From Neoarius graeffei (lineage: Eukaryota > Chordata > Actinopteri > Siluriformes > Ariidae): a stretch of DNA of 64,000 bases. This document shows positions 1-64,000 of the stretch, piece after piece. The stretch's first letter is position 1. The number at the start of each line of letters is the position of its first letter. The position numbers were made by a program, and so were the translations under genes. The notes beneath the pieces were generated by a model. That model made no database searches. It had not been told where the DNA came from and worked only from the letters and a program-made list of their open reading frames with translations. Location: contig NC_083570.1 in the NCBI RefSeq assembly GCF_027579695.1, forward strand, positions 8,728,793 to 8,792,792. The letters run 5' to 3'.

Positions 1-324
1 AAACGGAAGTATGTATTTATGATATTAATGATGAATAATCATTTTATGTTTTAAAAAAATACGCATAGCTTGGCAAAAATATTTCAGTATACTACAGACT
101 GTAAGACAGGATGCATGCTGAAATTCCTCTGCTGTGAGAAGCCTAACACTGCATACTTATGGATAACTGCGGCCTTAGGACAAATAACCATACAATTTAT
201 TTCCAATTTTTAGTGAAAATATTTTTACATGTGATAGGGCCGTAGGGGAAGCTATAGTTAAATAAACAGCTTACTCACTTCTGAAACTTCAGAAATACTT
301 CATCCACCTCAAAAACCTAATGCA

Positions 325-380
325 CTCACATCATAGCATAATAACAAATGTAAACTCACATCATAGCATAATAACAAATG
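325..380. repeat. Tandem duplication, 30-bp period, two copies
   Basis: The 26 bases starting CTCACATCATAGC at 325-350 recur exactly at 355-380. Two units only; no coding role is visible. Confidence 0.8.
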
Positions 381-831
381 CACTGCCCGAGTAAGTAATA
401 GTATAAAACAGTGACAGCGACTCACGATAGTTTGTGACCAAAAAAGCATTTAATTAATCACATGTGGTTATACTTCCAAGGATAAGATATCTTTACATTT
501 ACAAAAAGAACATTCAAAGCTGATTATCATGTCAAAGTCAATATATGTTAGCACAGAAGATTGAAATTTCATTTGACTAGGCTCCAATGTGCAGTTAAAA
601 TAAAACTAAACATACTGATATAAACATCTACAATTAAAACACACACAGACACACACATCATCTTGTCATCAAAGTCAGTACTTTGATTTCCTGTAAATCA
701 TAATGTGAGTGCTGTGCTGTGCTTGCGTAAGTCTTCATACCCCTTGTCTGTGGTAAGATGGCCGCCCTGTGCGGACGTTCTGGAATACGCGGTGAAGAAT
801 CGAGTCTTCTACGTAAATCTATGACCGTGTC

Positions 832-897
832 AATTAGCAAGTGGATTGTTAACTGCCAATAAATCGACAGAAGAAGAAGAAGAAGAATTAGCAAGTG
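832..897 (+). mobile_element. Extremely 5'-truncated retroposon with (GAA)n tail
   Basis: A 42-bp insert (844-885) ending in AAATCGACAG plus a GAA run is bracketed by the 12-bp direct repeat AATTAGCAAGTG at 832-843 and 886-897. A simple-repeat 3' tail with a 12-bp target duplication is what a LINE-mobilised insertion leaves. GAA-tailed 3' ends recur near 34.8 and 60.8 kb, suggesting one LINE/SINE family. Confidence 0.55.
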
Positions 898-1373
898 CGG
901 TTGCAGTGCAGTGAGCGGCTGCTAGCTAGCAAACTGTACTTGAGGAATGCAGCGTTAGATTAGCTCGGAAAATTAATCAGTTCACAACAGTTCGGATTCA
1001 GTGTGTAAAAATGACAACATACGAATATGACTGTTTTCTAAGTTTGTGTGGCGTGTAAATAACAATCCGACTTGATACAACAACTGGTGTTCATTAAGGT
1101 CACAAAGACATTATTAAATCCTATCAGATTGTGCTAATGTTGGCTAATATTGTGTGATGCTCACAAAATGTAAGGTCACATTTTATGTAATTTTGTTTGT
1201 TTTATTTTGAAAATATTCTTTCTGTAAAAGGAATGTGTTGATATGGTCCAAAATGGTCAGTTATTACCTCTTGGTAAAAGCAGAAGCACAAAGAGTTACT
1301 CAGTGTTACCAGCAGGAGGCAGTGTGGTGAGTTGCTTCTCCTCTCAGACTCTCCCTGTGAGCGGACTTTTGTC

Positions 1374-1427
1374 GAGCTGCAATGAACAGAAGTAAACAGT
1401 CGTCTGTCGCATTCTTTCTCCTGTTTT
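1374..1427 (+). repeat. Copy 1 of a 60-bp direct repeat ending in a splice-acceptor-like tract (split by a hAT)
   Basis: Bases 1374-1427, continued at 3425-3429 beyond a hAT insertion, match 4185-4244 at almost every position. Both run from GA-GCTGCA/CTGAACAGAAG through a pyrimidine-rich stretch to CCTGTTTTACAGG. The second copy lies directly upstream of transposase coding sequence, where it looks like a 3' splice site. Confidence 0.7.
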
Positions 1428-3416
1428 CAGGGGCGAAAGTAAGCCGGTCTGGCATACCACTAAAAGATTTGGCCGCACCGGAAAGAGAAATATACTGTCT
1501 CTGAAAAAAAAAATTCAGCCGTACAGCTTAACCAGATCTTGTGCTATAACGTGCGCAGCTGGTAATCAAAGTGTTTTAGCAGACAGACGTTAGTTGCAAA
1601 GTCTCCCAAATAAAAAGGCATATAAAGAAACGTTAATATTTCATGATAGGCTATTTAAAAATTACTTTGATCAGAATTCGTAAATCAAGTGGAAGTTGGG
1701 GCAAAGATTCTAGATTACTGTCTGGTTGGAGCGAGCAGAGTAACTAGGCTACCAATGCATGGCACGCACAAGGGCGCGGGAAGTGGGGTGCTGAGGGCGC
1801 TGCAGCGCCCTCTACTGGAGTACTGAGGGTGCTGTGCACCCCTACTGAGCAGGGATGAAACGTTTTAAATCATTACTAATTTCACCATCTGAGCAATTTT
1901 AAAATATCACACAATGAAATTCATATCAGAATATAAACATAATAATGCATAAAAATGACTGTGTATTAAAAATTAGTTTTTATGTAGGCTACATTGTAAG
2001 GTCAAAGGTAAAAACTCGTTACTATGGAGATAGCCTAGCATCTACGCCAAAGCATCTGATAAAATCTCTTCATCCTACTTCCAATGCGCACCTGCATGGT
2101 TTTCACAGCCTAACTGATATGAGAACATGTTTTCTGGTAGCAAAGTAAGACCGTTCTCTTTCTGTCTAAAATTGCGTAAAACCCACTATCTAGCCTCTAC
2201 AACATTAAAAATTTTCTCGGGGGAGAACCCCCCGAACCCCCGCTTATTCTTACATCACTTTAAAACTGGTTCTGGCACCAATGCTTCAGGATATGTTAAA
2301 ATAATAGTTAGCCTGTATATCTTTCCATCACCATGTAGTTAAAACAATCTGTTAATGATGGAAAATATTCAGTTAACGTGCCTCAGGAATGGAGCTTCTT
2401 CGGAGTCTTCAGACATATCGGCCAAAATTACAGGTTGGTTCTGCTTACATGCCTTACATGTAGATTATGGAACGTCGGGTACCGCGCTGCAGCGATGTCA
2501 AGGTATCAATCTTAAAGTGCATTTTAACGGCATATATGAGATAATGAGATGAGACAGAGCATTTTTTAACATGGTTACTGGGAGACCAAATGGTCTCCCA
2601 GTGGCCAGATTTGGTCTCCTAGTCAATGCCAAACCAGCTTCACTGGGAGACCAAATTTTAAACCAAGTTATGTCTTATCATTTGGTTCAATCAGGTGCAA
2701 TTAATTAACCAAGTACCATGTAAGTATACATTTAACAAGGAAAACTTGGCACTGCATTAACTATGTTGATATTATGCTGACTGAAACGAGGATTCGTAAT
2801 GCAGCAATTTGCATCACAGAATATGCCGCAGCGGTGCAGCCGCATGGACTCTGGGGCCTGTGATTTGTATTGCTCAGACCAGTTGGTCTCCTAGTGGAAA
2901 TCCTTAAAAAATGCTCTGGATATATATAAACCCATGACCCCCATTAACTAGGCTACTTGATATGCAGCACCCCTGACCTAAAATGTGTTCCCGCGCGCCT
3001 GGGCACGCACACTGAGAACACACGCACTTACTGTAGAACACACACACTTTCTCAAACGTTCAAGCCTCTTTGAAATTTATTTTAAGTGTTTTACCTAAAA
3101 ACCTTCACTTTTCTGTTCTGTTACACTGTTCTGTGTCCAGTGTCCAAAATGAAAAGTTAGTTTTCAACTGTTCAGCTTAAAAAATGTTATTAAAATGATT
3201 GTGTTGTTGAAATGATGTTTGCAATTTATTTATAATCAAAAACTGATACAGGTGGATGAAAGAGTGATAGTGTGATAAAGTACTATACTAGTACTACTGA
3301 GTGATAAGAAGTCCTAGTGAATGCTTGATAAGTAAACAATAATAAATAATTAGGTGTATTTTTCACTATGACTCAAAATAATAGTACCGCCAAGAAATAA
3401 GTTACTTTCACCCCTG
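1428..3416. mobile_element. Non-autonomous hAT element, 1989 bp, exact 8-bp TSD
   Basis: The left end reads CAGGGGCGAAAGTAAGCCGG. The right end, reverse complemented, reads CAGGGGTGAAAGTAACTTAT, so the termini are hAT-like inverted repeats. The 8-bp duplication CCTGTTTT flanks it at 1420-1427 and 3417-3424. Removing the element restores a continuous copy of the 60-bp repeat found again at 4185. No transposase reading frame was found inside; short ORFs at 1945-2552 look random. Confidence 0.9.
2555..2918. mobile_element. MITE nested in the hAT, about 364 bp
   Basis: Termini CAGAGCATTTTTTAA at 2555-2569 and its exact reverse complement at 2904-2918 are inverted repeats. The similarity continues inward with the motif GGGAGACCAA repeated in both orientations, and 2577-2601 is a local palindrome. 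No clear target duplication was found, so the superfamily is open; the CAG start is compatible with hAT. Confidence 0.65.
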
Positions 3417-3429
3417 CCTGTTTTACAGG

Positions 3430-4184
3430 TTGGTGGTGTTTTAAAACTTGTATAACTATACACACTTGTGTGATATATTTCAATAATGGTAGGTCAAGTT
3501 TTTATGGGTATTGAGTATGTTTAACTGGTTTTCTGAACAAGTGGCAAAACTTTTAGCTCTCTGTGCGTCGCGGGTGACCCAAGATGGTGCCGCTGTTTAC
3601 TTTTTTTTTTTAGGTTGTGACCAAACCATGTCGTAGTTTCTGGCTCCAGTACATTTAGTTTTGGGTTAAAAACTATTCTTTTGGGTACAGTATTTTGTTA
3701 CCTGTGTAAATAAATAAGATGTTACAGTTATACAGGGATATACATGCACATACCCACAGTTAAAATTGTTAAACCTTGCAAGTCTTCAGCTCAGGCATTT
3801 ATCTCGAACCAACAGTCATTCAGAGCAATATGCTTGTCTTTTTTTTTTTATTTGCACTACGAGTGAGATTACATGAGGGAACCAGTGAGGGCCTATACGT
3901 TTGATATTTCATGGTATTATTATTTTCAGAAGTTTTGAACTAAATGATAGCTCAGTCAAGTGACTGAATGAGGATGTATTAATACAGTGGTTCACTGAAA
4001 TCAGGATTATTCTTTATGAATAATGAGAAAATGTTTGTTTTATTTGGAAACAAGGATGATGCTGTAACTAGCCTATATGTATTTTGGTTTTGTTTCTGAT
4101 AGTATGGATGTTGTACTGAACTAAATGACAGTTGAATATGGAAAAAGAGGTATTTTGCACATTGATAAGTAAATTATATTGAGC
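3430..4184. other. Non-coding stretch between repeat copies
   Basis: No supported gene. The sequence is AT-rich with T runs near 3600 and 3840. It separates the two copies of the 60-bp splice-acceptor-like repeat and is probably intron or 5' region of the hAT transposase element. Confidence 0.35.
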
Positions 4185-4243
4185 GAAGCTGCACTGAACA
4201 GAAGCAAACAGTCGTCTGTCTCATTCTTTCTCCTGTTTTACAG

Positions 4244-6294
4244 GAACCTTATCTGTGTACAGGTACTCTGCCTGGGACCTGTTACATATAGCAAAAGACA
4301 TGAAAGCCTCTGTCAACAGTTGAGCGAATTGGATTTAAGTACTTACTAAACGTGATGGACCAGAGGTACGAAATCCCTGGCAGAAAATACTTTTCACAAA
4401 CTGCCATTCCACAGCTTTATGATAAATGCCGTACGAAGTTGGAAACTCAGCTCCAAGATATCAAATACTTTGCAACTACCTCTGACCTTTGGTCCAGTCG
4501 CACATCTGAGCCATATTTGAGTCTCACGATCCATTACATTGACAAGGAGTGGGCTCTTCAAAGCACATGCTTGCAGACGGTGTATTTTCCGGAGGACAAC
4601 ACAGCCAAAATAATTTGTCAGGGACTGGAGGATGCACTGGAATCTTGGGGCCTTAGTGAAGACCAGCTGATGTGCATCACGACAGACAACGGAGCAAACA
4701 TTGTCAAGGCTGTTGCTCTTAAAGGCTGGACTCACCTGCAGTGCTTCGGTCACTGGCTAAACACAGCTATTGGTTAGTAGCCTAAATGAACACATCTCAG
4801 AAAAGCTGTCTTTTTTTCTTTAAAATATTGTGTTTTTATTTTTATATTCTTTCTGATACTATATCACAGTGTTTGGCTGTCATTTAAAACAGTTGCTGTT
4901 GTAAGCAAAATGATTATTAGGGGGCGTCGTGGCTCAGGTGGATAAGGCGCCATACCATAAATCTGGGGACCCAGGTTCGATTCCGACCCAAGGTCATTTC
5001 CCGATCCCTCCCCATCTCTCTCTCCCACTCATTTCCTGTCTCTACACTGTCCTATCCAATAAAGGTGAAAAAAGCCTAAAAAATGTTTAAAATGATTATT
5101 AGGCCCATGTTAAACAAGTAGGTTAGTTTTGCATATTGTTATGCTGACCTTCAAACATGGAAAACAGTAATGTTACAAGCATCAAATGTATCTTCTTATT
5201 GTTTGCAAAAAGTAATGACAGTATTTCAAATTATTATATTGAGGGCTTCTAAACTGATTTCTTTCTTTTTTTTATCTTTAGAGGGCAGTATGAATGACTG
5301 GAGAATTGACAGGGCTGTCAGTGTGTGCAAGAAAGTGGTCAGTGCTTTTTCTTACTCATGGAAAAAGAGAAGAGCACTAGCAACTGCTCAAGATGACCTC
5401 AAGCTCCCTAAACATAGGTTGATCACAGAATCTCCTACCAGGTGCGGGTCCCGTCATGCCATGATAGCACGAGTACTGGAGCAGGAGAAGGCTATTGCGA
5501 AGGTATTATCTGCTGGCAGAAAAAGCAGGCACCCCACTCCCACATGGCAGGATATTGAGGTATTGGAGTCTTTCTACAAGGCCCTAAATCCACTTGTGGA
5601 CTTCACTGATGCCCTTTCTGGCAAAGCATATGTCAGTGTCTCTTGTGTGAAACCTGTCCTCCAGCTCTTCAATGAGGAAGTCTTAAGGCCAGAAGATGAT
5701 GACACAGAGCTTACCAAGGCCATCAAGACTGCTGTCATTACCTATTTGAATGAGAAATTCAATGATGCTGCCACTGATGACCTCCTGAGCATGGCGACCC
5801 TCGTTGATCCTCGCTTCAAGACCCACTACATCCAGCCTGACAAAATAGAGGCTGTGGGGGTCAACACTGTCTCTCAGATACTGGATGAATGGAGGACCTC
5901 ACAGTCTAGCCCTACTACTCCATCAGAAGTGTCAACTTCAACTGCACCAGTCATAATGCAGAAAAAGACACTTGGCAGCTTTTTCAAAAGGCCAGTTGCT
6001 ACTTCTGGTCTAACAGACCAGCAGGCTGTTGAGGCTGAATTGAACAGTTACCTGCAAGCTCCAAATGCAGATAGTGAAACCAATCCCCTGGAATGGTGGA
6101 AGACCCACTGCACAGCATATCCCAGAGTGAGCCTTCTGGCAAAGCGGTACCTTTGCATCCCTGCGACCAGCTCGCCCTCAGAGAGAGCTTTTAGCACAGG
6201 TGGCAATATTGTTACCTGCCACAGGGCAGCTTTAAAGCCAGATGCTGTGGACAGACTTGTCTTTCTGGCAAAAAAACCTAACAATAGATCCTGA
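4244..6294 (+). pseudogene. ZBED-type hAT transposase, two exons, frameshifted
   Basis: A cut-and-paste DNA transposase remnant. Exon 1 (to 4772) carries the conserved stretch around GRKYFS, a DLWSSR motif and TTDNGANI, where the D belongs to the RNase-H-like catalytic core. A 509-bp intron with GT (4773) and TTTAG (5281) ends joins in phase to exon 2 (5282-6294). Exon 2 contains ATLVDPRFK and the hAT C-terminal dimerisation region (LEWWK, YLCIPATSS, SERAFS). Near 4302-4306 one extra base shifts the frame just before PLSTVE, and no BED zinc finger or start was found upstream, so the copy is broken. A SINE sits in the intron. The 3' non-coding part is split by Tc1 and Penelope-like insertions and ends near 12325. 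A domesticated ZBED gene is the alternative, but the frameshift argues against it. Confidence 0.85.
4922..5088 (+). mobile_element. tRNA-derived SINE, 167 bp, 15-bp TSD
   Basis: It starts with a tRNA-like head: an A-box-like GTGGCTCAGGTGG and a B-box GGTTCGATTCC. It is followed by an unrelated body and an A-rich end. The exact 15-bp duplication AAAATGATTATTAGG flanks it at 4907-4921 and 5089-5103. It sits in the intron of the hAT transposase gene. It is unrelated to the longer mermaid-like SINE common elsewhere in the window. Confidence 0.9.
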
Positions 6295-6485
6295 ATGATG
6301 TGCACTTGATTCAGCATATAGGCCTCGCATGGTATTGACTGATTTATGTTAATATGTTTGCACTTTTTTTCAACTGTTGGTTTACATTTTTGAATACTGA
6401 CCATGGAGATTTGCTGTCTGCTAAAACAATTTGATGTGAACTGTCAGAGCTTTTTTTTTGTTTGAATACCTATGTTAAACATATA

Positions 6486-7966
6486 CTAGTGCATCTCAAA
6501 AAATTAGAATACCATGAAAAAAGTTCCTTTTTTCATTATTTAATTCAAAAAGGTAAACTTTCATATATTCTATATTCATTACATGTAAAGTGAAATATTA
6601 AAATTTTAATATTTGTTTTAATTTTGATTATTATGGCTTATAGCTCATGAAAATCAGAAATCCAGTATCTCAAATTATTTGAATATTCCCCAAGATCAAT
6701 CAAAAAATGATTTACAATACAGAAATGTCCAACTTCTGAAAAGTATATTCATTTATACACTCAATACTTGGTTGGGGCTCCTTTACCATGAATTGCTGTA
6801 TCAATGCAGTGTGGCATGGAGGTGATCAGTCTGTGGCACCGCTGAGGTGTTATTGAAGCCCAGGTTGCTTTGATAGTGGCCTTCAGCGTATCTGTATTTT
6901 TGGGTTGGGTGTTTCTCATCTTCCTCTTGACAATACCCCATAGATTCTCTATGGTGTTCAGGTCAGGCAAGTTGGCTGGCCAATCAAACACAGTAATATG
7001 GTCAGCAAACCATTTGGTAGTAGTTTTGGCACTGTGGGCAGGTGCTAAGTCCTGCTGGAAAAGGAAATCAACATCTCCAAAAACCTCGTCAGCAGATTGA
7101 AGCATGAAGTGCTCTAAAATCTCCTGGTAGATGGCTGTGTTGACTTTGGACTTGATAAAATACAGTGGACCAACACCAGCAGATGACATGGCACCCCAAA
7201 TCATCACAGACTGTGGAAACTTCACACTGGGCTTCAAACACCTTGGATTCTGTGCCTCTCCACTCTTCCTCCAGACTCTAGGACTGTGATTTCCAAATGA
7301 AATGCAAAATGTACTTTCATCTGAAAAGAGGACTTTGGACCACTGAGCAACAGTCCAGTTCTTTCTCTCCTTAGCCCAGATAAGGCACTTCTGACATTGT
7401 CTCTGGTTCAGGAGTAGCTTGATATTAGGAATGCGAAAGTTGTAGCCCCTTTCTTGAAGATGTCTGTTCGTGATGGGTCTTGATACACTGACACCAGCCT
7501 CAGTCCACTCCTTATGAAGCTCTCCCAAGTTCTTGAATCAACTTTTCTTGACAATCCTCTCAAGACTGCGGCCATCCCTGTTGCTTGTGCACCTTTTCCA
7601 GCCACCCTTTTCAGCAATGACCTTTTGTGGCTTACCCTCCTTGTGGAATGCATCAGTGATCATCTTCTGGACAACAGTCAAGTCAGCAGTCTTCCCCATG
7701 ATTGTGGTTGTGTGTACTGAACTAGACCGAGAGATACACTGTGTTCATACTGTTTTACTCAAACTCGAAATGAAATATTCTAATATTTTGAGATGTTTTT
7801 TTTGTACTGTATGCCATACTGATTAAAATTAAAATGGAAAAATGCTTGAAGCATTTTAGTTTGTGTAATGAGTCTACGTATAATATATAACATTTTCACT
7901 TTCTTAAATAACTGATGGAAAATATTGAACTTTTTCACAATATTCTCATTTTTTGAGATGCACTAG
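6486..7966 (-). mobile_element. Tc1/mariner element, 1481 bp, TA target duplication
   Basis: Inverted ends CTAGTGCATCTCAAAAAATT and its complement (ending GAGATGCACTAG at 7966) are flanked by TA at 6484-6485 and 7967-7968. It carries a minus-strand transposase relic. It interrupts the 3' non-coding part of the hAT transposase unit. Confidence 0.95.
6761..7699 (-). pseudogene. Tc1 transposase (DD34E), defective
   Basis: Read on the minus strand from the start at 7697-7699 (MGKTADLT). A helix-turn-helix N-terminus is followed by a catalytic domain with the three expected acidic positions: FSDEST, FQQDLAPAHS and LPDLNTIENLW. The frame ends GKGAPTKY at 6761. Two defects are visible. A TGA stop falls after IVKKS, where fish Tc1 proteins usually have arginine (CGA to TGA). 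About 20 residues of the N-terminal DNA-binding region, between AEK and GGWKR, are missing compared with the usual 335-340 aa. It cannot make an active enzyme. Confidence 0.9.
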
Positions 7967-8316
7967 TACACAGTCATTGGTATTTACAGATTAGTCATAA
8001 TTTGCAAGTAGAAAATATGTGGACAGCCAATGTAGCATTACAATTTTTTCATTGTGGGTGGTAAAAGAGAGCAACTGGACTTGCTTGAAGATTCTTGAAG
8101 ACGTTTCACCTCTCATCCGAAAGGCTTCTTCAGTTCTGTTTGACTAATAGGGAGTATCAGGTATTTATCCTCTCATGGATGAAAACAATCCTAAGGTGTC
8201 ATTGAGTCATCTTGTTGGTGTGGGTCACTGGGGGCTGGGTGTGAACGGCCTCGAGAGTCGTTGGGGTGATCAATGGATTGTGGTTCTCTCTGTTCTCCTG
8301 TGAGTCACTGGAACAC

Positions 8317-9600
8317 AAATTGGGGGTCATTAGGGCCTTGCAACACAGGGCTCAGAACATTCTCAGAACAATGGTAGAGGGAAAAGAGAAGGAGCAGAAT
8401 CACATCAAGAAAGCACTTCAGAACTGCGGGTATCCCAACTGGTCTTTCTTCAAGAGCAGAAAAAGGAACATAACGGACAAGGAGGATAACAGGAACAAAT
8501 GCAAGAACATTGTCATTCCCTACATTTCTGGTCTATCTGAGAAACTCAGGAGGATCTTCTACAGACACAACATTCCGGTACATTTTAGACCCAGTAACAC
8601 CCTGAAGCAGAAACTGGTCCACCCTAAGGACAGAATAGCCAGACACAAACAGGACAACATAGTGTATTTAATTCAGTGCAGTGAGGATTGCACGGACTCG
8701 TATATTGGGGAAACAAAACAACCACTTCACAGGCGCATGTCTCAACACAGGAGAGCCAGTTCCTCAGGCCAGGACTCTGCTGTCTATCTTAGGCTACGTT
8801 TATATTACGTCGAATCAGCGGATCATCAGATTAATGTTCTTAAAACGATTCGCGTTTACACTAAAACCGTTAGCCGTGCACATAGCAACGCCAATACGCG
8901 GATACGCTCGGCTCCGCAGGCATCCTGTGCTCCAAATCACTCCGCCCTGAACAGCGAGTGCCCTCTGGAGGGTGCGCACTCCGGCCCTGCGCAGCTCACA
9001 CAGCGCGCGAGTGAAGTGCACAAGCCACGATTCGGGACTGAGCCGCTGTGTGTGTGATCCCAGCGCATATCACTTACTACTTGCAAGTGGAAGGATGGCA
9101 AGCCTAAAGACAATCATAACTACACAATGGGCAGTATTTGCATCAGTATTTGCAGTATTTTCATACTTTTATACTCTTTAATGAAAGGTGATACAAGGCG
9201 GAAGTCCGCGCCGTTTTTCAGCAGTCGCCTCACATGACCAACGCCAGCGAATCAGGAAGGTGGATGTCACAGTGACGTTGTCCAATGAGACGCCAGCTAG
9301 AGCTCAGCACAGCGTATTCGCGTATTCTGAATGTTTACACAGCACCGGATCAGACACGATCTGGATTGAATATGTGGACGCTGGCGGATTCCCGTTTCCT
9401 GGCTTTTCCAGGGGGGTTAATGTAAACGGACAGTGCATCCGCGAAGAAAACGAGACAGATGCGGTCTAATGTAAACGTAGCCTTCATCTTAACAACAAAG
9501 GACACTCATTTCAGGATTGCAACGTACGCATTTTAGCCAGAGAGGATCGTTGGTATGAGCGAGGACTTAAAGAGGCCATTTTTGTCAACTTGGAATAGCC
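8317..9600 (+). pseudogene. Penelope-like GIY-YIG endonuclease, interrupted
   Basis: The frame from about 8317 matches the second copy (42079-42969) nearly residue for residue: LGVIRALQHRAQN, then a basic linker and the nuclease core around NIVYLIQCSE and SYIGETKQPLHRRM. In Penelope-like elements this C-terminal GIY-YIG domain nicks the target. A 691-bp MITE (8792-9482) splits it. After the MITE the frame resumes with HLNNKGHSFQDCN but meets a TAG where copy 2 has tryptophan (EWPSLN), at about 9596. The upstream reverse transcriptase is absent. Confidence 0.85.
8792..9482. mobile_element. MITE in Penelope-like copy 1, 691 bp
   Basis: Ends GGCTACGTTTATATTA and (complement of the right end) GGCTACGTTTACATTA are inverted repeats. 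Comparison with the intact Penelope-like copy at 42.6 kb gives the empty site. The duplication is 3 bp, either CTT exactly (8788-8790/9482-9484) or TTA/TTC. This fits a Harbinger-type element. The ORF at 8681-9469 in this stretch is not a gene. Confidence 0.85.
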
Positions 9601-9626
9601 ATCACTGAACAGAGGTGAGAGTCTAA

Positions 9627-10986
9627 GGCTACATCCACACGACAACGGCAACGAGATGTTATTTAAAAATATATCGCGTCCAAATGGGCAACGATCAGTA
9701 AAATATCAGGTCCATATGGCAACGCAACGCTTGCTGAAAACGATGCAATACACATGCCACACCTCTAGGGGCGCTGTAAGACGGTCCCTTCAGAGACACC
9801 AGAAGAATAGAAGTAGTAAGGACGCATGCGCATAAACTATTATGCGCGAGACTTCATATTAGCCACAAAGTCAGGAAAATCTGTTCGTAAAATTACATTA
9901 TAATGACCAAATACAATGAAAAGTATTTTTCCAGTCTCACCTGTGAAAGGTAATCCCATGTGATCTCGTTTGGACGGTACAGTTAAACGCAGCTAATCTT
10001 TATTCTCCGCTTTGACCTATCCAATATGGCGGCGAGGATGACGTATGATTCTACGCGGAAGGCGGCGTCTTTAATGGTCCGGAATAAATTGAATGCTACA
10101 CGTTGATGGATTAATTTGTTGTTTCTCACCTGTGAAAGGTAATCCCATGTGATCCCGTTTGGACGGTACAGTTAAACGCAGCTAATCTTTATTCTCCGCT
10201 TTGACCTATCCAATATGGCGGCGAGGATGACGTATGATTCTACGCGGAAGGCGGCGTCTTTAATGGTCCGGAATAAATTGAATGCTACACGTTGATGGAT
10301 TAATTTGTTGTTTCTCACCTGTGAAAGGTAATCCCATGTGATCTCGTTTGGATGGTACAGTTAAACGCAGCTAATCTTTATTTTCTGCATTGACCTATCC
10401 AATATGGCGGTGAGGATGACGTATGATTCTACGCAGAAGGCGGCGTCTTTAATGGTCCGCAATAAATTGAATGCTACACGTTGATGGATTAATTTGCTCT
10501 TCTACGCCCTTTTTGAGGAATGTATTGTAGGACTTACTGTAAACCAATATCTGAAGAGGTGAGATCGCTCCTTTTTTTCCCTATTTTTGCTGGCGGGATT
10601 GACTCTGCCCTAAGGGCAGAGTCTCTCTCTCTCTCTCTCTCACTTTGCACCATTACACAATAAATATTCACAGTGAAAATATTTTGTAAGCGCGGTTCAT
10701 GAAACAAGTTATAGGATTTGTTGACAACTCGCATCGAGTTCGTTACACTTCTACCCGGCGTGAAGCACTCACAGTCATGTGGTTGTGACGTCATCGTAAA
10801 CAAATCCGTTCTACTCATCCAGACGACTTCACAACGGCAACGTTGCCAGATCTTTCCACTCTGGAACCCGTTCTCAAAAAGATTGTGTTTTGGGCACCCA
10901 AAACGCCGGTGCCGTGTGGACGCCAGGCCTAAATGATAAGCAATTGTATCGGAGTTACCTGAATCCGTTGCCGTGTGGACAGGGCC
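9627..10986. mobile_element. MITE in Penelope-like copy 1, 1360 bp, with internal satellite
   Basis: Left end GGCTACATCCACACGACAAC and right end (complement) GGCCCTGTCCACACGGCAAC are inverted repeats. The empty site in the 42.7 kb copy shows a 3-bp TAA target, with TAA at 9624-9626 and a mutated TGA at 10987-10989. Harbinger-like termini of this kind are common in fish. It contains three copies of a 189-bp tandem repeat. Confidence 0.85.
9935..10499. repeat. Tandem repeat, three units of 189 bp
   Basis: Units start TCTCACCTGTGAAAGG at 9935, 10124 and 10313 and each ends near GATGGATTAATTTG. Units 1 and 2 are almost identical; unit 3 has several substitutions. Each contains CCAATATGGCGGCGAGGATG and a CACGTTGATGG motif. 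The array lies wholly inside the 1360-bp MITE. Confidence 0.95.
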
Positions 10987-11093
10987 TGAGACATCATTTA
11001 TCAGCCACCTACAATGCAGTCCTTGGCACACTTCCCAGACAACTGAATGCACACCGAAACCCAGCTGTTTTCAGTGACTCACAGGAGGACAGA

Positions 11094-11603
11094 TGCCCCT
11101 TTTCCACCAAACCAGTTCCAGGGCTGGTTCGGGGCCAGTGCTTAGTTTGGAACCGGGTTTTCTGTTTCCACTGACAAAGAACTGGCTCTGGGGCCAGAAA
11201 AACCGGTTCCAGGCTAGCACCAACTCTCTGCTGGGCCAGAGGAAAGAACCGCTTATGTCAGCGGGGGGAGCGGAGTTGTTAAGACCAACAACAATAACAA
11301 GACCGCGAAAGATCGCCATTTTTAAGCGACGAGAAGCAGCAGCTGTACAAATGCGAAGTCAGCTATTATTATTATTATTGTTGTTGTTGTTGCTGCTGCT
11401 TCTTCCGTGTTGTTTTTGCTTTGATATTCGCGCCAAGGTTTATGCAAACGTAGCGACGTAACTGACGTATACAGCGACGTAATGACGTGTCTTCCCTTAG
11501 CACCGCGAGCTATGGAAAAGCAAACTGGTTCTCAGCTGGCTCGCAAGTTGAACGAGTTGTGAACCAGCACCAGCCCTGGAACTGATTTGGTGGAAAAGGG
11601 GTA
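11094..11603. mobile_element. MITE in Penelope-like copy 1, 510 bp, TSD AGA
   Basis: Ends TGCCCCTTTTCCACCAAA and (complement) TACCCCTTTTCCACCAAA, followed by CAGTTCCAGGGCTGG on both sides, are inverted repeats. The second Penelope-like copy supplies the empty site, giving the 3-bp duplication AGA at 11091-11093 and 11604-11606. Harbinger-like. An (ATT/GTT)n run lies at about 11366-11400. Confidence 0.9.
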
Positions 11604-11892
11604 AGAGAGAACCAGCAATCCATTGATCACCCTAACAATTCTCGAGGTCGTTCACACCCAGCCCCCAGTGACCCACACCAATAGGATGACTCAACGACAC
11701 CTTAGGATTGCTTTTCATCCATGAGAGGATAAATACCTGATACTCCCTATTAGTCAAACAGAACTGAAGAAGCCTTTCGGATGAGAGATGAAACGTCTTC
11801 AAGAATCTTCAAGCAAGTCCAGTTGCTCTCTTTTACCACCCACAGTTACTATGACCTGGATGACTGAGAATCTTCACAGACAATTTTTTCAT

Positions 11893-12325
11893 GTTTATTA
11901 CATTTGTTACATACTGAGCAATTTAAATCAGTCCATTGGTTTTGAGATGTTTGCTTGGTCTTCTGTGCACTGTATTAGTTCACAGTTGTGCAGATTTTAC
12001 ATTTCACTCCCTTGCACTTTTTTCAGTTGGTACAAGTGTTGGTTTACATTTTAAAATATTGACCATGGAGATTTTGCTGTCTGCTTAAACCACTTGATGT
12101 GAGGTTTGTTCTGATATTTTCTAAATCACTCTTGTTAAAGCATGTCATTTGCTTTATATGTTAATAAAATGTTAAACTAATCTCTGGTTTCTTCCGGTTT
12201 CAGTCCAGATGCTTTCAAACTGGCAGTGCCGGGAGTTCGGATAAAAATCATGATAAATATCGATATCGTTCAATATGGGAAAATAAATCGTGATAACTTT
12301 TTTTTTGCCATATCGCCCAGCCCTA
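11893..12325 (+). mobile_element. 3' end of the ZBED-type hAT unit
   Basis: This sequence continues the hAT 3' region after the Penelope-like insertion. Bases 12014-12110 are similar to 6360-6450, so part of the 3' region is duplicated. The segment ends CCATATCGCCCAGCCCTA, the complement of TAGGGCTGGGCGATATGG, a terminus typical of this hAT group. Beyond 12325 the sequence matches 63030 onward, which supports a boundary here. Confidence 0.75.
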
Positions 12326-12856
12326 TAACAAACTGAAATGAATCTCCTGAAAGGCAGAAGAAAGAAATCTGCTAGTAGTGTTAACACAAGACTTTAATCC
12401 CAGTCAGTGCAGGGTTCAAACCCCATCCACCAGAAATATCATTAAAATCAAAGGGAAAGGCAGAGACGAGGCGAGATCATCAACAGGAGATCTATCCAGA
12501 ATAAACACAGCTCACAACTGAGAAAATTTACTTACACACTGGAAGGGTTCACAGTGACTCAAGGATCCATGTGGATTTTATGAGAATAAACAGGAAATGA
12601 GTGGAGAAAGTGAAGTTATTCAAAATGTGTGTAAAGGCGCCCTCTGGTGGTTGGGAGGAGAAATGTCCAGGTTAAATATAACAGTGTTCATGGACATGTC
12701 TGTTTCATTTTTATTTGTGAACACACGACACAAGTCTAAAATATTTTCACTTGCTGACCAATCAGAATAGAGAACTGTAACAGATTTTTTTGCTTTATTT
12801 GATTGAAAATGAAAAGGATTTAAAAAAAAGTTTTTCCAACAATCATGTTGAGAATC

Positions 12857-13226
12857 GGGCAGCATGGTGGTGTAGTGGTTAGTGCTGTCGCCTCACAGCA
12901 AGAAGGTCCGGGTTCGAGCCCCGTGGCCGGCGTGGGCCTTTCTGTGTGGAGTTTGCATGTTCTCCCCGTGTCCGCGTGGGTTTCCTCCAGGTGCTCCGGT
13001 TTCCCCATAGTCCAAAGACATGCAGGTTAGGTTAACTGGTGACTCTAAATTGACCGTAGGTGTGAATGTGAGTGTGAATGGTTGTCTGTGTCTATGTGTC
13101 AGCCCTGTGATGAGCGGGCGACTTGTCCAGGGTGTACCCTGCCTTTCGCCCATAGTCAGCTGGGATAGGCTCCAGCTTGCCTGCGACCCTGTAGAAGGAT
13201 AAAGCGGCTAGAGATAATGAGATGAG
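12857..13226 (+). mobile_element. Mermaid-like tRNA-derived SINE, 370 bp, 12-bp TSD
   Basis: The tRNA-like head contains GTAGTGGTTAG and the B-box GGTTCGAGCCC. A conserved body and a (GATGA)n-like tail follow. The duplication ATGTTGAGAATC flanks it at 12845-12856 and 13227-13238. The paralogous sequence at 63650 is the uninterrupted target. This is the most frequent repeat of the window (29.3, 40.0, 40.5, 41.2, 41.5, 56.1 and 61.0 kb). Confidence 0.93.
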
Positions 13227-13538
13227 ATGTTGAGAATCTAAATCAGCAGTCAAAGCACAGACAGATCCAGTTCACAGAGACAGATTTATCATTATTCACA
13301 CAGACAATATATGACAACATTAAAAGAGATGTTTTTTGGAGGAAAAAGTCAGTTGTTTACAGTGATTTTCACAAACACATATTTAAGACACTGTAGTTAT
13401 TTCCCACAGATTAAATAATCTAAAAATATCCATCCAAAGTGGAGAAAAACCCCGTTGCATATCAATACAGCGGCTTGCTGACATCCTGACCTCAGTATTA
13501 AAAGCTTCTGTCTGAAAATGAATTCAGCACAGAAACTC

Positions 13539-14289
13539 CATCACTGGGGGAAACTTTATTCTCCTGTGCTCTTATCTTTTATTTATGCAAAGCTTTGATT
13601 GTAATATTTGAATAAAAATCCCAAACTCACGAATAAACCTACAACAGGCTCTAACTCGTTTCATGGACATTCCACAACATTACAAGTAGATATAAATGGA
13701 TAAAGAGTATGATGTGTCATTTTGTACACTGACAAATACAACACCAATTCCAAAAAAGTTGGGACACTGTGTAAACTGGAAATAAAAAGAGAATGAGATC
13801 ATTTGCAAATCATAGAAACCCAACATTTCATTGAAAATAGTACAAAGACAACATTTCAAATGTTGAAACTAAGAAATGTTATTGTTTTTTGAAAAATATA
13901 CACTCATTTTGAATTTGATGTCAGCAAAACGGTTCAAGAACTTTCAAGAAAGGACAGGGGCATGTTTACTACTGTGTTGCATCACCTCTACTTTTAACAA
14001 TGCTCTGTAAATTTTTGGGAATTGAGGAGACCAATTGCTGTAGTTTTGAAAGAGAAATTTTGTCCCATTCTTACCTGATATACACTTTCAGCTGCTCAAA
14101 AGTTCGGGTCTCCTTTGTCATATTTTGTGCTTCATAATGCACCAAATGTTTTAAATAGGGAGACAGGTCTGGATTGCAGCAGGCCAGTTTAGCACCTTCA
14201 TCACTGGGGGAAACTTTATTCTCCTGTGCTCTTATCTTTAATTCTGCAAAGCTTTGATTGTAATATTTGAATAAAAATCCCAAACTCAC
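13539..14289. repeat. 91-bp direct repeat flanking a mariner remnant
   Basis: Bases 13539-13630 recur at 14199-14289 with few differences (CATCACTGGGGGAAACTTTA to CCCAAACTCAC). Between them lie about 110 bp of other sequence and a mariner-like fragment (13739-14196). The right copy abuts the fragment directly. The repeat is too long for a target duplication; a local duplication is more likely. Confidence 0.8.
13739..14196 (-). mobile_element. Mariner-like fragment
   Basis: It starts after TA with CAACACCAATTCCAAAAAAG, a fish mariner-type terminus, and carries a degraded minus-strand transposase C-terminus (around HYEAQNMTKETRTFEQLK). The far terminus is missing. The same family occurs at 50.36-50.91 kb and probably 25.9-26.4 kb. 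Confidence 0.7.
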
Positions 14290-14397
14290 AGAGAAACCTG
14301 AATTAATAAGGTTCTATCTGGGGGCCAATCATCATCCAGGCTGAATATGGGATGAACACGACATTGGCAGCCTGAACCAATCATGTACTGTATGTTC

Positions 14398-14768
14398 CAT
14401 CCATCCATCCATCCATCCATCCATCCATCCATTATATGTAGCCGCTTATCCTGTTCTACAGGGTCGCAGGCAAGCTGGAGCCTATCCCAGCTGACTATGG
14501 GTGAGAGGCAGGGTTCACCCTGGACAAGTCGCCAGATTATCACAGGGCTGACACAGAGACAACTAACCATTCACACCTACGGTCAATTTAGAGCCACCAG
14601 TTAACCTAACCTGCATGTCTTTGGACTGTGGGGGAAACCAGAGCGCCCGGAGGAAACCCACGTGGACATGGGGAGAACATGCAAACTCCACACAGAAAGG
14701 CCCTCGCCGGTTGCGAATCCAGGACCTTCTTGCTGTGAGGCAACAGTGCTAACCTCTACACCACTGTC
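14398..14768 (-). mobile_element. Mermaid-like SINE, reverse orientation
   Basis: A (CCAT)n tract at 14398-14432 is followed by the complement of the SINE body and tRNA-like head, ending at the complement of GTAGTGGTTAG near 14766. Compared with copy B near 43450, about 170 bp of target sequence is missing at this point, so insertion came with a deletion or later loss. Confidence 0.85.
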
Positions 14769-15063
14769 TGTTCTGGCTTTATTACTGTTTATTAGTTATT
14801 TAATGAGATGCTGCTTAATATGAAACAAACAGAACTTTAGAATGCGAAGGTCATGAGATCATTTTCTTTTTACATTTGACGAGTTTCTTGTCTGACAGTT
14901 AATTTTTAACATTTCCTTTTTAATTATTTTAAATTATTCAAATGTTTTCATTGAAATAATAAAATGAGTGTTTTTTGTGCAGCTGGATTGTGTTCTAGTG
15001 AAACAGACGACTGAGCAACAACGTGGCAACGTGCAGGAATTTTACAGAAAGCACTACACACTT

Positions 15064-15676
15064 TTATTCTGGATCACACAATCTCACTGTAGAACCAGGA
15101 GACCAGTAGGGTCCAAACCCAGCATATAGAGGCTGAGTGAATGTGGTGTGGACTCTGTGGAGGAGCTTCATCGTGTCAGAGACGCTGTAGAAGGACAGAG
15201 TTCCTGCACTGTGATCCACATACACTCCTATTCTGGAGGCTGATGGAACTCTGAGATCAGTCTTAATGTTGTTGTGACAGAAAGAGAGAGAAGAAGAAGA
15301 AGAACACCGCAGACTCCAGGACTGATTGTTGAGTCCAAACATACACTCATTACCCCGTCCTTTCCTGCTGATGTTTTTATATGAGACTGATATGGACACA
15401 CCACCAGCACGGCTCCACTCCACCTCCCAGTAACAGCGTCCACACACACTCTCCTTACACAACACCTGACACCAGTAATCAAATCTCTCTGGATGATCAG
15501 AGTAACGCTGCTCTCTCTCACTGACTCTCACCGCTCTGTTCTTCTCAGACAGAATGAGGCGACGATGTGCCGTGTTGGGATCCAGAGTCAGATAACAGAA
15601 ATCTAAAATAAAAGAGAAAAACAAACTGAACAATGTGAACATGTTGGGTTTAATTCACATAATATATTTAAGTGAA

Positions 15677-15738
<62 letters not shown>

Positions 15739-16548
15739 GATGTACATTTCAGAAACTCTTCTCTGCTCTGTGGTTCTGGTCCTGAAATGATCTGAACTGC
15801 TGCAGCTGTGGAGAGAAAAATGGAAACATGAGTTTGTGTAAAAGATGGAAAGAGTTTAAAGTGATCCAGTCAGTTTATTCATTTTAAATCAGTGTTTTAG
15901 TTCAAAGTGTCGGGTGAATAAAGTGTCTGCAGAAAAGAAAGCAGGAGCATCGCTAAGAAATAACACATCACTGTGTTTCTCCAGCAGGAACAGCTCCTCT
16001 TACCATGTGGAGGGATTTTGTTGAATTCCTCCTCACAGAATTCCTCGAGTCTCTTTTTCAGATCTGAGAGAGAATTCCTCACTCCATCAAATGAGAGATG
16101 TTGATGGACAGTGACGCTGGATGTCTGAAAATTTGGTCTGCAAAATGGAGGAGAGCGACGTCCAGAAGCTAAAATCTACAGAAAGCAAATGAAATGTAAA
16201 ACCCACTTGTGATGTCAGACAGGGACATTTATTGTTCCCTTAATGAGAGGTGTTTTAGAGAGTGTGTGAGGAACAGCTGGCTCTGTAGATCAGACAGTGA
16301 GTGTTACCTGGAGGAAATGGATGTGATCGTGTGTGTGTGAAAGCTGCTCCAGCTCAGTGACTCTCCTCTGAAGATCAGCAATCTCCTGCTCCAGTTGCTC
16401 CAGGAGTCGTTCAGCTCGACTCAGTTCAGCCTTCTCCTGATCTCTGATCAGCTCCGTCACCTCCCAGCGCTTTTTCTCCATGGAGCTGATCAGCTCAGTA
16501 AAGATCCTCTCACTGTCCTCCACTGCTGTCTGTGCACTGAGCTGTTAG

Positions 16549-16580
<32 letters not shown>

Positions 16581-16887
16581 AGATTTAAAGCTCATCTATC
16601 ATTCCCTCTCTTACTGGGACTGTAAATGACTCGTTGTCCATGTTGTGTGTGTTTCTAGGAGCAGCTCTGTCTCTGCTCACTGCTCACCTTTATAGTGTTC
16701 ACAGCCTGTTTCAGCTCCTGCACCTTCTTCTGCTTCTCCTGGATTCTCTGCTGGGATTTCATCTGCTCCTCCTTTAACTCACTCTGAGGACAAATAAAAT
16801 ACATTCAGCTTTTTATACAGTACGAGCGAACTGGTTCCATATTAATGTCAGTTCAAAGTACATTCGTGCTTCACTCTGAAGGTTATG

Positions 16888-16956
<69 letters not shown>

Positions 16957-19900
16957 GGAGAGAGAGAGAGAAATGTTCACTAACTGATCTGGGCTGGGTT
17001 TCCTGAAAGCCTCTTAAGGCCAAGAGAGTTTTAAATGACCTCTTAAGATCCATCATCAAGCTAATGTGGTTTTCCCGAACAACATCGTAGCACAAGTCGT
17101 CCTTTAGTTTGCTCGGAATTTACGAGAGACCAGGAGCACTCGTTCATAACAAAGAGCGACTCGCTCGCTGCCGAATCCACAGAATGCGCATGCGGCTCTG
17201 ATGGACTCTCACAGTCAGCGGGGGAAACTGGTGTTGAATCTGCTGATGGTTTTCAATTAGTTTTCTTGTACATTGCAAGTACATCGAGTTAATTATCAGA
17301 GGTGGACAGTAACGAAATACATTTACTTGAGTTCTGTACTTCAAGCATATACACAGAGCCATGGCCTCACTTTCGTTTATAAATGCCTTGAGACCTCAAG
17401 AATGGCACAGGAATAGTTTTAAGCATCAACAATAAATCTAATATTGTAATTTTTACGATTAAAGTGATTTATATAGGTAGCTTTCTGAGTGAATGACCTT
17501 GAAGTCCGTAACGTCACAGCAGGAATTCTATCGGTCTCATTGCCATTTCCGCTATTCTAAAACATAGAGCTGACTGCAACTCCGATCCTCCATTTTGAGC
17601 TAATTTATCACCATCCCACATAAATGTGTTTTTGGCCGGTGCAGCAACACGACAGAAGGTGGATTTACGTTGCATTCATGGCCCAAGAATGTTCAAACTG
17701 CAAAGATTTGGACGCATTTTGCGAGAAGTTCACAGGCACATTGGGCGCCTATGAAGTGGTCTCTCCTCTGCTCTGCACATTTTACTGAAGACTCGTACGA
17801 AACCTCTGATTGGAGGAGCGTTGGCTATAAGTCCGTATTGAAAGAGGGTGCAGTATCAACGATTAAAGAAAAGGAAAACTACAAGAAAAGGAAAGTATTT
17901 ATGGTTGGAATTTATCTTTGGAACACCACCAGTGAAGTGTAATGCAGCGTTAGTACTGTGTTCTGATCTTTTCGACCACAGTGACTTTTCAAACTTTGGT
18001 GCCTTCAGTAGTGGTTTTGCTTCAAGGTTGTTTTTAATACCTGGATCTGTACCATCAAGACGATCGACCAGCAGCTCACAAGCTGTAAGTAAAACATAAA
18101 CTTTTTGTTCGAAGGTTTTTGTTACAAAATAGCATGTTCATATTTTCCACATTAGCATGAATGACATGGTCACAAGCTAGGCTATTACACTCATAGGCTA
18201 TCTATGACCACACTAGCTCGCTAGCTTCTACCCAGAGACATAACTTGTTTAATCTACAGTCTTTTATCCTAAGATAAGCATTAAACCATGAATTCTAATG
18301 AAAGCAACCATATCTTATGTAGTGTAGCATAGTCTAATAGTGCACAGACATTGTTCTAGTCTAAACAGAGGAAACCAAGAACGGCTGTATCTCCGAAGAC
18401 ATTATGTGCAACAGTTTCCTGAGTTTTAGCTTTCAAGTTGACTGTGAACAACTGAGGCTAGAAAAACCGTAGACCCTCGACAATTCCCATATGAAAAGGA
18501 TATAGTAAAATCCTAAACAACTTTTACATGTTTTATATGGACAGAACGTATATGAATTTACCACTGTCTTAAAAGAAAATCCTTGTATGCCATGTATGAT
18601 TTACTCCTGAAAGTGGCCCCTTTTGGTGTTTCCTCATACATAGTTATTTGCTGAAACGAGTGTAAATTAAGTAAAAATTTTGTATTGCATTAACAGATAA
18701 CGTGTATGGCAAATTACTTTCTTTTCATATAATGTTTATAGGTCTTTTAGTGTCAAATGTATGTCTTTTATATTAGAAGTCATAGAAATATACAGGTTGT
18801 TGTCTGAATTGTGAATGCATCATAAAGGTATAATATGTTGGCTTTCTATGTTTTTTATATGTTAACCTACTATTATTAGGTAAAACTAGTATAATTAAAG
18901 CACAAATTGTGCATGGCATTAACAGAAAATGTGTATGACAAAATATTTTCTTTATATGCTTCATATAATGTTTATAGTTCTTAATTCTATTTTTTAGATT
19001 CAAATATATATGTCTTTTATATTAAAATTAATACAAATAAATATGTTTTGGTTTGAATTGTAGATGTATCATAAAGGTGTTATATATTGGCTTTCTAACT
19101 TTTTTATATGTCAACTTTCTATTAATATAAAAAAAACCCTGATTATTTATAAAACTTTTATAGGTTAGTCTAGGTTTTTTATATGAAAATCAATTTCCCT
19201 CAATGTAAGTAAAACACACTTTTTTGCAATGAATTGTTGAAGGTTTATCTATGTTTTTTATATTTCAACCAAATATTGTTAATGTAAGAAAAACACAGAA
19301 TTTTTCCATGAAATAACCAGTTTATTCAACAGAACAATATATAAAAAAGAAAAAGAGCAGACTTGGGTTGGATTACGGTAATAATGAACAAAATAAAAAA
19401 TAAATGCTTAGAAAAACCCTTTAAACATAAAAAATATACATAAACATAAAAAATATCCAAAATTCTGCCATACTAAGTAACATAAATCATGCCCTCCCTC
19501 CACATTTAAAGTGTAAGTTCACTATTTTTTACATAAAGCCCTGTTTTTAGGTAGTCTGGGATGAAATAAGGTGGTTCTGAACAAAATTTGAACATTTGCT
19601 GCTGAGCCGAGCCCTTACATCGATTCCAATGGGCACTCGAACAATCACTCCTAAAATGGCATTAAACTTTCGTTCACAAAGACATGAAACTTACCTTTGT
19701 GGTCAGTGGTGGACAGCCATAAAATGACTCAAAAATCACTGCAAAATATAATTTCTAATAGTGTTTGTCAGACATATTCTTCTGTTTAATAGTAGACATC
19801 CGGCCAGTACACAGAAACCTAAACAGAAGAATATGTCTGGCAAATACTGATATAAATCATATTAATAAAAACTCATTGCTGTAAATGATGAAATTAATGA

Positions 19901-20111
19901 CTTGTTAATTGTGTAATTGAGTTGTAATTGAGATGAAACAGTAGAACATGCATTAAGGGAAAATGTGCATAAAGTTTCACATCACTTCAATAAAGTGACA
20001 TCACCTCACTTGTTTTTTTTTTTTGGAAAACCAAAAATGTGTATGGCGGCTTTCTTTAAGTTGGTGGTATATATCCACCTATGCAAGCTCACGCTTAACT
20101 TACTCCTAGTT

Positions 20112-20142
<31 letters not shown>

Positions 20143-23100
20143 GTGATAGGCCAATTCATAGAAATCAGTTGAAGTAGAACTGCGTCATTTCATTTGTTCC
20201 CCTATGTTTATTTGGTAAGGATGAACTTTATCTGACATTTGTGAGGATATCCTATGAGGGACTGGTGTCATATACAGATTTAGCAGTTTGCAAAGTTTTA
20301 TATGTTTCATGTTACACATATTTACCAAAAAAAATGTATCTGTTTTCAATGTCATGTAAAATATTTTAGAATTCAAAGTTTTATATGTTTCATGTTACAC
20401 ATATTTACCAAAAAATGTATATCTGTTTTCACTGCCATGTAAAATCTTTTAGAATTCATGTAAAATGTGTAAAAGTTGTGTATGATTTTACTACATCCTT
20501 TCCATATGGGTTACCCACTGCAGAACCAGAAATGGTTCTGACTCACTGGAGGCAGAGTCACAGTGCCGTTAGCCAATCAGAGGTAACACGTTTACATGTC
20601 ATGAATATTAATGAATAAGAGCTGAAATCCTGTCGTTCTCCTGCCACCCACTCCTCCACCAAACTAGAACAGCCTGAAACAGAACCACAGCATTTTTTTC
20701 ACCAAAACCGGCTCACAGGGCATTCATTCATACGAGAGATCACTGCAAAATTAATGAAAAAATGATGCAATGAGACCTTTAAGTATTTTTAAAAGCAAAT
20801 ACTGCAGTACTTTAACTGAAGTAAAAATTTGACTGTCCAACTTTCACTTGTATCGGAGTAACATTTGCCCAGTGGGATCTGTACTTTGACTTAAGTAATG
20901 AAGTTGGGTTCTTTGTCCAGCTCTGTTAATTATTAAATAAATATACACAAAACACGATGAATATATTTCAGTATGTTATGGAATTACGTATGGATATCAG
21001 AATGTCACATTTATATCACTATATTTTAAACAAATTTAGCTCCATTAGGCGAGTGATTAACGAATTTAGTGTTATGAGACCAGTGCCGTATTAAGCCAAT
21101 GCGGTGCCCCTGGGCACTATACCTCAAGTGCCCCCCCCACACACACACACCACCACCACCCTGCGCGCACGCGTTCAGTAACCTCCTGCACACACTCACA
21201 AACCTTGCCCTTTGCTGTCAAAAATAGTAGCATATACATAAACAATAGTACACATAAACAAGGTCATTCTTCCTCATTGAAAATGTATTAAGTAGGCTAC
21301 ATCAGCCCATCAAATTAACTGAAAACAACCAACGATATGCATGTAGGCATATTGAAATGTCTTATTCAAAAATGAGCAGCATATATTTGTATGTCTCAAT
21401 AAAAACCTTCAAAGCATCCATACTCTATTCTATCCATATTAAAATGTCTCAATTCAAAATGTGTATCAATTCAAACAGCATCAGCAATTTAAACAGCATC
21501 CATCTATATACAATACAGCATATTCAAATGTGTCAATTCAAAATGTGTATCAATTAAAATAGCATCGATCTAGGCAACATATTCAAATGTCTCAATTCGA
21601 AATATAAATATAAATTCAAATAACATCTAGTACGGCATATTCAGATGTACAATGTACATATGTGTATCAATTCAAAGAGTATCTGTTCTGTATGAACCTA
21701 GACATGTTCTCCCCATAGCGCAGGATCAGTTGAAATAGAGAAGTGTTCTACTGGCGTCGGCTGTGCTGGGTTGACATCCATAACACCTTCGTCTTCCTTC
21801 TCGTCACCATGGTGTGAACTGATCTCTACCTGGCTTAAAGTGGCTTCGCACATATCCTCCTCCCCGGCTTCAGCGCTGGTAGTGACAGCAGTTGTTGATG
21901 TTTTTATAAAAAAACGATCTAACACTGGAACATTTTTAATTGCAGCTACACGCCTGGAGTCTTTCTCTTTTTTAATTTTCTCTTCGCACAACCACTCAAT
22001 TGATGTCTGTCCATTTTTCATTTCTACCGCAGTTTTTAAAAAATTGATACATTTCACCGTAGGTGGACTGGCTCAACTGACAGGTTGAGGAAAGGGGGGT
22101 TAATGGTCACATAGGCCACTCTTGCTCAGATTTATGATTATTGTTGTTGTTGTTGTTGTTCTTATGAAATTAGTGTTCATCAGTTGTGCAGTGGAGATTT
22201 TTAAAGTGGGGGTACGCGATTCGTGACGTCTCCCCTTCTCCCCTCCCCTCTCTCTCTCTCTCTCCTTCTGTTCCTCTCCCTCGCCCCATTCCCCCACCGC
22301 GGAGGCGGGGGCCGGCTCCACCCCATTCATTTCTATGGAATTAATTGAAAAAAAAAAGCACTTTTTCAAACATCCGCTGCTCTGGCATGCTTTCACCTAG
22401 AGACGTGATTCAAACTCTAAAACGTAGGAAAACTTCTACTCTGTGGATCTGGCATTCAACTTTTCTGCTAGGTTCTACACTTTCAGATCAGTCCCGGCTC
22501 AAACGCCATGTGGGTTCCGGGAGAAAATCCGGCTTTATAATGGGTGTCTATTGCGTTACACACCAGTGGAGCTCGTTTAGTTAGAGTGTAGAGAGCTTGA
22601 AAAAATAGCTCAAACTTTCTCGCTTAAACTGTGTTTTCAGCCACAAATTTCACTCTACAGACATGATTTTCTCAAAAGTAGTAGTCACAGTTGTCCTGAT
22701 TCACACAATGTGTCTACCTAACCGATAGGATTTACAGTTTTTGAATGAGAAGCCTCAAACTGAGGAGAGTGCAGCCGAGAGGCCTCATTGGCACACATTA
22801 TAAACGTGACAGAAAAGTCACTCATTTTTAACTCGCTCTAGTGTCCTCACTTTTAACACTACAGACAAAAAAATTACATCAGTGTATTCAGTACATCAGT
22901 GTGAGACCCTTGTAGCACTCACTGTGAAAGAATTTTGTGAATAGCTGCTTTCGTTTTCGAGTTATTCGTCGTTGTTCGGGGCCTGCTCCTGAGCAAAAAA
23001 CAGCAGAAAACTGACAAGATCTTGTGTGACTCAGCGCTCCTGCTCAGGCCTGTCGCCATGCCGACTGGGGCCAGTGAGGGAACAGAGAGGGGAGGGGCTG

Positions 23101-23491
23101 CTGTCTCAAGCACACACATAATCATTGTAGCATCATAGCAGGTCACACATTCACGGCCAGCAAATATGCGTGACCAAATTGCTTCACGCACTGCATCCTC
23201 TCACGATTTCCAGCAGGGGAATTGTCACCTCGGGAGAAGTGGGTGGACGGCGTACCCCCGCGTACCACGCCCACTACACCCCTGGTGTTCATAATGAATT
23301 ATATATGACTATTTAACAATGTCAAGTGTATAACCATTTTAAGTGTACAAACATTCACGAAAAATATTTTTAAAGTTTCTGTCATGTGGTGCCCCCCCAC
23401 TGGCTGTGAGTGGTTATTGCCCCTGGGCACTGTGCCGCAGGCCCATATAGTTAATCCGGCCTTGTATGAGACACATTTCTGCACCTCTAAT

Positions 23492-23543
<52 letters not shown>

Positions 23544-24836
23544 TTTGAGAGAGAGAGAGAGAGAGAGAGACAGAGGTTTTGATCTGTGTGTAGTGTGTAC
23601 CTAAGGAGATTGTATTGACCTCCTTATATATAAGATTGAATATAGATATTAAACCTCCCTAAGTACACACTACACACAGATCAAAACCTCTCTCTCTCTC
23701 TCTCTCTCTCTGTGCACTGATAAGGGAGAACATGGCCCACTCTGCACTGTGGAGAACAGCTGAAATAATCCTGACTGCATGATCGGGGGGTAACAGTGAA
23801 ATGAGCGAGCACAGGGAACACATTTACCTCATTATTGAGGTTACTATTATTTGCTCATTCTTTCATGTGAACATTTGTTTATTTAATTAAAAACACACTT
23901 GAAATAAAAAAATGGCAAAAATGTAAAATAGTTTCATTAAATAATTACCACATTATATATGTAATGCTTCCAGATGATACTATATATTATATTATTTTAA
24001 ACACATTAGATTTTAGTTAAAAACAAGTGCCATGCGACCTTATCGACTGGATTTAGCAACTACTAATGCCTTCTGCAACGGCAGTACGATTGCTTTTAGC
24101 AGCTACTAATGCCAATATTGGGGACGCAAACTGCAAAGACGCTCTTCATCCTGTTGCTCTTTAGACTCCTTCTTATGAGTGAGTTCGGGAAAACCACATA
24201 CAGAGACAACGTTCGTTCCTTAAGAGAGTCTCTCAACTCTCTCTTTAGGTCTAAAGGGCAACGTTATCAGGAAACCCACCCCTAACCAGATTATGACCAT
24301 CACTGAAGATAAATTTAACACTCTGTTCACCAGAACACAGACAATTTTAATCAGCTTTTACAGAATCCTTCTGATTGAGACACACATTGAAATTAAAGTT
24401 CAAATCATATCACTGACTAAAGCACCTGTTTCTAGATGGGAAACTATAATTAAGATGATTTAATTCTGGAAAGATTTCTAGTTCTCACCTGTTTCTCAGC
24501 TCTTTCTGCTGCGACTGTGATGGTATCATGACCTTTGTGATGAGCCATCGTACACAAATCACAGATGCAGGTTTGATCAGTACGACAGTAGATCTTCAGC
24601 ATTTCACCATGTTCAGAGCAGATCTTGTCTTGGAGTTTTGCTGAGACTTCAATTAATGTGTGTTTTTTCAAAGCAGGAACTTCAAGATGAGGTTTCAGAT
24701 GAGTTTCACAATAAGAAGCCAAACACATCAGACAGGACTTGACGGCTTTGTGTTTTCTCCCGGTGCAGATCTTACACTCCACATCTCCAGGTCCAGCATA
24801 CTGGTCCTGAGCTTCTGACATACTTGCCTCAGCCAT
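15064..24836 (-). CDS. RING-less finTRIM-like protein: B-boxes, coiled coil, PRY-SPRY
   Basis: Six coding exons, all with GT/AG ends: 24836-24489, 16783-16688, 16541-16308, 16175-16004, 15805-15746 and 15602-15064. Phases fit throughout and give 482 aa. The start is the family MAEAS methionine (24834-24836). Residues 21-50 form B-box 1 (C21, C24, C35, C38, C43) and 73-103 B-box 2 (C73, H76, C84, C92, C95, H103). Exons 2-3 (about 117-226) are a heptad-rich coiled coil, followed by linkers. The last exon is PRY-SPRY with YLTLDPNTA, CYWEVEW and IGVYVDHSAGTLSFYS. TRIM proteins are usually RING-type E3 ubiquitin ligases; fish finTRIMs are expanded and often virus-responsive. Here residue 12 (AQDQ) runs straight into YAGPGDVEC, so the RING is absent and no ligase activity is expected. 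It may bind ligands or act as a dimerising decoy (inference). The exon 5 donor (GTACAT) is weak. Intron 1 is 7.7 kb and full of nested transposons, so expression is unproven. Confidence 0.87.
15681..15737. repeat. (TG)n microsatellite in TRIM intron
   Basis: A nearly pure TG run lies between the SPRY exon and the preceding 60-nt exon. Confidence 0.95.
16551..16580. repeat. (CA)n microsatellite beside the coiled-coil exon
   Basis: On the gene strand this is a (TG)n tract just upstream of the 234-nt coiled-coil exon. The same tract occupies the same place in the plus-strand paralogue (54980-55020), so it predates the duplication. Confidence 0.9.
16890..16970. repeat. (TG)n(AG)n microsatellite
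   Basis: A compound TG then AG run in the large TRIM intron. No coding meaning; antisense ORFs here are low-complexity artefacts. Confidence 0.95.
17616..17942 (+). pseudogene. THAP-domain exon or fragment
   Basis: The plus-strand frame reads a THAP-type C2CH module: CVFGRC (C-x4-C) at 17625-17642, the tryptophan in KIWTHF, then LLCSAHF (C-x2-H) and the closing LKEGAVSTI, which resembles the AVPTIF box ending THAP domains. A basic run (KEKENYKKRK) follows, then a stop at 17940-17942. There is no convincing start methionine and no downstream transposase core. THAP domains bind DNA and occur in P-type transposases and host proteins; its place inside a TSD-flanked element favours a transposase remnant. 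Confidence 0.7.
18664..19140. repeat. Diverged tandem repeat, about 230-bp period
   Basis: Two units start near 18689 and 18919 (TTAACAGATAACGTGTATGG versus a close variant). Both continue through GTTTATAG, a TCTTTTATATTA motif, CATAAAGGT and GGCTTTCTA. Shorter degenerate echoes follow to about 19290. Located inside the THAP element. Confidence 0.7.
20113..20138. repeat. (CA)n microsatellite
   Basis: A pure CA run inside the THAP element. Confidence 0.95.
20291..20456. repeat. Tandem duplication, 83-bp period
   Basis: CAAAGTTTTATATGTTTCAT starts at 20291 and again at 20374; the two units differ at only a few positions. Located near the right side of the THAP element. Confidence 0.9.
21698..22057 (-). 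pseudogene. hAT protein N-terminal fragment
   Basis: The minus-strand frame (KNGQTSIEWLCEEKIKKEKD, later VLDRFFIKTS and STDPALWGEHV) resembles the low-complexity N-terminal region before the zinc finger of ZMYM/DUF4371-type hAT transposases. The assignment rests on its place inside a TSD-defined hAT and on the DPALWGE motif. The zinc finger and catalytic parts are missing. Confidence 0.5.
22181..23284. mobile_element. hAT-like MITE nested in a hAT, 1104 bp, TSD GTGTTCAT
   Basis: Left end CAGTTGTGCAGTGG and right end (complement) CAGGGGTGTAGTGG, each followed by a GGGGGTACGC motif, are inverted repeats. The exact 8-bp duplication GTGTTCAT flanks it at 22173-22180 and 23285-23292. No transposase is visible inside. 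Confidence 0.93.
23492..23570. repeat. (TG)n(AG)n microsatellite
   Basis: A TG run to about 23540, then an AG run to about 23570 that joins the left arm of an inverted repeat. Confidence 0.95.
23572..23691. repeat. Perfect 29-bp inverted repeat with (GA)/(TC) extensions
   Basis: AGAGGTTTTGATCTGTGTGT at the start of 23572-23600 is exactly complementary to 23663-23691, with a 62-bp loop. GA repeats outside the left arm and TC repeats outside the right arm lengthen the potential stem by about 20 bp. Confidence 0.9.
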
Positions 24837-25900
24837 TTTCCTGAAATCGCAGAGACAGGGAGAGACAGAGGTCAGTTTTGTTTCCTTTGAAATGAGGTGT
24901 TACCTCCCTGTACTGTGTGTGTGAAAGAGCGATAGAGAGAGAGGAGGAGCACAAACACAGAGAGATCATGAACCCTCTATTAACTATTTCATCTCCCTTC
25001 AGTGCAGAAATATAACCCATGTAGCCGCACTGATTCGGATTAATTTCATGAGATTTTATGAAAGTTGAAAATAGTTGATTCAGAAGACTGAATTAAAGTG
25101 TCAAAAATTCCAATTAAAAAAAAATAATTTCAGAAAATCTGGAAATCCAATGCTCTTTATCTAGAGGATTTGAACACAAGCATAATCCCTCTCTTTTGTT
25201 TTCTCTGTCAAAACACACACTTCTGACCTTCACTAATTCATACATTCCCTCCTCTTTCTTGTCGAATTCAGGAAGAAACTTTCTGTGCAGGAAATGCAGA
25301 AGAGAATGTCATGATATTAATGAATCAGCAGCCAGAAAGATAAAGGTTTAGATGGTTAAAGATAAATAGGAGATAAGACGCTTCTCCAGAAGCTGCTGTG
25401 TTTCTGTGTGTTCTTTTGCAGATGTCACCTTTATTTTCTTCTTCTTGAGGCTGATGAGTGGTTTCTGCTGCGTTACTCTTCCTCTGTCCCCATGCTCCAG
25501 GGTCCTGATTTGAATCATATCTCATCTAGTTGTACGGTATCTGCTAATTCTCATTGAGATCAAGACTTGCTGCTGTTTCTCGGCTGTTTATGTTGATTTT
25601 AATCACAATTTTGCTGCCCAATCAGCTGGTGGTATTTCTGGGGCTGCCTGTATGTTGTCTGTTTTCATTCACAAATCCTTCTTCTTTTATATTTATCAAG
25701 TTTTGCTGATCAGGTGACTGGAGCGGCTTCTTTCTGCAGCCATTTTATGACTAAAGAGTGGCCTTCTTTATTCATTTAAAGCGGATGTGTACCGTATGTA
25801 ATCGATTCCCTTCAGGTTCATCCAGGTGCCTCTATTTTACCTGTATTGCACTCACAACAACACACCAGCACATTATTCAATGTTTTACTTCATGAATCTT
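24837..25900. other. 5' flank of the minus-strand TRIM gene
   Basis: No gene is seen. Sequence just upstream of the start (AAAATGGCTGAG) matches the context of the plus-strand TRIM start. An upstream non-coding exon and promoter would lie here on the minus strand, but I cannot place them. Confidence 0.4.
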
Positions 25901-25904
25901 TTTT

Positions 25905-26395
25905 TTTTTCAAAAATAAACACATTTTAAAAATAGTTGGGACAGTAAAGTATTTCCCACTTTATAATGTTCCCATTCATTCTCATAACACTTAAAAGATG
26001 TTTAGGGACTGAAGACACTGAGTGATGAAGTGTTTCAGGTGTTATTTTGTCCCATTCTTCCTGCAAACAGGTCTTAAGGTGTGCAATACTATGGGGACAG
26101 AGGGGACACAGCCTCTTCTTCCACAGCCATGCCTTTGTAATGTGTGCAGAATATGGTTTTGCATTGTTTTGTTGAAATCTCCCTGGAAAAGATTGTTGGT
26201 AACAGTCTGGATGTTCCTTTTGCCTTTGGTCTGGAGCACATGGCATCCATTTCTTCCAAAAAAGACCCGGAATACTAAGTCATCTGACCACAAAACATGT
26301 TTCCATGGTGTGATGGTCCATCCCAGATGCCTCTGAGCCCACAGAAGTTGACAGTGCTTCTGGACACAGTTGACATAAGGCTTCTTGGGGCAGTG
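25905..26395 (-). mobile_element. Degraded mariner-like fragment
   Basis: The text around AGTTGGGACAGTAAAG and the relic minus-strand protein pieces (NNLFQGDFNKTMQNH, WDKITPETLHH) resemble the non-coding or pseudo-coding body of fish mariner repeats seen at 13.7 and 50.4 kb. Ends are not defined. Confidence 0.5.
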
Positions 26396-26469
26396 AGGGC
26401 ATGGTCGGGCATGGAAATTTTATTCCATGTAGCTCATCATAATCCAATGGCTGGGCATTTAGGTTAGGA

Positions 26470-28810
26470 TAAGACACTAAATTGTCTCATGGCCCACTTC
26501 TATTGGCCAGGGATTTGCGCAGGTGGCGTGCGGCTTGTTGTGAATGTCAGCTGGTAAATCCAGCGGCCACACTAAAAGTGCCATTGCACCCCTAACTTTG
26601 ATCAAGATCCCCTTCAAGAGAATTGGTATGGATCTTTTCAGGCCATTAGATTGATCTGTGTGAGGGTATCAATTTGTGTTAGTCATAGTGGATTATGCAA
26701 TGCAATACCTGGAAGCAGTTCCTCTCTGCAATATCTCTGCATATAATGTTGCAGAGTCACTACTTTCATGCCACATACACTATGCAAACTGGACAAATTG
26801 TTGGGGATTAAATCGATTCATACCAGGGTTTACCATCCACAAATGGACAGGCTGGTCAAACAATTTAATCAAATGCTCAAAAAATGATTTGTAAGTTCAT
26901 TCACGGGGATGCTAGAAACTGGGATAAGTGGCTACACCCTCTGTTGTTTGCAGTGCATGACTAATCCTCCACTGGGTTTTCCTCATTTGAATTACTATAT
27001 GGGCACAAGCCTCGTGGCATCTTAGACATCATGAGAGAAAATTGGGAGGAAGGACCTTCTCAAAGCAAAAATTAAATTCAGTAAGCTCTTGACCTGAAAG
27101 CAAAACTCCACGCACTGAGACACCTAATACAGGAGAGTTTTCTACAGGTGCAAGAACATCAATCCCACCTGTCCAACAGAGGGACACAGCTAAGGGAATC
27201 TGCACTGGGAGATAAAGTCCTCATTTTATTGCCCCTGTCAAGCTCAAAATTATTCACCAAGTAGCAAGAGTCCTTTGAGGTCACATGGCAAATTGGGGAA
27301 GTTGACTATGGGGTTAGGCACATGCATAGGGGAGATGCATGCCTAATTGACCACCTCAATCTCCTGAAACCATGGAGAGAGGAGGTTCCTGTGGCTCTGG
27401 TGACAGGAGTTCCTAAGAGGGCAGAGCTGGGACCAGAAGTAAATCCAAAAAGTGTGGCCCAATTCACCCCGTCCCCTTTGGAGACCACCTCTCACCATCA
27501 CAAAGAGCACAGATTATCAGGTTGCAGGAGGAATTCTGCAATGTGTTTTTGCCCCTTCCCGGTCGGACTGACCTCATAGAACACCACATTGAGACTCCCC
27601 CTGGAATGGTGGTGTGCAGCCGCCCGAACACAAGAAAAATTTAGTTCAGGATGAACTCAAGTCAGTGCTTGACATGGTGGTAATTAAGGAGTGGCACAGT
27701 GACTGGAGCAGCCCAGAGGTTTTTGTTCCTGAGACTGACAAGTCAATCCGGTGAAAAGTCAGTGCAGTTTCTAAATTTGACGCATATCCAATGCCTCACA
27801 TTAATGAACTGCTCAATTGGTTAGATGCAGCCCGCTTTTATTCGACACTGGATCTAACAAAGAGATATTGGCAGACCCCCTTCACTCCATTATCCTGGGA
27901 AAAAACAGACTTTTGGGTTACACTAAATTGTCACCCTTTCATTTGGGATGTTTGGGACCCCAGCAACATTTCAGCATCTCATGGACAGAATCCTCCATCC
28001 CCACAGGGCATATGCTGCTGCATATTTAGATGTCATCATTATTTATAGTAATGACTGGCAGCGGCAGTTACAACATATAAGGGCCGTCCTAAGGTCACAG
28101 AGGTGCATGGGACTCATGACAAACCCAAAGAAGTGTGCAATCGGGCAGGTGGAAGTATGGTTTCTGGGCTTCTACTTAGGTTATGGGCAGGTGCGTCCCC
28201 AAATTGATAAGACTGCAGCAATTGCGGCCTACCCAAGACCTAAGAACAAAAAGGGGGTGAGGCAGTTTATGGACCTGGCTGGCTATTAAAGGTGGTTCAA
28301 GTCTAATTTTTTGGACATCACCAGCCCCCTGGCTGATCTCACTAAAAGGGGGCACCAGATCCGGTACACTGGATGGAGCCATGCAAAAGTCTTTTGCTCA
28401 GGTTAAAGCAGTTTTGTTTGAGTTTTGGCTCACTGTTGCATTCTCCTGACTTTTCTGACCTTTTTTTTTTTTTGCAGATCAACACATTGGACAGAGGGCT
28501 GAGGGCAGTTTTGTCTCAGGTGGTGGAAAAGGAGGAGCACCCTGTGCTGTACGTCAGCTGCAAGCTCTTGATGTGAGAGAGTAAGTACAACATCATTGAG
28601 AAGGAATGTCTGGCCATCAGGTGGGTGGTTCTCACTCTCCGGTATTACCTGCTTGGATGCCCCTTCATCATCTGTTCTGACAATTCCCTGCTTCAGTGGC
28701 TCCACCACATGAGGGGATCTAGCTCTTCAGCCCTTCAAGTTTGAGGTGGTCCACAGGCCGGGGGCACAGACAGTGGTGGTGGATTACCTCTCTCACCAGG
28801 GGGGAGTCAG
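26470..28810 (+). pseudogene. Gypsy pol: integrase then reverse transcriptase then RNase H
   Basis: 26500-26900 keeps integrase-like pieces (a WPGI region, VYHPQMD and QFNQML). 27360-27700 reads LKPWREEVPVALVTGVPKRA and EHKKNLVQDELKSVLDMVVI, the region before reverse transcriptase. 27780-28290 reads YPMPHINELL, FYSTLDLTK and an active-site box YLDV instead of YLDD. RNase H follows (VLSQVVEKEEHPVLYVS, LAIRWVVLTLRYYL). Integrase before reverse transcriptase is the order known for the Gmr1 group of deuterostome gypsy elements. Frameshifts, stops and the lost aspartate make it dead. Confidence 0.8.
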
Positions 28811-28855
28811 CTGCAGGCTGGACGACTCCCTGGGCTGAGTCGGGTGGTGGGTGTA

Positions 28856-29019
28856 TGTGGCAGTGAGGGCGTGGTTGAGCATTGGCTGTGAACGGCAAGG
28901 AGTCAGATTGACCCAGCAGGAAACAGATGATGAGTTACACCTGTGTCTAATTATTGACTGTCTATTACTGTGTCTCTGTGTGTCTTTCAGATAGTCGAGA
29001 GAGAGAGAGAGAGAGAGAG

Positions 29020-29066
<47 letters not shown>

Positions 29067-29205
29067 GCTATGTTCCCAAACATGTGCTTGTGTGTGAGTT
29101 GTAAAAGCACTGAAAAGTGCATTGTGGGAAAAATAAAATGAACTTTCTTTGAACTGTCATGCCTGTCTCCCAGTTCCTCATTGCCCAAGCTTAAAAGTTG
29201 TTACA
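28856..29205 (+). repeat. 3' LTR of the gypsy relic
   Basis: It begins TGTGGCAGTGAGGGC after a purine-rich tract and ends AAAAGTTGTTACA, the TG...CA form of an LTR. It contains AATAAA (29132) and a (GA)n(GAAA)n microsatellite at about 28994-29066. The exact left edge could be 28852. Confidence 0.6.
28994..29066. repeat. (GA)n(GAAA)n microsatellite in the LTR
   Basis: A GA run followed by about ten GAAA units. The long antisense ORF over this run is low complexity and not a gene. Confidence 0.95.
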
Positions 29206-29282
29206 CTTCCTTTTTGGACAGTAACGTTTTAACTTCAGAAAGTGGACATAAAATCCTCCAAAAATGAAAAAAAAGAATGTGT

Positions 29283-29655
29283 ATATCAGGTGGTGTAGTG
29301 GTTAGCACTCTCACCTCACAGCAAGAAGGTTCTGGGTTTGAGCCCAGTGGCCGATGGGAACCTTTCTGTGTGGAGTTTGCATGTTCTCCCTGTGTCTGTG
29401 TGGGTTTCCTCCGGGTGCTCCGGTTTTCCCCACAGTCCAAAGACATGCAGGTTAGGCTAATTGGTGGCTCTAAATTGACCGTAGGTGTGAATGTGAGTGT
29501 GAATGGTTGTTTGTCTCTGTATGTCAGCCCTGCAATGATCTGGCAACTTGTCCAGGGTGTATCCTGCCTCTCGCCCATAGTCAGGTGGGATAGGCTCCAG
29601 CTCACCCATGACCCTGCATAGGATAAGCGGTTATGGATAATGGATGGATGGATAG
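29283..29655 (+). mobile_element. Mermaid-like SINE
   Basis: GTGGTGTAGTGGTTAGCACT and the promoter-like head are followed by the full SINE body and a GGATAATGGATGGATGGATA tail. Target duplication not resolved. Confidence 0.85.
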
Positions 29656-30036
29656 AGGCTTATATTCCTCAAAACTTGCTTCTTGACTGTTACTTTAATT
29701 CTCTCCTCCCTAGTTTGTGATTTTCTCTCCAGCAAGTGGGTGCTCCAATTAAATTAAGTGGATGTGTGATGACAGGAATTAAACACCATCTGCACAAACA
29801 CATGGAAAAGGTAAAGTGGGTTGTTTGCATCAAGTCAAAACCCCACTATTTTGCCACCCACAAGATGAATGGGCCATGTAATAAAGGTGGCACATAAACG
29901 TACCAGTTAAATCTGAACTGCTCCCCCTCCCTCCCCCCAAAAAAGTTATCCCCAGTCATCACTGCACTCTTTGTCTCAGTCTATGTACCATAGCTTAGGA
30001 AATCTTATAGCATGTTATAATGCTGTAAATAGTCCT

Positions 30037-30175
30037 ATCACAGAATTCCTTGAGGCTCTTTTTCAGATCTGAAAGAGAATTCCTCACTCCATCAAATGAA
30101 AATCTGGTCTGTATAATGGAGGAGACTGAAGTCCAGAAGCTAAAACCTACAGAAAGCAAATGAAATTCAATGCAC
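30037..30175 (-). pseudogene. Relic of a TRIM linker exon
   Basis: The minus strand reads FDGVRNSLSDLKKSLKEFCD, nearly the same as the 172-nt linker exon of the TRIM gene at 16004-16175. The adjoining intron matches too (GAAAGCAAATGAAAT, CTTGTGATGTCAGACA). About 35 bp in the middle is deleted, the 3' end lacks the splice donor, and no other exons are nearby. It is a remnant of another duplicated TRIM gene. Confidence 0.8.
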
Positions 30176-30219
30176 ACTTGTGATGTCAGACAATCTGAGG
30201 ACACAATAATTTTATCTAG

Positions 30220-31540
30220 GAGATTATAAATTATGAGTTGATAATATTTATGGCAGTTAAAGTGTTAAAGTTCACTCAGGTTCTCTCTCTTGTGTGGATT
30301 CTAAGTTGTAAAATGGGCGTCGGCTGAGTCAATGTTCACTCTTCTGATCTGATTTCTAAAACGTACTTTGACTTGTATTTCATTGCAGACAGAACGAACC
30401 CAAGATATTTCATGTTTTGTTGGTCAACTTAATTTCATTTGTGAATACACATCCATAACTGAGTTTCAGACCTGCAACACATTCCAAAAAAAAAAAAATT
30501 GGACTGGGGCAATTTAGGGCAAGTAATGAGTTGCAACAATTGATGATGACCTTTGTCCTTGACAACATTTAAGTACTTTCTCACTCATGGACACACAAAC
30601 ACACATTTCAGTGTTTCTGTTGAACATTTTCCATTAAAAACAAAACATAGCTACTGGTTATATTTCCACATGAAATCAATTCATCTATTGTTAGCAAGCT
30701 ACGTTTGCTAGTGCTGAAGTGGAATATTGCCAACATTAGCAGGGAGCTGTGTTTAGTTTGTTAGGAGTCGTTTCAGTACCTTCACTTACTCCACTTACCC
30801 ACTGTGAAGAACATGCTCTGTGTTTGCATCTGTGTCCAAACCAGAGGGTTAAGATCCTGATTTCTGGTTCCTGGTTTAAAGTCATGGGAAAAAGAAAGTA
30901 TACCCTTCTTTTCTAAGTAGAACCAATTCTATGGTTTTTTATTTATTTATTTATTTATTTACCAGGGCCAAAATAACAATTGTGTGGTCCTTACCAAGTT
31001 CTGTCAGCAACCAAATAACCTCAGGTGACAAAAACAAGAAAAAAACCCCCACAAAATATTTCAATATATAGACTTTTTTTCCCCAAAAAGTAAACCAACA
31101 TTCAGAAACCAGGTCTGAAAAATATGTACACTATAATTCAGTAACTTATACTAGAACCATTTTTAACAACTAAACCTTATTAAATAACTTCACAAACAGC
31201 AAATGGTTTCTCTCGGAGTTTATCAGTTTGGAGAAGGGGTTTGGGGGTGGCGTGGTGGAATCTCCGTTCTCAGTGAGTCTCAAACAACATATATTTGAAA
31301 ATGAGCACAGTTTCACAAACTCGCACTTGGTGGAGGTGGGCTGCTCACCTCTGGTAAGAGGGGGTTAACATTCTTTTTTTTAAAATAAAAGTTTCATGAT
31401 GTAGAGAAGTACCAAATTGGTGACTCGACATCAGCCTCGGCCTTGTGAGTTTTAGGATGATTTGAACCAGTAGGTGGCATTTTAAACCATTTTCAACCAA
31501 TAAAATGCTGGCGTTTATAAAGATGGTAATTTTGTCAATG
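30220..31540. other. Non-coding stretch
   Basis: No supported gene. It includes an A run at 30484-30498, a (TTTA)n run at 30938-30960, and otherwise unique-looking AT-rich sequence. Confidence 0.4.
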
Positions 31541-31544
31541 TTAA

Positions 31545-33087
31545 AAGTGCACTATGTTCAGGGGCGGATCCAGGAAAATGGGAGGGGGGCATCAACCCAG
31601 TAAGGCTGGGGATCTGGGGGCCGCCAGAGTCCCCTGGAAGCTCTGCAGTTTTTAAATGCCCGGAGATGCATTTTCAGCTGTTAGAGACATGTTGTAAGTG
31701 AAATCTTTTAAAGAAAATTACCAAATCAAAAATGGTTTAAAATTAGGAACTTTCAAAACCATTTCATTCGTCACTGAAAATGATATTGTCAGAGTTGCAG
31801 GTATATGTGTGGAACTATATGCGTTATAACTGATATATGGTCATATTTATGAAAGTTGCATTGTCATATAATTCATCACCACATGACACACTACAGTGTA
31901 GTACACTGACCACAAAACACCTTCCATCAATAAATTATTACTGTTTTAACAACTGCAATCTGAGCTCACTGGGGAATTTTAAGCAGACTGTCACAGGACA
32001 GAAAATTCTGAAATGTTGTCTGTCCATCCAAATTTCAGCCTGTCCTATTGATGGGCCAAAGACCTGGAACAATGTGGCCGGGGGTCCGGGGCCTGCCTTA
32101 GGGGCCCTGAAGCTGAAGGGCTATAGATGTCTGGAGATGCTTTTCAGCTATTTCCAGGCATATTTTTATGATCTTTAAAGGCCAAATTACACTCGACATT
32201 AGTTGCTAATTACATGACAAACTGAATCTAATTTACCAGAAAATGTCGGAAGATTCAAGAAGAACCTGCCTAAAGTTCTACCCAAGAAAACAATAAAACA
32301 CACAGGCCAGTTCCATGTCTAGGAAAAAACAGACGTGAGCCCCTCTTAAATCTGCACCAGATATTGAATTTAGTAGCATCTCGCGGTGAGGTTGCAGATT
32401 GCAACCCACAGAATATCGCTCCTTACTCCTCCCTTTCCAAGCACGTATTAGAACCTTTTCCAATAAATGTGTGACATAAAAGTAAAATAAAACACCTTGT
32501 TTCTTCTTCATCATCTTCCTTTCTTCTTCTTCTTCATGCTCCTCCTGGTGCTGGATTCAAGCTTGCATTTGTAGAAACATGAAAAGCAAAAGGTGAAAGT
32601 CTTGGACCAGTGTTTGGTTTGTCTGTTCTGGGCTCCTGGTGCAACATGGTGAAGCTCTGTGAAAGAGGACCAGCTCATTCTGTAGATATGAAGAGCTCAT
32701 TCTAAAGGCTCAAGTCTACATCTGTGGACATGATCTGCACATGATGTCCATGTGGACTGTCCGTACCACATATCAATATTTTGTGTGTGTGTGTGTGTGT
32801 CTGCATGTACTTGTACATGTTGAATGTGCACATGCAAAACTGAACATGCAGTAATACATCAATTCAGTAATGGTAGTGTGGATGTATTCAGTGTGTGTGC
32901 GCTACCACGTCTGCAAAATCAAGTACACCTTGGAGACACCCATACACACATCCGTATGCATGGAAGTATTCTTCGACCCTTAGCTTATGAAAATACAACG
33001 ATTTGTACATACAGCTGATTATTCACAAATGTGTCTGAACATAATAGTAAACATTAATAGATCCCTTAAACCCTACATAGTGCACCT
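31545..33087. mobile_element. DNA transposon with TTAA target, 1543 bp
   Basis: Ends AAGTGCACTATG and (complement) AGGTGCACTATG are flanked by TTAA at 31541-31544 and 33088-33091, a piggyBac/Kolobok-type target. Just inside the left end is CAGGGGCGGATCCAGG, a hAT-like terminus with no matching right end. The two GC-rich blocks 31600-31690 and 32080-32160 are diverged repeats of each other. No transposase frame found. Confidence 0.6.
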
Positions 33088-33091
33088 TTAA

Positions 33092-34249
33092 GGCTGATGA
33101 TACATGGGGCGACTTTTTGGGCGATGTTGCCGAGCAATTGTGCTTTGACACTTTCCCATTGAGATTAGGCAACATCATTTCTATCTGAACGATTTTGATC
33201 ATTTTTGGTCAACTTTTTAAGATAATCCAATCAGAATGCTAGTAGTGAATCACATGACCACCTGAGAGCTTCTGAAATTTTCAACAAAGATGGCAGCATC
33301 TCCAGCAGTGGAGCGAAGAAATAGAGAGAAAACTTGTAACTTTTTATGGTGGTAAGTTGTTGTGTGTAAACCCAAAGTGGTGACTTTACCTCATAAAATG
33401 CTTAGAAATCCAACAGACAGTTATTTTTATGCTCAGGTTGTAATTAAGACATCGATTTTTTTCAGCTAAGTGTAAACTGCTTTTAGCTAATTTAGTGATT
33501 TAGTGAACTAGCGGTGGTTTTTGCTAACATAGTTAGCTGAAAGTTATCACTAGCTATGTAGGATAATGTTAGCTCTCTTGCATCAAGTTAAAAATGATGG
33601 TCAGCTCGTGATTTTTTTTTTGTGAGTTGTAATAGAGATTGCCTCATTTATCGTCTGATCTAATTCACACACAGAGCACGAGTACTTGTGGAACCCAAGG
33701 GCAAAACAGTACAAACTTCGAGATCTAAAAAAGAAAGAAAGAAAGCCTTTCGGGAGCTCTGCCGCGCCCTTTTCCTCCTCAGCAGCATCTCCTGCTCCAT
33801 GTCCTTTTGTCTTTTTTGCTGAGATGAGAATTAAACGATGATGTTTTTGTGATGTTTGTCTGTTATTAGTTATAGCATATGTGATTGAGGCTAGTAGCAT
33901 TTTTAAAAAGATTTAATGTGTTTATTATTATTAACAGAATATTGTGGTTATTTTGACTCATAAAGGTTAAACTAATTGCAAATTATGTTTTGCCCAGAGG
34001 ATCTATTCAGTTTCATTCCAGAAGTAATACTTACTTGAGTGAAATGAATAAAGGCTGAAGCCAAGACAAAAGTGACAGCTGCAAATGTTTGTGTCCATCT
34101 TTGTGGTGTCTGTCTCCCTGGCAACAGATTTGCTCTTATCTGATTGGTTGTTGCCAATTGTCTGTTGCCCTAATTAGTTGCCCTGGATCTCACCTGGTTG
34201 TTAATTGCCTGGCAACATTGCCCAAAAAGTTGCCACATGTATTATCACC
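33092..34249. mobile_element. Terminal-inverted-repeat element, 1158 bp, abutting the previous one
   Basis: Left end GGCTGATGATACATGGGGCG and right end (complement) GGTGATAATACATGTGGCAA remain similar for about 40 bp, through ACTTTTTGGGC and ATGTTGCC. TTAA lies on both sides, and the left TTAA is shared with the neighbouring element. No coding capacity. Confidence 0.8.
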
Positions 34250-35160
34250 TTAAAGCGAGCCTGCCTTTCAGATTTTTCAAGTGTAGGTCATAAAATGAAT
34301 TTTCCCGACACCCAGTTATTTTTGTTTAGTGACCGAAAGCTACTGAATTCGAATCTCAGACTTCCAATTTTATTAGTTTTTTAAAAACAGAATCATGAAT
34401 GAATTTTATCTCCATGTGGCCCTAAATTCTCCACTATTTTTTCCTGCTTTACCATGACCCAATTCAAGATACTACATCATGCATCACGTGGTGGGCTTTC
34501 CCCGTTCGCACAAGGCAAACAATTGTGGGATGCAAATTTGAAACAGGAGAGAAAAATGGAGGATGTGAGTGTGCGAATGAAACATGAAAGACCGACTACA
34601 ATAACGGAAAGCGAGAAGAAAAGGCGTCATGTTATATATGAAGGAAAGGAAACGCAGGACCAAACTAATAAATATCGGCGGTCAGTGAGCACCTCGGTGT
34701 GATCAGTAGTTCGTTTAGTGACAGAATGATGGAACTGTCAGTGCATGGTCAGAAGTAAACCTGTAGATGGCAGTAATGCAACACTGTGGATGCCCAGCTG
34801 CTGTAAAACCCAAAAGAAGAAGAAAAAGAAGGTAAACCTATGTCTGCACACATGGACTTCCTCTGTCTGCTTGACTGCACAAAGCGAGCGATTTCATGCA
34901 CATTATTTGCTTTAATCCCCTCAAATTAAATAACTTCCCAGCCATAGAATGGCCTGATATTTTGTGAGATATTACAAAAATAATTATATATCACAATGAC
35001 CACATTTCAGAGGGAACTAAATTTCACCAGTTTTATGAAATCAAAAGGTCATCTACTTTTATGCATTGTCTTATGTATTCAACTGTGACAATATGTCCAT
35101 GAGAGAAACCTGTTCAGTTGTGACAGAAAGTGACTGAGTTTATCTGTTAACACTGATTTC
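34250..35160. other. Non-coding stretch with a retroposon 3' end
   Basis: Near 34740-34833 the sequence GTAGATGGCAGTAATGCAAC leads to an AAGAAGAAGAAAAAGAAG tail, resembling the 3' end of a fish LINE/SINE family with GAA tails. The 82-aa ORF at 34454-34702 matches nothing I recognise and has no supporting context. Confidence 0.45.
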
Positions 35161-36015
35161 AATACCAAAGATTCAAAGATTCTTTATTGTCAATTCACTA
35201 TATATCCAAGACATATAGAAGAATCGAAATTCTGTTTCTCTCTCACCTTACTTGTAATGGAGAAGGTGCTAGAAGAGCAGCTTATGAGGTGTATATGACA
35301 GTTGTGCAAATGAGCAATAGCAGCAGATACAGCAGTAATGCTAATGTTTGTGGTGTGATGTGCAAATGGATGAGTAATGCTCATGTTTGTGGTGTGATCT
35401 GCAAATGGATGAGGTAGTTTTCTTTTGCAAATGAATGATTTACAGACCAGGGGTAGGGGGTAGGTAGTGCACAGAGGTCAGCATCCTGACAGCCTGGTGG
35501 ATGAAGCTGTTTAGCAGTCTTGTGGAGCAGGCCTGGAGGCTCCGGTACCTTTTCCCTGAGGGCAGGAGGCTGAAGAGTGAGTCTGAAGGGTGGGGGGTGT
35601 CACCAGTGATGCTGATGGCTCTGTGGGTGAGACAGGAGTGATAGATGTCCGTAAGGGAGGGCTGAGGGGTACCGATAATTTTGCTGGCCGTGTTCACTAT
35701 GTGTTGCAGAGTCTTCTGGCAGGAGGCACTGCAGCCTCCGTACCACGCAGTGATGCAGCCAGTGAGGACACTCTCGATGGTGCCCCTGGAGAATGAACAA
35801 ATGATGGGGGGTGGGACTCGTGTACTCCTCAGTTTGCAGAGGACGTAGAGGCGAGTTTGAGCCTTCTTGGCCAGCGATGCGATGTTGTTGGACCAGGAGG
35901 GGTCCTCAGCGATGTGCACCCCTAGGAATTTGGTGCTACTCACCCTCTTCACTGCAGCACCATCAATGGTTAGAAGGGGATGCTGTGAGTGGCCTCTCCT
36001 GACTTACTTACTTAA

Positions 36016-36971
36016 GGCCCCGGTCACACCGCCTGAACTTTGCTGGAGCGTTCCTTGAACGGTAGGGAGGGGGGGGCCGAATTTTGACAACGCTCGTCAC
36101 CGCGCACAAAATGGGAAAAAAATCGAAAACACAGGTGTTGGCTTAGCGGTGCACCGCTGAAGCCGGCGTTGCTTTAGCATTGGTTTAGCGGTAGCGAGCG
36201 GTAGCGAGCGTTGGTTTAGCGGTGACGCGAGCGTTGGTATAGCGGCGTTCTGCGCATGCGGGCTTTGGCTTGGCGGGGGTATAAAGTTGGTTTAGCAACA
36301 ATCATAGCAAGTCTCTCAGCATCCATGGTGATACAGTTTTACTGTAACTTTGAGCAAATTCGATATAGATGAGGTCTGAACTCAATGGCAGCTCAATTCC
36401 AAATGAGCTCCTGGTCCATTTCTCCCCGTATTTATAGCCAAATTCTGGTCCTGCTCTGACACCTCTATACCAACGCCAAACCAAAGTTCATCGCTGCCAT
36501 GGATAGCTGCTTCAACGCCCGACACCGTTCCAGCAACCCCGTGTCCGCTTGTAAAACGCTTACAACCGCTCCACCGAAGTTTGTGCAACGTTTAATCGCC
36601 GCCCGGGCAACGCTGGCGAAGCAGCGGTGGTCCAGCGTTCAAGATTTCTGCGTTGGCCTAGCGGACCCAAGCGTCCACGAACTTGCATCTAGCGGTGCCA
36701 AACTTTGACTGGGCGTTGGTGGAGCGGGGGTGAACTTTGCAGGGGCGGAAAATTGCCCCCTCCTCACCGCTCGCAATATTTTGTGTAGCTCAAAACTTTC
36801 GGAGCGGTAGGAGGGCCCCTCGAGAAACCTTAGCGGTGGCCGAGCATATACGGCGTTGCTTTAATGGGGGCCGACTTTTGTTAAACGGTGGTGAACGGTT
36901 ACGAGCGGTGATGAATTTTTTTCACTGCTCCAGGAACGCTCCAGCAAAGTTCGGGCGGTGTGACCGGGGCC
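36016..36971. mobile_element. MITE rich in AGCGGT motifs, 956 bp, TSD TAA
   Basis: Left end GGCCCCGGTCACACCGCC and right end (complement) GGCCCCGGTCACACCGCC are identical, and the similarity continues through TGAACTTTGCTGGAGCGTTC. TAA flanks both sides (36013-36015, 36972-36974), as in Harbinger-type elements. The interior holds many AGCGGT/GAGCG variants on both strands. ORFs inside are not genes. Confidence 0.93.
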
Positions 36972-36974
36972 TAA

Positions 36975-38245
36975 CTTAATCCTCTTCATCCCCAATTGGA
37001 CATAAGGCCACAACATGCACTCTCCACCCTGCCCGGTCCTGTGCTGCTGCCTGCACTTGCCCCCATGTCATGTTCATCTCGTTCAGCTCGGCCAGCACTG
37101 TCCTTCTCCAGGTGGTTGTGGGCCTGCCTCAGTTTCTTTTCCCTGGCAGTGTCCATCTCAAGGCTGTTTTAGCAACCCGTCCCTGGGGCATTCTCAGCAC
37201 ATGGCCCAGCCATCTCAAACGTCTGGTCTTGATGTCTATGTAGATGTTGGAGGAGTTGGTCTTGATGTACAGTTCGTTATTAGAAATTTTTGTTCGGCCA
37301 AAAGATGTTGCACAGTTGACGCAGGCATCCATTGTGGAAGACCTCCACTGCTCTGATGTCCTTCTTTATGATGCGCCAGCATTCTGCGCCATACAGGAGG
37401 ATGGACTTCACATTGCTCTTATATAGTTGGAGTTTGGTCTGTAGGATGAGCTGTTTTAATTTCCATATGGTGCGGAATCTACTAAAGGCACCCGGGCCTT
37501 CCCTAGGCAGGCTTTGATGTCCTTTTCTGCACCATTGTCCACGGCAATGAGACAGCCGAGGTAGACGAAATCTTCCACAGGCTCAACTTCCTCATCATCT
37601 AGGGTAAGGCCAGGGGTTGGTGGGGTGGTGTTGATGTACATGAGTTTGGTCTTCTTTTTACTGATGGTAAGGCTGACTGACTTGGCTTTGTTGCTCAGTC
37701 TGCTAGTTTTCTGCTGTATGGAGTCGAATTTTGAGAAGAGGAGAACAATGTAATCTGCGAAGTTGAGGTCTTCTAGTTGGGTGAACAGTGTCTACTGGAT
37801 GCCTCTAGGTATGTCGTCTGTTGTTCTCCACATGACCCAGTCGATGGAGACCAAGAACAGTGTTGGTGATAGGATGCATCCTTGTTGCACGCCTGTCTTG
37901 ACTGTGAACCATTCAGTCTGGGTGCCCTCAAGGATGACACTGCATTCAAAGTCTTGATAGAAGGTAATGATGAGTCTAATGAGCTTGCCTGGGATTCCAT
38001 AGGACCTCAGGATAGCCCACAAACTGTCTCTATGGATGCTGTTAAAGGCTTTCCTGAAGTCGATGATCTTGATGTAGAGAGGGCTGTTCCATTCTATGCA
38101 CTGCTCTATGATGTTGTGCAGAGCAAAGATCTGGTCTATGCATCCTCTCCCCTTCCTGAAACCCACTTGCTCTTCCCTGAGTGTGGCATCTATTGCAGTT
38201 TCAATTTTCTTCAGGAGTACTTTGCAGAACACCTTGAGTCCCAAA
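36975..38245 (-). pseudogene. Second LINE: reverse transcriptase relic
   Basis: Minus strand, from about 38245: EEQVGFRKGRGCIDQIFALH, IIDFRKAFNSIHRDSLW, GIPGKLIRLIITFYQDFECS, VKTGVQQGCILSPTLFLVSI. Then comes the catalytic box, changed from YADD to FADY (LEDLNFADYIVLL), then MYINTTPPTP and a C-terminal RRLRWLGHVLRMPQGRVAKT. It ends near ALCPIGDEED at 36975. Several frameshifts. It is inserted into the Rex1-like LINE; clade undetermined (RTE-like guess). Confidence 0.8.
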
Positions 38246-38303
38246 TGTCTGAGTTTTTGTATTAGCTGCTGGGGAATGATTGTGTTGAATGCCGAACTGT
38301 AAT

Positions 38304-39123
38304 GAGCAATTCCAGCGTTATGGACGTGACACTTGAACTCAAAATGGCAACAAATGACCCAGTGCATGTTTTATTGTCTCCCAGTATTTAAACAGGTGTT
38401 GCATATTTTAAGGCTGTACCATACTGGAGAAGTGATAGAACAAGAACAATTCCCATAGTACATCTAGGGCATGCCAGAAAATGCCAATAAAAGATGCGTT
38501 ATGGATGTGACAGAAAAAGTATCACTTTTCTTGGGTGACTGTACATTTTTATCAAACTCTGTGAAATTGTAAACATAATGTTGAAATGGAGATATCCATT
38601 TGATAGAGGGGTCCAAGGTGAATATTAAAAAATCTTTGTTTAAAATATTTTGTATTTCATGCAGAGTTTCGGAAGGAAAAGTCAGCGTTATGGATGTGAC
38701 GAAATTCCGTTATGGATGTGACGCGTCTGAAATAGACATGGCATATGTTTAGAAAATCAGCAATTTAACCAGTATAACCCTTTGAAAAACTCTCTAAATA
38801 TCAGCTAAAACTATCAAAGTTCTTAAATAATATTTAGGATGGCTATTGTTTTTGCTGTTTTGTGGATTTTAGCATACATTTCTGTGGCTTGTGGCAATAA
38901 TATAGAATTGTACATGATCAAAGTTGATTTTAGCTTGGGTTTTACATTATAAGAAAGAAAGACTGACATATTAAGACAAAGGGAACAATTCTTGTGACAA
39001 ATTGGTTCAACTTATTCACATCTGTAAAATACAGGCCTAGGTGATATCTCTGGGAGTGGTTTTGATGTATTACATGTTGCTTTATTCTTGCATGGTGAGG
39101 TTGACATTTACATGGAATTGCCC
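38304..39123. mobile_element. DNA transposon, 820 bp, TSD TAAT, with repeated internal motif
   Basis: Ends GAGCAATTCCA and (complement) GGGCAATTCCA; TAAT on both sides (38300-38303, 39124-39127). Excision restores the LINE reading LFLDYSSAFNTI, which confirms the boundaries. CGTTATGGA(T/C)GTGAC occurs four times in the same orientation (38316, 38497, 38686, 38708). No ORF of note. I cannot name its superfamily. Confidence 0.88.
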
Positions 39124-39455
39124 TAATCCAAGAACAGCACTTGCACATAGGTGTTCTTTGAGTCCAGGTGAGTGAAGGCTGGGTGGAGAGCTGCGGAGAT
39201 AGCGTCCTCTATGGACCTGTTTGACCTATATGCAAACTGGAACAGGTTATGAGAGGGAGGGAGAATGGACTTTATGTTCTGCATGACCAGTCGCTCAAAG
39301 CACTTCATGATGGTGGAAGTCAGTGCTACGGGCTGATAGTCATTACAGTTAGAAGGGAGGGGCTTCTTTGGCACTGGTATTATGGTTGTAGCTTTGAAAC
39401 ACATGGGGACAACAGCTTGGTTCAGGGAGATGTTAAAGATGTCAATGATCTGAGT

Positions 39456-40020
39456 TTAGAACTGAAAAGTTATTCTTTCCGTTTATTTCTAATGTCCATT
39501 GGTAATAAAGCACTTCACACATGAAGTTTGACTCTTAATATGTTCTTGAGACCATGATTTAAGCTATGATTTACCACCACTGGTGCGTCACTGGGTTTGT
39601 GGTGGTTGTGACCCCTAGGAGCGGGGCCTCACTGTGGTAGGTGTCCTTTATTTTTCTGCATGGAATGTGGTGACCCTACTTGTGAAATTGGGTAATGAGA
39701 TTCACAAATGTAATTTTAATTTCTCAGTATGATGTGAATGAAATTTTTGTTGGTTTCAAGAAAGGAGGATGAACGATGACTCAAAGTTGATTGTTTCATG
39801 TGGCTCACTTCTCTACTGTAAAAAGAAAATACTGCATAATAATAAAAATAATAAACAATTTTATTTAAAGATGGAGCCAATTTAACACCGCTAATCTTAC
39901 ATTGGTCCATCTGACACTACATTGGACTGTCAGATTTTACAGCAGTCTGTGGTCCGCAATCAATTTGGAATTGGAAGTGTTTTTACTGCATTTCGGAAAA
40001 ACAGTATATTGCTGTTAGAA
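39456..40020. other. Non-coding stretch
   Basis: Nothing recognisable; AT-rich sequence between the LINE and the first of a group of SINEs. Confidence 0.4.
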
Positions 40021-40032
40021 TGTTGCTGTTAG

Positions 40033-40407
40033 GGGGCGGCACGGTGGTGTAGTGGTTAGCGCTGTCACCTCACAGCAAGAAGGTCCGGGTTCAAGCCCCG
40101 TGGCCGGTGAGGGCCTTTCTGTGCGGAGTTTGCATGTTCTCCCCGAGTCCACGTGGGTTTCCTCCGGGTGCTCCGGTTTCCCCCACAGTCCAAAGACATG
40201 CAGGATAGGTTAACTGGTGACTCTAAATTGACCGTAGGTGTGAATGTGAGTGTGAATGGTTGTCTGTGTCTATGTGTCAGCCCTGTGATGACCTGGCAAC
40301 TTGTCCAGGGTGTACCCCGCCTTTCGCCCGTAGTCACCTGGGATAGGCTCCAACTTGTCTGCGACCCTGTAGAACAGGACAAAGCAGCTAGAGATAACAA
40401 GACGAGA
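40033..40407 (+). mobile_element. Mermaid-like SINE, 12-bp TSD
   Basis: It begins GGGCGGCACGGTGGTGTAGT, has the B-box GGTTCAAGCCC, and ends in a GATAACAAGACGAGA tail. The duplication TGTTGCTGTTAG lies at 40021-40032 and 40408-40419. Confidence 0.93.
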
Positions 40408-40541
40408 TGTTGCTGTTAGAATGTGTCTGGATTTCTACAGCGTTTTTCTGTTTGTGAAGAAGTGAATCAAAATGTGTGTAAAAGGCGCCCTCTGGTGATC
40501 TGTAAGGGAAATATCCAGGTTAAATATTCCACTGTTCAGAG

Positions 40542-40903
40542 ACATCCATCCATTATGTGTAGCCACTTATCCTGTCCTACAAGGTCACAGGCAAGTTGGA
40601 GCCTATCCCAGCTGACAATGGGCGAGAGGCGGGGTACACCCTGGACAAGTCGCCAGGTCATCGCAGGGCTGACACATAGACCCAGACAACCGTTCACACT
40701 GATGGTCAATTTAGAGCCACCAATTAGCCTAACCTGCATGCCTTTGGACTGTGGGGGAAACCAGAGCACCTGGAGGAAACCCATGCAGACACAGGGAGAG
40801 CATCCGAACTTCAAACAGAAAGGCCCTCGTTGGCCGTTGGGCTCGAACCCAGGACCTTCTTGCTGTGAGACGACAGTGCTAATCACTACACCACCATGTC
40901 ACC
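40542..40903 (-). mobile_element. Mermaid-like SINE, reverse orientation
   Basis: Starts ATCCATCCATTATGTGTAGC and ends at the complement of GGTGTAGTGATTAG. Flanks TGTTCAGAGAC and TGTTCACAGAGAT look like a decayed target duplication inside segmental copy B. Confidence 0.85.
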
Positions 40904-41150
40904 TGTTCACAGAGATGTTTCTTTCATTTTTATTTGTGAACACACAGATCTAAAATAATTTCAGTTCAATGGACTGTTACGATAGAAATGAGAACGTATT
41001 ACAATGAACACATTAATATAAACCTGTACAACTGTGAGAGCTGCTGCTCAAGAAAATTAATCAACACCTTCTGACCAATCAGAATAGAGATCTGTAACGG
41101 GTTTGCTGCTTTATTTGATTGAAAATGAAAAGGATTTTAAGAAAATAGGC

Positions 41151-41518
41151 GGCACGGTGGTGTAGTGGTTATTGCTGTCGCCTTACAGCAAGAAGGTCCT
41201 GGGTTCGAGCCCCGTGGCTGGCGAGGGCCTTCTGTGCAGAGTTTGCATGTTCTCCCCGTGTCCGCGTGGGTTTCCTCCGGGTGCTCCGGTTTCCCCCACA
41301 GTCCAAAGAAATGTAGGTTAGGTTAACTGGTGACTCTAAATTGACCGTAGGTGTGAATGTGAGTGTGAATGTTTGTCTGTGTCTATGTGTCAGCCCTGTG
41401 ATGATCTGGCGACTTGTCCAGGGTGTACCCCGCCTTTCGCCTGTAGTCAGCTGGGATAGGCTCCAGCTTGCCTGCGACCCTGTAGAACAGGATAAAGCGG
41501 TTAGAGATAATGAGATGA
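41151..41518 (+). mobile_element. Mermaid-like SINE
   Basis: Full-length copy starting GGCGGCACGGTGGTGTAGTG with B-box GGTTCGAGCCC and a GATAATGAGATGAGA tail. It abuts the target duplication of the next SINE. Confidence 0.9.
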
Positions 41519-41760
41519 GATGTTCAGGATGGGTGGCACAGTGGTGTAGTGGTTAGCACTGTCGGCTCACAGCAAGAAGGTCCGGGTTCGAGCCCCGTGG
41601 CTGGCGAGGGCCTTTCTGTGTGGAGTTTGCATGTTCTCCCTGTGTCCACGTGGGTTTCCTCTGGGTGCTCTGGTTTCCCCCACAGTCCAAAGACGTGCAG
41701 GTTAGGTTAACTGGTGACTCTAAATTGACCGTAGGTGTGAATGTGAGTGTGAATGGTTGT

Positions 41761-43108
41761 GTCTTTGAAGATTCTCAGTCATCCAGGTCATAGTAACTGT
41801 GGGTGGTAAAAGAGAGCAACTGGACTTGCTTGAAGATTCTTGAAGATGTTTCACCTCTCATCCGAAAGGCATCTTCAGTACTGTCTGACTAGTAGGGAGT
41901 ATCAGGTATTTATCCTCTCATGGATGAAAAGCTCATCTAAGGTGTCGTTGAGTCATCCTGTTGGTGTGGGTCACTGGGGGCTGGATGATATCAACATTAA
42001 TTTCACTCGGGAGGATGTCAAGGGGAATAATCTAGCCTTCTTGGATTGTGATGTACACATTAGACAAGAAGAAGCCTTAGCATCGAGGTCTACCGGAAAC
42101 CCACACACACAGACCAGTACCTACTCTTCGACTCTCACCACCCACTGGAACACAAATTGGGGGTCATTAGGACCTTGCAACACAGGGCTCAGAACATCCC
42201 TACAATGGTAGAGGGAAAAGAGAAGGAGCAGAATCACATCAAGAAAGCACTTCAGAACTGCGGGTATCCCAACTGGTCTTTCTTCAAGAGCAGAAAAAGG
42301 AACATAACGGACAAGGAGGATAACAGGAACAAATGCAAGAACATTGTCATTCCCTACATTTCTGGTCTATCTGAGAAACTCAGGAGGATCTTCTACAAAC
42401 ACAACATTCCGGTACATTTCAGACCCAGTAACACCCTGAAGCAGAAACTGGTCCACCCTAAGGACAGAATAGCCAGACACAAACAGGACAACGTAGTGTA
42501 TGCAATTCAGTGCAGTGAGGAATGCACGGAGTCGTATATTGGGGAAACAAAACAACTGCTTCACAGGCGCATGGCTCAACACGGGAGAGCCAGTTCCTCA
42601 GGCCAGGACTCTGCTGTCTATCTTCATCTTAACAACAAAGGACACTCATTTCAGGATTGCAACGTACGCATTTTAGCCAGAGAGGATCGTTGGTATGAGC
42701 GAGGAGTTAAAGAAGCCATTTTTGTCAACCTGGAATGGCCATCACTGAACAGAGGTGGGGGTCTAAGACATCATTTATCAGCCACCTACAATGCAGTCCT
42801 TGGCACACTTCCCAGACAACTGAATGCACACCAAAACCCAGCTGTTTTCAGTGACTCACAAGAGGACAGAGAGAATCAGCATTCCATTGATCACCCTAAC
42901 GACTCTCGAGGCCGTTCACATCCAGCCCCCAGTGACCCACACCAACAGGATGACTCAACGACACCTTAGATGAGCTTTTCATCCATGAGAGGATAAATAC
43001 CTGATACTCCCTACTAGTCAGACAGAACTGAAGATGCCTTTCGGATGAGAGGTGAAATGTCTTCAAGAATCTTCAAGCAAGTCCAGTTGCTCTCTTTTAC
43101 CACCCACA
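41761..43108 (+). mobile_element. Penelope-like element copy 2, 12-bp TSD
   Basis: Flanked by GTGAATGGTTGT (41749-41760 and 43109-43120) inside a SINE. Inverted ends of about 180 bp (from 41796 inward, complement of the right end). In contrast to copy 1, the extra 35-bp tail (TTGAAGATTCTCAGTCATCC...) is on the left here and absent on the right. Encodes the end of reverse transcriptase and the GIY-YIG domain. Confidence 0.93.
41980..42969 (+). CDS. Penelope-like protein C-terminus: reverse transcriptase end plus GIY-YIG endonuclease
   Basis: 41990-42070 reads INFTREDVKGNNLAFLDCDV. After a one-base shift near 42070-42078 the frame continues IEVYRKPTHTDQYL, HHPLEHKLGVIRTLQHRAQN, a basic linker, and the nuclease core VVYAIQCSEECTESYIGET. 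The conserved R (HRRM), HLNNKGHSF and IFVNLEWPSLN follow, with a stop at 42967-42969. The last 60 residues are read from the right inverted end. The nuclease frame is open and uninterrupted for about 297 codons, but the reverse transcriptase fingers and palm are missing, so it cannot move alone. In Penelope elements this enzyme nicks target DNA for primed reverse transcription. Confidence 0.85.
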
Positions 43109-43928
43109 GTGAATGGTTGTCTGTGTCTATGTGTCAGCCCTGTGATGACCTGGCGACTTGTCCAGGGTGTACCCCGCCTTTCGCCCGTAGTCAGCTGGGA
43201 TAGGCTCCAGCTTGCCTGTGACCCTGTAGGCTAGAGATAATGAGATGAGATAATGAGATGAGATAATGAGATGAGATGAGATGAGATGTGATGTTCAGGA
43301 TCTCAATCACATTGTAATATTTGAATAAAAATCCCAAACTCACAGATGAACCTGGATTTATAAGGTTCTATCTGCGGGCCAATCATCATCCAGGCTGAAT
43401 ATGGGATGAACACGACATCAGCAGCCTGAACCAATCATGTACTGCATGTTCTAATGGAGTTTAAATATTGTTCAATATTTTACAATCAAATCTCAGGGTT
43501 TAGAAACAACTTCAGATTTGAAAAAGTGAATGTGGATTTTACATCTTAGAATACAAGCAGAAAAATCAAATTCATTCCAAAAGTGATGTTTTATTTTTAT
43601 ATAGTGTGACCTGAACAGGTTTAAAATGTTGTTCTGTTCTGGCTTTATTACTGTTTATTAGTTATTTAATGAGACGCTGCTTAATATGAAACAAACAGAA
43701 CTTTATAATGCGAAGGTCATGAGATCATTTTCTTTTTAAATTTGACGAGTTTCTTGTCTGACAGTTAATTTTTAACATTTCCTTTTTAATTATTTTAAAT
43801 TATTCATCTGTTTTAATTTAAATATTAAAATGAGTGTTTTTGTGCAGCTGGATTGTGTTCTAGTGAAACAGACGAGTGAGCAACAACGTGGCAACGTGCA
43901 GGAATTTTACAGAAAACACTACACACTT

Positions 43929-43968
43929 TTATTCTGGATCACACAATCTCACTGTAGAACCAGGAGAC
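43929..43968 (-). pseudogene. Last codons of a deleted TRIM SPRY exon
   Basis: Identical to 15064-15103, the final 13 codons (ending TVRLCDPE and stop) of the minus-strand TRIM gene. The match ends abruptly at 43968. The rest of this TRIM copy is gone, replaced by the THAP-containing region. Confidence 0.85.
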
Positions 43969-44444
43969 GCTAAGCCTGACGATACCCGCTGTCTAAGTTA
44001 AAGTCATAGTCTAACTTGATGAAACCGGCTGCAGGATTTCACGATGTTGCGATTTGCAACTTCAACGCAAATTCAACCAATCCCTGCGAATTCATGGCGG
44101 TGCTGCAATTATGTCCAATCACCACAACTTTCCTGCAAATTTGACCAATCATTGGCGTCGTCTTGAGGTGACGTCGACAAACTACCTTCCGCCTTAGCAG
44201 CATGTGCGAGCAATGTTGCCAGATTGGGCGGTTTTAAGTTCATTTTGTATTCCAAATTTGTATTTAGTATTTAGATATTATAGCAAAATTATTAGCACCC
44301 ATAGGATTCCTGTAGGTGGGTTGCATCCGACGTCACAGCCGCCTCATTAGATAGTGTATGTACTGTAAGACATGAAGTGGTGGTCAGCTGAGCTCACTGT
44401 CCACAAAGCGTTACTATCGCTGGGGCGCTTTGCTAGTCGTTAAA

Positions 44445-44649
44445 ATGCCCTACGCTTGTGTTCTTTTGGGCTGCTTGAATCAAACAAAGCGTGAAACTCA
44501 TAAAAGTTTCTTCCGGGTTCCTTGCGAAGTGATAAAGTGTGAAACGGCAAAGGATTTTACCAAAAGATGACAAGAAAGGTGCGGAAGGGAGCTGAGTTGA
44601 AGAACGTGCGAGTTTGCAGTGATCACTTTGTGAAATCTTTGTAAATTCC
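44445..44649 (+). pseudogene. THAP-domain relic
   Basis: It starts MPYACVLLGC, the usual THAP opening (Met-Pro-x-x-Cys-x4-Cys), continues SFFRVPCEVIK, then shifts frame once (about 44545-44560) into GKGFYQKMTRKVRKGAELKN and VRVCSDHFVKS (C-x2-H) before a stop. The two-frame reading covers a complete C2CH module. Probably left by a THAP-bearing transposon; a host exon is less likely because of the frameshift. Confidence 0.6.
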
Positions 44650-45008
44650 TCTGATTTGTTTGGTTTGGATTCGCAACTCACCAACTTTTCTCGCGTTATT
44701 TCGTAACGTTTTGAAGTTCAGGAGACGCTTCAGTCTTCAGATGTGTTTTTGTTTACTGGTTGATCGTGGTCACCATATTGTAAACTAACGCGTATATTTT
44801 CACTTTATTTATCACGATGTCCCAGCAATCTTTACAAGGACGTAAAGGATGATGTGGATTGGGCTCCTACACTGAACTAGAGAGATAAGATAATTGAAAC
44901 GATCCACGGAAACACAAAAGCAGAGTTCACGAGTTAAGAGTGAGCGTGGCAGTTACAGCGAGCCGTGATAACTTCTCCGTCCTGTTTCGCCACTACCCAG
45001 GACTTTAA

Positions 45009-46221
45009 AGGAGAACTGAAGGCAAATTTTTTATTATCAAAATTCTATTTCTCATTTTATTAAATATAGGAATGCATTTTTGATCGCTATTTTGTCACTG
45101 CTATAGCAAGTTATGAGTTTTTGAAATATGCTCTGTAATATATCAGTCCATATGTGAAAGCAATGAGATTCGTTGAGACCTGTGTGAGACATCATAGGAT
45201 GGAAGTAAAATGTACAGCGGAAATCAAAGTGACAAACATCTGCCAATGTTCCCTGTGTCCAAAATCGCTGACTCGGTCACTACTCCCTATATAGGGAATT
45301 GCTGTATAGAGGACTATATCGTGAGCTCATTGGTAAAATGAAAAAACTCTTTCGGACACTACTCCTTCACGCTGGTATTTACGTCATTACGGTTGCACAA
45401 TTAAAATGTGCCAGATCAGTCAGCTGGTGGGTTTCAAAATAATAAACACACGCATGTGTTTTTGTGATAAATCCATATTATACTGAGCGCATTTCACACA
45501 TTAATCAATACAAAGTCCCTGCAGCTTTCAGTTCTTTTAAATCAAGGCTGAATACTTTTGTTTCTTCTTCGCCGCTGCCTTTTATTAAATCAAATTTGAG
45601 ACTTTGATTTCTTTCAGCGCGACCGCAATGCATGATGGGATATATTGCTTTGGTTAGTCCCCATCGTTGTTCGCTACTTTTCGTGATGCATTGTCAGATA
45701 CTTTGAGTGCACTGTATAGGGTGTAAATAATCCTCACTAAGGTTTCGGACAGCACTACAAAATGGCGTCCTCACTATATAGTGCCCTATATAGTGAGTAG
45801 GGAGCGATTTCAGACACAGGGGTTGTCAAAAGACGTGCGCGCCCTCTTTCGAATGCTGACGTAATCAAGCCGGAAGTTTTGTTTGTTTTGATAGCAATCA
45901 GGAAAGTTTGAAAAAAGTAGGCAGTAATCGTCATTTCAACTAATTTGGAAAACAGTTTTCAAAATGGCGGCACTGACACCTGGTTGAAGCTTCAAGTCTC
46001 GCACAAGTCTCGTGAAGATCGCGCGGATAAGCGACGCCTGCCATGGACCAAACGAACTCAATTCAACATGGTTAAAAACTGAATAGGCTGATAAGTATCA
46101 TATTTAATTGCGATTAGCTGCCAATACGGGTCACGATATAAGGTTACTAAAACCGAAAACGTCATTGAATAGCACATTAATTAAGAAATAAAGCAAGTTT
46201 AAAAATGACTTCAGTTCTCCT
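45009..46221. mobile_element. TTAA-target MITE, 1213 bp
   Basis: Ends AGGAGAACTGAAGGCAAA and (complement) AGGAGAACTGAAGTCATT, flanked by TTAA at 45005-45008 and 46222-46225. piggyBac/Kolobok-type target. Contains a second MITE. Confidence 0.9.
45251..45821. mobile_element. Nested MITE, 571 bp, TSD GTT
   Basis: Ends CCCTGTGTCCAAAATCGCTG and (complement) CCCTGTGTCTGAAATCGCTC, both followed by a CCCTATATAGGG-like block. GTT flanks at 45248-45250 and 45822-45824. A common type in fish. Confidence 0.9.
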
Positions 46222-46432
46222 TTAAAGGGGTTTCTGTGGATCTTTGTGATTGATTTATCTGGAAGAGAAGAGCAGGGAAGATTGCGAATCGAGTGGCTGT
46301 GGTTTGCTTTCGGCCGATACTAAACCGTGTAGCGTCCTAGCGATCATTGCAAAGACGCGTACAAAAAGCCTGAAACTGCCTCCTTACCCAGGAAAAAATG
46401 ATACAGGATTTATCTTGTAGTGTCCTGATCCC

Positions 46433-47029
46433 CTGGGTCCAGTTGTTCAAAACATGGTTATCTTTTAACCAATGGTTCAATCACTATTTAACATGATGTT
46501 AAATATAACCTGCTGTTAAACTGTTGTTCAAAACTCCGTTAAAGTTAACGCACCTCCCAGCCTCCGTTATCTTTTACCCAAGTGGTTATGTACAACTCAA
46601 AAGGCAAACACGCATGTTCCTGATTGTTAATGCGCACCATCCAAAACAATTCAGACGAGGACCAAACGAGCTACTTTTATACAGTGAGGCAGAACTTCGA
46701 CATCGGTACTGATTTGATAGAGAATCTCTCCGTTATATATTTGATTTGTTTCAAGAAGATTTGGAATGCCCAACGTGAAGAAGCCATGCATTGTCCGTTG
46801 AGGTGCTCATTGCCCTTAGATTTTATGCAAGCAGCAGTTTTTTTTCCAAGTCAGGAGACTTGGTGGGCGTGGCACTGTGGGATTGATTTTGACATGGTGT
46901 GATTGTTGGTTAGGGCTAAACCAATTGGTTTGCTCATGGTATGGTTCAATTAGCTTCAAGAAACGATTTTTTAACTAACGGTAAGTTAAAATTTTAATGG
47001 AAATAACTGTTTTGAACAACTGAACCCAG
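46433..47029. mobile_element. Terminal-inverted-repeat element, about 597 bp
   Basis: Ends CTGGGTCCAGTTGTTCAAAA and (complement) CTGGGTTCAGTTGTTCAAAA. A 4-bp GATC occurs on each side (46427-46430, 47029-47032) and may be the target duplication. No coding capacity. Confidence 0.8.
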
Positions 47030-47039
47030 ATCTTTAACC

Positions 47040-47260
47040 CAGCCGCATATAAAAAGTTGTACGCCTCCATGATCTTCCAGGTTTTCATTTATTTGTCTGT
47101 CTTGAATGATGTCTGTAGCACCAGGTAGTTTGAGATGTCAGGGAACTCAACAGATGGATAATTTTCCAACTCATACGGAAAATCCTTCTTTACTAGCATT
47201 AAAGGATCTAATCCCATCGCAAAGATCAACTTTCTGAAGGTGTCTTGACCATGCGTTGGC
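47040..47260 (-). pseudogene. Relic resembling THAP/YqaJ-type transposon protein
   Basis: The minus strand reads KLIFAMGLDPLMLVKKDFPY, then ENYPSVEFPDISNYLVLQTS and, after a stop, MEAYNFLY. The DPY-like, YPDIxNYLV and SLEAYN spacing recalls large transposon-derived proteins of fish with THAP, SWIM and YqaJ-like domains. Recognition is by motif memory only; the fragment is short and broken. Confidence 0.35.
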
Positions 47261-47397
47261 CTCTAAACTGTGAAAATAGTCAGAGACAGTTTTACTATCT
47301 TTTTTGCAGAACGGCAGCCAAATTGGTTTCTCGGACCACCATTCACCATAGCACAAGACCTTCCTCTTCTTACGGTACGTCTGTGTGTGTGTTCTAG

Positions 47398-50300
47398 CCG
47401 CACTGCAGAGTGTGTTCCCTCCATCAGAGCTGGCCGCCTTCATGTCTCTGCTCAGGCGTGATAAAGAACAACAGCTGAACGAGCTCACCAAGATCGTCAC
47501 CGGGATTCGCCTCTTCAACAAGGACAGCGGGAAAGGAGGAGAGAGCATCGAGGACCGTGAGTGCATCTCACCTCGCGTTCTAATTAACGCTCGCCATCGT
47601 GATTCATTTTATAACAGCAGCTCTGACAGTCATGCAGATTTACATTAACATGCTCGTTTTGGTACGTTAACATTCTGTTAAATGACGGGATGCTCTACGT
47701 AAACCGAATTGAAAATCACTGAACGGTTCTCGAAGGTAAGGAGACGTTTATTCAACTTTCACTCATCTTCAGGACAGAAGAGTTTACGATGATGTTTTTT
47801 GACGTTCATTAACCGCAAAGGCAGGAATGTGAGTGAGAACGGGAACTCACTTGTTTCCCACAAGTTCAAAAATGTAAATAGAAATGGATAGAAAGTATGG
47901 TGAATTGTTCTGTAAGACATTTATTGATGTAATCGTCAATAAATTGCTGTGGTGTAAGACAGAAGGGAACCGTCAGGGCCTTCTCTGCGTTCAGAGAAGC
48001 CCAAACGTATCAGCATTTCAAATGTTATGTTTAATTTCTTTCATAATTTCATTATATTATTCTCTCTTAATTCTAATTTGGCCTCATTTTCTATCACATT
48101 TGCTTCAGAAGTGAAAGGGTTACTGTCCTGAAAACATTAAAATCGAGTTCTCCAATGAGATTGTTTTGCTTGTTGTGTCTAGGCTGAGAACAGTTCAGAG
48201 CTGCTCACTCATTGGTTAGGACTTCATTGCCGGGACAGAAGGCCATGGCAGTGTATGTTTATGTAGGAAGTGACAGATGAATTAATTAACCAATCAGATT
48301 TTGATTTATAGCTGGAGGGACTAAAAATGTATCACCCTCAGCCTTCTCGAAGGCCAACGCGAGCTTAACTGTGAGTCGGCGCAGCAGTGAAGTCACCTTC
48401 CAGCCAGTGTAGCATTCATCAGTAGTGTTAGCGAATGCTAATAAAGCAGTCAAGCTGGTGCTATCTATCGAGAGCTACAGGCTAACAACCGAGAAGCTAA
48501 GATTTCTGTCTCCAGACTCTTCTTCCACGCTGCACGCTTGCGACAGTATTTTTCACTCAGACTTAAGTGTAATTTACTTTGTTACTTTTAAAATCAACAT
48601 CGGCAGCTACACACAACGGAGCGGCCTGGCAGCCTGCCACTAATCCCTTACAAATCCTTTGCCCTGTTGCTTTTTTGGTGTGTTTTGGTTAAGTTTTGGC
48701 TGAGCTCAAGTCCCATGTCTAATAGTAATAGTTCGCCGCAGGTCTAAGAGGAACTCGGTCAGGTTTATGCATTTTTGTGACACACTGTACATTTATAATT
48801 AGGATTTAACTTAATTATTGTAACAAATGTTCAGAAAACCACACATATTGACAGAATACAGGCTTGTAAGAAACTGTACATGTTTATAGAGCAAGGTTTT
48901 TTTGAAGTAATCGTGGTAATATCTTCTGTGTTACATTGTTGATGTGCAATCCTGGTCATCGTGGCTCTCTCGTGAAGTGCTGGCCGTCCTGAACGAGGCT
49001 CTTCCTGCTGCCAGCACAGATATAGAGCGTGAACTGGAAGGGACGCAACGTTTGGCTTGGCGCTACACCACTCTGCTGGAGAGATGCTCTGAATCCGACA
49101 CTGACGCCGAGCTAAACAGGGACCTGCTCACACAGGCCCTGTACAATGTACGCCAACATGAAGCCTTCCTCAAAATCATACTGGTGCGTTACAGAGACAT
49201 CTAAATGTTCAAGCCAACGATTAGAATAAAAGTTATTGGAAAACATTTAAATTTCTGTTACTATTTTATTCTTATTATGGCTAACTTTCGCTAATAATCA
49301 TTAAGAGTAAAAGTCACGTAACGTAATAAAACGTAGTTCGTTTGTCTCCGCCAGGCAGATGTGATCACATGTGCAAAGCAAGTGGAGGCTCTTCACACTG
49401 ACCTCATGTCGAGGATGAAGGTGCTGAAGGCCACAGTTCATGCCAAAACTGCAGTACCAACCTCCCAAGTGTTCGTAAGTGTTCCTTTGCTCTGTCAAAA
49501 GCTCTTTGCTAGCATCATTTTCAGTCTGATCATTTTAAATCCCTCCCATTAGCCTCATTTCACAGCGTTGGCCAGGCTGTGGGCAGGGCTTCAGGATGAG
49601 ATGGTCTTGTTGAACATGCTCCGGAGCATGGCGCTCAGCCTGAGGCCGTTCCTCTCGGCTCAGTCGCAACTTCTCGAGAACGTTCAGTTGGATCAGATGC
49701 TCCGCGGTGAAACCGTCAAATCTGACGCAGAGAGAGCTGCTGAGAGCTCAGGTACGTTCTGACATCACGAGCTTTTTATTCATTACAGAACAGCATCTTG
49801 TTAGTGGGCAGCTTGTTATGTCCAAGAAGTGTAGCATAAACTCCTCTGGCCTGAAGACATCGGAAAAAACTTGAGCATTACAGCTTTACGTCTTTGAGTG
49901 AGCGCATTTCATTTCTACATTATCACTCATCATGTGTAGTGTAGCACTCATTTTCTCTTTTTCAGAGGAGCGGCTTGATCCAGAGGAGATGAAATCGTCC
50001 GAGTGGATTCTGCCCGAGACCACGGCGAACTTTGAGCAGCTCTTCCTGCAGTACAGGGGTGTGTGTGGATACACTCTTGTCGAGAAGAACGGCCTCTTGC
50101 TCCCAGGTTCATAGTGAAGCTTTTCTTTCTCCAGTTTTACACTCTGCTTTTTTTAGAGTCCGAATATTAAAGAGCGTTCGTACGACTAGACAGTGTTTAG
50201 ACCAAGACGTATTCAGCTCCCCAAAAGAAACAAATTTGTGATGTAAAGTGACACTACAGCATTAAAACACTGAAAGTGAAACATCTCTGGCTGAAGCTCC

Positions 50301-52702
50301 TCGTTCTTCAGTCATTAATTCGACCTACTTTGTTTGTTTCCATATTTGCTTTTGGTGTTCGACGAAATCTTTTTCAGGGAAGGCCTTCCTTATTTCAGCA
50401 AGACCGCTTTCTGCACATATTAAAACTGCATGGCTGTGTAGGAAAAGAGTCCAGGTGCTAAACTGGCCTGCTGCAGTCCAGATCTGTCTCCCATGTAAAA
50501 CAGTTGGCGCATTATGAAGCGCAAAATACGACAAAGGAGACCCCGAACTCTTGAGCAACTGAAATTGTACATCAGGCAAGAATGGGACAACGTTTCTCTT
50601 TCAAAACTACAGCAGTTGGTCTCCTCAGTTCCCAAACGTTGATAGAGTTTCGTTAAAAGTAGAGGTGATACACAGTGGTAAACACGCCCTTGCCCCAACT
50701 TTTTTTTAAATGTGTTGCTGACATCAAATTCGAAATGAGCATAGATTTTTCAAAAAACAATAAAATTTCTCAGTTTCAGCATTTGATATGTTGTCTTTGT
50801 ACTATTTTCAATGAAATACACGGTTTCCATGATTTCCAAATCGTCATATTTTGTTTTTATTTATGTTTTACACAGTGTCCCAACTTTTTTGGAATTAGGG
50901 TTGTAATTAAACTGACTTTTAAATATAATTAATAAAGGACACGCTTTAAAGGAACAGTCCACCGTATTTCCATAATGAAATATGCTCTTATCTGAATTGA
51001 GACGAGTTGCTCCGTACCTATCCGAGCTTTGCGCGACCTCCCAGGCAGTCAGACACGCTGTCACTCCTGTTAGCAATGTAGCTAGGCTCAGTATGGCCAA
51101 CGGTATTTTTTGGGGCTGTAGTTAGATGCGACCAAACTGTTCCGCGTTTTTCCTGTTTACATAGGTTTATATGACCAGTGATATGAAACAAGTTCAGTTA
51201 CACAAATTGAAACGTAGCGATTTTCTATGCTATGGAAAGTCCGCACTATAATGACAGGCGTACTAACACCTTCTGCGCGCTTTGGCAGCGCATTGATATC
51301 TGAGCTCCGTATCAATGCGCTGCCGAAGCGCGCAGAAGGTGTTAGTACGCCTGTCATTATAGTGCGGACTTTCCATAGCATAGAAAATCGCTACGTTTCA
51401 ATTTGTGTAACTGAACTTGTTTCATATCACTGGTCATATAAACCTATGTAAACAGGAAAAACGCGGAAGAGTTTGGTCGCATCTAACTACAGCCCCAAAA
51501 AATACCATTGGCCATGCTGAGCCTAGCTACATTGCTAACAGGAGTGACCGCGTCTGACTGCGTCTGACTGACTGGGAGGTCGCGCAAAGCTCGGATAGGT
51601 ACGGAGCAGCTCGTCTCAATTCAGATAAGAGCATATTTCATTATGGAAATACGGTGGACTGTTCCTTTAAGGCAAGACGTCCATATTTCTGAAGCTCAGT
51701 CTGCTGCTGTTCCTTTCCAAAGGCAATCCGAACATCGGCATCCTGAAGCACAGGGAGAAATATTACAGCTTCAGCTCCAAGCAGGCTGCGTATCAGTTCG
51801 CCTCAAACGCAGACAAGTACATCGAACTGATTGCGGAAAGAGCGAAGAGATCTCCGGAACTGATCCAGCTGCTCGAGCTTCATCAGCAGTTTGCCAGCGT
51901 CACTCCGTACTCTCAGGTATCATGGACGTGTGACTTACTTGCATCTTCTCCTTCACATACTTGACCTACTCGCTGATCTCCACCACAAACTCCATTCCCC
52001 ATGAACACTCTTAGCCTACAAATATGGCTGATCCAGCACCTACATACTGATCCAACACAATCAGTCGCAGCGTATGAAGACTCCACACACACTCTGCACA
52101 TTAAAACTGCTCAACTGCAATCCCATCCTTGTCCATCTCATCTGTGAGCCTGAGAGTGACAGGAAAATAATCAACAACAATGCGGTGAGCCAGTGCAAAG
52201 CAGCGTTTCTTAGAAAGTTTGTCTTCACAGATGCAGTCAGGTGAGAAATTGTTGGTGAAACCCATCAGCAAAAGTGAAAGCAGCACACAGACGGACACAC
52301 ACCTGCTGGAGAGCAGCATCGTCAGATCTTACGAGTGGAACGAGTGGGAGCTGAGACGGAAAGCCATCAAACTGGTAAGCAGCTCCACCTGAAATACACT
52401 GGCATGATTAGATTACGCTCAAGCTGTCCGAAAAGCCCTGAAATAAGTTTAACACGTTATTTTGTTGAATGCACTCCAAGGCGAACCTGCGCCATAAGGT
52501 AACCCACTCGACGCAGACTGACCTGAGCCACATGAGGAGACACAACACCACGCAGACGTTCCTTCCGAAAGAAGCCGCCTGCCAGACGAAGAGAGACGGA
52601 CAGAGTAACGTACCGAGACCTCAAGTCTACCTGGCTGGGCTGAGAGGAGGACCAACCACTCCCATGACCAAACTCGATTTAACTCCAGATGTGCATGAAT
52701 AG
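47398..52702 (+). CDS. cfap206: CFAP206, C-terminal two thirds (eight exons)
   Basis: CFAP206 is an axonemal protein of motile cilia, linked to radial spoke 2 and associated structures. Eight exons with GT/AG ends and matching phases: 47398-47556, 48978-49183, 49355-49474, 49553-49751, 49966-50106, 51723-51916, 52231-52374 and 52481-52702, about 460 residues ending in a stop. Diagnostic stretches, in order: ALQSVFPPSELAAF, KIVTGIRLFNKDSGKGGE, LYNVRQHEAFLKIIL, VPTSQVF, LPETTANFEQLFLQYRGVCG, GILKHREKYYSFSSKQAAYQ, SYEWNEWELRRKAIKLANLR, VTHSTQTDLSH and VPRPQVYLAGLRGG. The vertebrate protein is about 620 aa; the first 180 or so residues are not found upstream, where TRIM and transposon remnants lie. 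No stops or frameshifts were seen, so it may be a functional gene with distant 5' exons or a 5'-truncated duplicate. Intron 5 contains a mariner fragment and a 717-bp palindrome. Confidence 0.92.
47690..47975. repeat. Dispersed repeat in cfap206 intron 1, copy 1
   Basis: Shares order and wording with 52925-53215: TTCAGGACAGA(A/G)GAGTTTA, then AAATGGATA, then AAATTGCTGTGGT. Family unknown; probably a MITE. Confidence 0.5.
47976..48977. other. Rest of cfap206 intron 1
   Basis: At 47976 CAGGGCCTTCTCTGC looks like a hAT-type terminus, but I found no matching opposite end. The remainder is non-coding, with no supported features. Confidence 0.35.
50360..50913 (+). mobile_element. Mariner-like fragment in cfap206 intron 5
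   Basis: Degraded plus-strand transposase C-terminus (around RSVSHVKQLAHYEAQNTTKE and ARMGQRFSFKTTAVGLLSS) followed by the terminus CCAACTTTTTTGGAATTAGG before TA. Same family as 13.7 kb. The 5' part is missing. Confidence 0.8.
50950..51666. repeat. 717-bp near-perfect palindrome (TTAA-flanked hairpin element)
   Basis: Left arm 50950-51298 and right arm 51310-51666 are reverse complements with few mismatches; the centre is an 11-bp loop at 51299-51309. Outer ends are AGGAACAGTCCACCGTATTT and its complement, flanked by TTAA at 50946-50949 and 51667-51670. Because of the symmetry both strands give almost the same short ORF (51157-51381 and 51227-51451), which is not a gene. It sits in a cfap206 intron, 56 bp before exon 6. 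Confidence 0.97.
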
Positions 52703-52924
52703 TTAATTTGTTTGTTAGTTAGACCTAGTATTGAATGTTTGTATTGAATTGTTGCATTCTGGTTTCTGATTGGCCAGAAAATACTGATTAATTTTCTCTG
52801 AAAGTTTTGCAGGCGTATATTAATGCACTCGTTCGAATTTATGGTTTTCATCGTACCAGCTCGTTCCCAGGGATTTCTACGATGGACGCTAGACATAAAC
52901 CGATTTTAAAAATCATTTAAATGG

Positions 52925-53215
52925 TGATGTTTTCGTAACTGAAGGGAGATGTTCATTTAGCATTTCTGGAAGGAGTCTCCAGTGTAACAGTCAGAGGTGA
53001 AGTTTTGTGACACCTTCAGGACAGAGGAGTTTATGCTTCGCAGTTTCTTGGTTACAACATGATTTTTTTTTGTCTTATTAACTTTAAGAGAAGGATAATA
53101 GGCAGGCTGGTGAGGGAACGACTGTTAATGTAACTATAAATGGATAAAAAAACTATGATGAGATATTTGTAATTGTTGGCAAATTGCTGTGGTAAAAGAG
53201 GAATTGTGGGAGATG
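52925..53215. repeat. Dispersed repeat, copy 2
   Basis: Partner of 47690-47975 (see there), just 3' of cfap206. Neighbouring 52740-52830 (CTGATTGGCCAGAAAATACT and on) belongs to another fish repeat that recurs in reverse at 12750, 41070 and 63560. Confidence 0.5.
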
Positions 53216-53647
53216 CTACTTTGGTACCGAATGTCAGTCAAAGCAGCGCGCACACAATTATGAAAATGATCTTATTGGCTCTAATAATATTAAATATTAT
53301 TATACATACAGGAGACTTTTTCAATGGAATAAAAATATGTGTTCTATTCCCTTCTAGTGGGTTTCATTCATTCGGTTTGGTAGCATGCAATATTGTTAGC
53401 GTATCGCTTATCATACGTGTATTACGTCACTCTACCCACTGGAGAATGAGCGTTGAATATGATTTACGATATTGAATGGTTGTCAAGGCAACATGACGTC
53501 ACACATCGGAGACATAAAACTTCCACGTGAGCGAGCAAGCAACTGTGACAATTTGTGAACAAACATAGCTTCTACGATTGCTTCATTAAATACAGAAGAT
53601 TTTGAGAGAATTTTGAAAGATAAAGACGCGTTGAACACCCGGAAGGA

Positions 53648-53815
53648 ATGTATAATAATAATAATAATAATGATGATAATAATAATAATAATAATAATAT
53701 TGACTGGCTTTTTTTGTGGTCTATCAGATATATTCCATTCAGCTACTCGTCTTTGACTCATTCATTATCATGCTAGCTGAATGGAATATATCTGATATAC
53801 CACTCAACGCCAGAC
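53648..53815. repeat. (AAT)n tract and 19-bp inverted repeat
   Basis: An AAT microsatellite at 53648-53700. Beyond it AGATATATTCCATTCAGCT at about 53727-53745 is exactly complementary to AGCTGAATGGAATATATCT at about 53776-53794, a stem with a 30-bp loop extended by weaker pairing (GTGGTCTATC with GATATACCAC). Confidence 0.8.
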
Positions 53816-54977
53816 AATATTATTTAATTATCCTGAGGAATAACACAGCAGATTGTGAGGTTACACAAAAATAATCCACGCCAGCATGGATTTACCACTT
53901 TACCATCTTTGATTTATTAAAAAGTAGCAGGTGTATAAAATGAGATTGAAGCTTCTGCACACACACACACACTGTCACACAGCCACACCCCTTTGACAGT
54001 CTGCACTCCTACTCTTTTTAAAGCTCCACCCACTCTGGCTCTGTGATATCGTATCTCTCAGTGCAGCAGGACGCTCATTTCAAAGCACACAATTCCGATC
54101 TCTACTGTATGTGTCGCTCTCTGGAAAAATGGCTGAGGCCAGTATTTCAGTAGCTCAGGACCAGTTCATGTGTCCAGTGTGTCTGGATCTCCTGAAGGAT
54201 CCGGTGACTATCTCCTGTGGTCACAGTTTCTGTAAGGCGTGTATTAATGGCTGTTGGGATCAGGAGGATCAGAAGGGCGTCTACAGCTGTCCTCAGTGCA
54301 GAGACACTTTCACTACAAGGCCTGTTCTACGCAGAAACAACATGCTGGATGAAGTGGTGGAGAAACTGAAGAAGAAGACTGAAGTCTCATCCTGTTTTTG
54401 TGAACACAACACCGAGTCAGGTGCATCAGACAAAGAACAGGTGAGAAGGAGAAATGGTTTCAGACTGAATCCTTCAACATTTTGTTTCTAATCCTGCTTT
54501 ACTCAGGTCATATGGTGTAAAAATGTCATGACTTCTATTGATTATAAATAATAAATATGTTCCATGTATCCTGTAGATGTGAACAGTTTTACAAGCACAT
54601 ACTGAGTACCTTTGACCTCACTCAGAGAGAGAGCCAGGATATGGATGATCTTTAACTTGAATTGCAGTTAATAATCTCCCACCTTTGACCTGTCTTTGAG
54701 TGAACACTTTACAGTTAGTAAAGTTAGTAATTAACTCAGGATGTAATATCATTTCATTCATTCTTGTCAGAGTGAGTTAAAGTTGAAGGAGGAGCAGATG
54801 AAATCCCAGCAGAGAATCCAGGAGAAGCAGAAGAAGGTGCAGGAGCTGAAACAGGCTGTGAACACTATAAAGGTGAGCAGTGAGCAGAGACAGAGCTGCT
54901 CCTAGAAACACACACAACATGGACAATGAGTCATTTACAGTCCCAGTAAGAGAGGGAATGATAAATTAGCTTTAAAT

Positions 54978-54979
<2 letters not shown>

Positions 54980-55020
<41 letters not shown>
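54980..55020. repeat. (GT)n microsatellite beside the coiled-coil exon
   Basis: Orthologous in position to 16551-16580 in the minus-strand TRIM paralogue. Confidence 0.95.
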
Positions 55021-55021
<1 letters not shown>

Positions 55022-55762
55022 TGAACAGCTCAGTGCACAGACAGCAGTGGAGGACAGTGAGAGGATCTTTACTGAGCTGATCAGCTCCATGGAGAAAAAG
55101 TGCTGGGAGGTGACGGAGCTGATCAGAGATCAGGAGAAGGCTGAACTGAGTCGAGCTGAACGACTCCTGGAGCAACTGGAGCAGGAGATTGCTGATCTTC
55201 AGAGGAGAGTCACTGAGCTGGAGCAGCTTTCACACACACACGATCACATCCATTTCCTCCAGGTAACACTCATTGTCTGATATCACTTGCACTGTGGTCT
55301 GAGAATATTCGTCCATCTCGTACACCGCTCCGTTTCCAGTCTCTCAGTGTCTCTTCTGGACGTGGTGACTCATTCATCATTACTGTCCATCAACATGTTT
55401 CATTTGATGGAGTGAGGAATTATCTCTCAGAGATGAAAAAGCAATTCAACAAAATCCCTTCATATGGTGAGAGGAAGTAAAATGTTATAAATCCACGCAT
55501 ATACATAAAAAAAGATTTATTGTACTTATCTGAACTTAACATTGTCGCAGCTACCATCTGAAAGATATTGTACTTATACAGTTCATCAGTCATATTAAGA
55601 TCATTTATTTTGCCAATATTCATAAATTCAAACATCGTGTTTCCTAAAATCACACTCTGATCATTGTATATTATTCCACCTCCATTTTCTCTCCGTCACA
55701 GCAGTTTGGATGAATTTACCTTCACAGCTGAAGACTCGAGAAGATTTTCTACAATGTATGTA

Positions 55763-55768
<6 letters not shown>

Positions 55769-55823
<55 letters not shown>
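55769..55823. repeat. (CT)n(CA)n microsatellite
   Basis: Compound run just after the 54-nt TRIM exon. Confidence 0.95.
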
Positions 55824-55825
<2 letters not shown>

Positions 55826-56017
55826 GCTGCCAGAGCATTAAGAACATATGTTGTTTTTGGAGACGTTTCCTTCCACAATAAAGAGAAGTGAAGAATGGAG
55901 GTGTCATGTTGAGTGTCGCTGACAGCACAGCACTGGTGAAGTTCGATATGTTTGATCCATGAATGTATATGAAGGTTAATAACATTCTAGTCATTTTCTT
56001 TCCTGAAGTTTATACAA

Positions 56018-58915
56018 GAATCAAGTCAAGTTTATTTGTATTGCACTTTTAACAACAGACATTGCCACAAAGCAGCTTTACAGAAAATTAAAGACTTTGA
56101 CCATGAGCTAATCCATCCATCCATTATCTGTAGCCGCTTATCCTGTGCAGGGTCGTGGGCAAGCTGGGGCCTGGCTGGGTACACCCTGGACAATTCGCCA
56201 GATCATTGCAGGGCTAACACATAGAGACAAACAACCATTCACACTCACACCTATGGTCAATTTAGAGCCACCAATTAGCCTAACCTGCATGGAGCACCAA
56301 GAGAACATGCAAGCTCCACACATAAAGGCCCCCATCGGCCACTGGGCTTGAACCCAGAACCTTCTTACTGTGAGGCGACAGTGCTGTACCACTGTGCCAC
56401 CACATGAGCTAATTTTATCCCTAATTTATCCCCAATGAGCAAGCCTATGGCGACGTTTGCAAGGAAAAACTCCCTCAGGCGACACGAGGAAGAAACCTTT
56501 TGAGGAACCAGACTCAAAAGGGAACCCATCCTTATTTGGGTGATAACTGATAGCATGATTTATAAATAACTCTCTTCCATAACTGTGTCCTACAGAGCCA
56601 CAAATTATAACTGTGTAACCAGGAACTTCATTATAGTTTTAACACGGTCTGTTTTGTTGAAGTTATAAACTGTTCATTGATGGAAACTTGAGTGCAAAAC
56701 TGTTCAAGACAACTGCAGTCCTAAAGTTAGCAAGTCATCTGTAGTTCTCAGACATAAATATATTACTGTAAGTGTCCAGAGCGTCTTCTAAGTATGACTT
56801 TCGACTGTCCATATGGGACCATCCTCCACAGGAGTGATGTGATGAGACTCCAGCCAGAAGTAGGGCATCAGGATGGATCAGGCAGGTCTGAGGAGCAGAA
56901 GAGGTCAGCATCACTGGTTTCTCAGGATTGACATGTAACTCAACAGAGACAGACAGAAGGAAGATATGAGAGAGAGAGAGAGAACAAAGGTTGTGAGGTA
57001 TGCCCAGTGTCACCTTATGAATAAGAACAGTATATATTTTGCGCTGAGTGCAAGCAGGGACTCTGGCAACACTAACTATGACAGCATATTTAAAAGGGAG
57101 AGCCAGAAGGTAACACAGGCATGAGGGAGCCCCGGGACATAAAGCAGCAGCCACTCCACCATCAACAAACCTGAGTGAGTGAGTGAGTGAGAGTGGGGGA
57201 CTGACAACATCCATATATCCCAGTTTACCAAAACACTCTATGCCTGAGGACTCACCAGAGTTACTCCTTTACCGAATAAAAAACTATCTTGACTGAAAGA
57301 TATATTTTCAGCCTAGACTTAAACACTGAGACTGTGTCTGAGTCCTGAACACTACTTGGAAGGTTGTTCTATAACTGTGGGGCTTTGTAAGAAAAGGCTC
57401 TGCCCCCTGATGTTGCCTTCACTATATGAGGTACCAACAAATAACCTGCACCTTTTGATCTAAGTAGGCATGGCGGGTCATAAAGGACCAGAAGTTCGTT
57501 CAGGTACTGTGGCGCAAGACCATTCAGTGCTTTAAAGGTCAATAGTAGGATTGTATAATCAATACGAAATTTGATTGGGAGCCAGTGCAGTGTGGATAAG
57601 ACAGGGGTTATGTGGTCATATCTTCTAGTTCTAGTAAGGACCGTTGTTGTTGCATTTTGAACTAACTGGAGCTTGTTTATGCACTTATTGGAACATCCAG
57701 ACAGTAAGGCATTACAGTAATCCAACCTGGAGGTAAGAAAAGCATGAACTAGTTTTTCTGCATCTTAGTGACATTAAATTTCTTATCTTGGCAATATTTC
57801 TGAGATGAAAGAAACCTATCTGGGTAATGTTATCATTATGAGTTTCAAATGAAAGACTGGAGTCGATGATCACACTGAGGTCTTTTACTGCTGCACATGA
57901 AGAAAAAAGCAGTGGACCTAAGACAGAACCTTGTGGAACACCAAACTTTACCTCAGCATGCATAGAAAAATCACCATATACATCAAGAAACTGATAGTGA
58001 CCAGTTAAATAAGAGCTGAGTCAGGAGAGGGCCGTTCTCTTGACTCTCACAACATTTTCTAGTCTATCCAGGAAAATGGAATGATCAATAGTGTCAGAGT
58101 CTGCACTAAGGTCAAGCAACACAAGCAGCGAGACACAGTCCAGATCAGATGCCAACAACAGGTCATTTACTACTTTAACCAGTGCTGTCTCTGTGCTATG
58201 ATGAGGTCTAAATCCTGACTGATACATTTCATGGTTGTTATTCCAATGTAAATATGAGCATAACTGCTGTGCCACAGCTTTTTCTAGAATCTTGGAGATA
58301 AAGGGGAGGTTTGATAATGGCCTTTCATTGGGCTGACAGGGGTCAAGGTCAGGTTTTTTAATCAGGGGTTTGATAACTGCAAGTTTAAAGGATTTGCGTA
58401 TGTAGCCAATTCTAAGGGAAGAAATGATTATTTCTAGAAGAGCTTAAATTGCTTCTGGTATTATCTGTTTGAAGAGACATGTAGGTAAGGGATTAGTACA
58501 CAAGAAGAAAATTTTGATGTGGAAATTAATGAAATTAATTTGATTTCTCGAAGAGGAGTAAAACATTCTAATTGCTGAGCTTATACAGTTATATTGTTAA
58601 CGACTGGGTTATTTAAATTGTCTGGGCTTAAATGAGTAGTTTGAATTTTTTTGTTGGATATTTTCAATTTTGTGATTGAAAAAAATTATGAAGTTGTTGC
58701 TGCTGCATATTGCAGGTGCATGTGTGTCTGTAGTGGTCTTTTTCTTAGTTAATTTTGCTACAGTATTAAAAAGGAATCTAGGATTATTTTTGTTATCTTT
58801 GATTAGGGTGGAGAGATACATTGATCTTGCAGCACTCGGAGCTTTTCTATACTTCAGGAAGCTCTCCTTCCATGCTAATTTGAATACGACCAATTCTACA
58901 AGGAATATCATCTAA
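56018..58915 (-). mobile_element. L2-clade LINE relic in the last TRIM intron
   Basis: Minus-strand pieces in order: 58911-58609 (WKESFLKYRKAPSAARSMYL), 58275-58021 (QSGFRPHHSTETALVKVVND, VLLDLSADSDTIDH), 57963-57712 (FGVPQGSVLGPLLFS joined directly to VKDLSVIIDSSLSFE) and 57725-57369 (LDYCNALL-like, TRTRRYDHITPVLSTLHWLP). A 3' UTR follows to about 56018. The stretch holding the YADD catalytic box is deleted. Frames are broken several times. A SINE is inserted in the 3' UTR. Confidence 0.85.
56113..56402 (-). mobile_element. Mermaid-like SINE in the LINE 3' UTR, 11-bp TSD
   Basis: Reverse-oriented, internally shortened copy beginning CCATCCATCCATTATCTGTA. Target duplication CATGAGCTAAT at 56102-56112 and 56403-56413. 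The related LINE end at 61240 is the uninterrupted target. Confidence 0.93.
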
Positions 58916-60814
58916 TTGTGTAATCTCCTGCTCTCTCTCTCTCTCTGATATAATGTGTAAGAAACTGAGGGTGTGAGAGAGTGTCAATATGAGGCACTAA
59001 TGAATTACTGGTTTAATTATGACTCATTGTACCCCAGTGTTTAATACACGATAAACTTTATTGCGCAACATCTCTTTTCTTTCAGATTTCTGTTATCTGA
59101 CTCTGGATCCCAACACGGCACATGGTTCCCTCCGTCTGTGTGAGAAGGACAGAGCGGTGAGACGCAGTTATAAAGAGAAGCTGTTCCCTTATCACCCTGA
59201 GAGGTTTACCTCCATCGCTCAGGTGTTGTGTAAGGAGAGTGTGTGTGGACGCAGTTACTGGGAGGTGGAAAGGAGCAGTGAGGGATGTGTGTACATCTCA
59301 GTCTCATATAAAGGGACCAATAAAAAAAGAGCAGCCCAGACGGACCATATTTGGATACAACGATCAGTCGTGGAGTCTGGTGTGTTCTCGGACTCCTCTT
59401 CATTTCTATCACAACAACATTAAGACCGAGTTCGGAGTTCCGTCACCTTCCAGAATAGGAGTGTATGTGGATCACAGTGCAGGAACTCTGTCCTTCTACA
59501 GCGTCTGTGACAGGATGAAGCTCCTCCACAGAGTCCACACCACATTCACTCAGCCTCTATACGCTGGGTTTACTCTGTGGGCTCCTGAATCAGTTGTCAG
59601 GTTTTCTGATCCACAATAATGGATCATTAATGTATAGTATCCTGTACTGAGTGCTGCGGAGTTCTGGTCTGAAGGTGTTGATTAATTCCCTATAACAGCA
59701 GCTCTGACAGTAGTGCAGCTGCAAATCATTAGTGTTTCTATAGTAACAGCTCGTGTGTGTTTCTCACAAGCATTTCACCTAAAATACTCTCTTACCGCCA
59801 CTCGACATGAACATGGTGGTCTCTGAAAGACTATACAGGCATCTGCCCAGGAGGCTGTGCCAGTTTTAGGGCTTGAGCAGTTTTTCGTCTCTTGTGTCTC
59901 TCATCCTTTGATTTCCGTCGATCGGATTCAAAGGTCTCAACTCCATTGCAGACCACACGCCTCCAGAGCAGTCTATCAGTTGGTGCTGTAGCCAATCAAT
60001 AATCCCACACTCTTTAAAAGTTCTCTTTAGGGCATCCTTGTATCTCTTCTTAGGAGCACCAATGCTTCTCATTCCTGTGGATCGCTGACTGAAGAAAAGC
60101 TGTTTTGGAAGTTGTTTTGCATCCATTTTAACAACATGTCCATACCACCTCAGCCTATTTTGCTGAAGCATAGCCTCGATGCTTGTTAAGGAGGTTCTAT
60201 CAAGAATTGCAGCATTGGTAACACGATCATACCATTGGGCGTTCATGATGGATCGTACCGTGGGCATCTTCAGTGAAATTTCTCAAGTTGTTTTACTTGA
60301 TATTGGTACGTAGTCCATGTTTTTGACCCATACAGGAGCATTGGTATTATAGTGGCATTATAGACTCTTATTTTAGTTTTCAAGTCAAGTTCGTGATGAT
60401 CAAAATCATGCTTACGTAGCTTGCCAAAAGCTGTTGCTCCAGCACTGATGTTGTTATTAATTTCATGGTCAAGGGAAATATCACCTGACACATAGCTGAT
60501 GAGATATTTAAAGTGTGGGACTACCTTAAGAACAGTTCCATCCACAGAAATTTCAGGTTGGGTGGTGATTGGGATTGAGGTGTCAGAGGCAGGTCGACAC
60601 ACAACCTCTGTTTTAGTGCAGTTCAGTGATAGCCTGAGTCTTTTGTAGGCTTCTGCAAAGGCATCTGTGATTCTCTGCAAGCCAGCTTCTGAGTATGAAC
60701 AGAGCGCAGCATCATCAGCATACTGAAGTTCCACAACTGAGGCTGTAGACACCTTACTTTTAGCTTGCAAATGATGTAGGTTGTACCATTGTATTGATAA
60801 ACTATCTGTATTCC

Positions 60815-61610
60815 ATGATAAGAAGAAGAAGAACAACTTTATTCATCACATGTACACTTGTGAAATTCCTCTCTGCATTTAACCCATCTGAAGTAGTGAA
60901 CGCACACGTGAGCAATGAGCACAAACACGTACTCAGAGCAGTGGGCAGCCGTGCTACAGCAGCCAGGGAGCAGTTAGGGGTTAGGTGCCTCGCTCAAGAG
61001 CACCTCAGGCTAAGGGCACCCCATGTTAACCTAACAACATGCCTTTGGGCTCTGGTGGAAACCAGAGCACCTGGAGGAAACCCACGCAGACTCCACACAG
61101 AAAGGCCCCCATCAGCCGCTGGGCTCAAACCCAGAACCTTCTTGCTGTGAGGCGACAGTCAAGTCAAGTTCATTTGTATAGCGCTTTTAACAAACATTGT
61201 CGCAAAGCACCTTTACAGAATTTGAAAGACTTAAAACATGAGCTAATTGTATCCCTAATCTATCCCCAATGAGCAAGCCTGTGGCGACGGTGGCAAGGAA
61301 AAACTCCCTCAGACTACATGAGGAAGAAACCTCGAGAGGAACCAGACTCAAAAGGGAACCCATCCTCATTTGGGCAACAACAGACAGCATGACTATAATA
61401 TTAACAGTTTTAACATGAGGACAGTTTCGTTGATGTTATAATTCTTCATTGATGGAAACTTGAGTGCAAAACTGTTCATGATAACTGCAGTCCTAAAGTT
61501 AGCAAGTCAACTTTAGTCCTCAGCCATAAAAGCATTACTGTAAGAGTCCAGAGCATCCTCCAGGTACAAGTCCAGTAACAGTGCTAACCACTATACCACC
61601 GTGCTGCACA
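60815..61610. mobile_element. Cluster of retroposon inserts inside the LINE
   Basis: A GAA-tailed fish retroposon (60815-61025: AACTTTATTCATCACATG to AAGAGCACCTCAGG) joins a reverse SINE fragment (about 61026-61160, finishing at about 61570-61610). The SINE is itself split by an L2 3' end. ORFs here are repeat translations, not genes. Confidence 0.7.
61161..61565 (-). mobile_element. L2-clade LINE 3' end, 5'-truncated
   Basis: Closely matches the LINE 3' UTR at 56022-56110 and 56414-56800 (TCAAGTCAAGTT, GAGCAAGCCTGTGGCGAC, GGAAAAACTCCCTCAG, CCAGACTCAAAAGGGAACCC). It is truncated after about 400 bp and inserted in a SINE. Confidence 0.85.
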
Positions 61611-61839
61611 GATTATGCAGATTCGGCTTGGCTACATGCAGGACAGCACCTGTGAAGAGAGCAAACAATGTAGTGGCTACACAGCTTTGTATTACACTAA
61701 CTTTCACAGGAAAAGGTTCCAGTTCTTCATCTTCACAGAGAACAGAAACAGTCATCCCATCATGGAGAAGACGAATCATTGTGATCAGTTTACTGGGCAC
61801 CAGGAATTCTCCAAAGAACCTCTCTATTGACTGAGAGCA

Positions 61840-63003
61840 AGAGATACTAAGAAATACTGAAGAACGTAGAACTCCAGCATCATGAAGCTGAGAAATTTAC
61901 TGGACTTACTGTCTTTTTTTTTTTTTACGAGACTAAAAAGCTGCTGTTCCATTAAACCCAGTTACAGTATGACGCACAGCAGGGACCGAATAAACCATTC
62001 ATCTCATCATGAATCAATATTGTTGATTATATTTATGATAAGACAAGTTTTCAGTCTGTTCTGATGTGAGTTCAGCAAAAATATTGAAAATGGTTCATTT
62101 CTTTCTGCGTCACGTGTCTATGAGCGTCCTCTAGTGGTCAGAAATGATAAGACAAGTTTAAATTGCAGTCATTTAAATTTAATGAATAAATCACTCAATT
62201 TTTCATTTTCTGAAAATTTATAAAGAAATAAATGGCTAAAGTGAGATAAAGGAATTCTTTAAAGTGAATTTGATTTTATTGTCGCCTACACATGAATGTT
62301 AAATGGTAAATGTGGCCAGAGATCGATTTCTGTACTTCAATAGAAAGTATCATGTATGTCATTTATGTTCTTTTCCCATTTTGTCCTTTCTTTCTGTCCA
62401 TGAAGTGTATGCGGTGAAATCACATTTTAAAATCAGAACTCCAGATAGAATTCTATAATATGCAAATACAATCGAGTTGTTATTTGGAGGCTCAGTTTTA
62501 CAGAGTAGCACCACATCACTGAAACACACACACAGCCTTGAAACATCAATTCTGTATCTTCACTTAAAGACACACAAGAGGATTTACAGCAGGACCGTGT
62601 CTTACTACAAGCACTAAAAACTACCACATTGTGTTCATTAAGGATGGAAATAAAGCAGAAATATTTCACTGTCATCTGCACTTCAGTGTCATTTGTTCTG
62701 CTGAAATATTTTCCTCATTTTGTCAGTTTGGAATTTAGTGAGGAGTGAAAATGAATCGAAATAAATGACTTTATTACCACAAGGGGAGTCAAAACCTGAT
62801 TTGATTTATTTTGCATTGTTTATTGCTAATAGAAGTCCCACTTTCTCATGAACAGATTGTTGAGATGGAAATGAAGTTGTTAGGTGAATATGTTTGAGAT
62901 CAGAGATCCTGAGTCGCCTCAATCAGTCATTAGACGTGTCTTTGAGAAGTAGGAGAACACTGGAGAACCAGGAGGAAACCCACACTGACACGGGTCATTT
63001 TAC
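61840..63003. other. Non-coding stretch
   Basis: No supported gene or recognised repeat with defined ends. Contains a T run at 61914-61926. Confidence 0.4.
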
Positions 63004-64000
63004 CTTTGGGTCATTTTAACATTGTTAACAGACTGAAATGAATCTCCTGAAAGGCAGAAGACAGAAATCTGCGAGTAGTGTTAACACAAGACTTGATCTA
63101 ATCCCAGTCAGTGCAGGGTTCAAACCCCATCCACCAGAAACATCATTAAAATCAAAGGGAAAGGCAGAAACGAGGCGAGATCATCAACAGGAGATCTATC
63201 CAGAATAAACACGGCTCACAACTGAGGAGATTTACTAACACAGTGGAAGGGTTCACAGTTACTGTAGGATCATTGTGCATTTTATAACAACAGACAGGAA
63301 ATGAGTGGAGGAAGTGAAGTTATTCAAAATGTGTAAAGGCGCCCTCTGGTGGTCTGGAGGAGAAATGTCCAGGTTAAATATTGCAGAGTTCATCCACGTT
63401 TCTTTTATTTTTATTTGTGAACCAACAGGTCTAAAATAATTTCACTTCAATGAGCTGTTACTATAGAAACAAGGACGTATTAGTGCAAGTCCATTAATAT
63501 AAACCTGCATTACTGTCAGAGCTGCTGTTATAGAAAAATAATCAACAACTTCTGACCAATCAGAATAGTCAACTGGAACAGAATTATTTTTTTTGTTTTA
63601 TTTGATTGAAAATTAAAAGGATTTTTAAAAAAATGTTTTTCCAACAATCATGTTGAGAATCTAAATCAGGAGTCAGACCACAGACAGATCCAGTTCACAG
63701 AGACAGATTTATCATCATTATTCACACAGACAATATATGACATTAAAAGAAATGTTTTTTGGAGGAAAGTCAGTTGTAGGTTTACAGTGATTTTCACAAA
63801 CACATATTTAAGACACTGTGGTTATTTTCCACAGATTAAATAATCTAAAAATATCCATCCAAAGTGGAGAAAACCCCCGTTGCGTATCAATACAGCAGCT
63901 TGCTGACATCCTGACCTCAGTATTAAAAGCTTCTGTCTGAAAATGAGTTCAGCACAGAAACTCCATCACTGGGGGAAACTTTATTCTCCTGTGCTCTTAT
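63004..64000. repeat. Segmental duplication copy C, cut by the window end
   Basis: 63031-63660 and 63661-64000 match 12331-12856 and 13227-13590 of copy A without the SINE. By analogy with copies A and B, a further minus-strand TRIM 3' end should lie beyond 64000. Confidence 0.92.

Follow-up and report, generated by a model that had tools for sequence, protein, structure and literature searches.

The described genes that the locus reported here most resembles are the finTRIM (ftr) genes of teleosts, class IV TRIM genes of the RBCC-B30.2 type and a fast-multiplying family of immune genes. The published finTRIM plan has six exons: a RING/B-box exon of 555-594 bp, coil exons of 96 and 234 bp, exons of 154 and 60 bp, and a B30.2 exon of about 545 bp (PMC2657112). 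The genes lie in multigene clusters in which frameshifted and truncated members are on record; likely pseudogenes with frameshifts are reported, as is a short zebrafish ftr39 allele that encodes the RING only (PMC2657112). Several fish TRIMs are described as having lost the RING in a way that whole-exon deletion does not explain, and loss of B-box and coil is described mainly in class IV genes and said to be less easily fixed (PMC3137616). Published cases from fish class IV TRIMs thus cover loss of the RING, loss of B-boxes, alleles with a frameshift and probable pseudogenes. TRIM14 and TRIM16 are among the RING-less TRIMs of carp (PMC10048487), and TRIM16 pairs with other TRIMs and has reported ligase activity despite its lack of a RING (PMC3357404). 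Gene conversion domain by domain has been described in zebrafish for the NLR-B30.2 genes, where the B30.2 domain also occurs (PMC4852459).

The window, by which we mean the whole 64,000-nucleotide stretch of Neoarius graeffei DNA that was analysed, contains two six-exon genes of TRIM type, one on the minus strand (24836-15064) and one on the plus strand (54129-59619). All ten introns of the two models are GT-AG and in phase. Exon sizes are 348/96/234/172/60/539 bp in the minus gene and 312/102/234/127/54/534 bp in the plus gene, so that finTRIM sizes are matched exactly by exons 2, 3 and 5 of the former and by exon 3 only of the latter, whose exons 2 and 5 are each six bp off. Exon 6 is near the published size in both genes, whereas exon 4 departs from it in both, as does exon 1, which is shortened because each copy is without one zinc module. 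The minus gene has no RING and the plus gene no recognisable B-boxes; the coiled coil, the PRY-SPRY region and the exon plan mark both as TRIM derivatives. The initial annotation had described the two as paralogues with both losses inside the first coding exon, and its coordinates and both of these statements agree with what we find. From comparison of the sequences we consider it probable, at roughly 0.75, that the two are finTRIM-type paralogues in a birth-and-death locus.

The minus-strand gene encodes 482 residues and is open throughout. Exon 1 (24489..24836, donor gtgaga) carries a 12-residue leader that abuts B-box 1 and B-box 2: MAEASMSEAQDQ is joined directly to YAGPGDVECKIC, so the gene does run straight from residue 12 into the B-box region, as had been claimed. 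A pattern search found no C3HC4 signature in this exon. The ligand patterns of both B-boxes are present in the protein. B-box 2 stands above its Pfam cut-off (40.8 bits against 24.1); too strict a version of the B-box 2 pattern missed it, and a looser pattern and Pfam both detect it. B-box 1 has its zinc-ligand pattern and aligns with TRIM25, yet with its Pfam model it scores 20.6 bits, short of the cut-off of 27. The coiled coil occupies exon 2 (16688..16783, 96 bp) and exon 3 (16308..16541, 234 bp), and the Pfam TRIM_CC match covers residues 130-275, extending into exon 4 (16004..16175, 172 bp). After the 60-bp exon 5 (15746..15805), exon 6 (15064..15602) encodes a PRY-SPRY (B30.2) domain that is open to the stop codon. 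TRIM_CC, PRY, SPRY and B-box matches all exceed their Pfam cut-offs, and the earlier description of this gene as B-boxes, coiled coil and SPRY without a RING is borne out by Pfam, by pattern search and by alignment to TRIM25. The order B-box 1, B-box 2, coil and PRY-SPRY with no RING is that of TRIM16 and other RING-less TRIMs, a match of architecture only and one in which B-box 1 is below cut-off. Unlike TRIM16, the minus gene has, at a distance of about 29 kb, a paralogue that carries a RING and shares the leader, and for that reason its RING loss looks local when set against the ancient case of TRIM16. We regard it as probably a functional RING-less gene.

The plus-strand gene is the converse in its first exon and less regular at its end. 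Exon 1 (54129..54440) encodes the leader and a complete RING, with all eight C3HC4 ligands found by pattern search at residues 15-57, as the initial annotation had them. That annotation also held that B-box 1 and nearly all of B-box 2 were gone. The loss is real, and "nearly all" understates it: when the last 22 residues of the exon were compared with the minus B-box region, no B-box remnant was found beyond chance, 101 of 1000 shuffles scoring as high at the nucleotide level and 511 of 1000 at the protein level. Exon 2 (54771..54872, 102 bp) has two extra codons and, with exon 3 (55029..55262, 234 bp, one residue unlike the minus copy), encodes coiled coil. Exon 4 (55340..55466, 127 bp) aligns with its minus counterpart with gaps of 8 and 8 codons, and exon 5 (55702..55755, 54 bp) is in phase but diverged. 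RING models, TRIM_CC and PRY are all matched in Pfam.

In exon 6 (59086..59619) PRY is intact and the SPRY frame is broken at a run of seven A at 59322-59328, so that the conceptual product ends after 388 residues; this damage at the 3' end is absent from the initial annotation. The stop falls in the last exon, where nonsense-mediated decay of the transcript is not expected. From 59329 to 59619 the remainder of the SPRY region is open in another frame, with 91 codons open in their own frame, two one-codon gaps, and a match of its own that barely exceeds the Pfam SPRY cut-off (28.7 against 26.3). In a simulation of 20,000 unconstrained copies, with substitutions only, 19.4% stayed open over this tail; its openness is weak evidence of constraint. 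It could be that the plus gene works and that its frame break reflects a mistake in the assembly or very recent damage. Because the end of its binding domain is lost, its best reading is a decaying copy, and this is most likely unless the frame break at the A run is itself an assembly error. It differs from zebrafish btr31 and the short ftr39 allele in that it keeps the coil, its exon-1 loss is in-frame, and it is the B30.2 domain that is interrupted instead.

The two first exons can be compared through a third protein. TRIM25 is the best solved match both for the plus RING and for the B-box, coil and SPRY of the minus protein, followed for SPRY by TRIM16 (among the best 60 of 100 and of 102 matches). 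Residues 10-80 of the plus protein align with TRIM25 8-76, and the minus protein from residue 18 aligns with TRIM25 from residue 104, so that the two copies together resemble the layout of TRIM25, which unlike either of them combines RING and B-boxes in a single protein. The 36-bp leader, a RING part of about 222 bp (our own cut) and the 312-bp B-box part of the minus gene add up to some 570 bp, within the published 555-594 bp, and this supports a common RING-B-box first exon from which each copy lost a different part in frame. The idea that both losses began from the same ancestral layout stands as a fair inference from that sum, which is arithmetic and not an orthologue. A single reciprocal exchange as the origin of both losses is not favoured, since the retained parts do not abut: the plus match ends at TRIM25 residue 76 and the minus match starts at 104. 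No hidden RING or B-box exon was found in the window by tblastn with seven exon queries, which returned the two genes, two remnants and weak matches that we take for chance (among the matches listed for the minus exon 4 query). For the RING query the window gave no other credible match, the next being the shared leader and chance matches at E 0.001 and then E 0.27 or worse. In two contig collections, neither of which includes fish genomes, the B-box exon and the RING piece had no relative among viral contigs and the coil and the SPRY none among genome contigs, a negative of little weight.

Identity between the copies is mosaic. A block spanning exon 2, intron 2 and exon 3 (54767..55281, plus strand) is 95% identical to 16787-16289, and at both of its edges identity changes abruptly. 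Inside it, 94/96 aligned positions match in exon 2, 138/146 in intron 2 and 233/234 in exon 3, and 108 of 110 aligned residues encoded by exons 2 and 3 are the same. Outside it, matches fall to 430/533 in the SPRY exon (about 80%), 100/121 in exon 4 and 44/72 in intron 3. At synonymous sites the copies differ about once in 66 in exons 2-3 and about 24 times in 114 in the SPRY exon (Fisher p 9e-5, from rounded counts). Intron 2 differs at 8 of 146 positions and intron 3 at 28 of 72 (p 2e-9). Neither the silent sites nor the intron would be accounted for by purifying selection acting on the coil, so recent homogenisation of the block by gene conversion or block shuffling is likely, judging from this pattern of identity. 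The block takes in most of the coil region and falls short of the whole, since TRIM_CC extends into exon 4, where 25 of 41 aligned residues agree, with gaps. Ka/Ks between the copies is about 1.0 across PRY and the first half of SPRY and about 0.65 in the second half.

Two orphan fragments, both on the minus strand, point to further gene copies gained and then lost. One, at 30038..30192, is what is left of an exon 4 of the minus type and shows 74% identity with 16033-16221; the other, at 43633..43968, comprises the last 12 SPRY codons and 3' flank and is 96.7% identical to 14767-15103. Between the two TRIM genes, 48920-51964 on the plus strand holds two reading frames that match the ciliary gene FAP206/CFAP206 (Pfam FAP206, 56.0 and 89.2 bits), separated by a palindrome of about 730 bp (50943-51673) whose inverted halves are 95% identical. 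The long first intron of the minus gene contains a plus-strand THAP-domain frame (17604-17942; Pfam THAP, 43 bits) that is possibly transposon-derived. Elsewhere in the window, a unit of about 189 bp is present in three tandem copies, 96-98% identical, at 9935-10496, and transposase-like and reverse-transcriptase-like frames were recognised by eye at 6764-7537, 4304-6294 and 35440-38370. As for interferon-type motifs, neither a GAAANNGAAA nor a TTTCNNTTTC core occurs within 2 kb upstream of either gene. There are two TTCNNNGAA sites in the 2 kb upstream of the plus gene; the pattern occurs 15 times across the whole window, so we give them no weight.

The features of the two genes might be ascribed to the assembly or to base calling, if the SPRY frame break, or the exon-1 deletion of either gene or of both, were an error and the true genes were full-length. 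The frame break does sit at a run of seven A, with the tail beyond it still open in another frame, and some apparent finTRIM defects are said to be possible assembly defects (PMC2657112). Both exon-1 losses, however, preserve the frame, an outcome with a one-in-three chance for each random mis-join. The splice sites on either side are intact, and the window contains no N; we consider such an artefact unlikely. About equally unlikely is that both copies are pseudogenes. The orphan fragments nearby and the broken plus SPRY would suit that reading, as would a Ka/Ks near 1 over PRY and the first SPRY half, but the same ratio is also compatible with the positive selection reported on the B30.2 domains of finTRIMs (PMC2657112), and the minus gene keeps the ligand patterns of both B-boxes and an uninterrupted frame of 482 codons across six in-phase exons. 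Intragenic RING loss has, moreover, been read as a sign of positive selection (PMC3137616), which speaks against the minus loss as mere decay.

The complementary losses also invite the thought of a two-part TRIM, in which a RING-only and a B-box-only partner rebuild the full set in an antiparallel mixed dimer or regulate each other. It had been proposed that the two products could pair or compete, and since coil exons 2-3 are almost identical, in a block that looks recently homogenised, mixed dimers are plausible if both proteins are made. In the TRIMs whose coils have been examined, these pair in antiparallel fashion and the N-terminal RINGs sit at the two far ends (PMC4864278). TRIM51, a pseudoligase, binds TRIM49, a close relative that is ligase-proficient (PMC11992055), and RING-less TRIM16 binds other TRIMs (PMC3357404). 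Against this, the SPRY reading frame of the plus gene is broken, the copies have diverged where the coil region extends into exon 4, a matching coil might occur in any two close finTRIM paralogues, and loss of RING and loss of B-box each have separate precedents in fish TRIMs (PMC3137616). Among the titles and abstract openings listed in the literature searched, none describes a split RING/B-box TRIM pair. We find a matched pair acting in trans unsupported and think a two-part TRIM improbable; that the copies are halves of one ubiquitin ligase, with conversion keeping the coils near-identical for pairing while other parts diverge, seems more improbable still.

For two finTRIM-type paralogues undergoing birth and death, the following history can be proposed. 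The ancestral first coding exon would have encoded a RING and two B-boxes; the minus copy would have lost its RING, and the plus copy its B-boxes, through two separate in-frame deletions inside that exon. The coil block would then owe its identity to recent gene conversion between them. The minus product would be expected to dimerise through its coil and bind a ligand through PRY-SPRY, with no RING-dependent ligase activity, and would most likely serve as a TRIM16-like RING-less partner or brake, pairing by its coil with full-length finTRIMs that we suppose lie elsewhere in the genome. For the plus gene, the assembled sequence predicts a protein made up of RING, coil and PRY, with roughly half of SPRY.

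As it stands, the pattern is one of ordinary turnover of the finTRIM family. It gives a clear snapshot of the gain and loss of modules in fish TRIM arrays: 45 kb take in a separate in-frame loss in each gene, a coil that looks homogenised between them, a broken frame and orphan fragments. If both products do pair, the locus would let the respective contributions of RING and B-box to a TRIM ligase be tested in a natural setting.
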